Assembly: GCA_003247225.1 (NCBI GenBank) | Contig: QKAK01000022.1 | Location: 1-47,218, forward strand | Reading direction: 5' to 3' | DNA length: 47,218 nucleotides | Source: Spirochaetota bacterium | GTDB lineage: Bacteria; Spirochaetota; Spirochaetia; Treponematales; UBA12059 | Part shown: piece after piece, positions 1 to 47,218 of the stretch | How positions within the stretch are numbered: position 1 is the stretch's first letter | Layout: the number at the start of each line of letters is the position of its first letter | The notes under the pieces: generated by a model | Told to the model about the DNA's origin: nothing | The model's database searches: none | What the model saw: the letters and a program-made list of their open reading frames with translations, nothing else | Position numbers and translations under genes: made by a program

Positions 1-74
<74 letters not shown>

Positions 75-151
75 GACAGGCTAAGTAGTACGCCAGAACG
101 CGCCCCGTTGTCAACCTTCCATTCCGCGCAGCTTTCGTATAGCATCGCGTC

Positions 152-760
152 ATGATTACCACCGGGACCCGCCTTTCGGAAGAGCCGCTGCTACTCGCCT
201 CCTCGTCGCCGCGCCGCATAGAGACGCTCCGCGGCTACGGCTTCCCGATCGTCGTATCGCCCGCCGACGTGGACGAGTCGTCGTACGACTCGTTGCCGGT
301 CGGCGAGCGCGTACAGGCGCTCGCCGAGCTCAAGGCCCGCTCGGCGTCCGCCGTCGCTCCGGAGCCGCCGTACTGGGCGCTAGGCGCCGACACGCTCGTC
401 GCCCTCGACGGCGAGGTCTTCGGCAAGCCCGCGGACGAGGCCGAGGCCCGGGCGATGCTGCGCGCCCTGTCCGGCCGGACCCATCGGGTGCTGTCCGGGC
501 TCTGCGCGCTGGACCGGCGGACGGGGCGGGTCGAGAAGGCGCTGTCGGAGACCTCGGTCACCTTCACGGCGATGAGCGGGCGCGAGCTCGACTGGTATAT
601 CGCCTCGGGCGAATGGCGGGGCGTCGCCGGCGCGTATCGCGTCCAGGAGCGCGCCGCGTTCTTCGTCGAGCGCATCGACGGCTCGTTCTCCGGGGTCGTG
701 GGCTTGCCACTCCATGCGTTTTATGCGATTCTATCGCGGATAGGCTACCCGATTCCGTAG
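152..760 (+). CDS. maf: Maf family nucleoside triphosphate pyrophosphatase
   Basis: A 202-residue house-cleaning pyrophosphatase of the Maf/HAM1-related superfamily, expected to hydrolyse non-canonical or modified NTPs in the cytoplasm. Family motifs are visible in order: SSSPRR (17-22), GADT (78-81), GKP (91-93), SGRTH (107-111), AGAY near 160 and GSFSGVVGLPL (177-187). The length is normal for the family. The ATG has no good Shine-Dalgarno; a TATAGC hexamer lies 8 bases before it. It stands alone upstream of rpsB, separated by about 150 bases. Substrate (dTTP/UTP-type or m7GTP-type) cannot be decided from the sequence alone. Confidence 0.93.
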   Translation: MITTGTRLSEEPLLLASSSPRRIETLRGYGFPIVVSPADVDESSYDSLPVGERVQALAELKARSASAVAPEPPYWALGADTLVALDGEVFGKPADEAEARAMLRALSGRTHRVLSGLCALDRRTGRVEKALSETSVTFTAMSGRELDWYIASGEWRGVAGAYRVQERAAFFVERIDGSFSGVVGLPLHAFYAILSRIGYPIP

Positions 761-872
761 GAAAGGGAGCCCGTCTCGTCGATCCGGGCGAACGCGCCGC
801 GGGCCGATGAATCTTCCGTCGATCCACGGCCGCCCCGAGCTGCCGTCCATATCGACGAGAACAAGCGAAGGG

Positions 873-896
873 GGCCGCCGCCGAGGCGCGGTGGCC
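873..896 (+). promoter_or_regulatory. Hairpin just upstream of the rpsB ribosome-binding site
   Basis: A 9-bp stem (873-881 with 888-896, one G-T pair) closes a 6-base loop and ends 3 bases before the rpsB GGAGGA. It is not followed by a T run, so it is not an intrinsic terminator. Its place suggests control of rpsB translation, possibly feedback by S2, as known in general for rpsB-tsf leaders of other bacteria. That role is inference. Confidence 0.4.
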
Positions 897-909
897 AATG
901 GAGGAACAC

Positions 910-1785
910 GTGGCCGTAGTCACCATGAAGAGCCTTTTGGAGTCCGGAGTCCATTTCGGGCACCAGGTCAAGCGCTGGGATCCGCGCATGAAGAAATTCA
1001 TCTTCGCCGAGCGGAACGGCATCCACATCATCGATCTGCAGAAGACGATCCAGTCCATCAAGGAAGCCTACGACGTGGTCCGCAAGACCGTGGCGTCGGG
1101 CAAGCCGGTGCTGTTCGTCGGCACCAAGAAGCAGGCCCAGCAGGCTATCCAGAAGGAAGCCGAGCGCTGCGAGCAGTTCTACGTCAACAACCGCTGGCTG
1201 GGCGGCATGCTCACTAACTTCGCGACCGTACGCAAGTCGATCGAGCGCCTTATCAAGCTCGAGAAGGAAGACTTCTCCAGCTTCACCAAGAAGGAACAGG
1301 CCCAGCTCCAGAAGGAGAAGGCCAAGCTCGAGAAGAACCTCGCCGGCATCAAGGGCATGACCAAGCTCCCGGGCGTCATCTTCGTGATCGATACCCGCAA
1401 GGAAGCCATCGCGGTCGCCGAGGCCCAGCGCCTGGGCATCCCGATCGTCGCCGTCGTCGATACCAACTGCAACCCCGAGGGCATCGACTACCCCATCCCC
1501 GGCAACGACGACGCCATCCGCTCGATCTCCCTGTTCACCCAGATCATCGCGAACGCGGTCGTCGAGGCGGAGAGCGAGACCGGCCTCAAGATCATCGAGA
1601 CGCTGCAGGACGAGGAAAGCGGCGATGAAGAGGCCAAGGCCGCGGTAGAGGACGAAGAGGAAGAGGTCGAGGTCGACCCGGCCACGTATAGCGCCGAGCC
1701 CGCCGCCGAGGCGGCTCCCGAGGCCGCCGTCGAGGCCGCGGCCGAGGAGCCCATCGTCGAGGAAGACAAGTACTACGAGAAATAA
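910..1785 (+). CDS. rpsB: 30S ribosomal protein S2
   Basis: S2 assembles late on the head/platform of the 30S subunit and contacts S1. The body shows the family's opening [36 protein letters not shown] and the [20 protein letters not shown] region. I prefer the GTG at 910 ([10 protein letters not shown], 291 residues) over the in-frame ATG at 898, because GGAGGA at 900-905 is well spaced for 910 and would lie inside the longer form. From about residue 232 the protein runs into a long acidic and alanine-rich tail (Glu/Asp/Ala/Pro) that typical S2 proteins lack. All Ile codons I read are ATC. It is followed 10 bases later by tsf. Confidence 0.97.
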
Positions 1786-1795
1786 GGAGATTATC

Positions 1796-2650
1796 GTGGA
1801 AATCAAGGCTACCGATATAAAGAACCTGCGCGAGAAGACCGGCGCGGGCATGATGGATTGCAAGAAAGCCCTGGTCGAGGCCGAGGGAGACTTCGCGCTC
1901 GCCGAGAGGAAGCTCAAGGAGTGGGGCCTCGCCGGAGTCGCCAAGCGCGCCGGCCGCGCCACCAACGAGGGCCGCGTCTTCATCGCCGAGTCCGCCGACG
2001 CCATCGCGGTCGTCGAGATCGCCTGCGAGACCGACTTCGTCTGCCGCAACGACGACTTCATCGCCGGCGGCGATCGCATGGCCAAGCTTGCCCTCGAGAA
2101 GGGCTACGGCTCGACCAACGACGAGCTCGAGGCCATCGTCAAGGACATGGCGAGCGTCATCAAGGAGAACATCACGCTCAAGAGCGTCACGCTGGTCAAG
2201 GCCGGCGCCGCCGAGTACGTCCACTCCTACGTCCACGGCGAGGGCAAGCTCGCCGTCGTCGTGAAGATGAAGTCCGACAAGGCCGAGGCGTTCAAGAACG
2301 CCGAGGTGACCGGCTTCGTCCACGACCTGGCCCTGCACGTGGCCGCCTTCAGGCCGATGTTCGTCGACCAGAGCCGCATCGGCGCCGACTGGATCAAGGA
2401 GCAGCAGGAGATCTTCCAGAAGCAGGTCGAGGGCGACGAGAAGATGGCCGGCAAGCCCGCCAAGGTCATCGAGGGCATCCTCGCCGGCAAGCTCAAGAAG
2501 CTGATGAGCGAGATCTGCCTGGTCGACCAGGGCTTCGTCAAGGACGAGAAGCAGACCGTGGCCGCAGTGATGGCCTCGGTCGCCAAGGCCGCCGGCGCTC
2601 AGCTGTCGGTCGTCGACTACGCCTACGTCAAGGTCGGGGACAACCAGTAA
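1796..2650 (+). CDS. tsf: Elongation factor Ts
   Basis: The guanine-nucleotide exchange factor for EF-Tu, 284 residues, full length. The N-terminal UBA-like domain has the signature KNLREKTGAGMMDCKKAL (about 9-26), followed by the TDFVCRNDDF region (about 79-88) that contacts EF-Tu, and two core subdomains. The start is GTG, preceded by AAGGAG. It is co-transcribed with rpsB, the usual arrangement. A strong GC-rich hairpin follows the stop codon. Confidence 0.97.
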   Translation: MEIKATDIKNLREKTGAGMMDCKKALVEAEGDFALAERKLKEWGLAGVAKRAGRATNEGRVFIAESADAIAVVEIACETDFVCRNDDFIAGGDRMAKLALEKGYGSTNDELEAIVKDMASVIKENITLKSVTLVKAGAAEYVHSYVHGEGKLAVVVKMKSDKAEAFKNAEVTGFVHDLALHVAAFRPMFVDQSRIGADWIKEQQEIFQKQVEGDEKMAGKPAKVIEGILAGKLKKLMSEICLVDQGFVKDEKQTVAAVMASVAKAAGAQLSVVDYAYVKVGDNQ

Positions 2651-2658
2651 GACCCATG

Positions 2659-2686
2659 GCCGCCCCCGCCTAGCGCCGGGGGCGGC
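2659..2686 (+). other. Perfect 10-bp inverted repeat after tsf
   Basis: GCCGCCCCCG (2659-2668) and CGGGGGCGGC (2677-2686) form a perfect stem around an 8-base loop, 8 bases after the tsf stop codon. Only two T residues follow. It may be a weak or Rho-assisted attenuator, or a 3'-end stabiliser separating rpsB-tsf from frr. It does not meet the pattern of a strong intrinsic terminator. Confidence 0.5.
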
Positions 2687-2731
2687 TTCGTCATGAGCGG
2701 ATCCGGCGACGGATCCTCGAAAGGGAGCGCA

Positions 2732-3274
2732 ATGGAAGACATCAAGAACGCGTGCGAAGAGCGCATGAAGAAAACCGTAGCCTCGCTCAAGGACGATTTC
2801 GCGGCTATCCGCACCGGCCGCGCCTCGCCGTCCATACTCGACAAGCTCCGCGTCGACTACTACGGCCAGAAGTCGCCGATATCGCAGGTCGCGACCGTAT
2901 CCGTGCCGGAGGCGAGGCTCATCGTCATCCAGCCCTGGGACCGCGCCCTGATAAGCGAGATCGAGAAGGCCATCCAGAAGTCGGAGCTCGGGCTGAACCC
3001 GTCGAACGACGGTAAGGTCATCCGCATAGCCATACCGCCGCTCACCGAGCAGCGCCGCAAGGAGCTCGTCAAGGGCGCCAAGGCCAGCGCGGAGACCTCG
3101 AGGGTCGGCGTGCGCAATATCAGGCGCGACGGCCTCGAGGATATCAAGAAGGCCGGATCGCCCGAGGACGAGGTCAAGAAGGCCGAGGACGAGCTCCAGA
3201 AGCTGACCGACTCCTACATCGCCCAGATCAACAAGGTCCTCGAGGAAAAAGAGAAGGAAATCCTGGAAGTCTGA
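2732..3274 (+). CDS. frr: Ribosome recycling factor
   Basis: RRF splits post-termination ribosomes together with EF-G. The 180-residue product has the family features AIRTGRASPSILD near the start, the VPEARLIVIQPWD strand, NPSNDGKVIRI and PPLTEQRRKELVK, and a C-terminal helix ending in EEKEKEILEV. An in-frame ATG at 2693 would add 13 Gly/Ser-rich residues. I choose 2732 because AAGGGAG (2721-2727) precedes it and the protein then has the usual RRF start (MEDIKNACEERM). It continues the rpsB-tsf cluster. Confidence 0.96.
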   Translation: MEDIKNACEERMKKTVASLKDDFAAIRTGRASPSILDKLRVDYYGQKSPISQVATVSVPEARLIVIQPWDRALISEIEKAIQKSELGLNPSNDGKVIRIAIPPLTEQRRKELVKGAKASAETSRVGVRNIRRDGLEDIKKAGSPEDEVKKAEDELQKLTDSYIAQINKVLEEKEKEILEV

Positions 3275-3276
3275 GC

Positions 3277-3975
3277 ATGCAGCCTACCATAGCCCGATCA
3301 ATCCCGGCGCACGTCGCCGTTTTCATGGACGGCAACGGGCGCTGGGCCAAGGCTCGCGGCCTGCCGCGGACCGACGGCCACCGCGAGGGGCTCAAGGCGG
3401 CCAAGCGCGTCGTGAAGGCCGCGAAGGAAGCCGGCGTCCGCTACCTGACGCTGTATACCTTCAGCACCGAGAACTGGAAACGGGCTCAGGAAGAGGTCAG
3501 GTTCCTCATGGGCCTCGTCAGCACCTACCTATGCGCCGAGCTCGACTTCTACCGCGAGAACGGCGTTCGCGTCGTGCACTCGGGCGACGACGAGGGCCTG
3601 CCGGCCGACGTCCGCGAGGCGCTCGAGCGCGTGTCCATAGACACCGCCGGCTTCGGCGGCATCGTCGTCAACCTGGCCATCAACTACGGCGGCCGCGACG
3701 AGATCCTCAGGGCCGTGGGGAAGCTGCCGGGCGGGGCGCGCAGGTATACCGAGGACGAGTTCCGCGCCTGCCTCGACCTGCCCGATTTCCCCGACCCCGA
3801 CCTGATCATCCGAGCCGGCGGCGAGCTGCGCCTCTCGAATTTCCTCCTATGGCAGGCGGCCTACTCGGAGCTGTATTTCTCAGACGTGCTATGGCCGGAC
3901 TGGGACGCTTCGCATCTCGAGGCCGCGCTCGCCGAGTACGCCCGCAGGGAGCGAAGGTACGGTGACGCCCGATGA
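3277..3975 (+). CDS. uppS: Isoprenyl transferase (undecaprenyl diphosphate synthase)
   Basis: A cis-prenyltransferase that condenses isopentenyl diphosphate onto farnesyl diphosphate to build the C55 lipid carrier for cell-wall synthesis; 232 residues. The catalytic region MDGNGRWAKARGLPR holds the expected Asp18. The NLAINYGGRDEI block and the RxGGExRLSNFLLWQ substrate-binding block are present; the latter reads IRAGGELRLSNF, with Ala where Thr is common. The start lies 3 bases after the frr stop codon. The last codons overlap cdsA (ATGA). Confidence 0.95.
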   Translation: MQPTIARSIPAHVAVFMDGNGRWAKARGLPRTDGHREGLKAAKRVVKAAKEAGVRYLTLYTFSTENWKRAQEEVRFLMGLVSTYLCAELDFYRENGVRVVHSGDDEGLPADVREALERVSIDTAGFGGIVVNLAINYGGRDEILRAVGKLPGGARRYTEDEFRACLDLPDFPDPDLIIRAGGELRLSNFLLWQAAYSELYFSDVLWPDWDASHLEAALAEYARRERRYGDAR

Positions 3976-4844
3976 GTAATTTCGTTACCCGCATACTATT
4001 CGTCGGCGCGGCGGTGCCGGCGCTGTTCGCTCTGGCCGTCTACGTACCGTTCATGGATCACCTGCCGCTCGCCGCGCTCGCGCTGGCCTTCGCCGCCGGC
4101 TCGGGCGTCGAGCTCAGGCGCATGATGGAGCCGTCGGCCGGCGCGCCGAGGTCGGTCGCGGCGGCGCTGCTCGCCGTACTGCCCGGAGCGGCCGTATACG
4201 CCGTCAGGCTGGCCCGCCCCGAGGCCGGGCTGGCCGCCTCCTGGCTCGCGCCGGTCGCCGTCGTCGCGATCGGCGCGTTCCTGGTCTCGGCCCTGCCGGT
4301 CGCCCTGCCGCGTAAGGCCGATAGCGTGCGCGCCTCGGTATCCGTCGCCGCGTCGAACGCGTTCTACCTGCTATATCCCGGCGCTCTCGCCTCGGCCATC
4401 GTCGTCATCCTCGGCTCGACCGCGGAGTCGGGCCTCCTCCTGATATGGTTCGCTACCGTCGTCTTCGGGAACGACAGCCTGGCCTGGCTGGCCGGCGTGA
4501 CGCTCGGCCGCAGGCGCGGCATCTTTACCGTATCGCCGAACAAGAGCCTCGAGGGGCTCGTAGCCGGGATGGCCGGCAGCGTAGGCTTCTCGTTCCTCGG
4601 CCCGGTCCTGATGCCCGGCGTCGTTCCGTGGTCCTGGCCCATGCTGATCGGCCTCGGCCTCGGCTGCGGCGTCGCGGTCGTCGTCGGGGACCTGTTCGAG
4701 TCGTCGATCAAGCGGAGCGCCGGCGTCAAGGACTCGGGTTCCATAGTCCCCGGAAGGGGCGGCATACTCGATTCGTTCGACAGCCTGCTCTTCGCCGCGC
4801 CCGTCTTCTTAGGCGTATTGGCCGCGGCCGGCGTCGCGCTGTGA
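3972..4844 (+). CDS. cdsA: Phosphatidate cytidylyltransferase (CDP-diacylglycerol synthase)
   Basis: An integral membrane enzyme making CDP-diacylglycerol from phosphatidic acid and CTP for phospholipid synthesis; 290 residues. The hydrophobic segments are interrupted by the family signature near the C-terminus (about 244-271): S-S-I-K-R, GVKDSG, PGRGG and the D-x-x-D-S acidic pair that binds metal. The ATG overlaps the uppS stop codon by 4 bases, indicating translational coupling. Confidence 0.94.
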   Translation: MSNFVTRILFVGAAVPALFALAVYVPFMDHLPLAALALAFAAGSGVELRRMMEPSAGAPRSVAAALLAVLPGAAVYAVRLARPEAGLAASWLAPVAVVAIGAFLVSALPVALPRKADSVRASVSVAASNAFYLLYPGALASAIVVILGSTAESGLLLIWFATVVFGNDSLAWLAGVTLGRRRGIFTVSPNKSLEGLVAGMAGSVGFSFLGPVLMPGVVPWSWPMLIGLGLGCGVAVVVGDLFESSIKRSAGVKDSGSIVPGRGGILDSFDSLLFAAPVFLGVLAAAGVAL

Positions 4845-4872
4845 CGCGCCCGATAGGACGAACGTAACCGCG

Positions 4873-6000
4873 ATGCGACGCGTCATCATCGTAGGCGCGA
4901 CCGGCTCGATCGGGCGTCAGGCGATCGACGTTATCGCGAGGCACCCCGATCGCTTCTCGATAGCCGGGCTGTCCGCCCACTCCGACGAGGGAGGGCTACT
5001 CGCCGCCGCGTCCCGTTTCGGCGGCGCCGCGCTGTGCCTGAGCTCGAGGGCGCCCGAATCCGAAGCCGTAGCCTTCCACGGGCCGGACGGCCTCCGCGCG
5101 CTCGTGCGCGATACCGACGCGGATACGGTGCTGAACGCCGCCGCCGGCGCCGCGGGGCTGTCTGTATCGTTCGACGCGCTCGCCTCCGGTAAGGATCTCG
5201 CGCTCGCCAACAAGGAGACTATCGTCATGGCCGGCCGCCTCGCGTTCGAGGCCGCCGGCGAGGCCGGGCGCCGTATCCTGCCGGTCGACTCCGAGCACTC
5301 GGCCATCTTCAATATGATCGAGCGCTTCGGACGCGAAGCCGTGCGCGGCGTGGTCATCACGGCGTCGGGCGGGGCCTTCCGCGACGAGCCGCTCGAGTCG
5401 CTGCCCGGTAAGACGCCCTCCGACGCGCTCTCCCACCCCACCTGGGACATGGGCGCCAAGATCACGGTCGACTCGGCGTCGATGGCCAACAAGGGGCTCG
5501 AGGTGATCGAGGCTGCCAGGCTGTTCGGCCTGTCGGGCTCCGAGATCGACGTGGTGCTGCACCCCGAGAGCCGCGTCCACTCGTTCATAAGGACCAGGGA
5601 CGGCTCCCTGTACGCCCAGATGTCCAGGCCGGATATGCGGATACCGATCCTGAACGCGCTCGCCTGGCCAGAGTCGATCGACGAGTCCGTCGCCGACATG
5701 GATCCGTGCGACGTGCCGCTGCGATTCTCGCGTCCCGACCCGGCACGTTATCCGCTGCTCGGTACCGCGTACGAGGCGCTCGCCTCCGGCGAGGGCGCTA
5801 CGGACGCCTACAACGCCGCGAACGAGGCGGCGGTCGCCGCGTTCATGGAAGGGGCGATACGCTTTACCGATATCGCCGTCGTCGTCTCGCGTACCCTCGA
5901 GCGCGCGTATCCCCGTACGCTCGACGGTCTCGAGGCGGTCCTGGAGGTAGACGGCGACGCCAGGCGCGTCGCCGCCTCGATAGTCAAGGAGATCGCATGA
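4873..6000 (+). CDS. dxr: 1-deoxy-D-xylulose 5-phosphate reductoisomerase
   Basis: The NADPH-dependent second step of the MEP isoprenoid pathway, converting DXP to MEP; 375 residues. The NADPH-binding GATGSIG lies at residues 8-14. ALANKETIVMAG, PVDSEHSAIF (metal and substrate residues) and the TASGGAFRD flexible-loop region follow, then DMGAKITVDSASMANKGLE. Linkage to uppS and rseP in one operon groups precursor supply with its use in envelope synthesis. The stop codon overlaps the rseP start (ATGA). Confidence 0.96.
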   Translation: MRRVIIVGATGSIGRQAIDVIARHPDRFSIAGLSAHSDEGGLLAAASRFGGAALCLSSRAPESEAVAFHGPDGLRALVRDTDADTVLNAAAGAAGLSVSFDALASGKDLALANKETIVMAGRLAFEAAGEAGRRILPVDSEHSAIFNMIERFGREAVRGVVITASGGAFRDEPLESLPGKTPSDALSHPTWDMGAKITVDSASMANKGLEVIEAARLFGLSGSEIDVVLHPESRVHSFIRTRDGSLYAQMSRPDMRIPILNALAWPESIDESVADMDPCDVPLRFSRPDPARYPLLGTAYEALASGEGATDAYNAANEAAVAAFMEGAIRFTDIAVVVSRTLERAYPRTLDGLEAVLEVDGDARRVAASIVKEIA

Positions 6001-7355
6001 CCATCGCCACCATCGCGCTCGGCCTCGTCGGGCTCGGCTTCGTCGTATTCTTCCATGAGCTCGGGCACTTCGCCATGGCCAGGCTCGTAGGCGTCGACGT
6101 CGAGGAATTCTCCATCGGATGGGGGCCTCGCCTCGTCTCGAAGCGCTTCGGCAAGACGAGCTACCGCCTATCGGTCTTGCCGATAGGCGGGTATTGCAGG
6201 ATGAAGGGCGAGGACTCGTTCAAGAAGGCCGTCGACGAGGGCTTGGACGAATTCCCCCGCGAACCCGGCAGCTACTTCGGCGCGGCCCCGCTCAAGCGCA
6301 TACTCATAGCGCTCGGCGGGCCTATGGCCAACGTCATCCTCGCTTTCGTCATCTACGCCGCCGTGGCCGGGGCGGGCTACGAGACGCGCAGCTGGGAGAA
6401 CCGTATCGTGCTCGCCGGGGATATAGACGGCCGGTCGTACCCGGCGGACCGGGCAGGGCTGGCGAGCGGCGACAGGATAGTCGCGATAGGCGGCGAGCCC
6501 GTATCGTCGTTCTCCGACATACAGGAGGCGATAGCGCTTTCGGCGAGGAAGCCGATGCCGCTGACGGTCGATCGCGGCGGAAGGCCGCTGAGCCTGGTCG
6601 TCGAGCCGGAGCTAGACGCGGGCTCGGGCGCCGGCCGGGTCGGCGTCTATCCGTGGATAGAGCCCGTGGTCGAGACGGTATCGCCGGACGGCGCCGCCGC
6701 GCTGGCCGGCCTCCGGCCCGGCGACAGGATACTCTCCGTTAACGGCGAGGCGGTCACGCACGCGGTGGCGATATCCGCGCGCCTCGAGGCCGAGCGCCCC
6801 GCCAAGGTACGGGTCGAGTACGATCGAGGCGGAGCCGTCGCCGAGACGACCGTGGTGCCGGCGTACTCGGAGGATCGCGGCGCCGACCTGGGCGTCGGTT
6901 GGAAGTCGACCGTCACCGAGGTCAAGGCGGAAAGCCTCGGGCAGGCCGTAGCGATGGGCGCCGACGAGACGGCGTCTACCGTAGGCGCTACCTATCGAGG
7001 CATAGCGTCGCTGTTCATGGGCGTCAACCTGCTCCAGGCCGTCTCGGGCCCGGCGCGCATCACCTGGATGGTCGGTACGGTAGCCAAGAGCGGGCTGACC
7101 GACGGGGCCGCGGGCGGCTTCTCGACGGTGTTCAGCTTCCTGGCTATATTATCGATCGGGCTGTTCGCGATGAACCTGCTTCCGATACCGCTGCTCGACG
7201 GCGGCTCGATAGTCCTGTTCATCGTCGAGCTCGTCAGGCGCAAGGCGCCCAAGGTCAAGACGGTGATCAGGTACCAGACGATAGGGCTCGTCGCCGTCGC
7301 CGCCCTCTTCCTGCTCTCGACGATAGGCGACGTCCTGTTCTTCTCCGGACGATAG
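5997..7355 (+). CDS. rseP: Site-2 zinc metalloprotease RseP
   Basis: An intramembrane protease that cleaves transmembrane anti-sigma factors or signal-peptide remnants; 452 residues from the ATG overlapping the dxr stop codon. HELGH (20-24) in the first membrane segment provides two zinc ligands and the catalytic Glu. The third ligand lies in NLLPIPLLDGG (393-403). Two PDZ-like domains occupy about residues 125-300. A longer in-frame reading that begins inside dxr is rejected because it destroys the N-terminal membrane segment. It closes the operon that starts at rpsB. No anti-sigma substrate is encoded nearby. Confidence 0.94.
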   Translation: MTIATIALGLVGLGFVVFFHELGHFAMARLVGVDVEEFSIGWGPRLVSKRFGKTSYRLSVLPIGGYCRMKGEDSFKKAVDEGLDEFPREPGSYFGAAPLKRILIALGGPMANVILAFVIYAAVAGAGYETRSWENRIVLAGDIDGRSYPADRAGLASGDRIVAIGGEPVSSFSDIQEAIALSARKPMPLTVDRGGRPLSLVVEPELDAGSGAGRVGVYPWIEPVVETVSPDGAAALAGLRPGDRILSVNGEAVTHAVAISARLEAERPAKVRVEYDRGGAVAETTVVPAYSEDRGADLGVGWKSTVTEVKAESLGQAVAMGADETASTVGATYRGIASLFMGVNLLQAVSGPARITWMVGTVAKSGLTDGAAGGFSTVFSFLAILSIGLFAMNLLPIPLLDGGSIVLFIVELVRRKAPKVKTVIRYQTIGLVAVAALFLLSTIGDVLFFSGR

Positions 7356-7362
7356 CGATACT

Positions 7363-7375
7363 CTGTAAAATACAG
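7363..7375. repeat. Short inverted repeat over a -10-like site before the CpXC gene
   Basis: CTGTA-AAA-TACAG is a perfect 5-bp inverted repeat spaced by 3 bases. It contains TAAAAT (7366-7371), a possible -10 element for the gene at 7392. No convincing -35 precedes it. It could be an operator or coincidence. Confidence 0.3.
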
Positions 7376-7391
7376 TAACGGAGGGCTTGCC

Positions 7392-8015
7392 ATGAAGAAG
7401 ATAATCTGCCGCTGCGACGCCGAGGTCGAGGTGGACGCGCCCGACCTGCTCGACGTCGACGCGGATCCGGCGCTGCTGGAGCGATTGGCCGGCGGCGACT
7501 CGCCGTCGGCGACCTGCCCGCGCTGCGGAGCGGTGGTCAGGGCCGAGCTGCCTTTGAGGCTGCGTTCGGCCTCGCGCGGCGTCGATATCGTCGTGCTGCC
7601 CGAGATGGAGCGTCTCGCGGCCTACCGGGGCAAGGCGGATCCTTCCGGCTCGGCCGAGATACTGCTCGGCTATCAGGAGCTGTTCGAGCGAGCCAGGATG
7701 CTTCGGGACGGCCTCGACCCCAGGTGCGTCGAGGCGCTCAAGTACGCGCTGCAGGGCAAGGCCGAGGAGACCGAGCCGGCCGCCGATATCAGCGTGTTCT
7801 ATAACGGGTCGTCAGGCGGGTCGCTCGAGTTCCATATACTGGGGCTGAAGTCCGGCCAGGCCGGCGTCGTCAGGCTGCAGAGGGCCTCGTACGACCGCGT
7901 CGCCGGCGACCTGCCCGCGACGATGGCCAAGGAACCGTTCAAGGGTATCTTCGCCGGCCGCTACCGCTCGATCAAGAAGCTCGGCTTCCTGTCGTCGGCG
8001 AACGGCGCGGACTAG
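7392..8015 (+). CDS. CpXC-domain-like protein of unknown function
   Basis: A 207-residue soluble protein whose N-terminus carries two cysteine pairs, C6/C8 (Cys-x-Cys) and C42/C45 (CPRC). This pattern resembles the zinc-binding CpXC domain (CxC ... CPxC). Residues about 75-130 are alpha-helical with acidic and hydrophobic patterning. The rest gives no recognised motif and there is no signal peptide or membrane segment. GGAGGG precedes the ATG. It lies 36 bases after rseP on the same strand, and may be in the same transcript or use its own promoter. Function unknown. Confidence 0.8.
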   Translation: MKKIICRCDAEVEVDAPDLLDVDADPALLERLAGGDSPSATCPRCGAVVRAELPLRLRSASRGVDIVVLPEMERLAAYRGKADPSGSAEILLGYQELFERARMLRDGLDPRCVEALKYALQGKAEETEPAADISVFYNGSSGGSLEFHILGLKSGQAGVVRLQRASYDRVAGDLPATMAKEPFKGIFAGRYRSIKKLGFLSSANGAD

Positions 8016-8047
8016 CGCGCGGGGCGGACCGAGGCGCGCCCTTCCCG

Positions 8048-8344
8048 CTAGCCGTGGGAGGGGTTGCGCCTGACCTTCTGCACGGCCGCCGCCACGGCGA
8101 TGCGCACCTGGTCGGCGTACTCGCCGGATTCCTCCGCGTGGGCGTACATGGTGCCGAGCAGCGACGCGTGGTAGCGGGGCTCGAGCGAGTTGAGCGCGAG
8201 CGTGGCCATATCGACGACGCAGTCCTGGCAGACGCAGATCCCCTCGCCGTCGGCGGTCTCGAGCGCGCGGCCGAGCTCGTCGAGCACCATGCGCTCGGCG
8301 TCGTTGACGAGGAAGCTCAGGTCGTAGCTTTTCGCGATATCCAT
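8048..8344 (-). CDS. ComFB-like protein
   Basis: A 98-residue protein matching the ComFB (late competence) family. An N-terminal helix with Asn and Glu is followed by C37-x-C39-x-x-C42 (ICVCQDC), then DMATLALNSLEPRY, the family's hallmark, and a C-terminal helix. A GGAGGG Shine-Dalgarno precedes the ATG. It is the last gene of the rpsF-to-dnaB string, 23 bases after dnaB. ComFB-domain proteins have recently been linked to cyclic di-nucleotide binding in other bacteria. Whether this one does so, or has anything to do with DNA uptake, is not shown by the sequence. Confidence 0.8.
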   Translation of the reverse strand: MDIAKSYDLSFLVNDAERMVLDELGRALETADGEGICVCQDCVVDMATLALNSLEPRYHASLLGTMYAHAEESGEYADQVRIAVAAAVQKVRRNPSHG

Positions 8345-8367
8345 GCGGAACCCTCCGTAGGCCGAGT

Positions 8368-9714
8368 CTAATGCTCGGCGCGTTCCTTTTCAAGCGACTC
8401 GAACCGGGTGATCTTATTGAAGAATAGCAGCTCGACCTTGCCGACGGGGCCGTTACGGTGCTTCGCGACGAGCAGGTCGGTCGGCGTATACGGGGCCCGC
8501 TCGTCCTTGCGCTTGTCGATGTCGCGCTCGCGGTGCAGGAACATGATCAGGTCGGCGTCCTGCTCTATCGATCCGGACTCGCGCAGGTCGGCGAGCGACG
8601 GCTGCTTTCCCTCGGCCTCGCGCTTCAGCTGCGACAGGGCTATGACCGGGATGCGCAGCTCGCGGGCAAGTGCCTTCAGCGACCGCGAGATGCTGGAGAT
8701 CTGCTCCCAGCGGGGCAGCTCGGCGTTCTCGTGGGTGATCAGGGTCAGGTAGTCGATGAAGATGACCTTGACGTCCTTCTCGCTCTTCATGCGCCTGGCG
8801 AGCGAGCGCAGGTCGAGCAGCTTGATGTTCGGCACGTCGACGATGTACATCGGCGAGTCGTAGATCCTGCTCGCGGCGTCCATCAGGCTCTGGATGTCGC
8901 TCGGCTTGATCAGGCCGCTCTTGACCTTCTCGGAGTCTATCCTGGCCTCGCTCGAAAGGATGCGGTAGGTCAGCGACAGGTCGGACATCTCGAGGGAGAA
9001 GAAGCAGACCGGTAGGCGCTCGCGCAGCGCGACGTGGGCGGCTATATTGAGCGCGAAGGCGGTCTTTCCGACGCTCGGGCGCGCGCCGATGATGATCAGC
9101 TCGGAGTCCTGGAAACCGCTGGTCATGCTGTCGAGCTCGGCGTAGCCGCTCGGCACGCCGGTGTACTGGTTCTTGTTCTTAGCCAGTTCCTCGATCATCT
9201 TCATCGCGTCGGGGACTATCTCCTTGACGCTACGGTACGACACGGTCTGGCGGTCCTGGTTGACCTCGAAGATGCTTTCCTGCAGCTCGTCGAGCAGCAC
9301 GCCGGTGTCGATCGACTCGTCGTGGGCCTTCTGGCTGATGTCGGCCGCCAGCCGTAGCAGGTTGCGCCTGGTCGAGCACTCCTGCACGATCTTGGCGTAG
9401 TACTCCATGTTGGCGCTCGACGGCACCGAGTCGGTCAGCTTAGCTATGTATGCCGGGCCGCCCGAGTTATCGAGGGAGCCGAGCACCCGCATCTCGTCGG
9501 CGAGCGTGATCAGGTCCGCCTTCTGCCCCTTCTCGAACAGCGAGACGATCGCGGAGAAGACGTTCCTGTTGGCGTTTACGTAGAAATCGTCCGGACGCAG
9601 GTACCGCAGTATATGCGGCACCGCGTCCGGATCCAGTAGCAAGGCGCCCAGCGCGGCCTGCTCCGCCTCGGCGTTATGAGGCGGGACCTTGTCCTTGAGC
9701 TGGGCGGGGATCAT
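8368..9714 (-). CDS. dnaB: Replicative DNA helicase DnaB
   Basis: The hexameric helicase that unwinds DNA ahead of the replication fork; 448 residues. The N-terminal domain (about 10-110) starts with PPHNAEAEQAALGALLLDP. A linker is followed by the RecA-like core with Walker A GARPSVGKT (210-218), Walker B VIFIDYLTL and the QLKREAEGKQPSLADLRESGSIEQDAD block. The length is normal and there is no intein. It starts 9 bases after rplI, so it is transcribed with the ribosomal genes, a conserved arrangement. Confidence 0.97.
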   Translation of the reverse strand: MIPAQLKDKVPPHNAEAEQAALGALLLDPDAVPHILRYLRPDDFYVNANRNVFSAIVSLFEKGQKADLITLADEMRVLGSLDNSGGPAYIAKLTDSVPSSANMEYYAKIVQECSTRRNLLRLAADISQKAHDESIDTGVLLDELQESIFEVNQDRQTVSYRSVKEIVPDAMKMIEELAKNKNQYTGVPSGYAELDSMTSGFQDSELIIIGARPSVGKTAFALNIAAHVALRERLPVCFFSLEMSDLSLTYRILSSEARIDSEKVKSGLIKPSDIQSLMDAASRIYDSPMYIVDVPNIKLLDLRSLARRMKSEKDVKVIFIDYLTLITHENAELPRWEQISSISRSLKALARELRIPVIALSQLKREAEGKQPSLADLRESGSIEQDADLIMFLHRERDIDKRKDERAPYTPTDLLVAKHRNGPVGKVELLFFNKITRFESLEKERAEH

Positions 9715-9723
9715 GCGTCGGTC

Positions 9724-10305
9724 TTATTCCTGGTCGCCTTCGGCGGTCTCTGCCTGCGCGTCGACCTGGGGCTCCGCCTCGGCGACCTCGGCCTCGACGG
9801 CCTTCGCCGGCTCCTCGCGGTGCCTCTTGGGCTGCTCGGCGGCTTGCTTGCCCTTCTCGGCGTGGCCCTTGACGACGATGCGTACGATCGCCTCGTCCTT
9901 CTCGTAGAGGTGGACGACGACCTTGTAGTTGCCGACGCTCTTGATGACGCGGCCGGGTACCTCGATCTTCTTGCGGTCGACCTGGATGCCCTTCTTGAGC
10001 AGCTCGTCGGCGACGGTCGAGTTCGACACGGCCCCGAAGAGCTTGCCGTTCTGTCCGGCCGGCATATCGAGCGTCAGCTCCTCGGCCTCGAGCTTGGTCT
10101 TGAGGTCGGAGCTGGACGCGCGCTTCGCGGCCTTGTGGGCCTCGATCTCGGCGCGGCGCTTCTCGAACATCGCGACGGTCGCGGGGCTGTACGGATAGAC
10201 GAGCCCGCGGGGCAAGAGGAAGTTACGGGCGTATCCGGCGGCGACGTCCTTCACGTCTCCGAGTTCGCCCAGGTTCGGGACATCCTGGTTCAGGATTACC
10301 TTCAT
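9724..10305 (-). CDS. rplI: 50S ribosomal protein L9
   Basis: L9 bridges the L1 stalk base to neighbouring ribosomes and helps frame maintenance. The N-domain MKVILNQDVPNLGELGDVKDVAAGYARNFL is typical, followed by the long connecting helix and the C-domain (KLFGAVSNSTVADEL). The product is 193 residues, about 45 longer than common L9, because of a C-terminal Ala/Glu/Gln-rich acidic tail after about residue 147. The start codon (after GGAG at good spacing) overlaps the end of the membrane-protein gene by 4 bases (ATGA). Confidence 0.97.
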   Translation of the reverse strand: MKVILNQDVPNLGELGDVKDVAAGYARNFLLPRGLVYPYSPATVAMFEKRRAEIEAHKAAKRASSSDLKTKLEAEELTLDMPAGQNGKLFGAVSNSTVADELLKKGIQVDRKKIEVPGRVIKSVGNYKVVVHLYEKDEAIVRIVVKGHAEKGKQAAEQPKRHREEPAKAVEAEVAEAEPQVDAQAETAEGDQE

Positions 10306-11282
10306 GGTGCATCTCCTTCGGTTACTGCACGGAACGGGATCCAGGTCTCTAGGGTGCCGAGCAGGGCCAGGAGCCCGACGGCGACGAATCCGCCTATCCC
10401 GCTGAGGAGGAGGAGGATGATCGCCAAGGGGCCGATGAACCGCAAGGCAGGAGCCAGCCCGACGCGTTCGGCTAGCGCGCGGACGACGGCGAGACCCTGG
10501 ACGCCGTAGCAGATCGATAAAGCTAAGGCCGCGTTCAACGCGACCGCCGAGAACACTGGAACCGAAACGAAACGATTGACGAGCAGGGCCGCCCAGGCCG
10601 CCAGCAGCGCCCAGACGAGGCCCCGCGGCACGCTGTAGCCGGCCAGCCTCGGGCCGGGAACCGCCGTCGGGAGCTCGCCGCCCTGGCCGCCGGTCCGCGC
10701 GTCCATGGCGCGGCCCAGGCTGGAGCCCGACCACGCGCTCAGGAAAAGGAACGCGAAGAGCACGGCGCCGTAGCTCGACGCGACGCCGGTCCGAAGGGCC
10801 GACCAAAGCGACTCGGCGTCCAGGGCCTCCGCGCCGAGGGCCGAGCTGGCCGTCTCGAACGCCTCGAGGAACATGGCGCGCACGGCCGGATCGCGTATGG
10901 CGGCGAACAGGGCCGGCAGGCTCAGGGCCGACGCGACGGCCGCGGCCGCAAGGGCGCGGGTCGTGAACGACAGCCGCGAGACCCTGGGCCAGGCCATCGC
11001 GACGATGCCGATCGCCAGGGCCAGCGGCGTCGAGACGCCGACCGCGACGGTCCCGGCGCTCAGGATATCCGCCCTGGTCAAGGCGATCGTCTGCCAGACG
11101 GCGATAATGGCGGACGAGACCGCGGCGCTCGCGGCCATGGACCTGAAGCCTCGCCTGGCCCCGACGTACTGGACGGGAACCAGGAAGATCGGCATCAAGG
11201 CCACGGAGCCGTAGAACGTCGCCGATAAGGCCCCCGCGAGAACGGGGAGCGAGCGGCGTCCGAGGCGAGTCTCGTCGATCAA
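10302..11282 (-). CDS. DUF2232/YybS-like polytopic membrane protein
   Basis: About 326 residues if the TTG at 11282 is the start. This is the first start-like codon after the rpsR stop codon in this frame; the start has little Shine-Dalgarno support. The product is strongly hydrophobic with roughly eight Ala/Leu/Val-rich membrane stretches and ends in a segment resembling the DUF2232 family (SICYGVQGLAVVRALAERVG, then GLLALLGTLETWIPFR). A member of that family lies between rpsR and rplI in other bacteria too, so context supports the call. Function unknown; ECF-transporter-like folds have been suggested for relatives, which I cannot test here. Confidence 0.78.
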   Translation of the reverse strand: MIDETRLGRRSLPVLAGALSATFYGSVALMPIFLVPVQYVGARRGFRSMAASAAVSSAIIAVWQTIALTRADILSAGTVAVGVSTPLALAIGIVAMAWPRVSRLSFTTRALAAAAVASALSLPALFAAIRDPAVRAMFLEAFETASSALGAEALDAESLWSALRTGVASSYGAVLFAFLFLSAWSGSSLGRAMDARTGGQGGELPTAVPGPRLAGYSVPRGLVWALLAAWAALLVNRFVSVPVFSAVALNAALALSICYGVQGLAVVRALAERVGLAPALRFIGPLAIILLLLSGIGGFVAVGLLALLGTLETWIPFRAVTEGDAP

Positions 11283-11287
11283 GGCTA

Positions 11288-11593
11288 TTACTTCGTCACG
11301 TACGGGATATACGCGAGGGCGCGGGCGCGCTTGATGGCCACGGCCAGGCTGCGCTGGTGCTTGGCGCACGAGCCGGTGATCCTGCGGGGCAGGATCTTGC
11401 CGCGCTCGGTGATGAAGCGCTTGAGCGTCTCGGGGTCCTTATAGTCGATCTTGAGCTTCTGCGAGCAGAATTTACAGACCTTCTTGCGGAAGAAGCCCTT
11501 GCGTCCGCCGCGTCCGCCGCGGTCGCCGCGCTCGTCGCCCCTGCCCTCGTCGTTGCGGGAGCCGCGATCGTCCCTGTTCTGCATATCTGACAT
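11288..11593 (-). CDS. rpsR: 30S ribosomal protein S18
   Basis: S18 binds the 30S platform as a heterodimer with S6. The conserved core begins near residue 36 with [10 protein letters not shown], keeping a C-x-x-C pair, and contains [33 protein letters not shown]. At 101 residues it is longer than usual. The extra part is an N-terminal stretch of about 33 residues made of Arg, Gly and Asp (RGG-like repeats). An AAGGAGA Shine-Dalgarno lies in the 33-base gap after ssb. Confidence 0.97.
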
Positions 11594-11626
11594 AGATGTG
11601 TCTCCTTCGTATGTGTCCCGTTCTCG

Positions 11627-12103
11627 CTAGAACGGTATGTCGTCCGAGAAATCGTCGGACGCCGGAGCCTGGGCGGCCGGGCCCTGAGGCCTGCCCGCCG
11701 GGCGGCCCTGGTATTCCCTCGGCCCGCCCTGGCTATCCTGGCTCCCCTGCGAAGAGCCGTACTGCTGGCCGCCCGAGGCGTTCCCGCCGAGCAGCTGTAC
11801 GGTGTTCGCGCTGATCAGTACCTTCATGCGGGACTGGCCGTCCTGTTCCCAGCGATCCTGCCGCATCGTGCCCTCTACGGCCACGAGCTTGCCCTTGACC
11901 AGGTACTGGTTCAGGGATTCGCCCTGCTTGCCCCACAGGTCGACGTCCCAGAAGCTGGACTCGTCGACCCACTGGTCGCCCTTCTTCCTCCTCGAGCCGG
12001 TGGCCACGGAGAAATGACAGACGGCTTGCCCGGAGTTGGTGTACTTGAGCTCCGCGTCGCGGGTAAGCCTGCCTACGAGCACGGCTACGCTGAGATCGGC
12101 CAT
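11627..12103 (-). CDS. ssb: Single-stranded DNA-binding protein
   Basis: A 158-residue SSB protecting ssDNA during replication and repair. The OB-fold occupies about residues 1-110 (VGRLTRDAELKYTNSGQAVCHFSVATG, SSFWDVDLWGKQGE, VEGTMRQDRWEQDGQSR). A Gly/Gln/Ser-rich flexible linker leads to the acidic tip DDFSDDIPF, the docking site for partner proteins. It lies between rpsF and rpsR, the classic arrangement, with gaps of 12 and 33 bases. Confidence 0.97.
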   Translation of the reverse strand: MADLSVAVLVGRLTRDAELKYTNSGQAVCHFSVATGSRRKKGDQWVDESSFWDVDLWGKQGESLNQYLVKGKLVAVEGTMRQDRWEQDGQSRMKVLISANTVQLLGGNASGGQQYGSSQGSQDSQGGPREYQGRPAGRPQGPAAQAPASDDFSDDIPF

Positions 12104-12115
12104 AGGTCCCTCCCG

Positions 12116-12397
12116 TTAGTCTTCCGCCCTGACGAACAGGTACTTCATCACGTGCGGCTCGAGCTTGAGCACCTTCTCGACGGCCACGATCTTGTCGGGC
12201 GCGATATTGGCGACGTACAGCACGTAGCGGCCGCGCATCCTATCCTTGATCTCGTAGGCGAGCTGGCGGTCGCCGAGCTCTTCCTCTTTGACGATCTCGG
12301 CGCCCTGCTCCTTGAGAGCGGCGGAGACCTTCTCCTTGGCCTGGCGGTAGAGTTCCTCTTCCGTCGGGAAAATAACAGTGAGTTCGTAAGATCGCAT
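12116..12397 (-). CDS. rpsF: 30S ribosomal protein S6
   Basis: S6 pairs with S18 on the 30S platform. The 93-residue product has MRSYELTVIFPTEEE at the start and the RQLAYEIKDRMRGRYVLYVANI core. GGGAGG precedes the ATG. It is the first gene of the rpsF-ssb-rpsR-rplI-dnaB-comFB operon, behind a strong promoter and a leader of about 70 bases with two hairpins. Confidence 0.96.
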   Translation of the reverse strand: MRSYELTVIFPTEEELYRQAKEKVSAALKEQGAEIVKEEELGDRQLAYEIKDRMRGRYVLYVANIAPDKIVAVEKVLKLEPHVMKYLFVRAED

Positions 12398-12413
12398 CGA
12401 TCCTCCCTATGGT

Positions 12414-12467
12414 CTTATGATCCGCCCGGACGGGCGGATAAGGAGTCGCGCGCCCCCGTGGGCGCGC
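12414..12467 (-). promoter_or_regulatory. Two-hairpin leader of the rpsF operon
   Basis: On the minus strand the leader forms GCGCGCCC-ACGG-GGGCGCGC (12467-12448) and then a longer hairpin (12442-12414). The second has outer CTTA/TAAG and inner TCCGCCC/GGGCGGA stems with a three-base bulge (TCA). The second hairpin ends just before the rpsF Shine-Dalgarno. Neither is followed by a T run. S6:S18 complexes are known to bind leader hairpins of this operon in many bacteria. I cannot show that this one has the required motif. Confidence 0.45.
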
Positions 12468-12477
12468 AAATCGAGGT

Positions 12478-12507
12478 ACTATATACCGGAAAGCCCGACG
12501 GTATCAA
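12478..12507 (-). promoter_or_regulatory. Sigma-70-type promoter of the rpsF operon
   Basis: On the minus strand, TTGATA (12507-12502) is followed after 16 bases by TATATA (12485-12480), or after 18 by TATAGT (12483-12478). Transcription would start near 12471, giving a leader of about 74 bases before rpsF. Confidence 0.65.
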
Positions 12508-12542
12508 GGCTTAGGGCGGGCCGGGACGGCTATCGCGGCCGC

Positions 12543-12571
12543 TTTACCCCGGAGCGCGGCCGGAGTACAAT
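12543..12571 (+). promoter_or_regulatory. Promoter with -10 six bases before the start codon (leaderless type)
   Basis: TTTACC (12543-12548), 17 bases, then TACAAT (12566-12571), then 6 bases and the ATG at 12578. The expected transcription start coincides with the start codon. No Shine-Dalgarno lies at a useful distance. Confidence 0.55.
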
Positions 12572-12577
12572 GGCAGC

Positions 12578-13021
12578 ATGCCGCACGTCATACACTACGA
12601 GGACGACATCTTCATCATAGACGCCATGGTACGTACGCTCTGCGACGCCTCGCGGCTGGAGCCCGACCCGGACGTGCTCGGGGACGCGATGCTGTCGGTA
12701 GCCAAGCTGGCCGACGCGTCGCTGCGCAGGGCGCGCGACCTCGTGCTGATGAACGAGCATCAGGTCGATAGGCCGGAGAGCCTCAGGCTGCTGGCCAGGA
12801 CGACCAGGTCGTTCGCAGACGCCGTAACGGCGCTGCTCAGGCCGGACGCGCCGCTGGGGCGGCACCTGGCCAGCTCCGCCGACGAGCTCGCCAGGATGGC
12901 TTCCGCCCAGCGGGCGGCCGCGTCCGAGCTGGCCGACGCGCTGCGCCAGGCCACCGGCGAGGACGCGTCGCCCGAGGATCACGTATCGGGCGACGAGCTG
13001 TCGGAGCTGCTGCGGCTGTGA
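12578..13021 (+). CDS. Unknown small alpha-helical protein
   Basis: I do not recognise this 147-residue protein. It is acidic, rich in Ala, Leu, Asp and Arg, and predicted mostly helical, with no membrane segment or signal peptide. It begins MPHVIHYEDDIFIIDAMV and ends in an acidic stretch (DELSELLRL). Support for a real gene: a consensus-like -10 exactly upstream of the ATG, codon use like its neighbours, and a fit between the divergent rpsF promoter and coaX, which it faces with a 4-base gap. Confidence 0.68.
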   Translation: MPHVIHYEDDIFIIDAMVRTLCDASRLEPDPDVLGDAMLSVAKLADASLRRARDLVLMNEHQVDRPESLRLLARTTRSFADAVTALLRPDAPLGRHLASSADELARMASAQRAAASELADALRQATGEDASPEDHVSGDELSELLRL

Positions 13022-13025
13022 CGGC

Positions 13026-13787
13026 CTAGAACAGGTAGCGTTCCATCTCGGCGAGCCCGTCGAGGGTCAGGTCGGGATCGATGGCGTCGAATACGTCGGT
13101 AAGCTCGGAGACGACGCGGCAGAGGCCTCCGGTCGCGACCACCTTGGCGCCGCCTAGCTCTCCCCTGATGCGGCCGACCAGGTACTCGACGAGGCCGGTG
13201 TAGCCGAGCACCACGCCGGCCTGGATCGCCTCGACGGTGTTGCGGCCCATCGCGGAGGCCGGCGCCTCGAGCGGCACGACCGGCAGCCGGGCCGTGGCCG
13301 AGGATAGGGACCCGGCCGCGGTGCCGAGCCCGGGGGCTATCGATACGCCTATTATGGAGCCGCTAGAGTCGATGGCGGTGAAGGTCAGCGCGGTGCCGAA
13401 GTCGACGACTAGGCAGGCGCCGCCGAAACGGCTCCAGGCCGCCACCGCGTCGGCGACCAGGTCCGAGCCTATCTCGTTGGCGGCGACCACGTTGACCGGC
13501 AGCCTATCGTAGACCGCCGGCCCCACGAGCACCGGCTCGACGCCGAACAGGTGCCGGGACATCTTCGTCATCGCGGCGGTCAGCTGGGGCACGACCGAGC
13601 TGACGATGACCCGGGTTATCGCCGATAGGTCTATGCCCCTATCCTGCAGGATGGACCTGACCACGACCCCGTACTCGTCCTCGGTCTTGCCCTGGACGGT
13701 GCGTATCCTGAGCGTATCCACGAGGCGGCCGGCGTCGTAGACGCCCCCGACTATATTCGTGTTTCCAGCGTCGATGACGAACAGCAT
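13026..13787 (-). CDS. coaX: Type III pantothenate kinase
   Basis: The ATP-dependent first step of coenzyme A synthesis, of the CoaX/Baf family (acetate-kinase/sugar-kinase fold). It is 253 residues from the ATG at 13787. The phosphate-binding start LFVIDAGNTNIVGGVYD and later DLVADAVAAW, VVDFGTALTFTAID and ATGGL blocks are visible. An in-frame ATG at 13805 would add six residues. I prefer 13787 because the family starts right at this strand and a consensus TTGACA lies upstream. coaD in the same window catalyses the fourth step of the pathway but is unlinked. Confidence 0.92.
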   Translation of the reverse strand: MLFVIDAGNTNIVGGVYDAGRLVDTLRIRTVQGKTEDEYGVVVRSILQDRGIDLSAITRVIVSSVVPQLTAAMTKMSRHLFGVEPVLVGPAVYDRLPVNVVAANEIGSDLVADAVAAWSRFGGACLVVDFGTALTFTAIDSSGSIIGVSIAPGLGTAAGSLSSATARLPVVPLEAPASAMGRNTVEAIQAGVVLGYTGLVEYLVGRIRGELGGAKVVATGGLCRVVSELTDVFDAIDPDLTLDGLAEMERYLF

Positions 13788-13796
13788 GATGGCAGA

Positions 13797-13825
13797 ATCA
13801 TTCATGACGACGGCCGGGATGTCAA
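13797..13825 (-). promoter_or_regulatory. Probable coaX promoter
   Basis: On the minus strand a perfect TTGACA (13825-13820) is followed after 17 bases by AATGAT (13802-13797), 9 bases before the coaX ATG at 13787. The -10 is a weak match, but spacing and -35 are ideal. Perfect 7-bp arms CGGCCGG/CCGGCCG (13811-13817 and 13834-13840) flank the -35. Confidence 0.5.
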
Positions 13826-13918
13826 GGACGATTCCGGCCGCGGCGGCATGGCGGCCAGCTTGCGCAGGGGCGGCCGCTCAGGCCATAATCGCCGTATATC
13901 AGCTAGGAGACGCTAACT

Positions 13919-15217
13919 ATGGCCGAAATCATACAGCCTCGGGTACTCAAGGGCTTCAGGGACTCGCTGCCGCGCGCCGAGATCGAGCGGGCCGCGATGA
14001 TCGAGGCGCTGACCGGCGCGTTCAGGAGCTTCGGCTTCGTCCCGATCGACACGCCGGTGCTGGAGTACGCCGAGATCCTGCTCGGCAAGGCCGGCGGCGA
14101 GACCGAGAAGCAGGTCTACCGATTCGCCGACGCAGGCGGGCGCGACGTGGCGATGCGCTTCGACCTGACGGTGCCGTTCGCCCGCTTCATGGCGGAGCAC
14201 GCCGGCGAGCTGTACCTGCCCTTCAGGCGCTACCACATGGCTAAGGTCTGGCGCGGCGAGAACACGCAGCGCGGCCGCTACCGCGAGTTCATGCAGTGCG
14301 ACTTCGACATCGTCGGCGTCGATACCGCGTCGGCCGACTTCGACATCGTGGCGACCATAGCCCGATCGATGGCGGCGCTCGGCGTCCCCGGCGCGACCAT
14401 ACGCGTGAACCACCGCGGCGTCTTCAACCGCTTCCTGGAGCGCGCGGGCGTCGCCGACAAGTCGGTCGAGGCGCTGCGGGTAGTCGACAAGCTGGCCAAG
14501 ATAGGCGAGCCGGAGACGAGGCGCCAGCTCGCGGAGCTGGCCGGCGAGGCCGCGGCCGACGAGATCATCGCCTTCATCGCCGGCGGCGAGGCCTTCGGCC
14601 CCACCCTCGAGCGCATGACGCGCCTGGCCGGCGGCCCTAACCCCGACTCCGAGCGCCTCGCCGAGATATACGAGATGGCCGAGGCCTGCGGGCTCTCGGG
14701 CTCGATAGAGCTGTGCCCGAGCATCACCCGAGGCCTCGACTACTATACCGGCGCCGTCTTCGAGACCTTCCTCCGCGACCTGCCGGGCATAGGCTCGGTC
14801 TGCTCGGGCGGCCGCTACAACGACCTGGCGTCGCTGTACACGAAGCAGCGCCTGCCCGGCGTCGGCGCGTCGGTCGGCATAGACCGGCTGATAGCCGCGC
14901 TCGAGGAGCTCGGCCGCTCCGGCGCCAAGGCCGGCTATACCCGCGTGCTCGTCGCCAACGTCGAGCCGGCCATGGCGCCGGAGTACCAGGCCGCCGCCGC
15001 CGCGCTCCGCGACGCCGGGATAGCCTGCGAGGTCTACCCCGAGCCGCGCAAGCTGGTCCAGCAGTACGCCTACGCCGAGCAGAAAGGCGCGTCCCACGCG
15101 CTGATACGCGGCTCCGACGAGAAGGCGCGCGGGCTGTGGCAGCTGCGCGACCTGGCGGCCAGGTCGAACGCCGAGCACGCCGGCCTCGGCTCGGTGATCG
15201 CCGCGCTGGAGGGCTGA
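13919..15217 (+). CDS. hisS: Histidyl-tRNA synthetase
   Basis: A class II synthetase charging tRNA-His; 432 residues. It begins with QPRVLKGFRDSLP. Motif 2 covers RYHMAKVWRGENTQRGRYREFMQCDFDIVG, the HisA motif is RGLDYYTGAVFE, and motif 3 lies in GVGASVGIDRL. The C-terminal anticodon-binding domain covers about 330-432. AGGAG precedes the ATG. It leads a three-gene string with a lipoprotein and trmB. A tRNA-His gene with the special extra 5' G lies at 38182-38254. Confidence 0.97.
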   Translation: MAEIIQPRVLKGFRDSLPRAEIERAAMIEALTGAFRSFGFVPIDTPVLEYAEILLGKAGGETEKQVYRFADAGGRDVAMRFDLTVPFARFMAEHAGELYLPFRRYHMAKVWRGENTQRGRYREFMQCDFDIVGVDTASADFDIVATIARSMAALGVPGATIRVNHRGVFNRFLERAGVADKSVEALRVVDKLAKIGEPETRRQLAELAGEAAADEIIAFIAGGEAFGPTLERMTRLAGGPNPDSERLAEIYEMAEACGLSGSIELCPSITRGLDYYTGAVFETFLRDLPGIGSVCSGGRYNDLASLYTKQRLPGVGASVGIDRLIAALEELGRSGAKAGYTRVLVANVEPAMAPEYQAAAAALRDAGIACEVYPEPRKLVQQYAYAEQKGASHALIRGSDEKARGLWQLRDLAARSNAEHAGLGSVIAALEG

Positions 15218-15221
15218 GGCC

Positions 15222-15902
15222 TTGAGGCGGGCCGGACCCATCATCGTCGCCGCCCTATCGTCGGCGATGTCGCTGGCGCTTGCCGCCTCGTGCTCCTCGT
15301 CGCCGCCGGAGATCGTATCGCTGGCGGTCAGGCTGATCGTCGTTGCGGCCGACCGGTCCGGCTCCACGGACGAGCGCCTGTCTGTGTTCGTCTCGGTCTC
15401 CGACGCGCAGGGCGTCGGGGACATCGAGTACCTCTACGTCGTGCACGACGGCGACGAGCTGTGCTGGACGCTGGGGCCCGACGAATGGAGCCGCGCGGAC
15501 GACGGCTCGAGCGTCTGGCTCGGCTCGAACTCGCTCGACGCCCCGGGGCCTACGATACCGCGCGGGGATTACCGCCTCGTGATGGTCGACAAGGCCGGCG
15601 AGCGCGCCGAGCGGAACTTCACGCTCAGCGCGCCGGAGACGAGCGCCTACGCCGCGCCGTCGGTGCGGCTGTCGGGCGCGACGGCCGTCGTCTCCTCGGC
15701 CTACCCGACGAATACCGCGTTCTTCCTCGACGCGGGCGGCAACGTGACGCACACCGCCCCTATCTCCGAGGGATCGACCGAGCTCGACTCGCTCTGGCCC
15801 GAAGGGAAATGGCGCGCCGGGGCCGACTACATTGCCGTCTACGGCCTCGAGCCCAAGGCGGAGATAGGATTCTTCTCATGGAAAGCAAGGCTGCCGGACT
15901 GA
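15222..15902 (+). CDS. Putative lipoprotein of unknown function
   Basis: A 226-residue protein starting at TTG, 4 bases after the hisS stop codon. The N-terminus has two Arg, a hydrophobic core and a lipobox LAASC with Cys24, so it should be exported and lipidated. The mature part is rich in beta-like stretches (SVFVSVSDAQGVGDIEYLYVV) with an Ig-like feel, but no family is recognised. It overlaps trmB by 25 bases, so expression of the two is probably coupled. Placement between two tRNA-related genes is likely an operon accident. Confidence 0.8.
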   Translation: MRRAGPIIVAALSSAMSLALAASCSSSPPEIVSLAVRLIVVAADRSGSTDERLSVFVSVSDAQGVGDIEYLYVVHDGDELCWTLGPDEWSRADDGSSVWLGSNSLDAPGPTIPRGDYRLVMVDKAGERAERNFTLSAPETSAYAAPSVRLSGATAVVSSAYPTNTAFFLDAGGNVTHTAPISEGSTELDSLWPEGKWRAGADYIAVYGLEPKAEIGFFSWKARLPD

Positions 15903-16591
15903 CCGGCCCGCTATCGTCCCGGGGGGACGGCATACACAGCTACGTTATCCGCGCCGGCCGCATGAGCGACGTCCAGAAGGACGCGATGGCCCGGCTCTAC
16001 CCCGTCTACGGCTTCGCGTGGGACCCGGATCGGACGCTCGGCCCGTCGGACATAGTCGGCCGCGAGGCGCCCTTCGTCGTCGAGGTAGGCTTCGGCATGG
16101 GCCAGGCGACCGCCGACATAGCCGAGGCCCTGCCGGAGACCGCCTTCCTGGGCTTCGAGGTGCACGCTCCGGGCGTCGGGAAGCTCCTGGCCGAGATCGA
16201 GGCCCGCGGCATACGCAACCTGCGCGTCTCCAGGCACGACGCGGTCGACGCGATAGCGACGGTCATCGCCCCCGGCTCGGTCGACGGCTTCCACGTGTTC
16301 TTCCCCGACCCGTGGCCGAAGAAGCGCCACCATAAGCGGCGCATCATGAACGCCGCCTTCGTCAGGCTGATGGCGAGCCGGCTCAAGCCGGGCGGCTATA
16401 TCTACTACGCGACCGATTGGGAGGAATACGCCGAGGCGACGCTCGAGACGCTCCTCTCGGAGCCGGCGCTCGAGAACGCCCACGAGCGATGGGCCGTGCG
16501 CAAGAGCTGGAGGCCGGTGACTAAATTCGAGCGCCGCGCGATCGAGGACGGGCGGCCGATACGCGAGCTGGAGTTCCGGCGCCGCGCGTAG
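15878..16591 (+). CDS. trmB: tRNA (guanine-N7-)-methyltransferase
   Basis: An S-adenosylmethionine-dependent enzyme making m7G46 in tRNA variable loops; 237 residues. The SAM-binding motif VVEVGFGMGQATADIA and the family signature FPDPWPKKRHHKRR are clear, as is the C-terminal TKFERR block. The ATG at 15878 lies inside the end of the lipoprotein gene. A much longer upstream in-frame extension is an artefact of GC-rich sequence. It faces hrpA with a 13-base gap. Confidence 0.95.
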   Translation: MESKAAGLTGPLSSRGDGIHSYVIRAGRMSDVQKDAMARLYPVYGFAWDPDRTLGPSDIVGREAPFVVEVGFGMGQATADIAEALPETAFLGFEVHAPGVGKLLAEIEARGIRNLRVSRHDAVDAIATVIAPGSVDGFHVFFPDPWPKKRHHKRRIMNAAFVRLMASRLKPGGYIYYATDWEEYAEATLETLLSEPALENAHERWAVRKSWRPVTKFERRAIEDGRPIRELEFRRRA

Positions 16592-16604
16592 CGGCCGGGC
16601 CGCC

Positions 16605-19151
16605 CTACGCGAAGAACCCCGATAGCTTGCGGTATAGCGAGCCGACCCGCTCCTTCTGCTCGGGGCCGGCCAGCTCCGATATATCGTCGACCAGGGCCTC
16701 GAGGCTCGCGAGGCTCTCGTTCAGGGCCGTATGGAAGCCGCGCGACACCCTGAACCAGTAGCCGCCCGCGGTGTCGGTGAACATCGCGACGAAGCCGAGC
16801 TCCGGGTTCTTGGCCTTCCAGTACGAGACCTGGAGCACGTGGTCGAGGGCCGCGACGAGCCCGTCCAGGTCGTCGTTCACGTTGAACTGCTTCTTACGCG
16901 GCCAATCGCGCTCGAGGTCCGCCTCCGGGTCGAGCCAATGTGCGACGCGCAGGATGGTCTCGAGCTTCTCGCCGTCCATCAGGCGGTTGCGGCCTACGAC
17001 GACGACGCCGAGCATGCCCTTGTAGGCCAGGCCGGCGTCGGCCGGCAGGTTCTCCCTTGCCCGCCTGAAGGCGTCCCACACGAGCAGGGCCTTCTTGCGC
17101 TTCTTCTCGGGGACGAGGTCGAAGCTCTCGCCGCCGATCTTGACGCGGTTCGTGAAGTCCCTCGCCTCGTCTAGCTTCGGGCGCTGGCCCTCGGCCCGGG
17201 TCCCGGCGGCCGGGATGTACTTCGAGCCGGCCGCCCGCCTGCCCTGTTCGACCCGTGGCTTCGCCTGGCCCTTGGCGCCGAGCAGGGTCTCGGAGACGAT
17301 GGGCGATATCCGCCCGAGCATCCGCTTCTGGAGCGGCGATACGCTCATCGCGTACATCCTCGTCGTCCTGACTATCTCCCCGGCGACGATGTAGTCGGGG
17401 CTCTCCTTGAACATGACCGAGCTCGGGTGTATCTGCACGCGCTCGCCCATCAGGGTGCTGAAGACGCCGCGCTCCTGCCTGGCGCAGACGAACTGGATGA
17501 GGCCGCGGCTGACGGCGCAGAGGTAGTCCTCTGTCGAGCCGCCGGAGGCGATCGGTACGCCGAGGTCGTGGACTATCAGCTCGATCTGTTCCTTGATCCG
17601 CACGATCTCGAGCATGGTACGCTCGTCGAGGTAGCTGCGGTCGCAGAATTTAGCCTTGTGCCGAGCCTCGACGAAGGCCTTGAACAGCTTGAGGTAGGAG
17701 ACGAAGTCGCCCTCGGGGTCCCTGAACGCGTGGTGGGCGCGCCTGGCCTCGAGCTCCTCGCCCGGGGGCAGCACGTAGGGGCTCTGGGTCGACAGGAAGG
17801 CCGCCGCTATCACCACCTCCTCGACGACGTCGGGATAGCGCAGTATCGCCTCGACTATCATGCGGGACAGGCGCGGCAGGAGCGGGAACGCGCACATCAT
17901 CTGGCCGACCTTGGACAGGCTGCGGTCCGGCTCGAAGGCCTCGAGCAGGTTGAGCACGTCCATCGCGCCGAGCACGCCGGCGCGCGGCGGCTTGGAGATG
18001 AAGTCGAAGCGCTCGAAGTCGGTGATCCCGAGCTCGGCCATGCGCAGCACCACCTCGGACAGGTCGGTGCGGTAGATCTCCTCCATCGTGAACAGCGACC
18101 GGTTCTCGAAGTCCTCGCGGGGGTAGAGGCGGTAGCAGTAGCCGGGGGCGGTACGGCCCGCCCTGCCCTTGCGCTGGTTGCTCGACGCCTTTGACACCGG
18201 CACCTGGACCAGGCTGGCGGTATAGGTCTTCGGATTGTAGAAATTGAGCTTGGCCTGGCCCGAGTCGATGACGCTCGTGACGCCGTCTATGGTAACGCTG
18301 GTCTCGGCGATGTTCGTCGAGATGATCACCTTCTTCTTGCCGAGCGGGGCCTTGTCGAATACGCGAGCCTGCTCGTCCTTGCCGAGCCGGGCGTACAGGG
18401 GGACGATATGGATGCGGTTCTTGCTCTCGCCGTAGGCGAGGCGTTCCATGCAGTCCTTGATCAGCTTCTCGCCCGGCAGGAACACCAGGATGTCGCCGTC
18501 GCGCCGGTCGCCGACGACGCGGTCGACGATCTGCTCTATCTTGTCGATCAACGAGTCCGGGTCGCCCTCGACGGCCGGGGGATCCCAGACGACGGTCACC
18601 GGATAGACCTGCGTCTCGATCTTGACGATGGGGCAGTCGCCGAAGTAGGCGCTGAAGACCTCGGCGTTGATCGTCGCGCTCGAGACGATGACCTTGAACT
18701 CCGGCCTGGCCTCGAGCACGCGCTTGAGGAGGCCGAGGATGAAGTCGATGTTCAGGCTGCGCTCGTGCGCCTCGTCGACCATGATCACCGAGTACTTGGA
18801 CAGCGCCGGGTCGAGCTTCATCTCCTGGAGCAGGATGCCGTCGGTCATGATCTTTATCTTCGTGTACTGATTGGTCTTGTCCTCGAAGCGCATCTTGTAG
18901 CCGACGAGGCCGGGCAGCGGCGTGCCGAGCTGCCTGGAGATGAACTCGCTGACCGAGATGGCGGCTATGCGCCGCGGCTGGGTCACGCCGATGACGCCGT
19001 GGTCGGCGTAGCCTGCCTCGTTCAGGATGACCGGGAGCTGGGTGGTCTTGCCCGAGCCGGTCGGGCTCTCGACGACGATGACCTGGTTGTCGCGGAGCGA
19101 GGCGAGGATACGCTCCTTCTGCTGATAGACTGGTAAGCTTTTAGGATCCAT
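16605..19151 (-). CDS. hrpA: DEAH-box RNA helicase HrpA-like
   Basis: A DEAH-family ATP-dependent RNA helicase, 848 residues from the ATG at 19151. The motor has Walker A GSGKTT (32-37), DEAH in MVDEAHERS, SSAT, TNIAETSVTIDG and the QRKGRAGR arginine-finger motif, then the helicase-associated (HA2) and OB-fold regions. It is shorter than the approximately 1300-residue enterobacterial HrpA and closer to the form known in Borrelia. A six-residue longer TTG start (19169) exists, but the ATG sits exactly 6 bases after a TACAAT -10 element. RNA targets are unknown. Confidence 0.93.
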   Translation of the reverse strand: MDPKSLPVYQQKERILASLRDNQVIVVESPTGSGKTTQLPVILNEAGYADHGVIGVTQPRRIAAISVSEFISRQLGTPLPGLVGYKMRFEDKTNQYTKIKIMTDGILLQEMKLDPALSKYSVIMVDEAHERSLNIDFILGLLKRVLEARPEFKVIVSSATINAEVFSAYFGDCPIVKIETQVYPVTVVWDPPAVEGDPDSLIDKIEQIVDRVVGDRRDGDILVFLPGEKLIKDCMERLAYGESKNRIHIVPLYARLGKDEQARVFDKAPLGKKKVIISTNIAETSVTIDGVTSVIDSGQAKLNFYNPKTYTASLVQVPVSKASSNQRKGRAGRTAPGYCYRLYPREDFENRSLFTMEEIYRTDLSEVVLRMAELGITDFERFDFISKPPRAGVLGAMDVLNLLEAFEPDRSLSKVGQMMCAFPLLPRLSRMIVEAILRYPDVVEEVVIAAAFLSTQSPYVLPPGEELEARRAHHAFRDPEGDFVSYLKLFKAFVEARHKAKFCDRSYLDERTMLEIVRIKEQIELIVHDLGVPIASGGSTEDYLCAVSRGLIQFVCARQERGVFSTLMGERVQIHPSSVMFKESPDYIVAGEIVRTTRMYAMSVSPLQKRMLGRISPIVSETLLGAKGQAKPRVEQGRRAAGSKYIPAAGTRAEGQRPKLDEARDFTNRVKIGGESFDLVPEKKRKKALLVWDAFRRARENLPADAGLAYKGMLGVVVVGRNRLMDGEKLETILRVAHWLDPEADLERDWPRKKQFNVNDDLDGLVAALDHVLQVSYWKAKNPELGFVAMFTDTAGGYWFRVSRGFHTALNESLASLEALVDDISELAGPEQKERVGSLYRKLSGFFA

Positions 19152-19157
19152 GCGTCC

Positions 19158-19185
19158 ATTGTAATCCAACGGAGCCGATTATCAA
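19158..19185 (-). promoter_or_regulatory. hrpA promoter (leaderless type)
   Basis: On the minus strand TTGATA (19185-19180), 16 bases, TACAAT (19163-19158), 6 bases, then the ATG at 19151. Transcription should begin at or next to the start codon. Its -35 overlaps that of the divergent promoter. Confidence 0.65.
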
Positions 19186-19208
19186 AGCGCATGCGGCCGC
19201 TGTATACT
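19179..19208 (+). promoter_or_regulatory. Promoter of the transporter gene (leaderless type)
   Basis: TTATCA (19179-19184), 18 bases, TATACT (19203-19208), 7 bases, then the ATG at 19216. The -35 hexamer overlaps the hrpA -35 on the other strand, so the two promoters should compete or be co-controlled. Confidence 0.5.
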
Positions 19209-19215
19209 CCGGCGC

Positions 19216-20484
19216 ATGCTCAAGGAAGTCCTGTCGGTCGTCGTCGTCGCCGCGGCGATGGCCGCCATAGCCGCGGGCCGCGTGCCCGGGCTCCGCATGA
19301 ACCGCGCGGCCATCGCGTTCGCGGCCGCCGCCATCCTCGTCGCCGTCGGGGCCATACCGCTCGCCGGCGCCTTCGAGGCAATAGACCTCGGCACCATCGT
19401 CCTGCTCCTGTCGATGATGCTGATCGTCGCCGCCGTACGCCTCTCGGGCCTGTTCGACGTGGTGGCGGCCCGGCTGGCCGGCCTGGCAGGCTATCCGCGG
19501 GCCTTCCTCGGGGCCGTCGTCGCGGTCGCGGGGGCCTTGTCGGCGCTGTTCATGAACGACACGATGTGCCTGGTGCTCGCCCCGGTCGTCGCCGAGACGA
19601 GCCTGCGCTCCGGCCGTAACCCGACGCCGTACCTGGCGGCTACCGCCATCGCCTCGAACGTCGGCTCCGCGGCGACCGTCATCGGCAATCCGCAGAACAT
19701 GCTGATAGGCGCGAGGAGCGGCATACCCTTCTCGGAGTTCGCGTATCGCCTCGCCCCGCCGGCCATAGCGGGCCTAGCCGTCTGCTGGCTGGTGGTCCAG
19801 CTGGCCTTCCCCGGCGAGTTCGGGAGACGTCGGCGTCCGTCCCCGGCCGCCGCGGACGAGGCGGCGACGAGCGCGACGAGCGCCGGCCCGCTCGGGGCGG
19901 TCAGGCTGGACAAGAAGCTGGCCGTCAAGTGCGCGGTCGCCGGCGCGGCGATGCTGATAGGCTTCCTGGCCGGGGTCCCGGTCGCGCTGGCCGCGATGGT
20001 CCCGGCCGCGCTGCTGCTGTCGTCGACCAGGCTCGAGTCGGAGAAGCTGCTGTCAGGCGTCGATTTCAACCTGCTCGTGTTCTTCGGCGGCCTCTTCGTG
20101 ATCACCGACGCGGCCGCGGGTACCGCGGCCTTCGCCTGGCTCGAGAGGACGGCCCTGACCCGCGCGGCCGCCTCCCCTTGGCTCTTCGCGTCGGCTACGG
20201 CCGCCGTGTCGAACGTCGTCTCGAACGTGCCGGCGGTCATGATGCTGTCGCCGATAGCCTCTGCCGCCGCCGACCCCCGCTCGGCCTGGCTCCTGCTCGC
20301 GATGGCGAGCACCTTCGCCGGCAACCTGACCCTGCTCGGCTCCGTCGCGAACCTGATAGTCGCCGAGGGCGCGGCCGGACGCGGCGCGAGGCTCGGCTTC
20401 GTCGACTACCTCAAGGCGGGCCTGCCCGTCACGCTGATCACGCTGGCGATGGGCACCGCCTGGCTCGCGCTGACGTCTGGCTGA
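19216..20484 (+). CDS. Ion-transporter-superfamily permease (ArsB/NhaD-like)
   Basis: A 422-residue polytopic membrane protein with about ten or more hydrophobic segments. The paired re-entrant regions typical of the ion-transporter superfamily are visible: SALFMNDTMCLVLAPVV, then SNVGSAATVIGNPQNMLIG in the first half and SNVVSNVPAVMMLSP with GNLTLLGSVANLIV in the second. Relatives carry arsenite, Na+/H+ or dicarboxylates, and the substrate cannot be decided here. No ars genes are nearby. The downstream gene is under its own riboswitch, so no link with thiamine is implied. Confidence 0.85.
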   Translation: MLKEVLSVVVVAAAMAAIAAGRVPGLRMNRAAIAFAAAAILVAVGAIPLAGAFEAIDLGTIVLLLSMMLIVAAVRLSGLFDVVAARLAGLAGYPRAFLGAVVAVAGALSALFMNDTMCLVLAPVVAETSLRSGRNPTPYLAATAIASNVGSAATVIGNPQNMLIGARSGIPFSEFAYRLAPPAIAGLAVCWLVVQLAFPGEFGRRRRPSPAAADEAATSATSAGPLGAVRLDKKLAVKCAVAGAAMLIGFLAGVPVALAAMVPAALLLSSTRLESEKLLSGVDFNLLVFFGGLFVITDAAAGTAAFAWLERTALTRAAASPWLFASATAAVSNVVSNVPAVMMLSPIASAAADPRSAWLLLAMASTFAGNLTLLGSVANLIVAEGAAGRGARLGFVDYLKAGLPVTLITLAMGTAWLALTSG

Positions 20485-20501
20485 TAAACGAGCCGCCGCT
20501 G

Positions 20502-20531
20502 TTGACCAGCGGGCGCCGGCGGACGTACAGT
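20502..20531 (+). promoter_or_regulatory. Promoter of the thiamine transport operon
   Basis: TTGACC (20502-20507), 18 bases, TACAGT (20526-20531). Transcription would start within a few bases of the riboswitch P1 stem, fitting a riboswitch at the very 5' end of the mRNA. Confidence 0.55.
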
Positions 20532-20535
20532 AGGC

Positions 20536-20627
20536 GTACCGGGGTGGTGGGAGCTTCCGTCGGAAGCGTTCCCGTCTGAGAACAGACCCGATGAACCTGA
20601 TCTGGTTAGTACCAGCGGAGGGAGTAC
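20536..20627 (+). promoter_or_regulatory. TPP riboswitch (THI element)
   Basis: The conserved aptamer is clear: GGGGTG near the 5' side, CTGAGA (20576-20581) in the pyrimidine-sensor helix region, then ACCC, GAACCTGAT, CTGGTTAGTACCAG and GCGGAGGGA. The P1 arms GTAC (20536-20539) and GTAC (20624-20627) close it. The GGAGGGAG that must serve as the thiB Shine-Dalgarno (20617-20624) is part of the conserved 3' core, and the thiB ATG follows at 20629. Ligand binding should therefore block translation directly, lowering thiamine uptake when TPP is plentiful. The mechanism is inference; the aptamer call is firm. Confidence 0.96.
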
Positions 20628-20628
20628 C

Positions 20629-21654
20629 ATGTTCACTCGTACCCATGGCGCGAGAGCCCTTCTCGCGGCCGCGGCGATCTCGATCGCGGCCATAGCCTCT
20701 TCATGCGTCCAGAAAGACGACGCCCAGCTCGTTATCTACGCCTACGACTCGTTCGCCAGCGAATGGGGGCCGGGCCCCGTCGTCATCCCGGCATTCGAGA
20801 AGGCCACCGGCATCAAGGTAGAACTCGTCGTGCCGGGCGACGCCGGCCAGGTCCTGGCGCGGGCGGTCGACGAGAAGGCCTCGCCGCTGGCCGACGTCAT
20901 CGTCGGCGTAGACGGCAACCTGCTGCCCAAGGCCCTGGCCGCCGGCGTGCTATCGGCCTACGAGCCGAAGGCGAGCGCCTCCGTGCCGCCCGAGCTGGTC
21001 CTCGACGACCGGTGGCGCCTGACGCCGTACGACTGGAGCAGCTTCTGCGTGATGTGGGACTCGGAGAAGCTGGCCGCGCCGCCCGAGTCGCTCGAGGACC
21101 TGACGAGGCCGGAATACGAGCGCAAGCTCATCCTGATGGATCCGCGCACCTCGACCCCCGGGCTCGGCTTCGTCGAATGGACAGCGGCGATCTACGGCGA
21201 CGGCCTCGCGGACTACTGGAAGCGCCTCGCCCCGTCCATCCTGACTATGTCTCCCGGCTGGGACACCGGCTACGGGCTGTTCACCGCCGGCGAGGCGCCG
21301 CTCGTCATATCGTATACGACCAGCGCCGCCTACCACGCCGAGTACGAGACGGCCGGCCGCTATAGGGCGCTCGAGTTCGCCGAGGGCCACCCGATACAGG
21401 TCGAGGGCGCCGGCATCGTGTCCGGCGCCAGGCACCGTAAGGCGGCCGAGGCCTTCATCGACTTCATGCTCGGCGACGAGTTCCAATCGGCCCTGCCGCT
21501 GACCAACTGGATGTACCCGGTCAAGGAGGGCGTCGCCCTGCCGCCCAGCTACGACGCGTCCCGCAAGCCGGCCAAGACCGTGAGCGCCGGATTAGGCCCG
21601 GACGAGCTGGACGGAGCGGTCCGCGCCGCCCTCGACGCGCTCCAGGGGCGCTAG
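20629..21654 (+). CDS. thiB: Thiamine ABC transporter, substrate-binding lipoprotein
   Basis: A 341-residue periplasmic-type binding protein for thiamine or thiamine phosphates. The signal segment ends in a relaxed lipobox ASSC with Cys26, so it should be membrane-anchored. The mature part follows the ThiB family: LVIYAYDSFASEWGPGPVV, ADVIVGVDGNLL, LTPYDWSSFCVMWD, LILMDPRTSTPGLGF and LTNWMYPV. It is the first gene after the TPP riboswitch, followed 9 bases later by thiP. Riboswitch and family agree on the substrate. Confidence 0.95.
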   Translation: MFTRTHGARALLAAAAISIAAIASSCVQKDDAQLVIYAYDSFASEWGPGPVVIPAFEKATGIKVELVVPGDAGQVLARAVDEKASPLADVIVGVDGNLLPKALAAGVLSAYEPKASASVPPELVLDDRWRLTPYDWSSFCVMWDSEKLAAPPESLEDLTRPEYERKLILMDPRTSTPGLGFVEWTAAIYGDGLADYWKRLAPSILTMSPGWDTGYGLFTAGEAPLVISYTTSAAYHAEYETAGRYRALEFAEGHPIQVEGAGIVSGARHRKAAEAFIDFMLGDEFQSALPLTNWMYPVKEGVALPPSYDASRKPAKTVSAGLGPDELDGAVRAALDALQGR

Positions 21655-21663
21655 GCCGAGGCC

Positions 21664-23277
21664 ATGAAGGCGGTCCGCTCCGGACGATCGTCGCTCCCCG
21701 CCGCCGTACTGTTCCCGGCGTTCGTGGCGGCCCTGCTCGTCCCGCTCGGGGCCGCGTTCATGCCCCTGTTCGACGGAGGCGCCGCCTCTAACCTGGCTCG
21801 CGCCTTCGCCGACCCGCGTTTCTTCCGGTCGTTCTCGTACGGCCTGTCCCAGGCCGCGGCGAGCGCCGTATTGGCCGCCGCGATAGGGCTCCCCGGGGCC
21901 TTCCTGATCGCCAGGCGCGATTTCCCCGGCAAGCGGCTCCTGTCCGCGTTGTCGGCCGTGCCGTTCTGCGTGCCTCCTCTCATAATCGCCGTCGGATTCG
22001 TGCTGTACTACGGCCGGGAAGGATTCCTGAACCGAGTCCTGATGGCGGCCTTCGGGCTCGACGAGCCGCCCATAGGCTTCCTGTACTCGTTCGCCGGCGT
22101 CGTGATGGCCCACGGCTTCTATAACTTCCCGGTGGTGATGCGCTTCGTCGGCGACGCCTGGGCGACCGCGCCGCGCCGCCACGAGGACGCGGCCAGGCTG
22201 CTCGGCGCCTCGGAGCGGCGCGTGTTCATGACGGTGACCCTGCCGTCCATCCTGCCTTCCATCGGCGCCGCGATGTCGCTGGTCTTCCTGATGTGCTTCT
22301 ACAGCTTCGTCATCGTGCTGCTGTTCGGGGGGCCGGGCGTCGGCACGCCCGAGGTGGAGCTGTACCGGGCGGCGCGCTTCGAGTTCGACCGCCCGCTGGC
22401 GAGCGCCTTCGCGCTCGTGGAGACCGCCGTCGCGATGGGCGCCCTGGCCTTGTACGCCGCCTTCGAGCGACGAGCCGCCGGCGACCGCGAGGAGTCGGAA
22501 CGCGGCGCGCCGACCGGCTTCCGCGGCGCCGGGGAGGTCGCGCTCGCCGCTCTGTACGGAGCCTTCATCGCGGTCTGCTTCATAGGCCCGCTGGCCTCGA
22601 TAGTCGCCGAGTCGCTGACGATCAGGAGCGCGTCCAGGGTCGGCTCGGGACTGGGATTCGGCAACTACGTCTCGCTGTTCGCGAGGCGCGGCTTCGCGCC
22701 CGCCCTGGCGAATACCGCGTCGCTCGGGCTCCTCTCCGCGGCCCTCGCGAGCGTCGCCGGCTTCTCGCTGTCCGTCGGCCTCAAGCGCGCCCGATCGCCG
22801 ATCCTGTCCAAGATCCTACCCCTGCTGCCGCTCGGCGTCTCGGGCGTGGTGCTCGCCTACGGCTGGAGCTCGGCGCTCGGACGGTCGTCAGCCGTGGCTA
22901 TCGCGGCGGTGCAGGCCGTCTCGGCCTACCCGTTCGCGCTGCGCGCCATCCAGTCGTCGGTGGGCCTGTCGGACGAGCGATACGTCGAGGCCGCCCGCAG
23001 CCTCGGCTCGTCGAGGCTCGGCGCCGCGCTGCGCGTGCGGCTGCCGATGGCGGCCCCGTCGATAGCCTCGGGCTTCGCGTTCGCGTTCGCGATGAGCGCC
23101 GGCGACGCGAACGCGCTGATAGCGGCGCCGGTCGCCGGCTTCGAGACGCTGGCGCTGCTACTGTACCGGCTGGCCGGCTCCTATAGGCTGAACGAGGCCT
23201 GCGCCGCCGCGGTGGTGCTGGCGATCGGCACCGGCTTCATCTTCTTCGTAAAGGACGCGAACGATGTCCGCCTCTGA
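21664..23277 (+). CDS. thiP: Thiamine ABC transporter, permease
   Basis: A 537-residue fused permease with two binding-protein-dependent transport domains, many hydrophobic segments and one ATPase-contact (EAA-type) loop per half: EDAARLLGASERRVFMTV near residue 178 and VEAARSLGSSRLGAALRV near 442. The length fits ThiP. The C-terminal codons overlap thiQ by 14 bases, so the two are translationally coupled. Confidence 0.94.
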   Translation: MKAVRSGRSSLPAAVLFPAFVAALLVPLGAAFMPLFDGGAASNLARAFADPRFFRSFSYGLSQAAASAVLAAAIGLPGAFLIARRDFPGKRLLSALSAVPFCVPPLIIAVGFVLYYGREGFLNRVLMAAFGLDEPPIGFLYSFAGVVMAHGFYNFPVVMRFVGDAWATAPRRHEDAARLLGASERRVFMTVTLPSILPSIGAAMSLVFLMCFYSFVIVLLFGGPGVGTPEVELYRAARFEFDRPLASAFALVETAVAMGALALYAAFERRAAGDREESERGAPTGFRGAGEVALAALYGAFIAVCFIGPLASIVAESLTIRSASRVGSGLGFGNYVSLFARRGFAPALANTASLGLLSAALASVAGFSLSVGLKRARSPILSKILPLLPLGVSGVVLAYGWSSALGRSSAVAIAAVQAVSAYPFALRAIQSSVGLSDERYVEAARSLGSSRLGAALRVRLPMAAPSIASGFAFAFAMSAGDANALIAAPVAGFETLALLLYRLAGSYRLNEACAAAVVLAIGTGFIFFVKDANDVRL

Positions 23278-24355
23278 TCCTGTACGCCTCGAGATGGTCG
23301 AGCTTACCAAGGCCTGGCCAGGCCAGGTCGTCAGCGTATCCATGGTCGCCGAGGCCGGCGGCATCCTGGCCGTCGCCGGCCCCTCGGGCTGCGGCAAGAG
23401 CACCGCGCTCAGGATGGCCGCCGGGCTCGAGCCGCCCGACTCGGGCCGCGTCGTCGTGGGCGGCCGAGACGTGAGCGCCCTCGAGCCGAGCCGGCGGGGT
23501 ATCGGCATGGTCTTCCAGGACTACGCGCTGTTCCCGCACCTGGACGTGGCCGGCAACATCGAGTACGGCCTCAGGACCAGGGGCGTCAAGGCCGCCGAGC
23601 GGCGGGCGACCGTGTCGAGGCTGCTCGACTCGCTCGGCCTCTCCGGTTTCGAGCGCAGGCGCCCTAGCGAGCTGTCCGGCGGCGAGCGCCAGCGGGTAGC
23701 CCTGGCCAGGACCCTGGCGGTCGAGCCCGCGGTCGTGCTGTTCGACGAGCCCCTGTCGTCGCTCGACGCGGCGCTCCGCAAGCGGCTGCGCTCCGACATC
23801 GTCGACGAGCAGCGCAGGCTCGGCTTCACCGCGGTCTACGTGACCCACGATCTCGAGGAGGCGATGGCGGTCGGCGACCGCCTCGCGGTGATGGCCGACG
23901 GCAGGGTCCTGCAATGCGGCCCGCCCGACGAGCTATGGGAACGGCCCGCCAGCGCCGAGGTCGCCGCGTTTATAGGCTCCGGTCCCTGCCTGCCCGTCGT
24001 CCGCGTCGAGCGCGTCGAGCGCGACGACGGCGTCGTCGTCGCCGTCACGTCGGCCGGACGCTTCGCCGCGCCGGCCGACGGCCTGTCCGCCCTCGAGACG
24101 GCGGGCGCCCGGCTGTTCTTCGACCGGTCCGCGGCGACGCCCTGCGCCGCCGCGCCCGGCGAGACGGGCGTCTTCAGCGCCCGATGCGTCCGGCTCGACT
24201 ACGCCGGCGACTCGCTCGAGTGCGTCGTGGAAGCCGACGGGGCCGGCCTATCGTCGCTCCGCCTGCCCAAGACCGCCGAGGCGCGCGTCGGAGACATGAT
24301 CAGCCTGCGCGTGCCGGAGGCCGCCGTCAGGATACTGCCCGCCGCGGCCCGATAG
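23264..24355 (+). CDS. thiQ: Thiamine ABC transporter, ATP-binding protein
   Basis: The ATPase subunit, with Walker A GPSGCGKST (39-47), Q-loop in GMVFQDYALFPHL, signature LSGGERQRVALARTLA and Walker B VVLFDEPLSSLD. At 363 residues it is about 130 longer than ThiQ of enteric bacteria. The extra C-terminal part, from about residue 230, looks like the TOBE-type domain of MalK/PotA-class ATPases (beta-rich, ending in DMISLRVPEAAVRIL). It closes the thiBPQ operon and faces the response regulator with a 3-base gap. Confidence 0.93.
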   Translation: MSASDPVRLEMVELTKAWPGQVVSVSMVAEAGGILAVAGPSGCGKSTALRMAAGLEPPDSGRVVVGGRDVSALEPSRRGIGMVFQDYALFPHLDVAGNIEYGLRTRGVKAAERRATVSRLLDSLGLSGFERRRPSELSGGERQRVALARTLAVEPAVVLFDEPLSSLDAALRKRLRSDIVDEQRRLGFTAVYVTHDLEEAMAVGDRLAVMADGRVLQCGPPDELWERPASAEVAAFIGSGPCLPVVRVERVERDDGVVVAVTSAGRFAAPADGLSALETAGARLFFDRSAATPCAAAPGETGVFSARCVRLDYAGDSLECVVEADGAGLSSLRLPKTAEARVGDMISLRVPEAAVRILPAAAR

Positions 24356-24358
24356 CCG

Positions 24359-25729
24359 CTAATCGGCGTAGCCGTATTCGTTAAGCTTATTGAACAGCGT
24401 CCGCCTCGTGATGCCCAGCTCGAGCGCGCTGGCCTCCCGCTTGCCTCCGTTTCGGCGCAGCGCCTCGAGGATGGCCCGTTTCTCGAGCTCGGCTATAGTC
24501 AGGGCCTCCCCTTCGTCGGAGACGAAGGGCGAGCGGCCGGGCTCGGTCCGCTCCGGCTCCTCGGCCCGCCGGCCGTGCGAGCCCGGGCCGAGCTGGAAGT
24601 CGTCGGCCTGGAGCTCGTCGCCCTCGGACAGGATAAGGGCGCGCTCGACGGCGTTGGACAGCTCGCGGACGTTCCCGGGGAACGGATAGCCGGCGATCAG
24701 GCGGAGCGCGCTCGGGGCGAGCCTGGCGTTCCTGCGACCGAGCGACGGCGCGAGCGTCTCGACGAAGTAGCCCGCCAGCGCGATCGCGTCGTCGGGGCGT
24801 TCGCGCAGCGGCGGTAGGCGTATCCTGACCACGTTGATCCTATAGTACAGGTCCTCCCTGAACGAGCCGGAGGCGACCATGGCCTCGAGGTCGCGGTTTG
24901 TCGCCGCGAGTATCCTGGCGTCCACGGGTACGCCCTTCGTGCCGCCCAGCCTGGTCACCTTGCGCTCCTGCAGCGCCCTGAGGATCTTGACCTGCATGTG
25001 GGCCGGCATCTCGCCTATCTCGTCGAGGAACAGCGTGCCGCCGTCGGCCAGCTCGAATAGCCCGGTCTTGCGCTCCGCGGCCCCGGTGAACGCCCCCTTC
25101 TCGTAGCCGAACAGCTCGCTCTCGAGCAGGTTCTCCGGTATCGCGCCCAGGTTGACCGCGACGAAGGCGCCCTGGCGGCCGGAGCGCTCGTGGATCAGCC
25201 TGGCGGCCACCTCCTTGCCGGTGCCGCTCTCGCCGGTGATCAGCACGGTGGCCGGCGTCGGCGCGGCCCGATCTATCAGCCTGAGCGCTTCCTTGATAGC
25301 CGGCGAGTCGCCTACCATCCTGGTCCTGTCGACCGAAGGCCGCCTCGAGGCCTCCCGATCCGCGCTCAGGCGGCGGTCCCGGACGGCCTTGCGGAGGCGT
25401 ATGACCAGCTCGTCCGGATCGAAGGGCTTGACCAGGTAATCGAAGGCGCCGAGCCTCATAGCCTCGACCGCGTCGCGCACGTCGCCGTGGGCGCTCATCA
25501 TGACGACCGGCAGGGTCATGCCCTCGTCCTTGATCCAGCGCAGTAGCGAGATGCCGTCCACGCCGGGCATGCGTATGTCGAGGACGGCCGCGTCGAACGG
25601 CTCGTCTGATAGCCTGGCCCTGGCCGCGGAGCCGTCGGGTACGAGCTCTGATTCTATGGATTCGGCCTTCAGGAAGGCCCCGATCGAGCTCAACAGGTTC
25701 GGTTCGTCATCGGCTACGAGTACGCGCAT
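24359..25729 (-). CDS. Sigma-54-dependent response regulator (NtrC/AtoC type)
   Basis: A 456-residue two-component regulator. The receiver domain has acidic residues D7/D8, phospho-acceptor D51 and the K101 region. The AAA+ activator has Walker A GESGTGKE (166-173), the sigma-54-contacting GAFTGA (212-217) and later DEIGEMP and RILAATNR. The C-terminal Fis-type helix-turn-helix covers about 415-456 ([31 protein letters not shown]). GGGAG precedes the ATG. No histidine kinase or rpoN lies in the window, so it is an orphan here; its signal and targets are unknown. Confidence 0.94.
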
Positions 25730-25765
25730 CTATGTTCTCCCGAAATTTTACTCTGGCGAGACGGC

Positions 25766-25784
25766 CAGTATAGCAAGTATACTG
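25766..25784. repeat. Inverted repeat between the regulator and the Memo gene
   Basis: CAGTATA (25766-25772) and TATACTG (25778-25784) are a perfect 7-bp inverted repeat with a 5-base spacer. The right arm contains the TATACT -10 element of the Memo gene. The repeat lies in the only non-coding stretch between the response-regulator start and the Memo start, so it is an operator candidate. Confidence 0.5.
25778..25783 (+). promoter_or_regulatory. -10 element of the Memo gene (leaderless type)
   Basis: TATACT lies exactly 6 bases before the ATG at 25790. No consensus -35 is visible 16-18 bases upstream and there is no Shine-Dalgarno. Confidence 0.5.
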
Positions 25785-25789
25785 TACTG

Positions 25790-26680
25790 ATGCTCGACTC
25801 AAGAGTGAAACGATCGGCTCGCGAGGCGATGGTCGCCGGGATTTTCTATCCGGACGACCCGTCGCGGCTCGAGTCCAGGATCGTCCGGGCGATCGCCGCA
25901 GCCCGCGAGGCTTCGAGCCGTGACGCCTCGCCTCCCGCGGCGGCGGGGAAGATCCTGGCCATACTCGCGCCGCACGCGGCCTTCGACTATTCTATCGGGC
26001 TCCAGGCGACGAGCTGGCTAGCCGCGGCCACGAGCCTCGTCGCCCGCGCGCCCGAGCGCGTCATCGTGCTCGGCCCTACCAGGCGTCGCGATGAGCCGGG
26101 GGTATACCTGCCCGAGGTGGAGGCGTTCCAGACCCCGCTAGGCGATATCGAGGTCGACGTCGAGGTCTGCGAGGAGCTGGAATCGTGCTGCACCCTGTTC
26201 TCGCGTAACGATATACCGCATTTCGAGAGCCATTCGATCGAGCTGCAGCTGCCGTTCATGCGGCTCCTCTTCCCGGGAGCCAGGCTCGTTCCCATCCTGG
26301 CCTGCGGCGACGCCACGGTCGCCTCGGGCTTGGCCAGGGCGATGGACGCGGTGCTCGGCGCCGACCTCGGGCGGACCCTCGTCGTCGCGTCGAGCAACAT
26401 GGCCGCGTCCATAGTCGCGGCGGACTCCGCCGGGCGCACCGACGAGCTATTGCGCTGTATAGCGCGGGACGCCTGGCGGGACGTGGCGTCCCGCGACGAT
26501 ATAGGCGGCTCGGCGGCGATAGCCGCCGCGATGGCCGTAGCGCCGATGCTCGATCGGCGATTCTCCCTACTCGGCCGGGGCGATTCGCTCGGTCACGAGA
26601 AGTCGTCCGCCGAGCGCGTGGTGCAGTACGCGTCGGCGGGCTGGTACCGTATCGGCGCGGCGCCGGGGGAGGCCCTATGA
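25790..26680 (+). CDS. amrB: Memo-family protein (AmmeMemoRadiSam system protein B), divergent
   Basis: A 296-residue MEMO1-like protein. Family landmarks are REAMVAGIFYPDDP (11-24), LAPHAAFDYS (59-68, with H62), VIVLGPTRRR (91-100), QTPLGDIEVD (114-123), ESHSIELQLPF (146-156) and the VVASSNMAAS region (198-207). Compared with the usual GPSH, SSDxSH and CG motifs, this protein reads GPTR, SSNxAA and IG. Four of five metal-site residues known from human MEMO1 thus appear replaced (R98, N203, A206, I238), while H62 remains. It overlaps the AMMECR1 gene by 4 bases. Function of the system is unknown. Confidence 0.86.
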   Translation: MLDSRVKRSAREAMVAGIFYPDDPSRLESRIVRAIAAAREASSRDASPPAAAGKILAILAPHAAFDYSIGLQATSWLAAATSLVARAPERVIVLGPTRRRDEPGVYLPEVEAFQTPLGDIEVDVEVCEELESCCTLFSRNDIPHFESHSIELQLPFMRLLFPGARLVPILACGDATVASGLARAMDAVLGADLGRTLVVASSNMAASIVAADSAGRTDELLRCIARDAWRDVASRDDIGGSAAIAAAMAVAPMLDRRFSLLGRGDSLGHEKSSAERVVQYASAGWYRIGAAPGEAL

Positions 26681-27243
26681 GCCTCGAGCTATCGAACGAC
26701 GACAAGGGCGCGCTGCTCGCCACGGCGCGGGAGGCCATCGAGTCCAGGCTGCTCGGCCGCCGGCCCGCCTGGCCGGAAGGCGGCCAGGCCCTCCAGGCTC
26801 GGCTCGGCGCCTTCGTCACGCTGCATAAGCGATCATCGTACGGGCGGCGGCTGCTGCGCGGCTGCATAGGCAGGATGAGCGCCGACAAGGCCCTCGTCCT
26901 GACCGTACGCGACATGGCCTTGGCCGCCGCGTTCGAGGATCCTCGCTTCCCGCCGCTGATCGACCGGGAGCTCGAGGCGGTAGACGTCGAGATATCGGTG
27001 CTGTCGCCGTTCGAGCCGTGCTCGCCCGATGACGTCGTGCCCGGCGTCCACGGCGTGCTCCTGAGGCGCGGCTACTCCTCCGGCGTATTCCTGCCCCAGG
27101 TCGCCGCCGAGCAGGGCTGGGGGCGCGAGGAGCTGCTCGAGGAGCTATGCGTCAAGGCAGGCGTCGCTGCCGGCTCGTACCTGGCGCCGGACGCGAGCCT
27201 CTACCGCTTCACCGCGACGGTGTTCGGCGAGCTTGGATCCTGA
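26677..27243 (+). CDS. amrA: AMMECR1-domain protein (AmmeMemoRadiSam system protein A)
   Basis: A 188-residue AMMECR1-family protein. The hallmark LRGCIG is at residues 60-65, with upstream GAFVTLHKR and downstream LAAAFEDPRFPPL, VEISVLSPFEP, GVHGVLLRRG and the FLPQVAAEQGW block. The ATG overlaps the Memo stop codon, so the two are made together. The third member of the triad, the radical-SAM enzyme, is at 38310-39326. The last 43 bases overlap the convergent amidohydrolase gene. Biochemical role unknown. Confidence 0.92.
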   Translation: MSLELSNDDKGALLATAREAIESRLLGRRPAWPEGGQALQARLGAFVTLHKRSSYGRRLLRGCIGRMSADKALVLTVRDMALAAAFEDPRFPPLIDRELEAVDVEISVLSPFEPCSPDDVVPGVHGVLLRRGYSSGVFLPQVAAEQGWGREELLEELCVKAGVAAGSYLAPDASLYRFTATVFGELGS

Positions 27244-28433
27244 CGGGCCTCGAGCACGGTCACGCGCCTCGCATCCTCGTCGATCCGGAGCCGCGCGAAG
27301 CCGGATACGCCCGCGGCCGCGCCGTAGCCGGCGACCAGCTCCTCGAGGCTGAGCCGTTGGGACGGGTACGGCGGGAACAGCGACTGGGTGGCGGCGTAGG
27401 CAATGCCGTCGGGCATGCCGTCCGAGCCGAATAGCAGGTCCTCGCCGGGCGCGAAGCCGGCGTCGTCTATCAGCATCCTGAACGGATTGTTCCCGGCCAG
27501 GTAAGATTCCGGTAGCCGGTCGGCGTAGTCCCGCGAATCGCTCGTGAAGTTAGGCTGCATCGATAGGACAGCCCCGAGGGACTTGGCGCGATAGGCTAGC
27601 GATCGGTCTATGAACTGCAGGTGCTCGAGCCTGACGATGGGCATGGACCGCTCGCCGAGGCGCTCGAGCGCGGAGACGGCCTGGGCTATGGCCAGCTCGC
27701 CTATCGCGTGCATGGCCACGCCGGCGCCGTAGGACGCGATCTCCTCGAGCGTCGCGGCCAGCTCATCGTCGCGGTAGGTGAACATCGCCTCGCCGGCGCC
27801 TATCCATGGCCCCGCGATAGCGGCGCTCCTCGCGCCGATAGCGCCGTCCAGGTACAGTTTGACGCCCATGACGCGTTCGCGCCTCGGCTTGTCTAGTTTC
27901 CTATACAAGGCTGGCGCTACCCATAACCTGAGGCGATCGGCGTAGCTCGAGGCGAGGCACGCGTCGAGCGCCTCGATCGTCGGTACGGTCATCTCGTCGG
28001 TCGATCCGATGCCGAGGCCCGTCATCGCGTCGATGTAGGAGACGAGCTTGGCCTCGTCGAGGCCCGCCAGGCCGCAGTAGGCGCCGAAAATGGCCGGCAC
28101 GTTGGCCTCGCACCAGGCCTGGTCGTCCCGCCTGGCGGCGACCTCGGGCACGACGCGTTCCAGGAACGGAATAGCGGAATCGCTGACGACGAAGCCGTGC
28201 AGGCTGAAGTTAATCAGCAGCACGGGCGGCAGCGAGGATAGGGCCTCCCGCCCCATCGGCAGCTCGAAGGATTTCCAGCCCCTGACGACCGACAGCGACC
28301 CGGGCGGGAGGCCGCGCAGCGTGGCGATGGCCTCGTCCGGCGGCATGCGCGATATGTCGAGGCACGACGCGAACGCGGCGTAGAGCGCGACGTGGTTATG
28401 GTTGTCATGGAGCAGGGGTATGGTCGTTTCCAT
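27201..28433 (-). CDS. Amidohydrolase family 3 (YtcJ-like) metal-dependent hydrolase
   Basis: A 410-residue TIM-barrel hydrolase. The first metal-binding motif is HNH (12-14) in LLHDNHNHVAL. MGVKLYLDGAIGARSA holds the probable carboxylated Lys, HAIGELAI a metal His, RLEHLQFID another, and FGSDGMPDG the catalytic Asp. Relatives act on amides or formamides, but the substrate is unpredictable. GTG at 28439 is possible; ATG 28433 is preferred because a -10 element lies 6 bases before it. It follows the EamA gene on the same strand and overlaps AMMECR1 convergently. Confidence 0.86.
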   Translation of the reverse strand: METTIPLLHDNHNHVALYAAFASCLDISRMPPDEAIATLRGLPPGSLSVVRGWKSFELPMGREALSSLPPVLLINFSLHGFVVSDSAIPFLERVVPEVAARRDDQAWCEANVPAIFGAYCGLAGLDEAKLVSYIDAMTGLGIGSTDEMTVPTIEALDACLASSYADRLRLWVAPALYRKLDKPRRERVMGVKLYLDGAIGARSAAIAGPWIGAGEAMFTYRDDELAATLEEIASYGAGVAMHAIGELAIAQAVSALERLGERSMPIVRLEHLQFIDRSLAYRAKSLGAVLSMQPNFTSDSRDYADRLPESYLAGNNPFRMLIDDAGFAPGEDLLFGSDGMPDGIAYAATQSLFPPYPSQRLSLEELVAGYGAAAGVSGFARLRIDEDARRVTVLEARQDPSSPNTVAVKR

Positions 28434-28439
28434 GGTCAC

Positions 28440-28468
28440 ACGATATAGCGTACCCGGCGCGATTGCAA
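28440..28468 (-). promoter_or_regulatory. Amidohydrolase promoter (leaderless type)
   Basis: On the minus strand TTGCAA (28468-28463), 17 bases, TATCGT (28445-28440), 6 bases, then the ATG at 28433. It fills the 36-base gap after the EamA gene. Confidence 0.55.
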
Positions 28469-28469
28469 G

Positions 28470-29387
28470 CTAGCCGGTCGCTCCGGCGTCGGCGCGACCG
28501 GCCCCGCCCTTCCGCCTACCCGACGGCCATTGCGCGACGAAGGTGCCGGCGAGCATCAGCGCGCAGCCGACGGTCTCGCCGCGGCTCATGCGCTCGCCGA
28601 GGAACAGCGCTCCCGACAGGGCCGCGAACGGCGACTCGAGCGCCATGATGATAGCGGCGCGCGCCGGATGAGCCTTGCTCTGGGCCACGGCCTGCAGCGT
28701 ATACGCCACGCCTATGCTCAGTACGCCGCCGTAGGCGATCGGCGCGGCGCCGGCGGCGAAGGCCGCGATCGACGGCGACTCGAACGCCGCGGCGCCGATC
28801 CAGCACCACGCGGAGCATACGGCGAACTGGACGCAGGCCAGGATCAGCGGCTCGACCCGTGAGGCCCAGCGGTCTAGGACCAGGATGTGAGCGGTCCAGA
28901 ACGCCGAGCTGGCCAGCACGAGGAGGTCGCCCGCGTTGACGCCGTCTATCGACGAGAACGAGAGCACGTAGAGGCCGCCGAAGGCTAGCGCCGCGCCGGC
29001 CCAGGTGCGGGCCGGCGTACTCCGCCCGAGGGCCATCGCGGCGATAGGCACGAGCACGACGTACAGGCCGGTGATGAAGCCTGCCTTGCCCGCGCTCGTG
29101 TACTGGAGTCCCGCCTGCTGGAGGCCCGCCGCGACGGCCAGGACGGTCCCGGCTATCAGGCCCGGGCCGAGTGCCGCCTTGAACGCAGCCAGGGTCGCGC
29201 GCCTCGCGGCCAGGACGGGCGCGAGTACGGCCGAGCCGAGCATGAACCTGGCCGCGTTATACGAGAACGGCCCGAGGCTGACCATGCCGAGCCTCTGGGC
29301 GACGAAACCGGTGCCCCAGATGGCCGCGGTGATGAATAGCAGCGCCTCGTAGCGCGCGGCCCCGGCCGATCGATCCTTGCTTGCCAT
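28470..29387 (-). CDS. EamA-family (DMT) transporter
   Basis: A 305-residue membrane protein with two repeated EamA domains and about ten hydrophobic segments. The first repeat shows AAIWGTGFVAQRLGM, the second AYGGVLSIGVAYTLQAVAQ followed by ALESPFAALSGALFLGERMSRGE, all typical. Such proteins export or import metabolites such as amino acids; the substrate is not predictable. The ATG has a TAGACT -10-like hexamer 6 bases upstream and no Shine-Dalgarno. It diverges from the peptidase gene. Confidence 0.9.
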   Translation of the reverse strand: MASKDRSAGAARYEALLFITAAIWGTGFVAQRLGMVSLGPFSYNAARFMLGSAVLAPVLAARRATLAAFKAALGPGLIAGTVLAVAAGLQQAGLQYTSAGKAGFITGLYVVLVPIAAMALGRSTPARTWAGAALAFGGLYVLSFSSIDGVNAGDLLVLASSAFWTAHILVLDRWASRVEPLILACVQFAVCSAWCWIGAAAFESPSIAAFAAGAAPIAYGGVLSIGVAYTLQAVAQSKAHPARAAIIMALESPFAALSGALFLGERMSRGETVGCALMLAGTFVAQWPSGRRKGGAGRADAGATG

Positions 29388-29393
29388 GGCGGC

Positions 29394-29399
29394 AGTCTA
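29394..29399 (-). promoter_or_regulatory. -10 element of the EamA gene (leaderless type)
   Basis: TAGACT on the minus strand, 6 bases before the ATG at 29387. The best -35 candidate, TTGCAC (29423-29418), is weak and would overlap that of the divergent gene. Confidence 0.4.
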
Positions 29400-29405
29400 T
29401 CAGCG

Positions 29406-29437
29406 CCGTTCGGACCGGTGCAAGGCGTCCCGAACGG
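29406..29437. repeat. Inverted repeat between divergent promoters
   Basis: CCGTTCGG (29406-29413) and CCGAACGG (29430-29437) form a perfect 8-bp inverted repeat with a 16-base spacer. It is nearly centred between the -10 elements of the EamA and peptidase genes, an operator candidate for both. Confidence 0.45.
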
Positions 29438-29440
29438 TGG

Positions 29441-29446
29441 TACAAT
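29441..29446 (+). promoter_or_regulatory. -10 element of the peptidase gene (leaderless type)
   Basis: TACAAT, one mismatch from consensus, 5 bases before the ATG at 29452. No Shine-Dalgarno and no clear -35. Confidence 0.45.
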
Positions 29447-29451
29447 CGGCC

Positions 29452-30537
29452 ATGGTCCAATCGCTCCTTAAGCTCTGCGCCGCGGCGATCGCCGCGGTCG
29501 CGCTGGCCTCGCTACTGTCCTCGTGCTGGTACGCCAAGCAGGCGGCGCATTTCCTGTCCGAGCGCGCCGCCGCCGTGCCCGTCGGGCGGGTGGCCGCCGA
29601 TCCGGATACCCCGCCCGAGACCGTCGCGATGCTCGAAGCCGTAGAGCGCGTCAGGCGCTTCGCCGTCGAGCGCGTCGGGCTGTCCCCGACGAAGAACTAC
29701 ACGCGCTACGTGGCCCTCGACCGGGACTACGTCGCGGACGTCGTGTCGGCCTGCGCGGCCGACTCGTTCGAGCGCTACCGCTGGCGCTACCCCGTGCTCG
29801 GCGAGCTGCCGTATAAGGGCTTCTACGACAAGGCCGACGCTACCCGCGAGGCGAGGCGGCTCAAGGAGGCCGGGCTCGACGTCATCGTCAGGCAGGTCGA
29901 CGCCTTCAGCTCGCTCGGCTACTTCAAGGACCCGCTCTATTCGTTCATGGCCTCGAGCGACGAGGACGAGCTGGCCGAGATGGTCATCCACGAGTCGGCC
30001 CACGCGACGCTGTTCGTCAAGGGGGCCGACCAGTTCAACGAGGGCTTCGCCACCTTCGTAGGCAGGCGCGGCGCGGAGCTGTACCTAGAGGAGCGCTACG
30101 GGCCGGAATCGCCGCAAGCCGCGAGGCGGCGCGATAGGATAGCCGACGGGCGGGCCTTCGTCGGCTTCATCCGCGGCACGGCCTCCCTGCTCGAGGAGGC
30201 GTACGCCGACGCGTCGGTCGGGCGCGACGCGAGGCTCGAACGGAAGGCCGCGATCATAGCCGAGCGGGCGGCGCTGTTCGCGGCCGAGCGCGAGCGCCTG
30301 TTTACCGGCGAGGCCTACCGCCGCTTCGACATGTCGACGATAAACAACGCGTATATAGACCTCTACAGGCTCTACGAGGACGACCCGGGCCTGTTCGAGG
30401 CCTGGTTCGACCGGGTCGCCGGGGGATCGCTACCCGAGTTCGTCTCGACGCTGTCAGCGCTGGCCGCCGCGGAGGGCCGGCGCGTGTCCATCGCGATGGC
30501 CGAGCGTCTCGGCTTGGCTATCGATGCCGTTCCGTGA
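29452..30537 (+). CDS. Predicted zinc aminopeptidase lipoprotein (PF10023-like)
   Basis: A 361-residue exported protein. The N-terminal hydrophobic segment ends in LLSSC, a lipobox with Cys25. The zinc-peptidase motif HESAH (180-184) is followed by FNEGFATFVG, whose Glu197 is the likely third ligand, as in the predicted aminopeptidase family PF10023. The family's LDRDYVADVVSAC and the VPVLGELPYKGFYD-like region are also present. An upstream in-frame start (29377) would overlap the EamA gene and bury the signal segment. Its stop codon overlaps the next gene (GTGA). Confidence 0.85.
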   Translation: MVQSLLKLCAAAIAAVALASLLSSCWYAKQAAHFLSERAAAVPVGRVAADPDTPPETVAMLEAVERVRRFAVERVGLSPTKNYTRYVALDRDYVADVVSACAADSFERYRWRYPVLGELPYKGFYDKADATREARRLKEAGLDVIVRQVDAFSSLGYFKDPLYSFMASSDEDELAEMVIHESAHATLFVKGADQFNEGFATFVGRRGAELYLEERYGPESPQAARRRDRIADGRAFVGFIRGTASLLEEAYADASVGRDARLERKAAIIAERAALFAAERERLFTGEAYRRFDMSTINNAYIDLYRLYEDDPGLFEAWFDRVAGGSLPEFVSTLSALAAAEGRRVSIAMAERLGLAIDAVP

Positions 30538-31523
30538 TAGAAAGACAACATAGGATAAAGCGTTATCTAGAAAAGGACGGATCGCCGCATGGATTTCCGC
30601 CCGCCGAAAGGATTCGAACCGTGTCCGTGAAGCGACGTTTCGACGGTACCATGATTAAGGTGCCGTCCTTCTCCCGTATGATGCTGTTCGTCATGCCCCG
30701 CAAGAGCGACGCCGTGGTCTATTTCGAGCACGAGGTCGACGTGACCGATACCCTCGAGTACGTGCACGAGGTCAACCGGGAGCTGACGAAGCGCAAGTCG
30801 GTGCTGACCCTGTTCGAGGTGGTGATGTGCGCCGCGGTCAGGACCATCGTCGAGCGCCCCCGATTGAACCGCTTCGTCTCCGACTACCATTTCTACCAGA
30901 GGAACCGCATCGAGTTCAGCTTCGTCGCCAAGAAGGAGCTGACCGACGACGGCGAGGAGGTCACCGTCAAGATCCCCTACTCTCCGCTCGAGACCCTCGA
31001 GAGCATGGCTATCAAGACCAAGCGCTTCATACGTCAGGCGGTGTCGGGCGACGGCATGACGACCGAGAAGATCATAGACTTCGTGGCCAGGCTGCCGAAC
31101 TGGATGGTCAAGCTGATATCCGGGAGCGTCGACTTCCTCGACGCCAAGCGCGTGCCGCTCGGCGACCTCGTCGAGACCGACCCGATGTGGTGCTCGATCT
31201 TCTTCACGAACGTAGGCTCGTTCAACCTGGACGCGCCGTACCATCACCTGTACAACAGGGGCAATTGCCCGCTGTTCGTGTCGGTCGGCGTGGTGCGTAC
31301 CGTCAGCGAGACAGGCCCGGACGGCGTTAAGCGCGAGCGCAAGAAGCTGACGCTGCGCTACACCTGCGACGAGCGTATCTCCGAGGGGCTCTACATGGCC
31401 AAGGCGCTCGAGCTGATGAAGGGCTATATCGAGAACCCGCGGCCGCTCGCCGAGGCGCCCGTCATCGGCGAGGTCGCGATGGCCGAGCTGGCCATCGACC
31501 CGTCGACCTATTCGGAGAACTAG
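30534..31523 (+). CDS. Chloramphenicol-acetyltransferase-fold protein related to 2-oxo acid dehydrogenase E2, catalytic His absent
   Basis: A 329-residue protein aligning by eye with the E2 acyltransferase catalytic domain. RPRLNRFV (108-115) matches the family's substrate-side block, SIFFTNVGSFNLDAPYHHLYN (221-241) the SNLG region, and LTLRYTCDERISEGLYMAKAL (272-292) the C-terminal DHRxxDG motif. In the last, His is replaced by Glu280 and the second Asp by Glu284. There is no lipoyl domain and no E1/E3 gene nearby, so it is unlikely to be a true dehydrogenase subunit. The GTG start overlaps the peptidase stop codon. Activity unknown. Confidence 0.72.
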   Translation: MIERQHRIKRYLEKDGSPHGFPPAERIRTVSVKRRFDGTMIKVPSFSRMMLFVMPRKSDAVVYFEHEVDVTDTLEYVHEVNRELTKRKSVLTLFEVVMCAAVRTIVERPRLNRFVSDYHFYQRNRIEFSFVAKKELTDDGEEVTVKIPYSPLETLESMAIKTKRFIRQAVSGDGMTTEKIIDFVARLPNWMVKLISGSVDFLDAKRVPLGDLVETDPMWCSIFFTNVGSFNLDAPYHHLYNRGNCPLFVSVGVVRTVSETGPDGVKRERKKLTLRYTCDERISEGLYMAKALELMKGYIENPRPLAEAPVIGEVAMAELAIDPSTYSEN

Positions 31524-31861
31524 AGCGACAGGCCGCCCGACGCGGCGCCGACGGCCGCCATCGCGGCGGCGACGGCGACGCCGAGCGCGGCCGCCGCGAT
31601 CGATCCGACGACGGTCCGGTTGAAGAACCTGGCCCCGACCGCCGGGGCCAGCGCGGCGGCGGCTATCGCCGCGGCCGCGAAACCGGCCGCGGCCAGCCCC
31701 GCGACTCCGGCGGCGGCCGACGATAGCGATAGGGCTTCCGCGGACGCGGACCCGAGGCTCCCGGCGACGTACATCGCGAGGGCCGCGGCGGCCACGGCGT
31801 CGGCCGCGAAGGACAGGCGAGCGAGCATCGCCCGCGTCAGGTTGGCTACGTCGCCCCTCAT
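31520..31861 (-). CDS. Small hydrophobic membrane protein after lon
   Basis: A 113-residue protein made mostly of Ala, Gly, Val and Leu, with three to four possible membrane segments and no recognised family. Its start is 7 bases after the lon stop codon on the same strand, suggesting it is the last gene of the tig-clpP-clpX-lon operon. Its end overlaps the convergent acyltransferase-like gene by 4 bases. Ala-rich composition alone can arise by chance in GC-rich DNA, so the call is moderate. Confidence 0.5.
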   Translation of the reverse strand: MRGDVANLTRAMLARLSFAADAVAAAALAMYVAGSLGSASAEALSLSSAAAGVAGLAAAGFAAAAIAAAALAPAVGARFFNRTVVGSIAAAALGVAVAAAMAAVGAASGGLSL

Positions 31862-31868
31862 AGCGCGC

Positions 31869-34304
31869 CTAGGCCGGCCGCTTCTCCGCGGCGGCGGGCT
31901 TCCTCGCCCGGCCGGGCGCCCGGGGCGTCGCGGTCGGCAATAGCACCGCGAACGCCTCCGCTATCGTCGAGCAGAAGCGGTATTCCATAGCCTGCGAGAC
32001 CTCGGACGGGATGTCGTCGAGGTCCTTGCGGTTGGCCTCGGGCAGGAGCACCTTGTACACCTTGTTCCGATGGGCCGAGAGTATCTTCTCCTTGACGCCG
32101 CCTATGGCCAGGATGCGGCCCGTCAGGGTGATCTCGCCGGTCATGGCCCAGCCCGCCGACAGCGGCGAGCCGGTCAGCGCCGAGGCTATCGCCGCGGCGA
32201 GCGTGATGCCGGCAGAGGGGCCGTCCTTCGGGATGGCCCCTTCCGGCACGTGCACGTGGATGACGCGGCCGGCGAAGTCCTTGGCCGCGAGGCCGTACTC
32301 CTCGGCGTGGGCCCGCAGGTAGGTCAGCGCGGCCCTGGCGCTCTCCTTCATCACGTCGCCTAGGTTGCCCGTCAGGATCAGCTCGCCCTCGCCCTCGAAG
32401 CTCGACGCCTCGACGGGCAGTACCGAGCCGCCCATCTCTGTCCAGGCCAGCCCGCAGGCCAGGCCGGGACCCGGCTCGGAGAAGACCAGGTCGTTCTCGT
32501 GGCGTCGCTTCCCGAGCAGCTTGGGGAGCGACGAGGCGCCGATCACGCGCTTGAACTCGGCCAGCGGCTTTAGCCCGCCGGCGTAGCCGGCCTCGACGGC
32601 CCGCTCGGCCGTCTTCCTGACGACCCTGGCTATCTCCCGCTCGAGGGACCGTACGCCCGACTCCATCGTGTAGTGCCTGACGATCTCGAGCACGGCGTCG
32701 TCGCGTATCCTCGTCGCCGAGCCGGCGAGGCCGTTCTCCCTGATCTGCTTCGGGACGATGAAGTGCTTGGCTATCTCGAGCTTCTCGTACTCGCTGTAGC
32801 CGGGTATCTCTATCAGCTCCATGCGGTCGAGCAGGGCGTAGGGTATCGAGTGGACGCTGTTGGCGGTGGTGACGAACATGACGCCGGACAGGTCGTACGG
32901 CACCTCGAGGTAGTGGTCGACGAAGCTGGCGTTCTGCTCCGGGTCGAGCACCTCGAGCAGCGCGCTCGCCGGGTCGCCGCGGAAGTCGCTCGACATCTTG
33001 TCTATCTCGTCGAGCAGGAACACGGGGTTCGACGAGCCGGCCTTGCGCATGCTCTGCAGTATCTTGCCCGGCAGGGCGCCTACGTAGGTCTTGCGGTGGC
33101 CGCGTATCTCGGCCTCGTCGCGTACGCCGCCGAGGCTCATGCGTACGAAGTCCCGGCCCAGCGCCCTGGCGATCGACCGGCCGAGGCTGGTCTTGCCGGT
33201 GCCCGGAGGCCCGACGAGGCAGAGGATAGGCCCCTTGAGCGAGTCGTTGAGCTGCCTGACGGCTATGAACTCGAGGATGCGCTCCTTGGCCTTCCTCATG
33301 CCGTAATGGTCCTCGTCGAGCGCGGCCTTGGCGGCCGCCAGGTCCTTGGAGTCGGGCGTGCGAGCGGACCAGGGCAGGTCGGCCAGCCACTCGCAGTAGC
33401 CGCGAATAACGCCGGCCTCGGGCGACAGGGGCTGCAGCTTCGCGAGCCGCGTCAGTTCCTTCTTGGCCTTGTCGAGGACCTCCTGAGGAGGCGCCTTCGA
33501 CTCTATGCGGCGGGTAAGCTCGGCCAGGTCGGACTCGTCGTCGTCTCGGCCCAGCTCCTTGTTGATCTCCTTGAGCTGTTCCTGGAGGAAGTAGTCCTTC
33601 TGGCTCTTCTCCATCCTGACGCGGACCTTCTGGGAGATGCGCTTCTGGATCGACAAGAGCTCTATATCCTGGGACAGCGCCCTGGCGGTAGCCTCGAGGC
33701 GCTCCTTCAGCGGGACGACGGACAGCAGTTCCTGCTTGCGCTCGAGCTTGAGGCCCATCGCGTTGGCTATCGTATCGCACAGCTTGTGCGGGGGCTCGGC
33801 GCGCTGCACCGCCAGCATGGTCTCGTTCGGTATCTTCTTGACGAGGTCGGCGTAGGTCGAGAAGTCGCGCCGTAGGATCTGCACGAGGGCGGCGAGCTCC
33901 TTCTGGCCGTCCGCGTCGCCGTCCTGGGCCTCGTCGTCGATCGCCTCGACGATGGCGCCGAGGTATTCCTTGCGGAACGCGGTGCGCTTGATGCGGCCGC
34001 GTCGCTGCCCCTCGACGAGCAGCCTGATAGAGCCGTCCGCCAGCCTGATCGACTGGATCACGTGCGCGACCGTGCCTATCTCGTGCACGTCGATGTCGTT
34101 GGCGCCCTCGGCCGGGAGGCTCTTGAGGAGTGAAATGAAGATGACCTTGTCGGCCTTGGCGGCCGCCTCGGAGGCGGCGATGCAGAATTTCGTGGCGGCG
34201 AGCACCGGCGCGATCGTGTGGGGGAACACGACCGCGTCGCGGACGTATACGAGCGGGATTTCCAATGCGCCCCCCTTGGGGCGCAGGGATTCCAGCATGC
34301 TCAT
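31869..34304 (-). CDS. lon: ATP-dependent protease Lon
   Basis: An 811-residue cytoplasmic AAA+ serine protease. The N-terminal LAN domain starts with [17 protein letters not shown]. The AAA+ module has Walker A GPPGTGKT (about 365) and [10 protein letters not shown]. The C-terminal protease domain has the catalytic Ser in [10 protein letters not shown] (about 695) and Lys in GGVKEKIL (about 737). The start codon overlaps the clpX stop codon by 4 bases. Grouping with tig, clpP and clpX makes one protein-quality-control operon. Confidence 0.97.
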
Positions 34305-35560
34305 GCGCTCTTCTTCAGTCCTTCGATGACCGGGGGCGACTTGGACACGACGGTGTCGCGGGTCACGATGACGCGCCGGTCGTCCGAGCCGCTCGGGAGG
34401 TCGTACATGACGTCGATCAGCAGGTTCTCGACGATCGACCTGAGCCCGCGGGCGCCGGTCTTGCGCGCTATGGCCTGCTCGGCTATCGCGTCTATCGCCT
34501 CCGGGGCGAACACGAGCTCGGCGCCGTCGAGCTTGAAGCTCTCCTGGTACTGCTTGAGTATCGAGTTCTTCGGCTCGGTGATGATGCGCTTGAGGTCGTC
34601 GGCCTCGAGGTTGTCGAGGGCCACCTGGATCGGCAGCCGGCCGATGAACTCAGGTATCATGCCGAACTTGACGAGGTCGTCCGGGTGCATGTCCATGAAC
34701 AGCTCGCGGAGGCCTATCTTGGTCTTCTCCTGCAGCTCCGCGCCGAAGCCGAGCGCGGCCTTTGCTACGCGGGCCTCGATGGTCTTGTCCAGGCCGACGA
34801 AGGCGCCGCCGCAGATGAACAGGATGTTCGTCGTATCGATGCGGATGTATTCCTGCTGCGGGTGCTTGCGTCCGCCCTGCGGCGGCACGTTGGCGACGGT
34901 GCCCTCGATGATCTTGAGCAGGGCCTGCTGCACGCCCTCGCCCGAGACGTCCCGGGTGATCGACACGTTCTGCGTCTTGCGGGCTATCTTGTCGATCTCG
35001 TCGATGTAGATGATGCCCTTCTCGGCGAGCGATACGTTGCCGCCGGCGTTCTGGATCAGCTTGAGGAGGATGTTCTCCACGTCCTCGCCGACGTAGCCGG
35101 CCTCGGTCAGCGTCGTGGCGTCGGCGATGGCGAACGGCACGTTCAGCTTCTTGGCCAGCGTGCGGGCGAGCAGCGTCTTACCGGTCCCGGTCGGGCCGAG
35201 CAGGAGCACGTTCGACTTCTCGAGCTCGACGCCGTCGGCCAGGTTGTGCTGGTGGGCTATCCGCTTATAGTGGTTGTAGACCGCCACGGACAGCACCTTC
35301 TTCGCGTAGTCCTGCCCGATGACGAACTGGTCGAGGTAGTCCTTGATGTCCTTGGGCTTGGGCACGTCGGTCGAGAAGTCGCCGGAGGCGGCGCTCTCGT
35401 CCTCGGCGAGGATGCGGTTGCAGACCTGTACGCACTCGTCGCAGATGTAGACGCCGGGGCCGGCTATCAGGCGCTTGGCGAACTCGGCCGACTTGCCGCA
35501 GAACGAGCACTCGTGGAGCTCCTCGCCGTCGGTCCCCTTACTTCCCTTCGACCGCGCCAT
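34301..35560 (-). CDS. clpX: ATP-dependent Clp protease, ATP-binding subunit ClpX
   Basis: A 419-residue unfoldase that feeds substrates to ClpP. The N-terminal zinc-binding domain has C18/C21 and C40/C43. The AAA+ core has Walker A GPTGTGKT (122-129), [11 protein letters not shown] and the GYVGEDVE pore loop. A LGF tripeptide in AALGFGAEL is the likely ClpP-docking loop. It overlaps clpP by 23 bases upstream and lon by 4 bases downstream. Confidence 0.97.
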
Positions 35561-36158
35561 GCTTCCTCCGCTCCAGGATCGAGTCGACCAGGCCGTACTC
35601 GACCGCCTCCTGCGCCGACATGAAGAAGTCGCGCTCCATATCCTGGGCCACGCGATCGACCGGCTTGCCGGTATGCTTGGCGAAGTACTCCACCGTCATC
35701 TTCTTCATGCGGATGATCTCGCGGGCCTGGATGCTGATGTCGGAGGCCTGCCCCTGGACGCCGCCCCAGGGCTGGTGTATCAGGATCCTCGAGCTGGGCA
35801 GGGCCAGGCGCTTGCCGGCCGCGCCGCCGGCGAGCAGCAGGGCGCCCATGCTCGACGCCTGGCCGACGCAGATGGTCTTCACGTCGGGCTGGACGATCTG
35901 CATCGTGTCGTAGATGGCCAGCCCGGCCGTCACCGCGCCGCCGGGGGAGTTGATATATAGGTCGATATCCTTCTCGGCGTCCTGCGAGGCGAGGAACAGC
36001 AGCTGGGCGACCACGAGGTCGGCCGTCAGGTCGTTGATCTCGCCGTCGACGAAGACGATGCGGTCCTTCAGGAGCCGCGAATAAATATCGTACGAGCGCT
36101 CGCCTATCCCGGTCTGCTCTATGACCACCGGTACGAGGTTGTGCATCTTCTCGATCAT
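35538..36158 (-). CDS. clpP: ATP-dependent Clp protease, proteolytic subunit ClpP
   Basis: A 206-residue serine peptidase forming the barrel used by ClpX. The catalytic triad is Ser103 (ASSMGA), His128 (LIHQPWGG) and Asp177 (ERDFFMSA), with spacing as in E. coli ClpP. I choose the ATG at 36158 because GAGGTG lies 7 bases upstream. A TTG start seven codons earlier is less likely. It follows tig by 23 bases. Confidence 0.96.
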
Positions 36159-36181
36159 CTCATTGCACCTCGCGGACAAGA

Positions 36182-37540
36182 TTACTCATTTTCCTTGAAT
36201 AAGTCCACGAACGCGATCTTCTTGCCCTTCTTGGCCTTCATCTTCTTCTCGAGGTCGGCGATCAGGCGGTCTTCCTTGATCCTGTCGACGAGGTATTCGA
36301 CCATGCCGCGGCGCTCGTACTCGGCCTTGACCTCCTCGACCGACAGGTTGGAGTCGGCGGCCATCTTGGCGTACTCGGCCGCGACGTCCTCGTCGGAGGC
36401 CGAGTACTTGCCCTCCTCGGTCAGCTTGTCGAGCACGAGCCTCGTCTTGATCGCCTTCTCGGCCTCCGGCCTCCACTCCTCGCGCAGCTGGTCGACGCTG
36501 CGGCCGCTCATGCTGACGATCTGGGCCAGGCGCTCCTCGCTATCGATGCCCATGCGCTGCATCAGGTTGCGCAGCCGCATCTCGAGCTCGGCGGCGACCA
36601 TCGAGGCCGGGAGGTCGACGGTCGACTTCTCGACGAGCGCGTCGACGACGCCCTTCTCGCGGAGGCTCTTGAGCCTGTCCTCGAGGCGCTTCTCGAGCTT
36701 GGCCCGGATATCGGCCTTGAGGTCGTCGAGGGTCTTGAACTTCTCCGATACGTCCTGGGCCAGATCGTCGTCGAGCTCGGGGAGCTTCTTCTCCTTGAGC
36801 TTGGTCAGCTTGACGCGCAGCTTCTTGGTCTGGCCGGCCAGCTCGGAGTACTCGAAGTCGGCCGGGAAGGCCTTCTCGATCGTCTTCTCGGCGTCCTTCT
36901 TCATGCCGATCACGTCGTCGTCGAATTTATACAGGTTGTGGCCGGAGCCCAGCTCGAAGACGAAGTCCTGGCGCTCGGTGCCCTTGACCGGCTCGCCGGA
37001 CTCGTCGAGCTCGGCGTAGTCGACCGTGGCGATATCGCCCTTCTTGGCGGCGGCCTTGTCGTCCTTGTCCATGACGATGGCGTTGCGGTCGCGGATCTCG
37101 TCGAGCTCGCGCTCCTCGTCGGCCTTGGCGATGGTCACCTGGGGCAGCTCGAGCTCCATGCCCTCTATGTCGCCGGGTACGACCTCGGGGAATACGTCGT
37201 AGGTGACGGAGAACGAGAAGTCGGCGTCGAGCTCGAAGGCGGGCTGGCCGTCGAGAGACGGCTGGGCGTACGACAGCGGGACGAGGGCCTCTCCGTCGAG
37301 CGCCTTCTCGACCGCCTCGTCCATCACGCGGCCCATCGCGTCGAGCTTGAGCTGAGGTCCGAACTTGCGCTCGAGTATATTCGCGGGCACCTTGCCCTTG
37401 CGGAAGCCGTCTATCCTGACGTTCTTCGCGTAATCCTTGAGCAGGGCGTCGTAGGCGGCCCGGACGTCGTCCTTGCCTACGGTGACGGTGAGCCTGACCG
37501 CGGAATGCTCCAGCTTCTCGATATTCTTCGTTACGACCAC
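36182..37540 (-). CDS. tig: Trigger factor
   Basis: A ribosome-associated chaperone with peptidyl-prolyl isomerase activity, 452 residues from the GTG at 37540, preceded by AAGGGG. The N-terminal ribosome-binding region contains the signature [17 protein letters not shown]. The FKBP-like domain follows ([11 protein letters not shown] to [10 protein letters not shown]), then a long helical, Lys/Glu-rich C-terminal chaperone domain. A longer upstream reading is rejected as it lacks family similarity. First gene of tig-clpP-clpX-lon. Confidence 0.95.
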
Positions 37541-37581
37541 GTGTATTCCCCTTCTCCTGCGGGACCGCGGAAGGGCCCGCC

Positions 37582-37587
37582 AGTATA
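37582..37587 (-). promoter_or_regulatory. Possible -10 element for tig
   Basis: TATACT on the minus strand, about 40 bases before the tig GTG, in the gap between tig and the tRNA terminator. No good -35 at 16-18 bases. Listed because the terminator upstream implies tig needs its own promoter. Confidence 0.3.
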
Positions 37588-37634
37588 CGTAGCATTGGAA
37601 GCGAGCCGTCTGCCGCGGCGGCGTCGCTAACGAC

Positions 37635-37673
37635 AAAAAAATAAGGCGATCCGGGAGTTCTCCGGACCGCCTT
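37635..37673 (-). terminator. Intrinsic terminator of the tRNA cluster
   Basis: On the minus strand AAGGCG (37673-37668) pairs with CGCCTT (37648-37643), extended inside by GTCCGG/CCGGAT around a short loop, and is followed by a run of seven T (37641-37635). It ends the tRNA transcript ahead of tig. Confidence 0.9.
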
Positions 37674-37680
37674 CACGTCG

Positions 37681-37752
37681 AGCGGGAAACGGGAGTCGGA
37701 CCCGCGACATCCACCTTGGCAAGGTGGCGCTCTACCACTGAGCTATTCCCGC
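37681..37752 (-). tRNA. tRNA-Gly (anticodon GCC)
   Basis: Acceptor GCGGGAA/TTCCCGC, anticodon arm CCACC-TTGCCAA-GGTGG giving GCC, T arm GCGGGTCCGACTCCCG. The discriminator is T, and the next bases (CGA) are not CCA. Confidence 0.95.
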
Positions 37753-37795
37753 GATGCAGTTCCATCTTCGCCGACGCTCGGAACGTCCGATCTAC

Positions 37796-37876
37796 TGCGA
37801 GAGAAGGGACTTGAACCCTTACGCCGGAGGCACCAGATCCTAAGTCTGGCGTGTCTGCCAATTCCACCACTCTCGC
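37796..37876 (-). tRNA. tRNA-Leu (anticodon TAG)
   Basis: Acceptor GCGAGAG/CTCTCGC with A discriminator, long variable arm typical of class II tRNAs, anticodon arm CCAGA-CTTAGGA-TCTGG giving TAG. No CCA is encoded. Confidence 0.95.
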
Positions 37877-37961
37877 TCGGAACTATAGGGTCCGAACGAT
37901 ATCGAAATCGGCAAACCCTGTCAAGGGCGACGCCCCGGGCGACGAGCGCCCGAGACGTTCT

Positions 37962-38034
37962 TGAGCCGTGCAGGGATCGAACCTGCGACCCGCAGATTAA
38001 GAGTCTGCTGCTCTACCAGCTGAGCTAACGGCCC
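37962..38034 (-). tRNA. tRNA-Lys (anticodon CTT)
   Basis: Acceptor GGGCCGT/ACGGCTC with A discriminator, anticodon arm GCAGA-CTCTTAA-TCTGC giving CTT, T loop GGTTCGATCCC. No CCA is encoded. Confidence 0.95.
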
Positions 38035-38065
38035 TGGTACAAACACAAAACACAAAACAAATCGC

Positions 38066-38139
38066 TGCGTCCGGAGGGAGTCGAACCCCCGACCTACGGA
38101 TTCGAAGTCCGTCGCTCTATCCAGCTGAGCTACGAACGC
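38066..38139 (-). tRNA. tRNA-Arg (anticodon TCG)
   Basis: Acceptor GCGTTCG/CGGACGC with A discriminator, anticodon arm ACGGA-CTTCGAA-TCCGT giving TCG. No CCA is encoded. Confidence 0.94.
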
Positions 38140-38181
38140 CCGTCGCCGATCGGCCCCAGGCGCCGGAATCAGACGAGCTAG

Positions 38182-38254
38182 GGTGGATGACGGGGTTCGA
38201 ACCCGCGACAACCAGATCCACATTCTGGGACTCTACCGCTGAGCTACATCCACC
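38182..38254 (-). tRNA. tRNA-His (anticodon GTG)
   Basis: Acceptor GTGGATG/CATCCAC with the extra 5' G (from position 38254) facing the C discriminator, the identity pair of tRNA-His. Anticodon arm CCAGA-ATGTGGA-TCTGG gives GTG. First gene of the cluster; no CCA is encoded. Confidence 0.95.
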
Positions 38255-38272
38255 GTGCGCTTGGCGAGACGT

Positions 38273-38301
38273 ACTATGCCAAAACGCAAAAAAAGTGTCA
38301 A
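38273..38301 (-). promoter_or_regulatory. Promoter of the tRNA cluster
   Basis: On the minus strand a perfect TTGACA (38301-38296), 17 bases containing a T7 run, then CATAGT (38278-38273), about 19 bases before tRNA-His. Near-consensus and correctly placed. Confidence 0.75.
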
Positions 38302-38309
38302 GTGGATTT

Positions 38310-39326
38310 CTAAAAAATATTTCGCTCGCCGCGGATCGGGCTGATCTCGCCGCAGGAGGCGCAGCGGCCGTCCTTGAGCCCGGAGGCGTCGACGGCGTAG
38401 CCGATCCTCGAGACGAGTACGGCGCCGCAGGCCCGGCAGAGCGTGACGGAGCGCTCGCCGGGTACGTTGCCGGTATAGACGTAGCGAAGGCTCCGACGGG
38501 CGACGTCCGCGAGGGAGCGCAGCGACGACGCCTTGGTCGCCGGGATCGTATAGCGGTACATGGGACGGTACGCCGACAGGTGGTACGGAATGTCGGGCGA
38601 CAACGAGGCCAGGAAGCTCGCGATAGCGGCTATCCCGGCGGGGTCGTCGTTCTTGCCCGGGATGACCAGCGTGGTGACCTCGACGTGCACGCCGCGCTCG
38701 ACGGCGGCCGTCACGAAGCGCTTGACCGACTCCAGGTCGCCGCCCAGCTCGTCGCGGTAGAAGCCCTCGTCCCACGACTTCAGGTCTACGTTGACGGCGT
38801 CGCACTGCGACAGTACGTCGGCGGCGGCCTCGTCGCCGCAGCAGCCGTTGGTGACGAGCGCGTTGGCCAGGCCGGCGGCCCGGGCCGCCCTCATGCACGC
38901 CGCGACGAACTCGGCGTGGACGAGGGGCTCCGAGTACGTATGCGCCAGCGACGGGCAGCCGGCCGCCCGCGCCTCCGCGGCGAGGCCGGCCGGGTCGACG
39001 CGACGCGTCGCGGCGTCGACGCGCTGGGATATCCCGTGGTTCTGGCAGAACGGGCAGCGGAGGTTGCAGCCAAGGTAGCCGACCGAGTAGGTCTCGCTGC
39101 CCGGCATGAAGTGGTACAGGGGCTTCTTCTCGATAGGGTCGGCCGAGACGGCGCTGGCCATGCCGTAGAACGGCAGCGCCATGGCGCCGCCCGCGTTGCG
39201 CCTGACCCTGCAGGCGCCGGAGCCGCCGTCGCGTATGACGCAGCGGCGGTGGCAGAGCCGGCAGCGCAGGTCGCCGCCCGGAAGGCGCTCGTAATATCGG
39301 GCCGGCGATCCGGCGCGGGCATCCAC
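38310..39326 (-). CDS. amrS: AmmeMemoRadiSam system radical SAM enzyme
   Basis: A 338-residue radical-SAM protein resembling pyruvate-formate-lyase-activating enzymes. The 4Fe-4S motif is C87-x3-C91-x2-C94 (CNLRCPFCQNH). Extra cysteines flank the barrel: N-terminal C22, C25, C29, C39 (CRLCHRRC...C), and two C-terminal C-x-x-C pairs (CRACG, CASCG) that look like a zinc ribbon. This layout is that of the AmmeMemoRadiSam radical-SAM subfamily. It ends an operon with lnt and an unknown gene. Its usual partners AMMECR1 and Memo lie elsewhere in the window. Reaction unknown. Confidence 0.92.
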   Translation of the reverse strand: MDARAGSPARYYERLPGGDLRCRLCHRRCVIRDGGSGACRVRRNAGGAMALPFYGMASAVSADPIEKKPLYHFMPGSETYSVGYLGCNLRCPFCQNHGISQRVDAATRRVDPAGLAAEARAAGCPSLAHTYSEPLVHAEFVAACMRAARAAGLANALVTNGCCGDEAAADVLSQCDAVNVDLKSWDEGFYRDELGGDLESVKRFVTAAVERGVHVEVTTLVIPGKNDDPAGIAAIASFLASLSPDIPYHLSAYRPMYRYTIPATKASSLRSLADVARRSLRYVYTGNVPGERSVTLCRACGAVLVSRIGYAVDASGLKDGRCASCGEISPIRGERNIF

Positions 39327-39330
39327 GGCG

Positions 39331-39705
39331 CTAGCCCCGGTGCCGTCCGAGCAGCTTCTCCTTGAACGCCTTCGCGTCGTTCATGTAGCGCAGCGGCGCG
39401 TCGACCTCGAACGGCTCGTAGCGTATGCCGACCGCGCCGCGGCGTATCCAGAGCCGCACGATGCGGTAGCTCTCGCCCGCCTCGGTCACCGGGCTCGGCA
39501 GGTCCTGGGCGCCGACGATGTCGGCCGCCTTGAATTCGTAGATGGCGGACTCCCCGGCGTTCGGCTCGACGAGCAGGATGATCTTGCCGTCGTCGTAGGG
39601 ATGCTTCCGCGGCGAGCCGGTGAACGCGAGCGCGTCCTGCGGAGGGTCGCTTTTATAGGGTTGAAGCTCGTAGAACGGGCTATTCAGGTATTCGCGTACG
39701 CTCAT
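39331..39705 (-). CDS. Unknown protein between lnt and the radical-SAM gene
   Basis: A 124-residue soluble protein with no recognised family. It contains aromatic and charged stretches (EYLNSPFYELQPYKSDPPQD, RIVRLWIRRGAVGIRYEPF) and no signal peptide, cysteine motif or membrane segment. The ATG overlaps the lnt stop codon by 4 bases and the gene ends 4 bases before amrS, so it is tightly built into the operon. Codon use matches its neighbours, supporting a real gene. Confidence 0.8.
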   Translation of the reverse strand: MSVREYLNSPFYELQPYKSDPPQDALAFTGSPRKHPYDDGKIILLVEPNAGESAIYEFKAADIVGAQDLPSPVTEAGESYRIVRLWIRRGAVGIRYEPFEVDAPLRYMNDAKAFKEKLLGRHRG

Positions 39706-41357
39706 GGATCATCCTTCCTCGACTGAACGTCGTCGAAATATAGTATAAGCGCCAAGGACGCCAGAATACAGGCTAGTACCGTCGCGAACCAGTCTCCGTA
39801 GCGAAGGTACGGCGTTTCCTCGCCTGTATAGACGGGGACCTCGACCAGGCGGGCGTCGGGCTCGAAGAGCGGCAGGGAATCGAGCACGCGTCCGTCTGGG
39901 CCGACCACCGCCGACACGCCCCCGTTCGTCGAGCGCACGAGGGTCCGCCTGAGCTCGACGGCCCTGAAGCGAGCCGCGACGAAATGCTGGATCTCCGCCG
40001 AGTCGGTCCTGGACCAGGCGTCGTTCGTCAGGTTGACCAGGAGCTCGGCGCCGTCGAGGACGAAGCGGCGGCACAGGTAGGCGAACGCGTCCTCGAAGCA
40101 GATCGGCGCGGCGAAGCGCACGTTCCCCGCCCGGGCCGTCGGCAGGTCGAACAGCACGCGCTCCGTTCCCATCGTCCAGCCGGACGCAAGGCCTACGACG
40201 TCCTGGATGAAGGAGCGCACGGCCGGCACCTCCCAGAACGGGATCGCCTCGGCGAACGGGACCGGGTGCGTCTTGGCGTAGGAGCCGACCTGGCGGCCGT
40301 CCGGGTCTATCAGTATCACCGAGTTCGTCGCCTCGAAGCTCTCGTAGTCGAGGATCTCGGGCGCGCCGGTCAGGAGGTAGGCGCCCGAGTCCCGTATGAA
40401 GCTCCTGAGCGGGTAGTCGGCCGGCGCGCGCGCGAAGTAGCGCTGGAAGCCGTTCCATGGCCGGCGCAGCGTCGACTCGCTGAACAGCACGAGGTCCGCG
40501 CCCCCGCCCGAGGCTTCGAGCGCGGCGGCCGCGAGGCCGATCGAGCCGGCCAGGTTCTCGGCCTCGGTGCCCTCCCACGGGTCGACGTTCTGCTGTACGA
40601 GGAGGACATCGACCGTGGCTCGGGCCTCCCGAGGCCGCTCGAGCGCCGCGAGGCCGTAGGCGCAGACGGCGACGAGGCACACGACGGCGACGACGAGATT
40701 ACCCAGGTCCGCGAAGCGGCCGTCGGGCCAGGCGGGCCGGGGCGGCAGTACGGCGGCGAAGCGGCCTGAAGGCGGCCTCTCGGCCGCGCCGTCGGACGCC
40801 GCCCGCAGAGGCGCGGGCGGCCCGCAGAGGGCCTCGCCGATAGAGGCGGATACGAAGGCCAGCGCGAACGACAGCCCGTACACGCCGGTGGACTCGGCTA
40901 TCTGGGTAGCCGGCGATACGGTATTCCAGCTGTACGCGACGAGCCCCCACGGATAGCCGAGGAATCCGGACGACTTGCCCCACTCGAAGACGGCCCAGGC
41001 CATCGCGAAGACGAGCGGCCGCGCGATCCCGCCGCGCTTGAGCGCGCCGCGCAGGTATAGCCCGAGGACGCCGTACACTACCATGTAGGCGATCACCGTC
41101 GTGCCGAGCGTCCAGAACCTGAAGTCCTTGAAGAACCAAAGCCAATAGCTGGAGACGCCGTGGGCCAGGCCGCCGAAGACGGCGCCGACGGCGAAGGCCT
41201 CGCGGTACGACGCGGTTTCGGCCAGGGCGACGAACAGCGGCGCGAGGGCGACGAGGCCGAGGGCCGGGCTGCCCCACGGGAACAGCTCGTTCGGGAGCGA
41301 CAGGGCCAGGAGTACGCTCGAGATCATGCCAAGGAAGAGCCGTCGCGCGATGTCCAT
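39702..41357 (-). CDS. lnt: Apolipoprotein N-acyltransferase
   Basis: An inner-membrane enzyme adding the third acyl chain to lipoproteins, 551 residues from the ATG at 41357. About six hydrophobic segments in the first 190 residues and one at the C-terminus enclose a nitrilase-type domain. The catalytic Glu294 lies in [10 protein letters not shown], Lys362 in YAKTHPVPF and Cys420 in PICFED. Several lipoprotein genes in this window would be substrates. A longer reading that runs antisense through coaD is rejected. Confidence 0.94.
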
Positions 41358-41363
41358 GGCCCC

Positions 41364-41369
41364 ATGATA
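41364..41369 (-). promoter_or_regulatory. -10 element of lnt (leaderless type)
   Basis: TATCAT on the minus strand, 6 bases before the lnt ATG. No clear -35 and no Shine-Dalgarno. Confidence 0.45.
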
Positions 41370-41394
41370 CACGCAGATCGGGCGGAGCGCCACC

Positions 41395-41423
41395 TTGACG
41401 CCGGACGGCGCCGCGGTTATGGT
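41395..41423 (+). promoter_or_regulatory. coaD promoter (leaderless type)
   Basis: TTGACG (41395-41400), 17 bases, TATGGT (41418-41423), 6 bases, then the ATG at 41430. Best example of the promoter-next-to-start arrangement in this window. Confidence 0.65.
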
Positions 41424-41429
41424 TCGTCC

Positions 41430-41924
41430 ATGGTCAAGGCCGTCTTTCCCGGTTCGTTCGATCCCCCGACCTACGGGCACCTGAACATCATCGAGCGCGC
41501 CCGCACTATATTCGAGCGGGTCCTGGTCGTCGTCGCGGTCAACCGCGACAAGCGATACCTGTTCGACGCCGACGAGCGCATGGCGTTCATGCAGGAGCTG
41601 GTAGCGCCCTGGCCGAACGTCGAGGTGCACCGCTGCGACACCCTGATAGTCGATTTCGCGCGCGAGCACGCCTGCAGGGTGCTGCTGCGCGGCGTCAGGA
41701 GCGTGCAGGACTTCTCGTACGAGTTCGAGCTGTCCATCCTGAACAAGGGCGTCGGGCCGGAGATCGAGACGGTCTTCATGCCCACCGACCAGAAATTCTT
41801 CGTGCTGCGCTCGAGCGCGATCAAGGAGCTCGCGTCCTTCGGCGGCGACGTCAGCGCGATGGTTCCCCCGGTCGTGGCCAAGGCGCTCGAGCGTTTCAGG
41901 GAAGGAAGCTATTCGTCGTCTTGA
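41430..41924 (+). CDS. coaD: Phosphopantetheine adenylyltransferase
   Basis: The penultimate step of coenzyme A synthesis, adenylating 4'-phosphopantetheine; 164 residues. The nucleotidyltransferase motif T/HxGH appears as [15 protein letters not shown], and the C-terminal half has [17 protein letters not shown] and the [14 protein letters not shown] block. Length normal. It diverges from lnt, and its stop codon lies within the -35 hexamer of the rpmF promoter. Confidence 0.96.
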
Positions 41925-41949
41925 CAAATTCCGAGTATTTCGTTATCGT
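41921..41949 (+). promoter_or_regulatory. Promoter of rpmF-acpP-rnc
   Basis: A perfect TTGACA (41921-41926), 17 bases, TATCGT (41944-41949). The coaD stop codon (41922-41924) is part of the -35. The leader of about 40 bases carries GAGG before rpmF. Confidence 0.75.
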
Positions 41950-41996
41950 GCGCCGGTATCCGTTACAGGCACATTTTGTGGGAATGAGGTTATAGT

Positions 41997-42185
41997 ATGG
42001 CTGTACCCAGATGTAATACTTCGAAGGCACGTTCGCGCAGGCGCCGCTCGATCAACATGAAGCTCGTGGCGCCGACGATCGTAACCTGCGGGAACTGCGG
42101 CAACGCCGTGCTGTTCCACAGGGTTTGCCCGAAGTGCGGCTTCTATCGCGGCAGGCAGGTTCTGACCCCAGAAACCAACGCGTAA
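41997..42185 (+). CDS. rpmF: 50S ribosomal protein L32
   Basis: A 62-residue L32 with the N-terminal MAVPRCNTSKARSRRRRS and a four-cysteine zinc site (CGNC ... CPKC). First gene of a translation/fatty-acid operon with acpP, a common pairing. Confidence 0.96.
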   Translation: MAVPRCNTSKARSRRRRSINMKLVAPTIVTCGNCGNAVLFHRVCPKCGFYRGRQVLTPETNA

Positions 42186-42197
42186 AGGAGACTCGCC

Positions 42198-42431
42198 ATG
42201 GACGAGTTGTATGAGAAGATCAAGAAGATAATCGCCGATAAGCTCGAGGTCGAGGAGTCCAAGATCAACCTCGACGCCAGCTTCAGGCAGGACCTCGGCG
42301 CCGACAGCCTCGACACCTACGAGCTGGTCTACGGCATCGAGGAAGAGCTGAAGATCCGCATCCCCGACGAGAAGGCCAACGAGTTCGAGACCGTCCGGGA
42401 CGCGTACGAATTCATCAAGTCCCAGGTGTGA
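42198..42431 (+). CDS. acpP: Acyl carrier protein
   Basis: A 77-residue acidic four-helix carrier for fatty-acid synthesis. The phosphopantetheine site is Ser37 in LGADSLD. AAGGAG precedes the ATG. Its prosthetic group derives from coenzyme A, whose enzyme coaD is the gene before rpmF. Confidence 0.97.
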   Translation: MDELYEKIKKIIADKLEVEESKINLDASFRQDLGADSLDTYELVYGIEEELKIRIPDEKANEFETVRDAYEFIKSQV

Positions 42432-42488
42432 CGTAGCCGGGCGGGCTCACGGGCCCGTCCGCAATCGTCGGTCAAGGAGGCCGCGATC

Positions 42489-43256
42489 GTGTCCTTCCGT
42501 TACGACGACATAGGTCGTGACCGGCTGGAGGCGCTCGCGGCCTTTCAGCGCTCTATACGGTTCCGCTTCAAGAACGCATCCCTCCTCAACCGGGCGCTGA
42601 CCCACCGCTCCTACGTCAACGAGGATCCGTCGTCGCGCGGCAACAACGAGCGGCTCGAATTCCTCGGGGACGCGGTGCTCGGCATGGCCACCGCGTCGCG
42701 CCTGTTCGTCGCGCTCGGCGATAAGTCCGAGGGCGACCTGGCCAGGATCAAGAGCTTCGTCGTATCCGAGGATACCCTGTCGGACATAGCCTCGCGGCTC
42801 GGAGTCGACGGGGTGCTGCTCGTCGGCAAGGGCGAGGAACGGTCGGGCGGCCGCAACAAGAAGGCCATCCTGGCCGACGCGATGGAGGCGGTCTTCGGCG
42901 CGGCCTACCTCGACGCCGGATTCGAGAAGGCCAAGGACCTCGTGCTGTCGCTGATCGACCCGGAGATTGACAAGGTCCTGACCGATAGGCACCGCAAGGA
43001 CTACAAGACGATACTCCAGGAATACGCCCAGAAGTGGCACCGCTGCTATCCGGTCTATACGCTCGAGCGGAAGACCGGCCCGGACCACGACCGCACCTAC
43101 TGGATGCGCTGCGAGCTGCTCGGCGCCGGCTACGGCCCGGCCGAGGGCAAGACCAAGAAGGACGCCGAGCAGGCGTCCGCCGCCATGGCCTACGAGGCCA
43201 TCGTCGCCAGGGGCGACGCCGAGTCGGAGCGCATACTGTCGATGAAGCGGCTCTGA
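42489..43256 (+). CDS. rnc: Ribonuclease III
   Basis: A double-strand-specific endoribonuclease for rRNA and mRNA processing, 255 residues. The catalytic signature NERLEFLGDAVL and the second acidic cluster ADAMEAVFGAAYLDAG are present, followed by a dsRNA-binding domain (DYKTILQEYAQKW to KKDAEQASAAMAYEAI). The start is GTG with AAGGAGG upstream. Third gene after rpmF and acpP. Confidence 0.97.
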   Translation: MSFRYDDIGRDRLEALAAFQRSIRFRFKNASLLNRALTHRSYVNEDPSSRGNNERLEFLGDAVLGMATASRLFVALGDKSEGDLARIKSFVVSEDTLSDIASRLGVDGVLLVGKGEERSGGRNKKAILADAMEAVFGAAYLDAGFEKAKDLVLSLIDPEIDKVLTDRHRKDYKTILQEYAQKWHRCYPVYTLERKTGPDHDRTYWMRCELLGAGYGPAEGKTKKDAEQASAAMAYEAIVARGDAESERILSMKRL

Positions 43257-43267
43257 CGCGCCGCGGC

Positions 43268-44626
43268 CTAGTCCCCTACCCCGTATTTCCCCTTGATGCG
43301 AGCCGCGATATCGAGCAGGCGGCCCTTCTCGTTCAGCTCGGGATCGTCGAGCACCGCCTCGAGCAGCTCGGCGAGCGCCCTGCCCATGGCCGGTCCCCTC
43401 GGCCAGCCGGCCGCCGCCAGCTCGTCGCCGCCTATGGCCAGGTCCTTGAGCCCGAAGGCCTGGTCCTTGGCTACCAGCGACTCCACCCGCTCGATGAGCG
43501 GCATCACCGAGCGAGGGTCGGCGGGTCCCGCGCCCATGCCGCCGGAGTCCGCCAGCCTGAGCAGCGCGAGCGGCTTGACCCATTCCAGCCCCACCCTGGC
43601 GACGAAGCGCCTGACGGCGGCGTCGGTCCACGAATCCCGGTAGTCGAACATATGGTGCTTGACGAGGCGCGAGACCGCGTCGACGACGGCGTTCGGGTAC
43701 TTGAGCCGACGCAGCGCGGCGGCCGCCAGCCTCGCCGACTCGAGCTCGTGCCCGTGGAACGACAGGGAGCCGTCCTCGGCCTCGGCGCGCCTAGCGGGCT
43801 TCCCGACGTCGTGCAGCAGGGCCGCGAGCCTCAGCTCCAGGTCCGGCGGCGCGGCCAGGCAGGCGGCGAACGAGTGGCCGAGCACGTCGTAGCGATGCGG
43901 CCCGCCCTGCCCCACGCCGGCGCAGGCCGTCAGCTCCGGCAGGAACTCGGCGAGGAGGCCCGAGTCGTACAGCATGCGGAGGCCGTCCGCGGGACGGTCG
44001 CAGGTCAGGATCTTCGAGAACTCGTCGCGCACGCGCTCGGCCGACACGAGCCTGAAGCGCTCGAGCGTCGCGGGTATCGCGGCGAAGGTCGCCTCGTCGA
44101 TCGAGAAGCCGAACCTGGCAGCGAAGCGCACCGCGCGCATCGGCCTGAGCCCGTCCTCGGTGAATCGCGCGATCGGGTCGCCGATAGCGCGCACCACGCC
44201 CGCCGCCAGGTCGTCCATGCCGCCCGCCGGGTCGACGACCTCGCCGGTCGCGGGGTCGACCGCCATGCCGTTGATGGTGAAGTCGCGGCGGGACAGGTCG
44301 TCGAGCAGGTCGCCGGTAAAGGCGACCGACTCGGGGCGGCGGCCGTCACGGTACTCGCCGTCGACGCGGAAGGTGGTCGTCTCGATCGACGCGCCTCGCC
44401 AGCGCACCGTTACGGTGCCGTGCTGGATCCCGGTCGGTATCACCGAGCGGAACAGGCCCTTGACCTGCTCGGGCCTGGCGTCGGTGGCGGCGTCCCAGTC
44501 GCTGACCGGACGCCCGAGCAGGCCGTCGCGCACGGCGCCGCCGACGAAGTAGCACGAGTAGCCGGACTTCGAGAAGACGGCGGCGAAATCCCTGAGGTCC
44601 TTAGGCACGGACAGTCGTCGCTTCAT
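43268..44626 (-). CDS. cca: CCA tRNA nucleotidyltransferase / poly(A) polymerase family
   Basis: A class II nucleotidyltransferase, 452 residues from the ATG at 44626. GGAVRD (29-34) and the metal-binding D43/D45 in DWDAAT form the active site. The neck and body carry DFTINGMAVDP and RPMRAVRFAARFGF, and a C-terminal HD domain has LAALLHDVGKP. Local tRNA genes lack CCA, so addition of CCA is the likely job; a poly(A) polymerase of the same family cannot be excluded. Longer upstream reading rejected. It follows queA by 11 bases. Confidence 0.92.
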   Translation of the reverse strand: MKRRLSVPKDLRDFAAVFSKSGYSCYFVGGAVRDGLLGRPVSDWDAATDARPEQVKGLFRSVIPTGIQHGTVTVRWRGASIETTTFRVDGEYRDGRRPESVAFTGDLLDDLSRRDFTINGMAVDPATGEVVDPAGGMDDLAAGVVRAIGDPIARFTEDGLRPMRAVRFAARFGFSIDEATFAAIPATLERFRLVSAERVRDEFSKILTCDRPADGLRMLYDSGLLAEFLPELTACAGVGQGGPHRYDVLGHSFAACLAAPPDLELRLAALLHDVGKPARRAEAEDGSLSFHGHELESARLAAAALRRLKYPNAVVDAVSRLVKHHMFDYRDSWTDAAVRRFVARVGLEWVKPLALLRLADSGGMGAGPADPRSVMPLIERVESLVAKDQAFGLKDLAIGGDELAAAGWPRGPAMGRALAELLEAVLDDPELNEKGRLLDIAARIKGKYGVGD

Positions 44627-44637
44627 CGCCCGGGCCC

Positions 44638-45654
44638 CTATCGTATCAGCATCGCGTCGCCGTACGAGAAGAAGCGGTAACGTTCGCGCACGGCTTCCTC
44701 GTAGGCCGCCAGCACGCGCTCGCGTCCGGCGAAGGCGGAGACGAGCATCAGGAGGGTCGACTCGGGGGTATGGAAGTTGGTGAACATCATGTCGACCGCC
44801 TTGAAGCGGTACCCGGGGTAGATGAAGATATTCGTAGAGCCCGAGGCGGCCGGGAGGCCTTCGTCGGTCCAGGCGCTCTCGAGCGTGCGCACGCTCGTCG
44901 TGCCGACGGCTACGACGGGGCGCCCCTCGCGCTTGGCGGCGTTGACCGCGTCGGCCGTGGCCGCCGGGATCGAGTACTCCTCGCGGTGCATGCGATGGTC
45001 CTCGATCTCCTCGGCGCGCACCGGCAGGAAGGTGCCGAGCCCTACGTGCAGGGTGACGAAGCGCAGCTCGACGCCGGCCGCCTCGAGCCCGGCGAGTATC
45101 TCCCGGGTAAAGTGCAGCCCGGCGGTCGGCGCGGCCGACGAGCCGTGCTCTCGGGCGTAGACGGTCTGGTAGCGCTCCGCGTCGGCCGGCGCGTCCTCGC
45201 GCCTGATATAGGGCGGCAGCGGCAGGTGGCCGTTGCGCTCGAGGTAGTCGTCGTCGATCTCCTTGGAGAAGCGGAAGACCCTCTCGTCGGGGCGGGCCTC
45301 GACCACCTCGGCCTCGACGCCCTCGGGCAGCTCGAGCCGCTTGCCCGGAGTCAGCTTGGCCATCCTGGTCGTCAGCGCGGCCCATAGGGCCGGCCCCTCG
45401 CGCCTGAGGAGCAGTACCTCGACCCTGCCGCCGGCCGGCGTCTCGGCGTAGAGCCGGGCCCGCCTGACGCGCGAGTCGTTGAACACCATCACCGCTCCCG
45501 AGGGCACGAACTCGGCGATATCCCGCACGGCGGAGTGAGTCAGCCCCCCGGAGCCGCGTTCGAGCACGAGGAGGCGCGACTCGCCGCGCCTCTCGCTCGG
45601 CGTCTGCGCGATGAGCTCCTCCGGGAGCCTAAAACTGAAATCCGTCGTTCGCAT
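44638..45654 (-). CDS. queA: S-adenosylmethionine:tRNA ribosyltransferase-isomerase
   Basis: Transfers the ribosyl part of SAM to preQ1 in tRNA to make epoxyqueuosine; 338 residues. MRTTDFSFRLPEELIAQ at the start, VFNDSRVRRARL, YQTVYAREHGSSAAPTAGLHFT and FITNFHTPESTLL-like MFTNFHTPESTLLMLVSAFAG are the family blocks. It overlaps ruvB by 26 bases, so the two are coupled. Confidence 0.96.
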   Translation of the reverse strand: MRTTDFSFRLPEELIAQTPSERRGESRLLVLERGSGGLTHSAVRDIAEFVPSGAVMVFNDSRVRRARLYAETPAGGRVEVLLLRREGPALWAALTTRMAKLTPGKRLELPEGVEAEVVEARPDERVFRFSKEIDDDYLERNGHLPLPPYIRREDAPADAERYQTVYAREHGSSAAPTAGLHFTREILAGLEAAGVELRFVTLHVGLGTFLPVRAEEIEDHRMHREEYSIPAATADAVNAAKREGRPVVAVGTTSVRTLESAWTDEGLPAASGSTNIFIYPGYRFKAVDMMFTNFHTPESTLLMLVSAFAGRERVLAAYEEAVRERYRFFSYGDAMLIR

Positions 45655-46645
45655 GATCGTTCCTGTAGCCGAGATGCTCGTAGGCGAGCGGCGTGGCCAC
45701 CCTGCCGCGCGGCGTGCGCATGATGAAGCCCGACTGGATGAGGTACGGCTCGAGGTAGTCCTCGAGCGTCTCGACGCTCTCGCTCGTCGATACGGCGAGG
45801 GTCTCGGCTCCGACCGGGCCGCCGCCGAATTTCTCTATGATGGCCGCGAGCACGTCGCGGTCGTGGCGCTCGAGCCCGTAGCGGTCGACCTCGAGCCGGT
45901 CGAGTCCGTCGCGGACCACGGCGTCCGAGATGCCGTCGGAACCGGTCACCTGGGCGAAGTCGCGCATGCGGCGGAGCAGGCGGTTGGCGACGCGCGGCGT
46001 GCCGCGGCTGGCCTCGGCCAGCCTGACGGCGGCGTCGTCGTCGACCCGCATGCCGAGGATGCCGGCCGAGCGCCGGAGGATCGCGACGGTGTCGGCCCGG
46101 TCGTAGAAGCCCAGGCGCACGCTGATGCCGAAGCGGCTGACGAGGGGGCTGCCGACCATGCCGGCCCTCGTCGTCGCGCCGACCAGCGTGAACGGCGGCA
46201 AGGGGATGCGCAGCGTCCTGGCCGCCGGCCCCTGGCCGATGATGAAGTCGAGCTCGCCGTCCTCCATCGCCATGTACAGCATCTCCTCGATCGCCGGCTT
46301 GAGCCTATGGATCTCGTCGATGAAGAAGATGGACCTGGGCGCGAGGGTCGTCAGGATGCCGGCGAGGTCCTTGGGCTTCTCGAGGGCCGGGGCGCTCGTC
46401 ACCTTGAAGTCGACGCCCAGCTCGTGCGACAGGATGCCGGCGAGCGTGGTCTTGCCGAGGCCCGGCGGCCCCATCAGGAACACGTGGTCGAGCGCCTCGC
46501 CGCGCTTCAGGGCCGCCTCGATGAAGACCGACAGGTTCGCCTTGACCGAGGCCTGCCCGAGGAACTCCGCCAGCCGCCGCGGCCTGAGCGCGTTCTCCCG
46601 CTCGTCCTCGGCCGGGTCGAACGAGCCGGATACCAGGGCGCTCAC
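45629..46645 (-). CDS. ruvB: Holliday junction branch-migration helicase RuvB
   Basis: The AAA+ motor of the RuvAB complex, 338 residues from a GTG that overlaps the ruvA stop codon (GTGA). It has LRPRRLAEFLGQ, Walker A GPPGLGKTT, IFFIDEIHRL, the GATTRAG sensor and a C-terminal winged helix (GPVGAETLAVSTSE). Upstream extension through ruvA in another frame is an artefact. Confidence 0.97.
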   Translation of the reverse strand: MSALVSGSFDPAEDERENALRPRRLAEFLGQASVKANLSVFIEAALKRGEALDHVFLMGPPGLGKTTLAGILSHELGVDFKVTSAPALEKPKDLAGILTTLAPRSIFFIDEIHRLKPAIEEMLYMAMEDGELDFIIGQGPAARTLRIPLPPFTLVGATTRAGMVGSPLVSRFGISVRLGFYDRADTVAILRRSAGILGMRVDDDAAVRLAEASRGTPRVANRLLRRMRDFAQVTGSDGISDAVVRDGLDRLEVDRYGLERHDRDVLAAIIEKFGGGPVGAETLAVSTSESVETLEDYLEPYLIQSGFIMRTPRGRVATPLAYEHLGYRNDHANDGFQF

Positions 46646-47218
46646 GACGCGCTCAGTTCGACGATCGCGAGCCTGAACAGCTCCCGCTCGCGCTCGGGAT
46701 GGTCGGCCGGGATGGCGGCGTCGACGCGGGCTACGGCCTCGGCGGCGCGGCGCCTGTCGTAGCCCATGTCGACGAGGGCCCGGACGATGTCGCCGTGGGG
46801 CCCGGCGGGGGCTGCCTCGGACGAGCCCGACGCCGACGGCAGCCTGCCCTTGAGGGCGAAGACCAGCTTCTGGGCCGTCTTCTTGCCGAGGCCCGGGATG
46901 GACTCGAGCCTGGCCAGGTCCTCGGACTCGAGCGCGCGCTCGAGGTCGCCGGCGCCGATGCCGCCGAGTATCTTGAGCGCCTGCTTCGGCCCGATGCCGT
47001 CGACGCCTATCAGCTCTATGAAGACGGATCGCTCCGACTCCGAGGGGAACCCGTACAGTCGCATGGAGTCCTCGCGGTGGAGCAGCCAGCACAGGACTCG
47101 CGCCTCGTCGCCGAGCCGCCCGAAGGCGTCGACCGAGCGGGCCGGTACCGAGAATTCCCACTCTATCCCGTTGTTGTCTATCCTGATCGTATCGGCGCCC
47201 TTATGGCAGAGCGTGCCG
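46642..47218 (-). CDS. ruvA: Holliday junction DNA-binding protein RuvA (5' end outside window)
   Basis: RuvA binds four-way junctions and recruits RuvB. The reading frame stays open from 46642 to the window edge, giving at least 191 residues. The N-terminal OB-fold lies before the internal Met at 47064 (GTLCHKGADTIRIDNNG, ARVLCWLLHREDS), then the two helix-hairpin-helix motifs (IGVDGIGPKQALKIL and LESIPGLGKKTAQKLV) and the small RuvB-contacting domain. The true start is a few codons beyond the window. Treating 47064 as the start would drop the OB-fold. Confidence 0.95.
   Translation of the reverse strand, partial: GTLCHKGADTIRIDNNGIEWEFSVPARSVDAFGRLGDEARVLCWLLHREDSMRLYGFPSESERSVFIELIGVDGIGPKQALKILGGIGAGDLERALESEDLARLESIPGLGKKTAQKLVFALKGRLPSASGSSEAAPAGPHGDIVRALVDMGYDRRRAAEAVARVDAAIPADHPERERELFRLAIVELSAS

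Follow-up and report, generated by a model that had tools for sequence, protein, structure and literature searches.

TAnnnT boxes beside start codons as probable leaderless promoters in an uncultured spirochaete

The window analysed here, a stretch of 47,218 nucleotides from one of the 224 contigs of a 3.38 Mb draft genome, raises the question of what a TAnnnT hexamer does when it is found 5-7 bases before the start codon of nine separate genes. We consider these nine boxes to be, very probably, sigma-70-type promoters giving leaderless mRNAs that are read from a 5'-terminal AUG without a Shine-Dalgarno sequence. In such an arrangement, the -10 box of a housekeeping promoter would end 5-7 bases before the ATG, RNA polymerase would start at, or within ~1 base of, the A of this codon, and the ribosome would read the 5'-terminal AUG with no need of a Shine-Dalgarno site. 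The leaderless reading had been proposed in an earlier note on this DNA and is supported by a position-specific enrichment of the hexamer, by -35 elements at 17 bases that played no part in site selection, and by conservation across orthologues.

The nine boxes and their orthologues

The -10 boxes of the window, with one extra candidate outside the original nine (last line), are as follows.

12566..12571, + strand: TACAAT, 6 bases before ATG 12578 (conserved gene, no Pfam match)
19158..19163, - strand: TACAAT, 6 bases before ATG 19151 (hrpA)
19203..19208, + strand: TATACT, 7 bases before ATG 19216 (CitMHS transporter)
25778..25783, + strand: TATACT, 6 bases before ATG 25790 (Memo-like protein)
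28440..28445, - strand: TATCGT, 6 bases before ATG 28433 (amidohydrolase)
29394..29399, - strand: TAGACT, 6 bases before ATG 29387 (EamA transporter)
29441..29446, + strand: TACAAT, 5 bases before ATG 29452 (putative aminopeptidase)
41364..41369, - strand: TATCAT, 6 bases before ATG 41357 (lnt)
41418..41423, + strand: TATGGT, 6 bases before ATG 41430 (coaD)
140..145, + strand: TAGCAT, 6 bases before ATG 152 (maf)

All nine hexamers, their spacings and their in-frame ATG codons are as first described, and the claim that no Shine-Dalgarno sequence precedes these starts holds as well, with the footnote that a GGAG abuts the upstream end of the 12578 -10 box, where it would fall outside a leaderless transcript. 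Eight of the nine genes have Pfam matches. Two further matches in the window, at ATG 15267 and ATG 15878, are operon-internal and may be due to chance.

Orthologous starts were taken from relatives among the Spirochaetota. Rows were dropped when their identity was lower than a minimum set for each gene (30-60%), when the alignment started past residue 25 or covered too little of the query, and when fewer than 45 bases were available upstream or an identical start region was repeated. The hexamer was kept at -11 to -13 in 126 of 202 distinct starts (control sum 9.8), a total that counts the window copies too and stems from related loci, so that the counts are not independent. The other 76 starts have a Shine-Dalgarno sequence instead (42) or neither signal (34). 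The TA motif and the Shine-Dalgarno sequence are nearly mutually exclusive at orthologous starts. For hrpA, 79 of 80 loci were classified (one was too short): 45 have the TA motif only, 27 a Shine-Dalgarno sequence only, one has both and six neither, including L038 and L059, whose projected start lies inside coding sequence; 46/79 are TA-led. A Fisher test of solitary versus operonic hrpA loci (p = 0.006) was set aside because, in GC-rich loci, spurious open frames cause the automatic operon flag to be set too often, and the hrpA argument therefore rests on the near-exclusion of the two signals. TA-led starts amount to 12/18 for the 12578 gene (with CTTTACC upstream in all 12, by eye), 6/13 for the CitMHS gene, 8/15 for the Memo-like gene, 4/7 for the amidohydrolase gene, 8/11 for the EamA gene, 12/18 for the putative aminopeptidase gene and 18/19 for coaD, where TTGAC was seen by eye in 19/19 rows.

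At lnt, 8 of 18 starts are TA-led at -11 to -13, L130 and L133 among them looking like chance hits, and the remaining 10 rows display, by eye, a TATnAT 8-9 bases before the ATG, a spacing expected to leave a leader of ~1-3 bases. Together with small spacing shifts at other genes, this speaks for an alternative in which the promoters are real but the leaders are very short (~1-5 bases), or in which transcription starts within the first codons and translation at a nearby downstream start. We regard this as unlikely, since the dominant exact spacing of 6 would put +1 on the A of the ATG and in 19/19 coaD rows the aligned protein starts with residue 1, encoded by that very ATG.

Besides supporting leaderless initiation, the orthologues hint at its history. 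For the hrpA, CitMHS and 12578 genes, the apparent mode of initiation is leaderless or Shine-Dalgarno-led depending on the relative. In the cultured relative Brucepastera parasyntrophica, a TATATT precedes the hrpA ATG by 8 bases. The chances seem about even that a set of housekeeping genes standing alone or in divergent pairs (coaD, lnt, hrpA and others) has been leaderless since the family ancestor or earlier, and that individual genes switch to a Shine-Dalgarno sequence on joining an operon or when extra bases come to separate the -10 box from the ATG. If so, these orthologues would amount to a natural experiment on the exchange of initiation modes, its mechanism and its causes.

Position-specific enrichment and -35 elements

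The genome of the window was sampled over 510 kb, pooling the window, motif-selected contigs and blind contigs, i.e. contigs picked without reference to the motif. Gene starts were called without use of TAnnnT; the calling program, run on a single 50 kb segment of E. coli, recovered 41 of 42 listed genes, with 33 of the 41 starts exact. The earlier note had suggested a comparison of TAnnnT near starts with shuffled sequence, and the sample proved enriched: the hexamer occurs at exactly -12 of 32/444 called starts, compared with a mean of 3.8 and a maximum of 8 in 60 dinucleotide shuffles. The peak is narrow, as genes with TAnnnT exactly at -14, -13, -12, -11 and -10 of an in-frame ATG number 7, 8, 38, 7 and 9, respectively. 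In the window itself, an in-frame ATG preceded by the motif at -12 +/-1 is seen for 12/48 genes, compared with 0-4 genes when five control offsets are used, and TACAAT-N6-ATG occurs 13 times in the whole genome versus 2 for the reversed pattern. The blind contigs give 13/221 at exact -12 (background per upstream position: mean 2.8, maximum 9); their three-wide count, 16/221, is not above the highest background window (17). At -12 +/-1, hexamers of the same letters reordered are found in 10 (ATnnnT) and 7 (TTnnnA) genes versus 52 for TAnnnT, and other A/T hexamers likewise turn up fairly often (AAnnnA 26, TAnnnA 23, ATnnnA 23, AAnnnT 16). The mirrored motif TnnnAT (30/381 own genes at -12 +/-1) was rejected as an unclean control, TATAAT and TACAAT fitting both forms. 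Among genes having an ATG candidate, the own sample yields 52/381 against a control mean of 17.6 (excess ~9%) and the blind contigs 21/234 genes against controls of 4-11 (excess ~6%); the leaderless-type excess is about 6-9% of genes. ATG is the codon at 28/29 TA-led starts versus 198/258 other starts (p = 0.014), a preference that is consistent with translation from a 5'-terminal AUG.

As a negative control, E. coli gave 2/112 at exact -12 and no peak, its three-wide count of 10 being slightly above the control maximum of 9. An actinobacterium used as positive control gave 8/91 against a control mean of 1.0. Among relatives, a 200 kb sample of the same-genus genome G023 is weakly enriched (13 vs a control mean of 9.0, maximum 13), and 200 kb samples of the lower-GC treponemes G006 (18 vs 15.1) and G007 (19 vs 16.9) show no enrichment. 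Of nine relatives' genomes, seven contain more copies of TATAAT-N6-ATG than of its reversed pattern; the exceptions are G002 (1 vs 2) and G008 (16 vs 18).

Upstream of the boxes, six -35 or -35-like hexamers were identified by eye.

12543-12548, + strand: -35-like TTTACC of 12578, 17 bases
19181-19186, - strand: -35-like TTTGAT of hrpA, 17 bases
19179-19184, + strand: -35-like TTATCA of 19216, 18 bases, overlapping the opposite-strand -35 of hrpA
28463-28468, - strand: -35-like TTGCAA of 28433, 17 bases
29418-29423, - strand: -35-like TTGCAC of 29387, 18 bases
41395-41400, + strand: -35 TTGACG of coaD, 17 bases

Four of these hexamers lie at 17 bases (12578, hrpA, 28433 and coaD), and two more at 18; the earlier note had counted four at 16-17 bases. 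Across 44 sites selected without regard to the -35, T is found at -23 in 31/44 and at -22 in 23/44 (T background 0.163), and at least 4/6 matches to TTGACA occur at spacing 16-18 in 19/44 sites versus 1/44 and 2/44 at control spacings. A -35 at ~17 bases, as in a sigma-70-type context, accompanies these boxes.

Might the boxes be no more than AT-rich chance matches near start codons, picked by eye? A single TAnnnT is commonly found upstream of genes, and the window is richer in start-adjacent boxes than the remaining sample (12/48 vs 40/421, p = 0.003). However, the exact -12 peak extends beyond the window, and the shuffles, the reordered hexamers, the emergent -35 and the conservation largely contradict this explanation, which we hold to be very improbable.

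Gene context

The contrast with operon genes drawn in the earlier note is supported: when the upstream gene is at most 25 bases away (operonic starts), the motif occurs in only 5/173 cases and a Shine-Dalgarno 4-mer in 74%. In the blind contigs, 14/68 divergent starts are TA-led versus 3/81 operonic ones (p = 0.0015), and over four contexts of the own sample the Shine-Dalgarno 4-mer is absent at 35/42 TA-led starts. The clean split into leaderless and leadered classes does not stand. Even outside operons, most genes are not of the leaderless type (43/227 are, control mean 13.3), and genes therefore do not fall cleanly into two classes; a Shine-Dalgarno 4-mer precedes many first genes, and many others lack both signals. 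Overall, only a minority of genes, for the most part divergent or solitary ones, show the arrangement, and operon-internal genes mostly use Shine-Dalgarno sites. As for the anti-Shine-Dalgarno sequence, a 16S search of the own genome and of G023 found nothing, and only a partial match came from G015; the 16S 3' end was not found in the four loci examined, two of which have N runs.

The first genes with neither signal indicate that other initiation modes exist here, which would allow the boxes to be internal secondary promoters of transcripts beginning farther upstream with a normal leader, but this is scarcely credible: in three divergent window pairs the start codons lie only 64, 64 and 72 bases apart, mostly filled by two back-to-back promoters, and the boxed starts have no Shine-Dalgarno sequence within reach. 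On the leaderless reading, annotated starts adjoining a TAnnnT box should not be shifted in search of a ribosome-binding site.

Comparison with known systems

The earlier note had taken a leaderless class as non-standard for this lineage, but leaderless genes are already described in Spirochaetes, in 6/18 genomes with a mean of 3.9% (range 1.8-6.9%; PMC3160421), and in Leptospira interrogans, where RNA sequencing revealed ~440 mRNAs with a 5' UTR <10 nt (PMC5243855). The lineage therefore brings no surprise and the expression mode itself is known; what is new is a well-supported additional case in an uncultured spirochaete. No treponeme transcription-start map was among the matches listed in open-licence literature on spirochaete leaderless genes.

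L. interrogans belongs to the same phylum, but the consulted parts of that paper describe sigma-54 elements and no other promoter motif (PMC5243855), whereas a clear sigma-70-type motif is seen here. In Deinococcus-Thermus, a -10 box likewise lies a few bases before the ORF, a -35 enhances it, and the ORF-adjacent -10 has been experimentally validated (PMC12340547). There, ~30% of ORFs on average have such a -10 (PMC12340547), compared with the ~6-9% gene excess here, and usage on the Deinococcus or actinobacterial scale (leaderless genes making up ~20% or more of the total) is not reached. There is likeness, too, with the TA-led genes of Zheng et al. 2011 (PMC3160421), defined by a TAnnnT that precedes the start codon by ~12 bases and by the lack of a Shine-Dalgarno sequence. 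Both features recur here, the former above shuffled controls on the exact -12 count, and so does the low information content of the middle three bases reported for high-GC groups (PMC3160421). This uncultured family is not represented among the organisms named in the consulted parts of that survey. Compared with it (PMC3160421), our analysis adds orthologue-level conservation and an apparent switching to Shine-Dalgarno sites, and it thereby brings orthologue-by-orthologue sequence support for leaderless expression to a little-studied spirochaete family.

Position of the hexamers and the -35 element

All nine TAnnnT hexamers and spacings claimed in the earlier note are in place in the window, upstream of the starts at 12578, hrpA, 19216 (CitMHS), 25790, 28433, 29387, 29452, lnt and coaD. 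The window (contig C21; GC 65-71% per 4 kb) belongs to a draft genome of 3.38 Mb in 224 contigs. All but one of the nine genes match a Pfam family, and the exception (12578-13021, 147 codons) occurs in 18 of the 23 family genomes, own genome counted. A motif-independent gene caller chose the same start in eight genes and, at hrpA, took a TTG 18 bases upstream of the ATG. Since this TTG-to-ATG stretch is one base longer in the nearest relative (locus L001) and the TTG is missing in L002, the ATG is likely the hrpA start. Elsewhere in the window, the called TTG start of the gene at 36182-37636, which has a tRNA cluster upstream, is probably wrong; by eye, a stretch resembling an inverted repeat and a run of T stand immediately before it.

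Enrichment was assessed in a 510-kb sample of the genome including the window, part of it picked by motif match and part blind to the motif, and both are given. TAnnnT lies exactly at -12 (six-base gap to the ATG) in 32 of 444 usable starts, versus six at -13, five at -11 and a mean of 3.8 (maximum 8) in dinucleotide shuffles. The blind contigs hold 13 such cases in 221 starts (background per position 2.8, maximum 9), and their three-wide count of 16 is not above the highest background window (17). The enrichment over shuffles sought by the earlier note is borne out by the exact -12 count over all 444 starts. When the count took in every in-frame ATG close to a called start, the motif was found at -12 ± 1 in 52/469 genes, versus 13-19 at control offsets in the same genes; at -12 ± 1, the reordered hexamers ATnnnT and TTnnnA precede 10 and 7 genes, and further A/T hexamers 4 to 26 each. 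TACAAT-N6-ATG occurs 13 times in the whole genome and the reversed pattern twice. The higher density of TA-led genes in the window (12/48, versus 40/421 in the rest of the sample) fits its being the place where the pattern was noticed.

At 44 non-operonic sites, selected solely for TAnnnT before the ATG, T is found 31 times at -23 and 23 times at -22 (background 0.163), where a -35 element is expected with a 17-base spacer. At least four of six TTGACA matches are present at a spacing of 16-18 in 19 of these sites, and in one and two of the 44 at wrong spacings. Chance hexamers would not bring a -35 of their own, and the element is independent support for promoters.

Frequency and conservation

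TA-led genes account for 52 of the 381 genes with an ATG candidate in the own sample (control 17.6; excess ∼9%) and for 21/234 in the blind contigs (controls 4-11; excess ∼6%), where nine of ten tested have a Pfam match. In the own sample, they make up 43/227 non-operonic genes (control 13.3) and 8/139 operonic genes (control 3.6). Among relatives compared in 200-kb samples, the motif is enriched in G015 of the same family (13/142 versus 4.2, maximum 8), moderately so in SZUA-475 (19/145 versus 10.2, maximum 16) and weakly in G023 of the same genus (13/136 versus 9.0, maximum 13); no enrichment was found in the samples of two lower-GC treponemes (G006, 18/159 versus 15.1; G007, 19/144 versus 16.9). 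In whole genomes, TATAAT-N6-ATG exceeds its reversed control in seven of nine relatives, and does not in G002 or G008.

The two nearest relatives, at 95% and 87% identity, are genomes assembled from metagenomes; the latter, HGW-Spirochaetae-3, has a placement in Spirochaetota without finer rank. The assemblies of the own genome and G023 gave no 16S rRNA match, possibly an assembly gap. Across loci of named genomes and the 23 family genomes (distinct starts, window copies counted), TAnnnT at -11 to -13 is kept in 126 of 202 orthologous starts of the nine genes, versus summed control-offset means of 9.8; those without it comprise 42 with a Shine-Dalgarno (SD) 4-mer and 34 with neither. The motif precedes coaD in 18/19 starts, with TTGAC upstream in 19/19 rows at a variable spacer, and the 12578 gene in 12/18, where CTTTACC, by eye, lies upstream every time. 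Eight of 18 lnt starts were counted as matches, two of which (L130, L133) look chance-like by eye; all ten misses show, also by eye, TATnAT 8-9 bases before the ATG.

Apparent initiation-mode differences and divergent promoters

The best 80 of 246 loci with an hrpA relative were used, labelled Spirochaetes, Treponema, Gracilinema or Brucepastera and, in one case, merely "bacterium". In the 79 classified, a TA motif at -11 to -14 and an SD 4-mer are almost mutually exclusive (TA only 45, SD only 27, both 1, neither 6). Twenty of the 27 SD-only loci have an upstream frame of at least 80 codons ending 4 bases past the projected start, which resembles overlapping operon genes; five TA-led loci carry the same flag, and the operon link is therefore not strict. 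Six loci have CitMHS in leaderless-type form; in three others (L008/L117, L114, L112/L029), TATAAT is 28-29 bases upstream of the ATG and a GGAGG separates the two. Such differences at single genes look like switches of initiation mode. The orthologue series, with one gene leaderless-looking in some genomes and SD-led in others, is worth keeping.

In three divergent pairs of the window, the start codons are 64, 64 and 72 bases apart and a TA-led promoter lies on each side. Between hrpA (- strand) and CitMHS (+ strand), the -35-like hexamers of opposite strands overlap in TTATCAAA (19179-19186), which is common to both promoters and kept in several relatives, and simultaneous occupancy by two polymerases would hardly be possible. 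Both sides are TA-led in 5/63 divergent pairs of the whole own sample, so this double pattern is not general.

Comparison with known leaderless systems

The leaderless-promoter reading of the earlier note is well supported at the sequence level by the -12 peak, the -35 element and conservation; transcription would start at, and translation proceed from, the 5'-AUG of TA-led genes. The study of leaderless mRNAs in Leptospira reportedly has Zhukova as first author. The novelty for this lineage also suggested by that note is not supported, given earlier cases in Spirochaetes and Leptospira in the available portions of PMC3160421 and PMC5243855, the latter giving ∼440 Leptospira mRNAs with a leader below 10 nt. 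TA-led genes were defined with the same motif and position by Zheng et al. 2011 (PMC3160421), who, in the portion available, list leaderless genes in 6 of 18 Spirochaetes genomes (mean 3.9%, range 1.8-6.9%); the present case is therefore of a known kind, phylum included. According to the accessible part of PMC12340547, the motif was tested by mutation in Deinococcus-Thermus and stands on ∼30% of ORFs on average. Relative to the Spirochaetes figures excerpted from Zheng et al. 2011, the level of TA-led genes in the present genome is similar or slightly higher.

Follow-up and report, generated by a model that had tools for sequence, protein, structure and literature searches.

The locus and its genes

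The window analyzed here is the whole of a 47,218-nucleotide stretch of DNA, contig QKAK01000022.1 of the draft genome (GCA_003247225.1; 224 contigs) of a Spirochaetota bacterium (Treponematales, UBA12059). It carries a gene for a Memo family protein, here called MemoA, that is coupled to an AMMECR1 gene, and a radical SAM enzyme gene on the opposite strand. The features of interest, with residues matched to those of human MEMO1, are as follows.

25790..26680, + strand: MemoA gene, putative pseudoenzyme; ATG start, 296 amino acids, stop at 26678-26680; assigned by family profiles and structural model
25973..25975, + strand: His62 codon, equivalent of MEMO1 ligand H49, kept (HMM alignment)
26081..26083, + strand: Arg98 codon, at the position of MEMO1 ligand H81 (HMM alignment)
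26219..26233, + strand: His144 to His148 (HFESH), landmark still present; His148 aligns with MEMO1 H131
26396..26398, + strand: Asn203 codon, at the position of MEMO1 D189 (HMM alignment, columns of intact relatives)
26405..26407, + strand: Ala206 codon, at the position of MEMO1 H192 (HMM alignment, columns of intact relatives)
26504..26506, + strand: Gly239 codon, at the position of MEMO1 ligand C244 (alignment, profile match, columns of intact relatives)
26677..27243, + strand: AMMECR1 gene (AmmeMemoRadiSam protein A); start overlaps the MemoA stop; LRGCIG intact
38310..39326, - strand: AmmeMemoRadiSam radical SAM enzyme gene, third triad member; TIGR04337, 275 bits (cut-off, 220)

The open reading frame, the family profiles, and a MEMO1-like predicted fold agree that this is a Memo gene, as an earlier sequence-only reading had proposed. 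MemoA scored 100.8 bits against Pfam PF01875 (Memo; cut-off, 27; E = 1e-28) and 143 bits against NCBIfam TIGR04336 (cut-off, 26). Its AlphaFold2 model (pLDDT, 93.9) matched human MEMO1 over 264 residues at 2.7 Å with a Z score of 31.2, and fold landmarks are still there (HSIE..LP and HFESH). Extradiol dioxygenases matched the models of MemoA and of MemoB, the second Memo of this genome (see below), with Z scores of about 13 to 18.

The coupling to AMMECR1 takes the form of an ATGA overlap at 26677, again as first described. The window's AMMECR1 scored 156 bits against TIGR04335, over the curated cut-off, and a two-species comparison from its true start (188 codons) gave a dN of 0.059 and a dS of 0.485. 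The radical SAM enzyme, the member needed to complete the triad in which the Memo gene had been placed, has an intact CX3CX2C cluster motif (GCNLRCPFCQN); the AMMECR1, Memo, and radical SAM genes that make up AmmeMemoRadiSam are all on one contig. In the literature we found no established joint function for the three gene products. Both partners are retained in most genomes examined, and across several genera a similar interval, of about 11 to 13 kb, separates the radical SAM gene from the Memo/AMMECR1 pair (in G014, G017, G018, G019, G027, G064, and G067). We rejected the idea that MemoA decayed because its radical SAM partner was absent, since the window itself encodes that partner, as do most relatives. 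An in-frame TGA in some radical SAM matches was considered as selenocysteine and set aside, these matches reaching profile positions of about 330 to 340, apparently beyond the terminal stop. Between these two partner genes, at 31869-37636, are genes recognizable by sequence as lon, clpX, clpP, and trigger factor; on the other side, about 60 bp upstream of MemoA, a sigma-54 response regulator gene (24359-25729) is divergently oriented.

The metal site of MemoA

In human MEMO1, the iron ligands are H49, H81, and C244; the H49A and C244S substitutions abolish iron binding, D189N and H192A leave iron affinity without significant change, and H131 lies near the metal but does not coordinate it (PMC11081632). 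Because these mutants separate the two groups, the five residues originally listed as ligands (H49, H81, D189, H192, and C244) are better described as three ligands, for which the list holds, and two pocket residues, D189 and H192, for which it does not (PMC11081632).

The residue register was set by an HMM alignment with human MEMO1 included, by a profile match to MEMO1 in the PDB, and by the columns of intact relatives. A profile built from 59 relatives aligned with the whole of MEMO1 from the PDB (E = 2e-48) in the same register as the HMM alignment. This alignment confirmed that H62 is kept and that Arg98, Asn203, and Ala206 stand at the positions of H81, D189, and H192, but the earlier assignment of Ile238 to the position of C244 was one residue off. 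The Cys column is 239: 18 intact relatives have Ala-Cys-Gly at positions 238 to 240, and the window's MemoA has Ile-Gly-Gly, making Gly239 the correct residue. Two of the three iron ligands are gone, along with the equivalents of both pocket residues, and H62 is the only ligand left. We infer from these replacements that MemoA cannot bind iron in the manner of MEMO1. Likewise, the iron triad (two His plus Glu/Asp) and catalytic His by which class III extradiol dioxygenases are recognized do not occur in MemoA, given Arg98, Gly239, and Ala206, and dioxygenase structures matched its model with Z scores of only 13 to 17. MemoA is a Memo family member through descent and fold and, judged by its sequence, is not a metal-binding Memo.

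MemoA and MemoB among the spirochetes

To place the window's protein, we used 158 Memo sequences, mostly from the family, order, and phylum of the window's genome. Their tree has two clades, A (94 sequences, including MEMO1) and B (64 sequences), each with an SH-aLRT support of 100. Clade A is the AMMECR1-linked type and comprises 38 intact proteins, MEMO1 among them, and 56 degenerate ones, 53 of which come from the window's order plus family f5 and 3 from families f8/f20. The intact spirochete MemoA proteins all lie outside the window's class, with the single exception of L183. The equivalent of H192 is gone in 53 of 53 MemoA proteins sampled from the window's order plus G089/G117, many of which have Asn at the D189 position, and metal ligands have been lost in the window's genus, G004, G010, G020/G021, and G089/G117. 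A separate group (G084, G097, and G106) has a ligand loss of its own. By parsimony, at least two changes are needed for any loss and at least five for loss of metal ligands. The positions of Tyr65, His206, and Asp217 are invariant in 18 intact proteins and changed in all 39 aligned degenerate copies. The sequence-only reading had asked whether the loss is clade-wide, and it is.

Within the window's genus, H81 is replaced by Arg or Lys in 6/7 species and C244 by Gly, Ala, or Ile in 7/7; a sister-species MAG (L003), whose MemoA is 83% identical, has the same R/G/N/A combination as the window. Comparison of these two genes gave a dN of 0.10 and a dS of 0.54 by NG86 (ratio, 0.19) and a dN of 0.08 and a dS of 1.01 by YN00 (ratio, 0.08). 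In most matched species pairs the rate of change is somewhat higher for MemoA than for MemoB, with constraint still present; in families f1 and f3 MemoA is found stop-free in nearly all genomes, and lineage-specific residues are conserved among MemoA proteins. Because the ligand loss is genus-wide and dN/dS is low, the changes reflect neither sequencing error nor a pseudogene, and the latter was rejected on the ratios of 0.08 to 0.19.

The search for a second, intact Memo that the sequence-only reading had proposed found one in the same genome. This protein, MemoB (L002, on contig 220), has all five residues, in the motifs IAPHAG, GGH, STDLTH, and SACS, and its AlphaFold2 model (pLDDT, 96.2) matched MEMO1 with a Z score of 30.3. 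MemoB shares family and fold with MemoA but differs in its five intact residues, in being unlinked to AMMECR1, and in having DN rather than EH where His148 stands. All 64 members of the MemoB clade have the H,H,C,D,H set. AMMECR1 was present in the fetched neighborhood of 44 of 56 degenerate MemoA genes versus 0 of 64 MemoB genes. Four genomes (G088, G093, G100, and G103) have MemoB without MemoA, and the other two triad genes, for AMMECR1 and the radical SAM enzyme, persist in all four, as would fit full membership of MemoB in the system.

MemoA and MemoB occur together in 51 genomes. MemoB is present in 50 of the 53 genomes with a degenerate MemoA (the MemoB of G117 being counted) and absent from 34 of the 35 with an intact one. 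A strict rule by which MemoA is degenerate if and only if MemoB is present was rejected on four exceptions: both proteins are intact in G086; G064 and G025 have lost H192 and kept the metal ligands, and MemoB was not found in them; and the fourth is G106. Applied to the raw counts, a Fisher test (P of about 1e-19) ignores relatedness and was set aside as evidence, and a tree-aware test had too few independent pairs. The association of degenerate MemoA with the presence of MemoB is suggestive, because the first residues were lost independently only twice. In G106, a degenerate MemoA (L191, G106:C141; residues E,H,H,N,E) is the only component found, the searches for MemoB, AMMECR1, and the radical SAM enzyme having turned up none of them; this protein may have a role outside the triad or be in final decay.

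Other Memo-like proteins were also encountered. Some genomes of the window's family encode a third, very divergent Memo/LigB-like protein (L050 to L055), with Tyr, Phe, Ile, or a gap at the Cys position; where covered, the two His remain, as do the equivalents of D189 and H192. Two family f2 genomes (G023 and G026) encode a 474- to 475-residue fusion of a divergent LigB/Memo-like domain to AMMECR1 (L201 and L202), an arrangement unlike that of MemoA and MemoB. Natural Memo-AMMECR1 fusions occur in L008 (Omnitrophota; metal site intact), G113:C3, and G163:C50, the last two with the radical SAM gene directly after the fusion.

Possible roles of a Memo without its metal site

MemoA has lost metal ligands, is under purifying selection, keeps its predicted fold and its linkage to AMMECR1, and has an intact paralogue in the same genome. 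On balance, we think it probable that MemoA is a pseudoenzyme whose retained role is structural or regulatory, as a partner of AMMECR1, and that MemoB supplies the metal chemistry; the two proteins seem to share out the job, because MemoA has lost its ligands while an intact copy exists elsewhere. The original suggestion of a metal-free scaffold, or of a changed function within the triad, is supported by the agreement of residue register, clade-wide loss, purifying selection, predicted fold, and AMMECR1 coupling, and it becomes sharper because of MemoB, of which that reading had no knowledge.

The degeneration was stepwise. H192 was lost first, at the base of the clade, along with the Tyr65 and Asp217 residues of the intact proteins; next, D189 became Asn in many lineages; and after that metal ligands were lost separately in several lineages, in the window's genus mostly by change of H81 to Arg or Lys and of C244 to Ala, Gly, or Ile. 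An Arg or Lys at the metal position (Arg98 in the window) might, speculatively, preserve positive charge in the pocket. MemoB would perform the metal-dependent chemistry of AmmeMemoRadiSam, and MemoA would be a noncatalytic binder of AMMECR1, perhaps also of MemoB or the radical SAM enzyme, that positions, stabilizes, or regulates its partners. A bolder and distinctly tentative version is an order-wide four-part machine in which the metal-free Memo is a dedicated adaptor docking AMMECR1, with the radical SAM enzyme perhaps as well, onto the separately encoded, metal-bearing Memo. If this were true, docking and metal chemistry, which one protein combines elsewhere, would be divided between two.

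It is possible, though we hold it to be speculative and doubt it more than we credit it, that the two Memo proteins assemble into a heteromer, with MemoA as the subunit that lacks metal and on which MemoB depends for folding or activity, as AmnB does on AmnA. The two Amn proteins, which were among the next structural matches, belong to the same fold superfamily (Z of about 17 against the MemoA model). They make up 2-aminophenol 1,6-dioxygenase as alpha/beta heterodimers; iron is marked in the beta subunit alone, and neither AmnA nor AmnB is soluble by itself (PMC10470539). The coexistence of both Memo proteins in so many genomes accords with such a partnership, but in none of the fetched loci do their genes lie side by side, and MemoB does not need MemoA in the four genomes where it occurs alone.

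A pocket rebuilt around another set of metal-binding residues, for example His62, His144, and His148, seems improbable. These might hold a metal, as each is conserved in 90% or more of the aligned MemoA proteins, the degenerate ones among them, and His148 corresponds to MEMO1 H131, which is near the metal (PMC11081632). However, H131 is noncoordinating in MEMO1 (PMC11081632), and the three His residues are old features, because intact MemoA proteins retain them equally; they also vary within the metal-lost set (Arg at 62 in L016, Asn at 148 in L004, and no His148 in L022).

We give still less credence to the view that MemoA is decaying toward loss after a takeover by MemoB. The faster evolution of MemoA, the stepwise deepening of its degeneration, its separation from AMMECR1 in family f4, and the solitary copy in G106 would all accord with decay, but the stop-free genes of f1 and f3, the low dN/dS, the high-confidence predicted fold, and the conserved lineage-specific residues argue against it. 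Finally, a sequencing error, frameshift, or misassembly in the motifs, conceivable in a draft of so many contigs, is refuted by the continuous open reading frame and by changes at the same positions in the separately assembled L003 and five further congeners (R/K at H81 and/or A/I at C244).

Memo is conserved from archaea to humans. To our knowledge, its basic function is unsolved, and whether it is a metal protein or a binding protein is disputed. In these spirochetes nature has parted the two roles: MemoA has been selected with AMMECR1 minus the metal site, and MemoB has the metal site minus the linkage. The split allows the AMMECR1-binding surface and the metal-dependent function to be tested without engineered mutants, and it shows that, among the proteins carrying the Memo annotation, some cannot be MEMO1-type metal proteins.

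In sum, MemoA is a well-supported pseudoenzyme: it belongs to a known family and to a known system whose function is unsolved, and its genome also encodes an intact twin. It resembles MEMO1 in fold, tree clade, the HSIE..LP landmark, and the residues matching H49 and H131 and differs in lacking the equivalents of H81, C244, D189, and H192. All three AmmeMemoRadiSam members (TIGR04335, TIGR04336, and TIGR04337) are in the window over curated cut-offs, but the linked Memo has a disabled metal site, and a fourth gene, for an intact Memo, lies elsewhere in the genome; the apparent split of the job between two copies is seen throughout a bacterial order. The closest functioning counterpart is AmnA/AmnB, in which an iron-free subunit is paired with a relative from the same superfamily that does bear iron (PMC10470539). 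The Amn complex is proven and encoded in one gene cluster, whereas the MemoA and MemoB genes lie apart and a complex of their products is hypothetical, and the structural match to the Amn proteins has an identity of only 13 to 16%; the Amn pair is a superfamily precedent for retaining an iron-less subunit.
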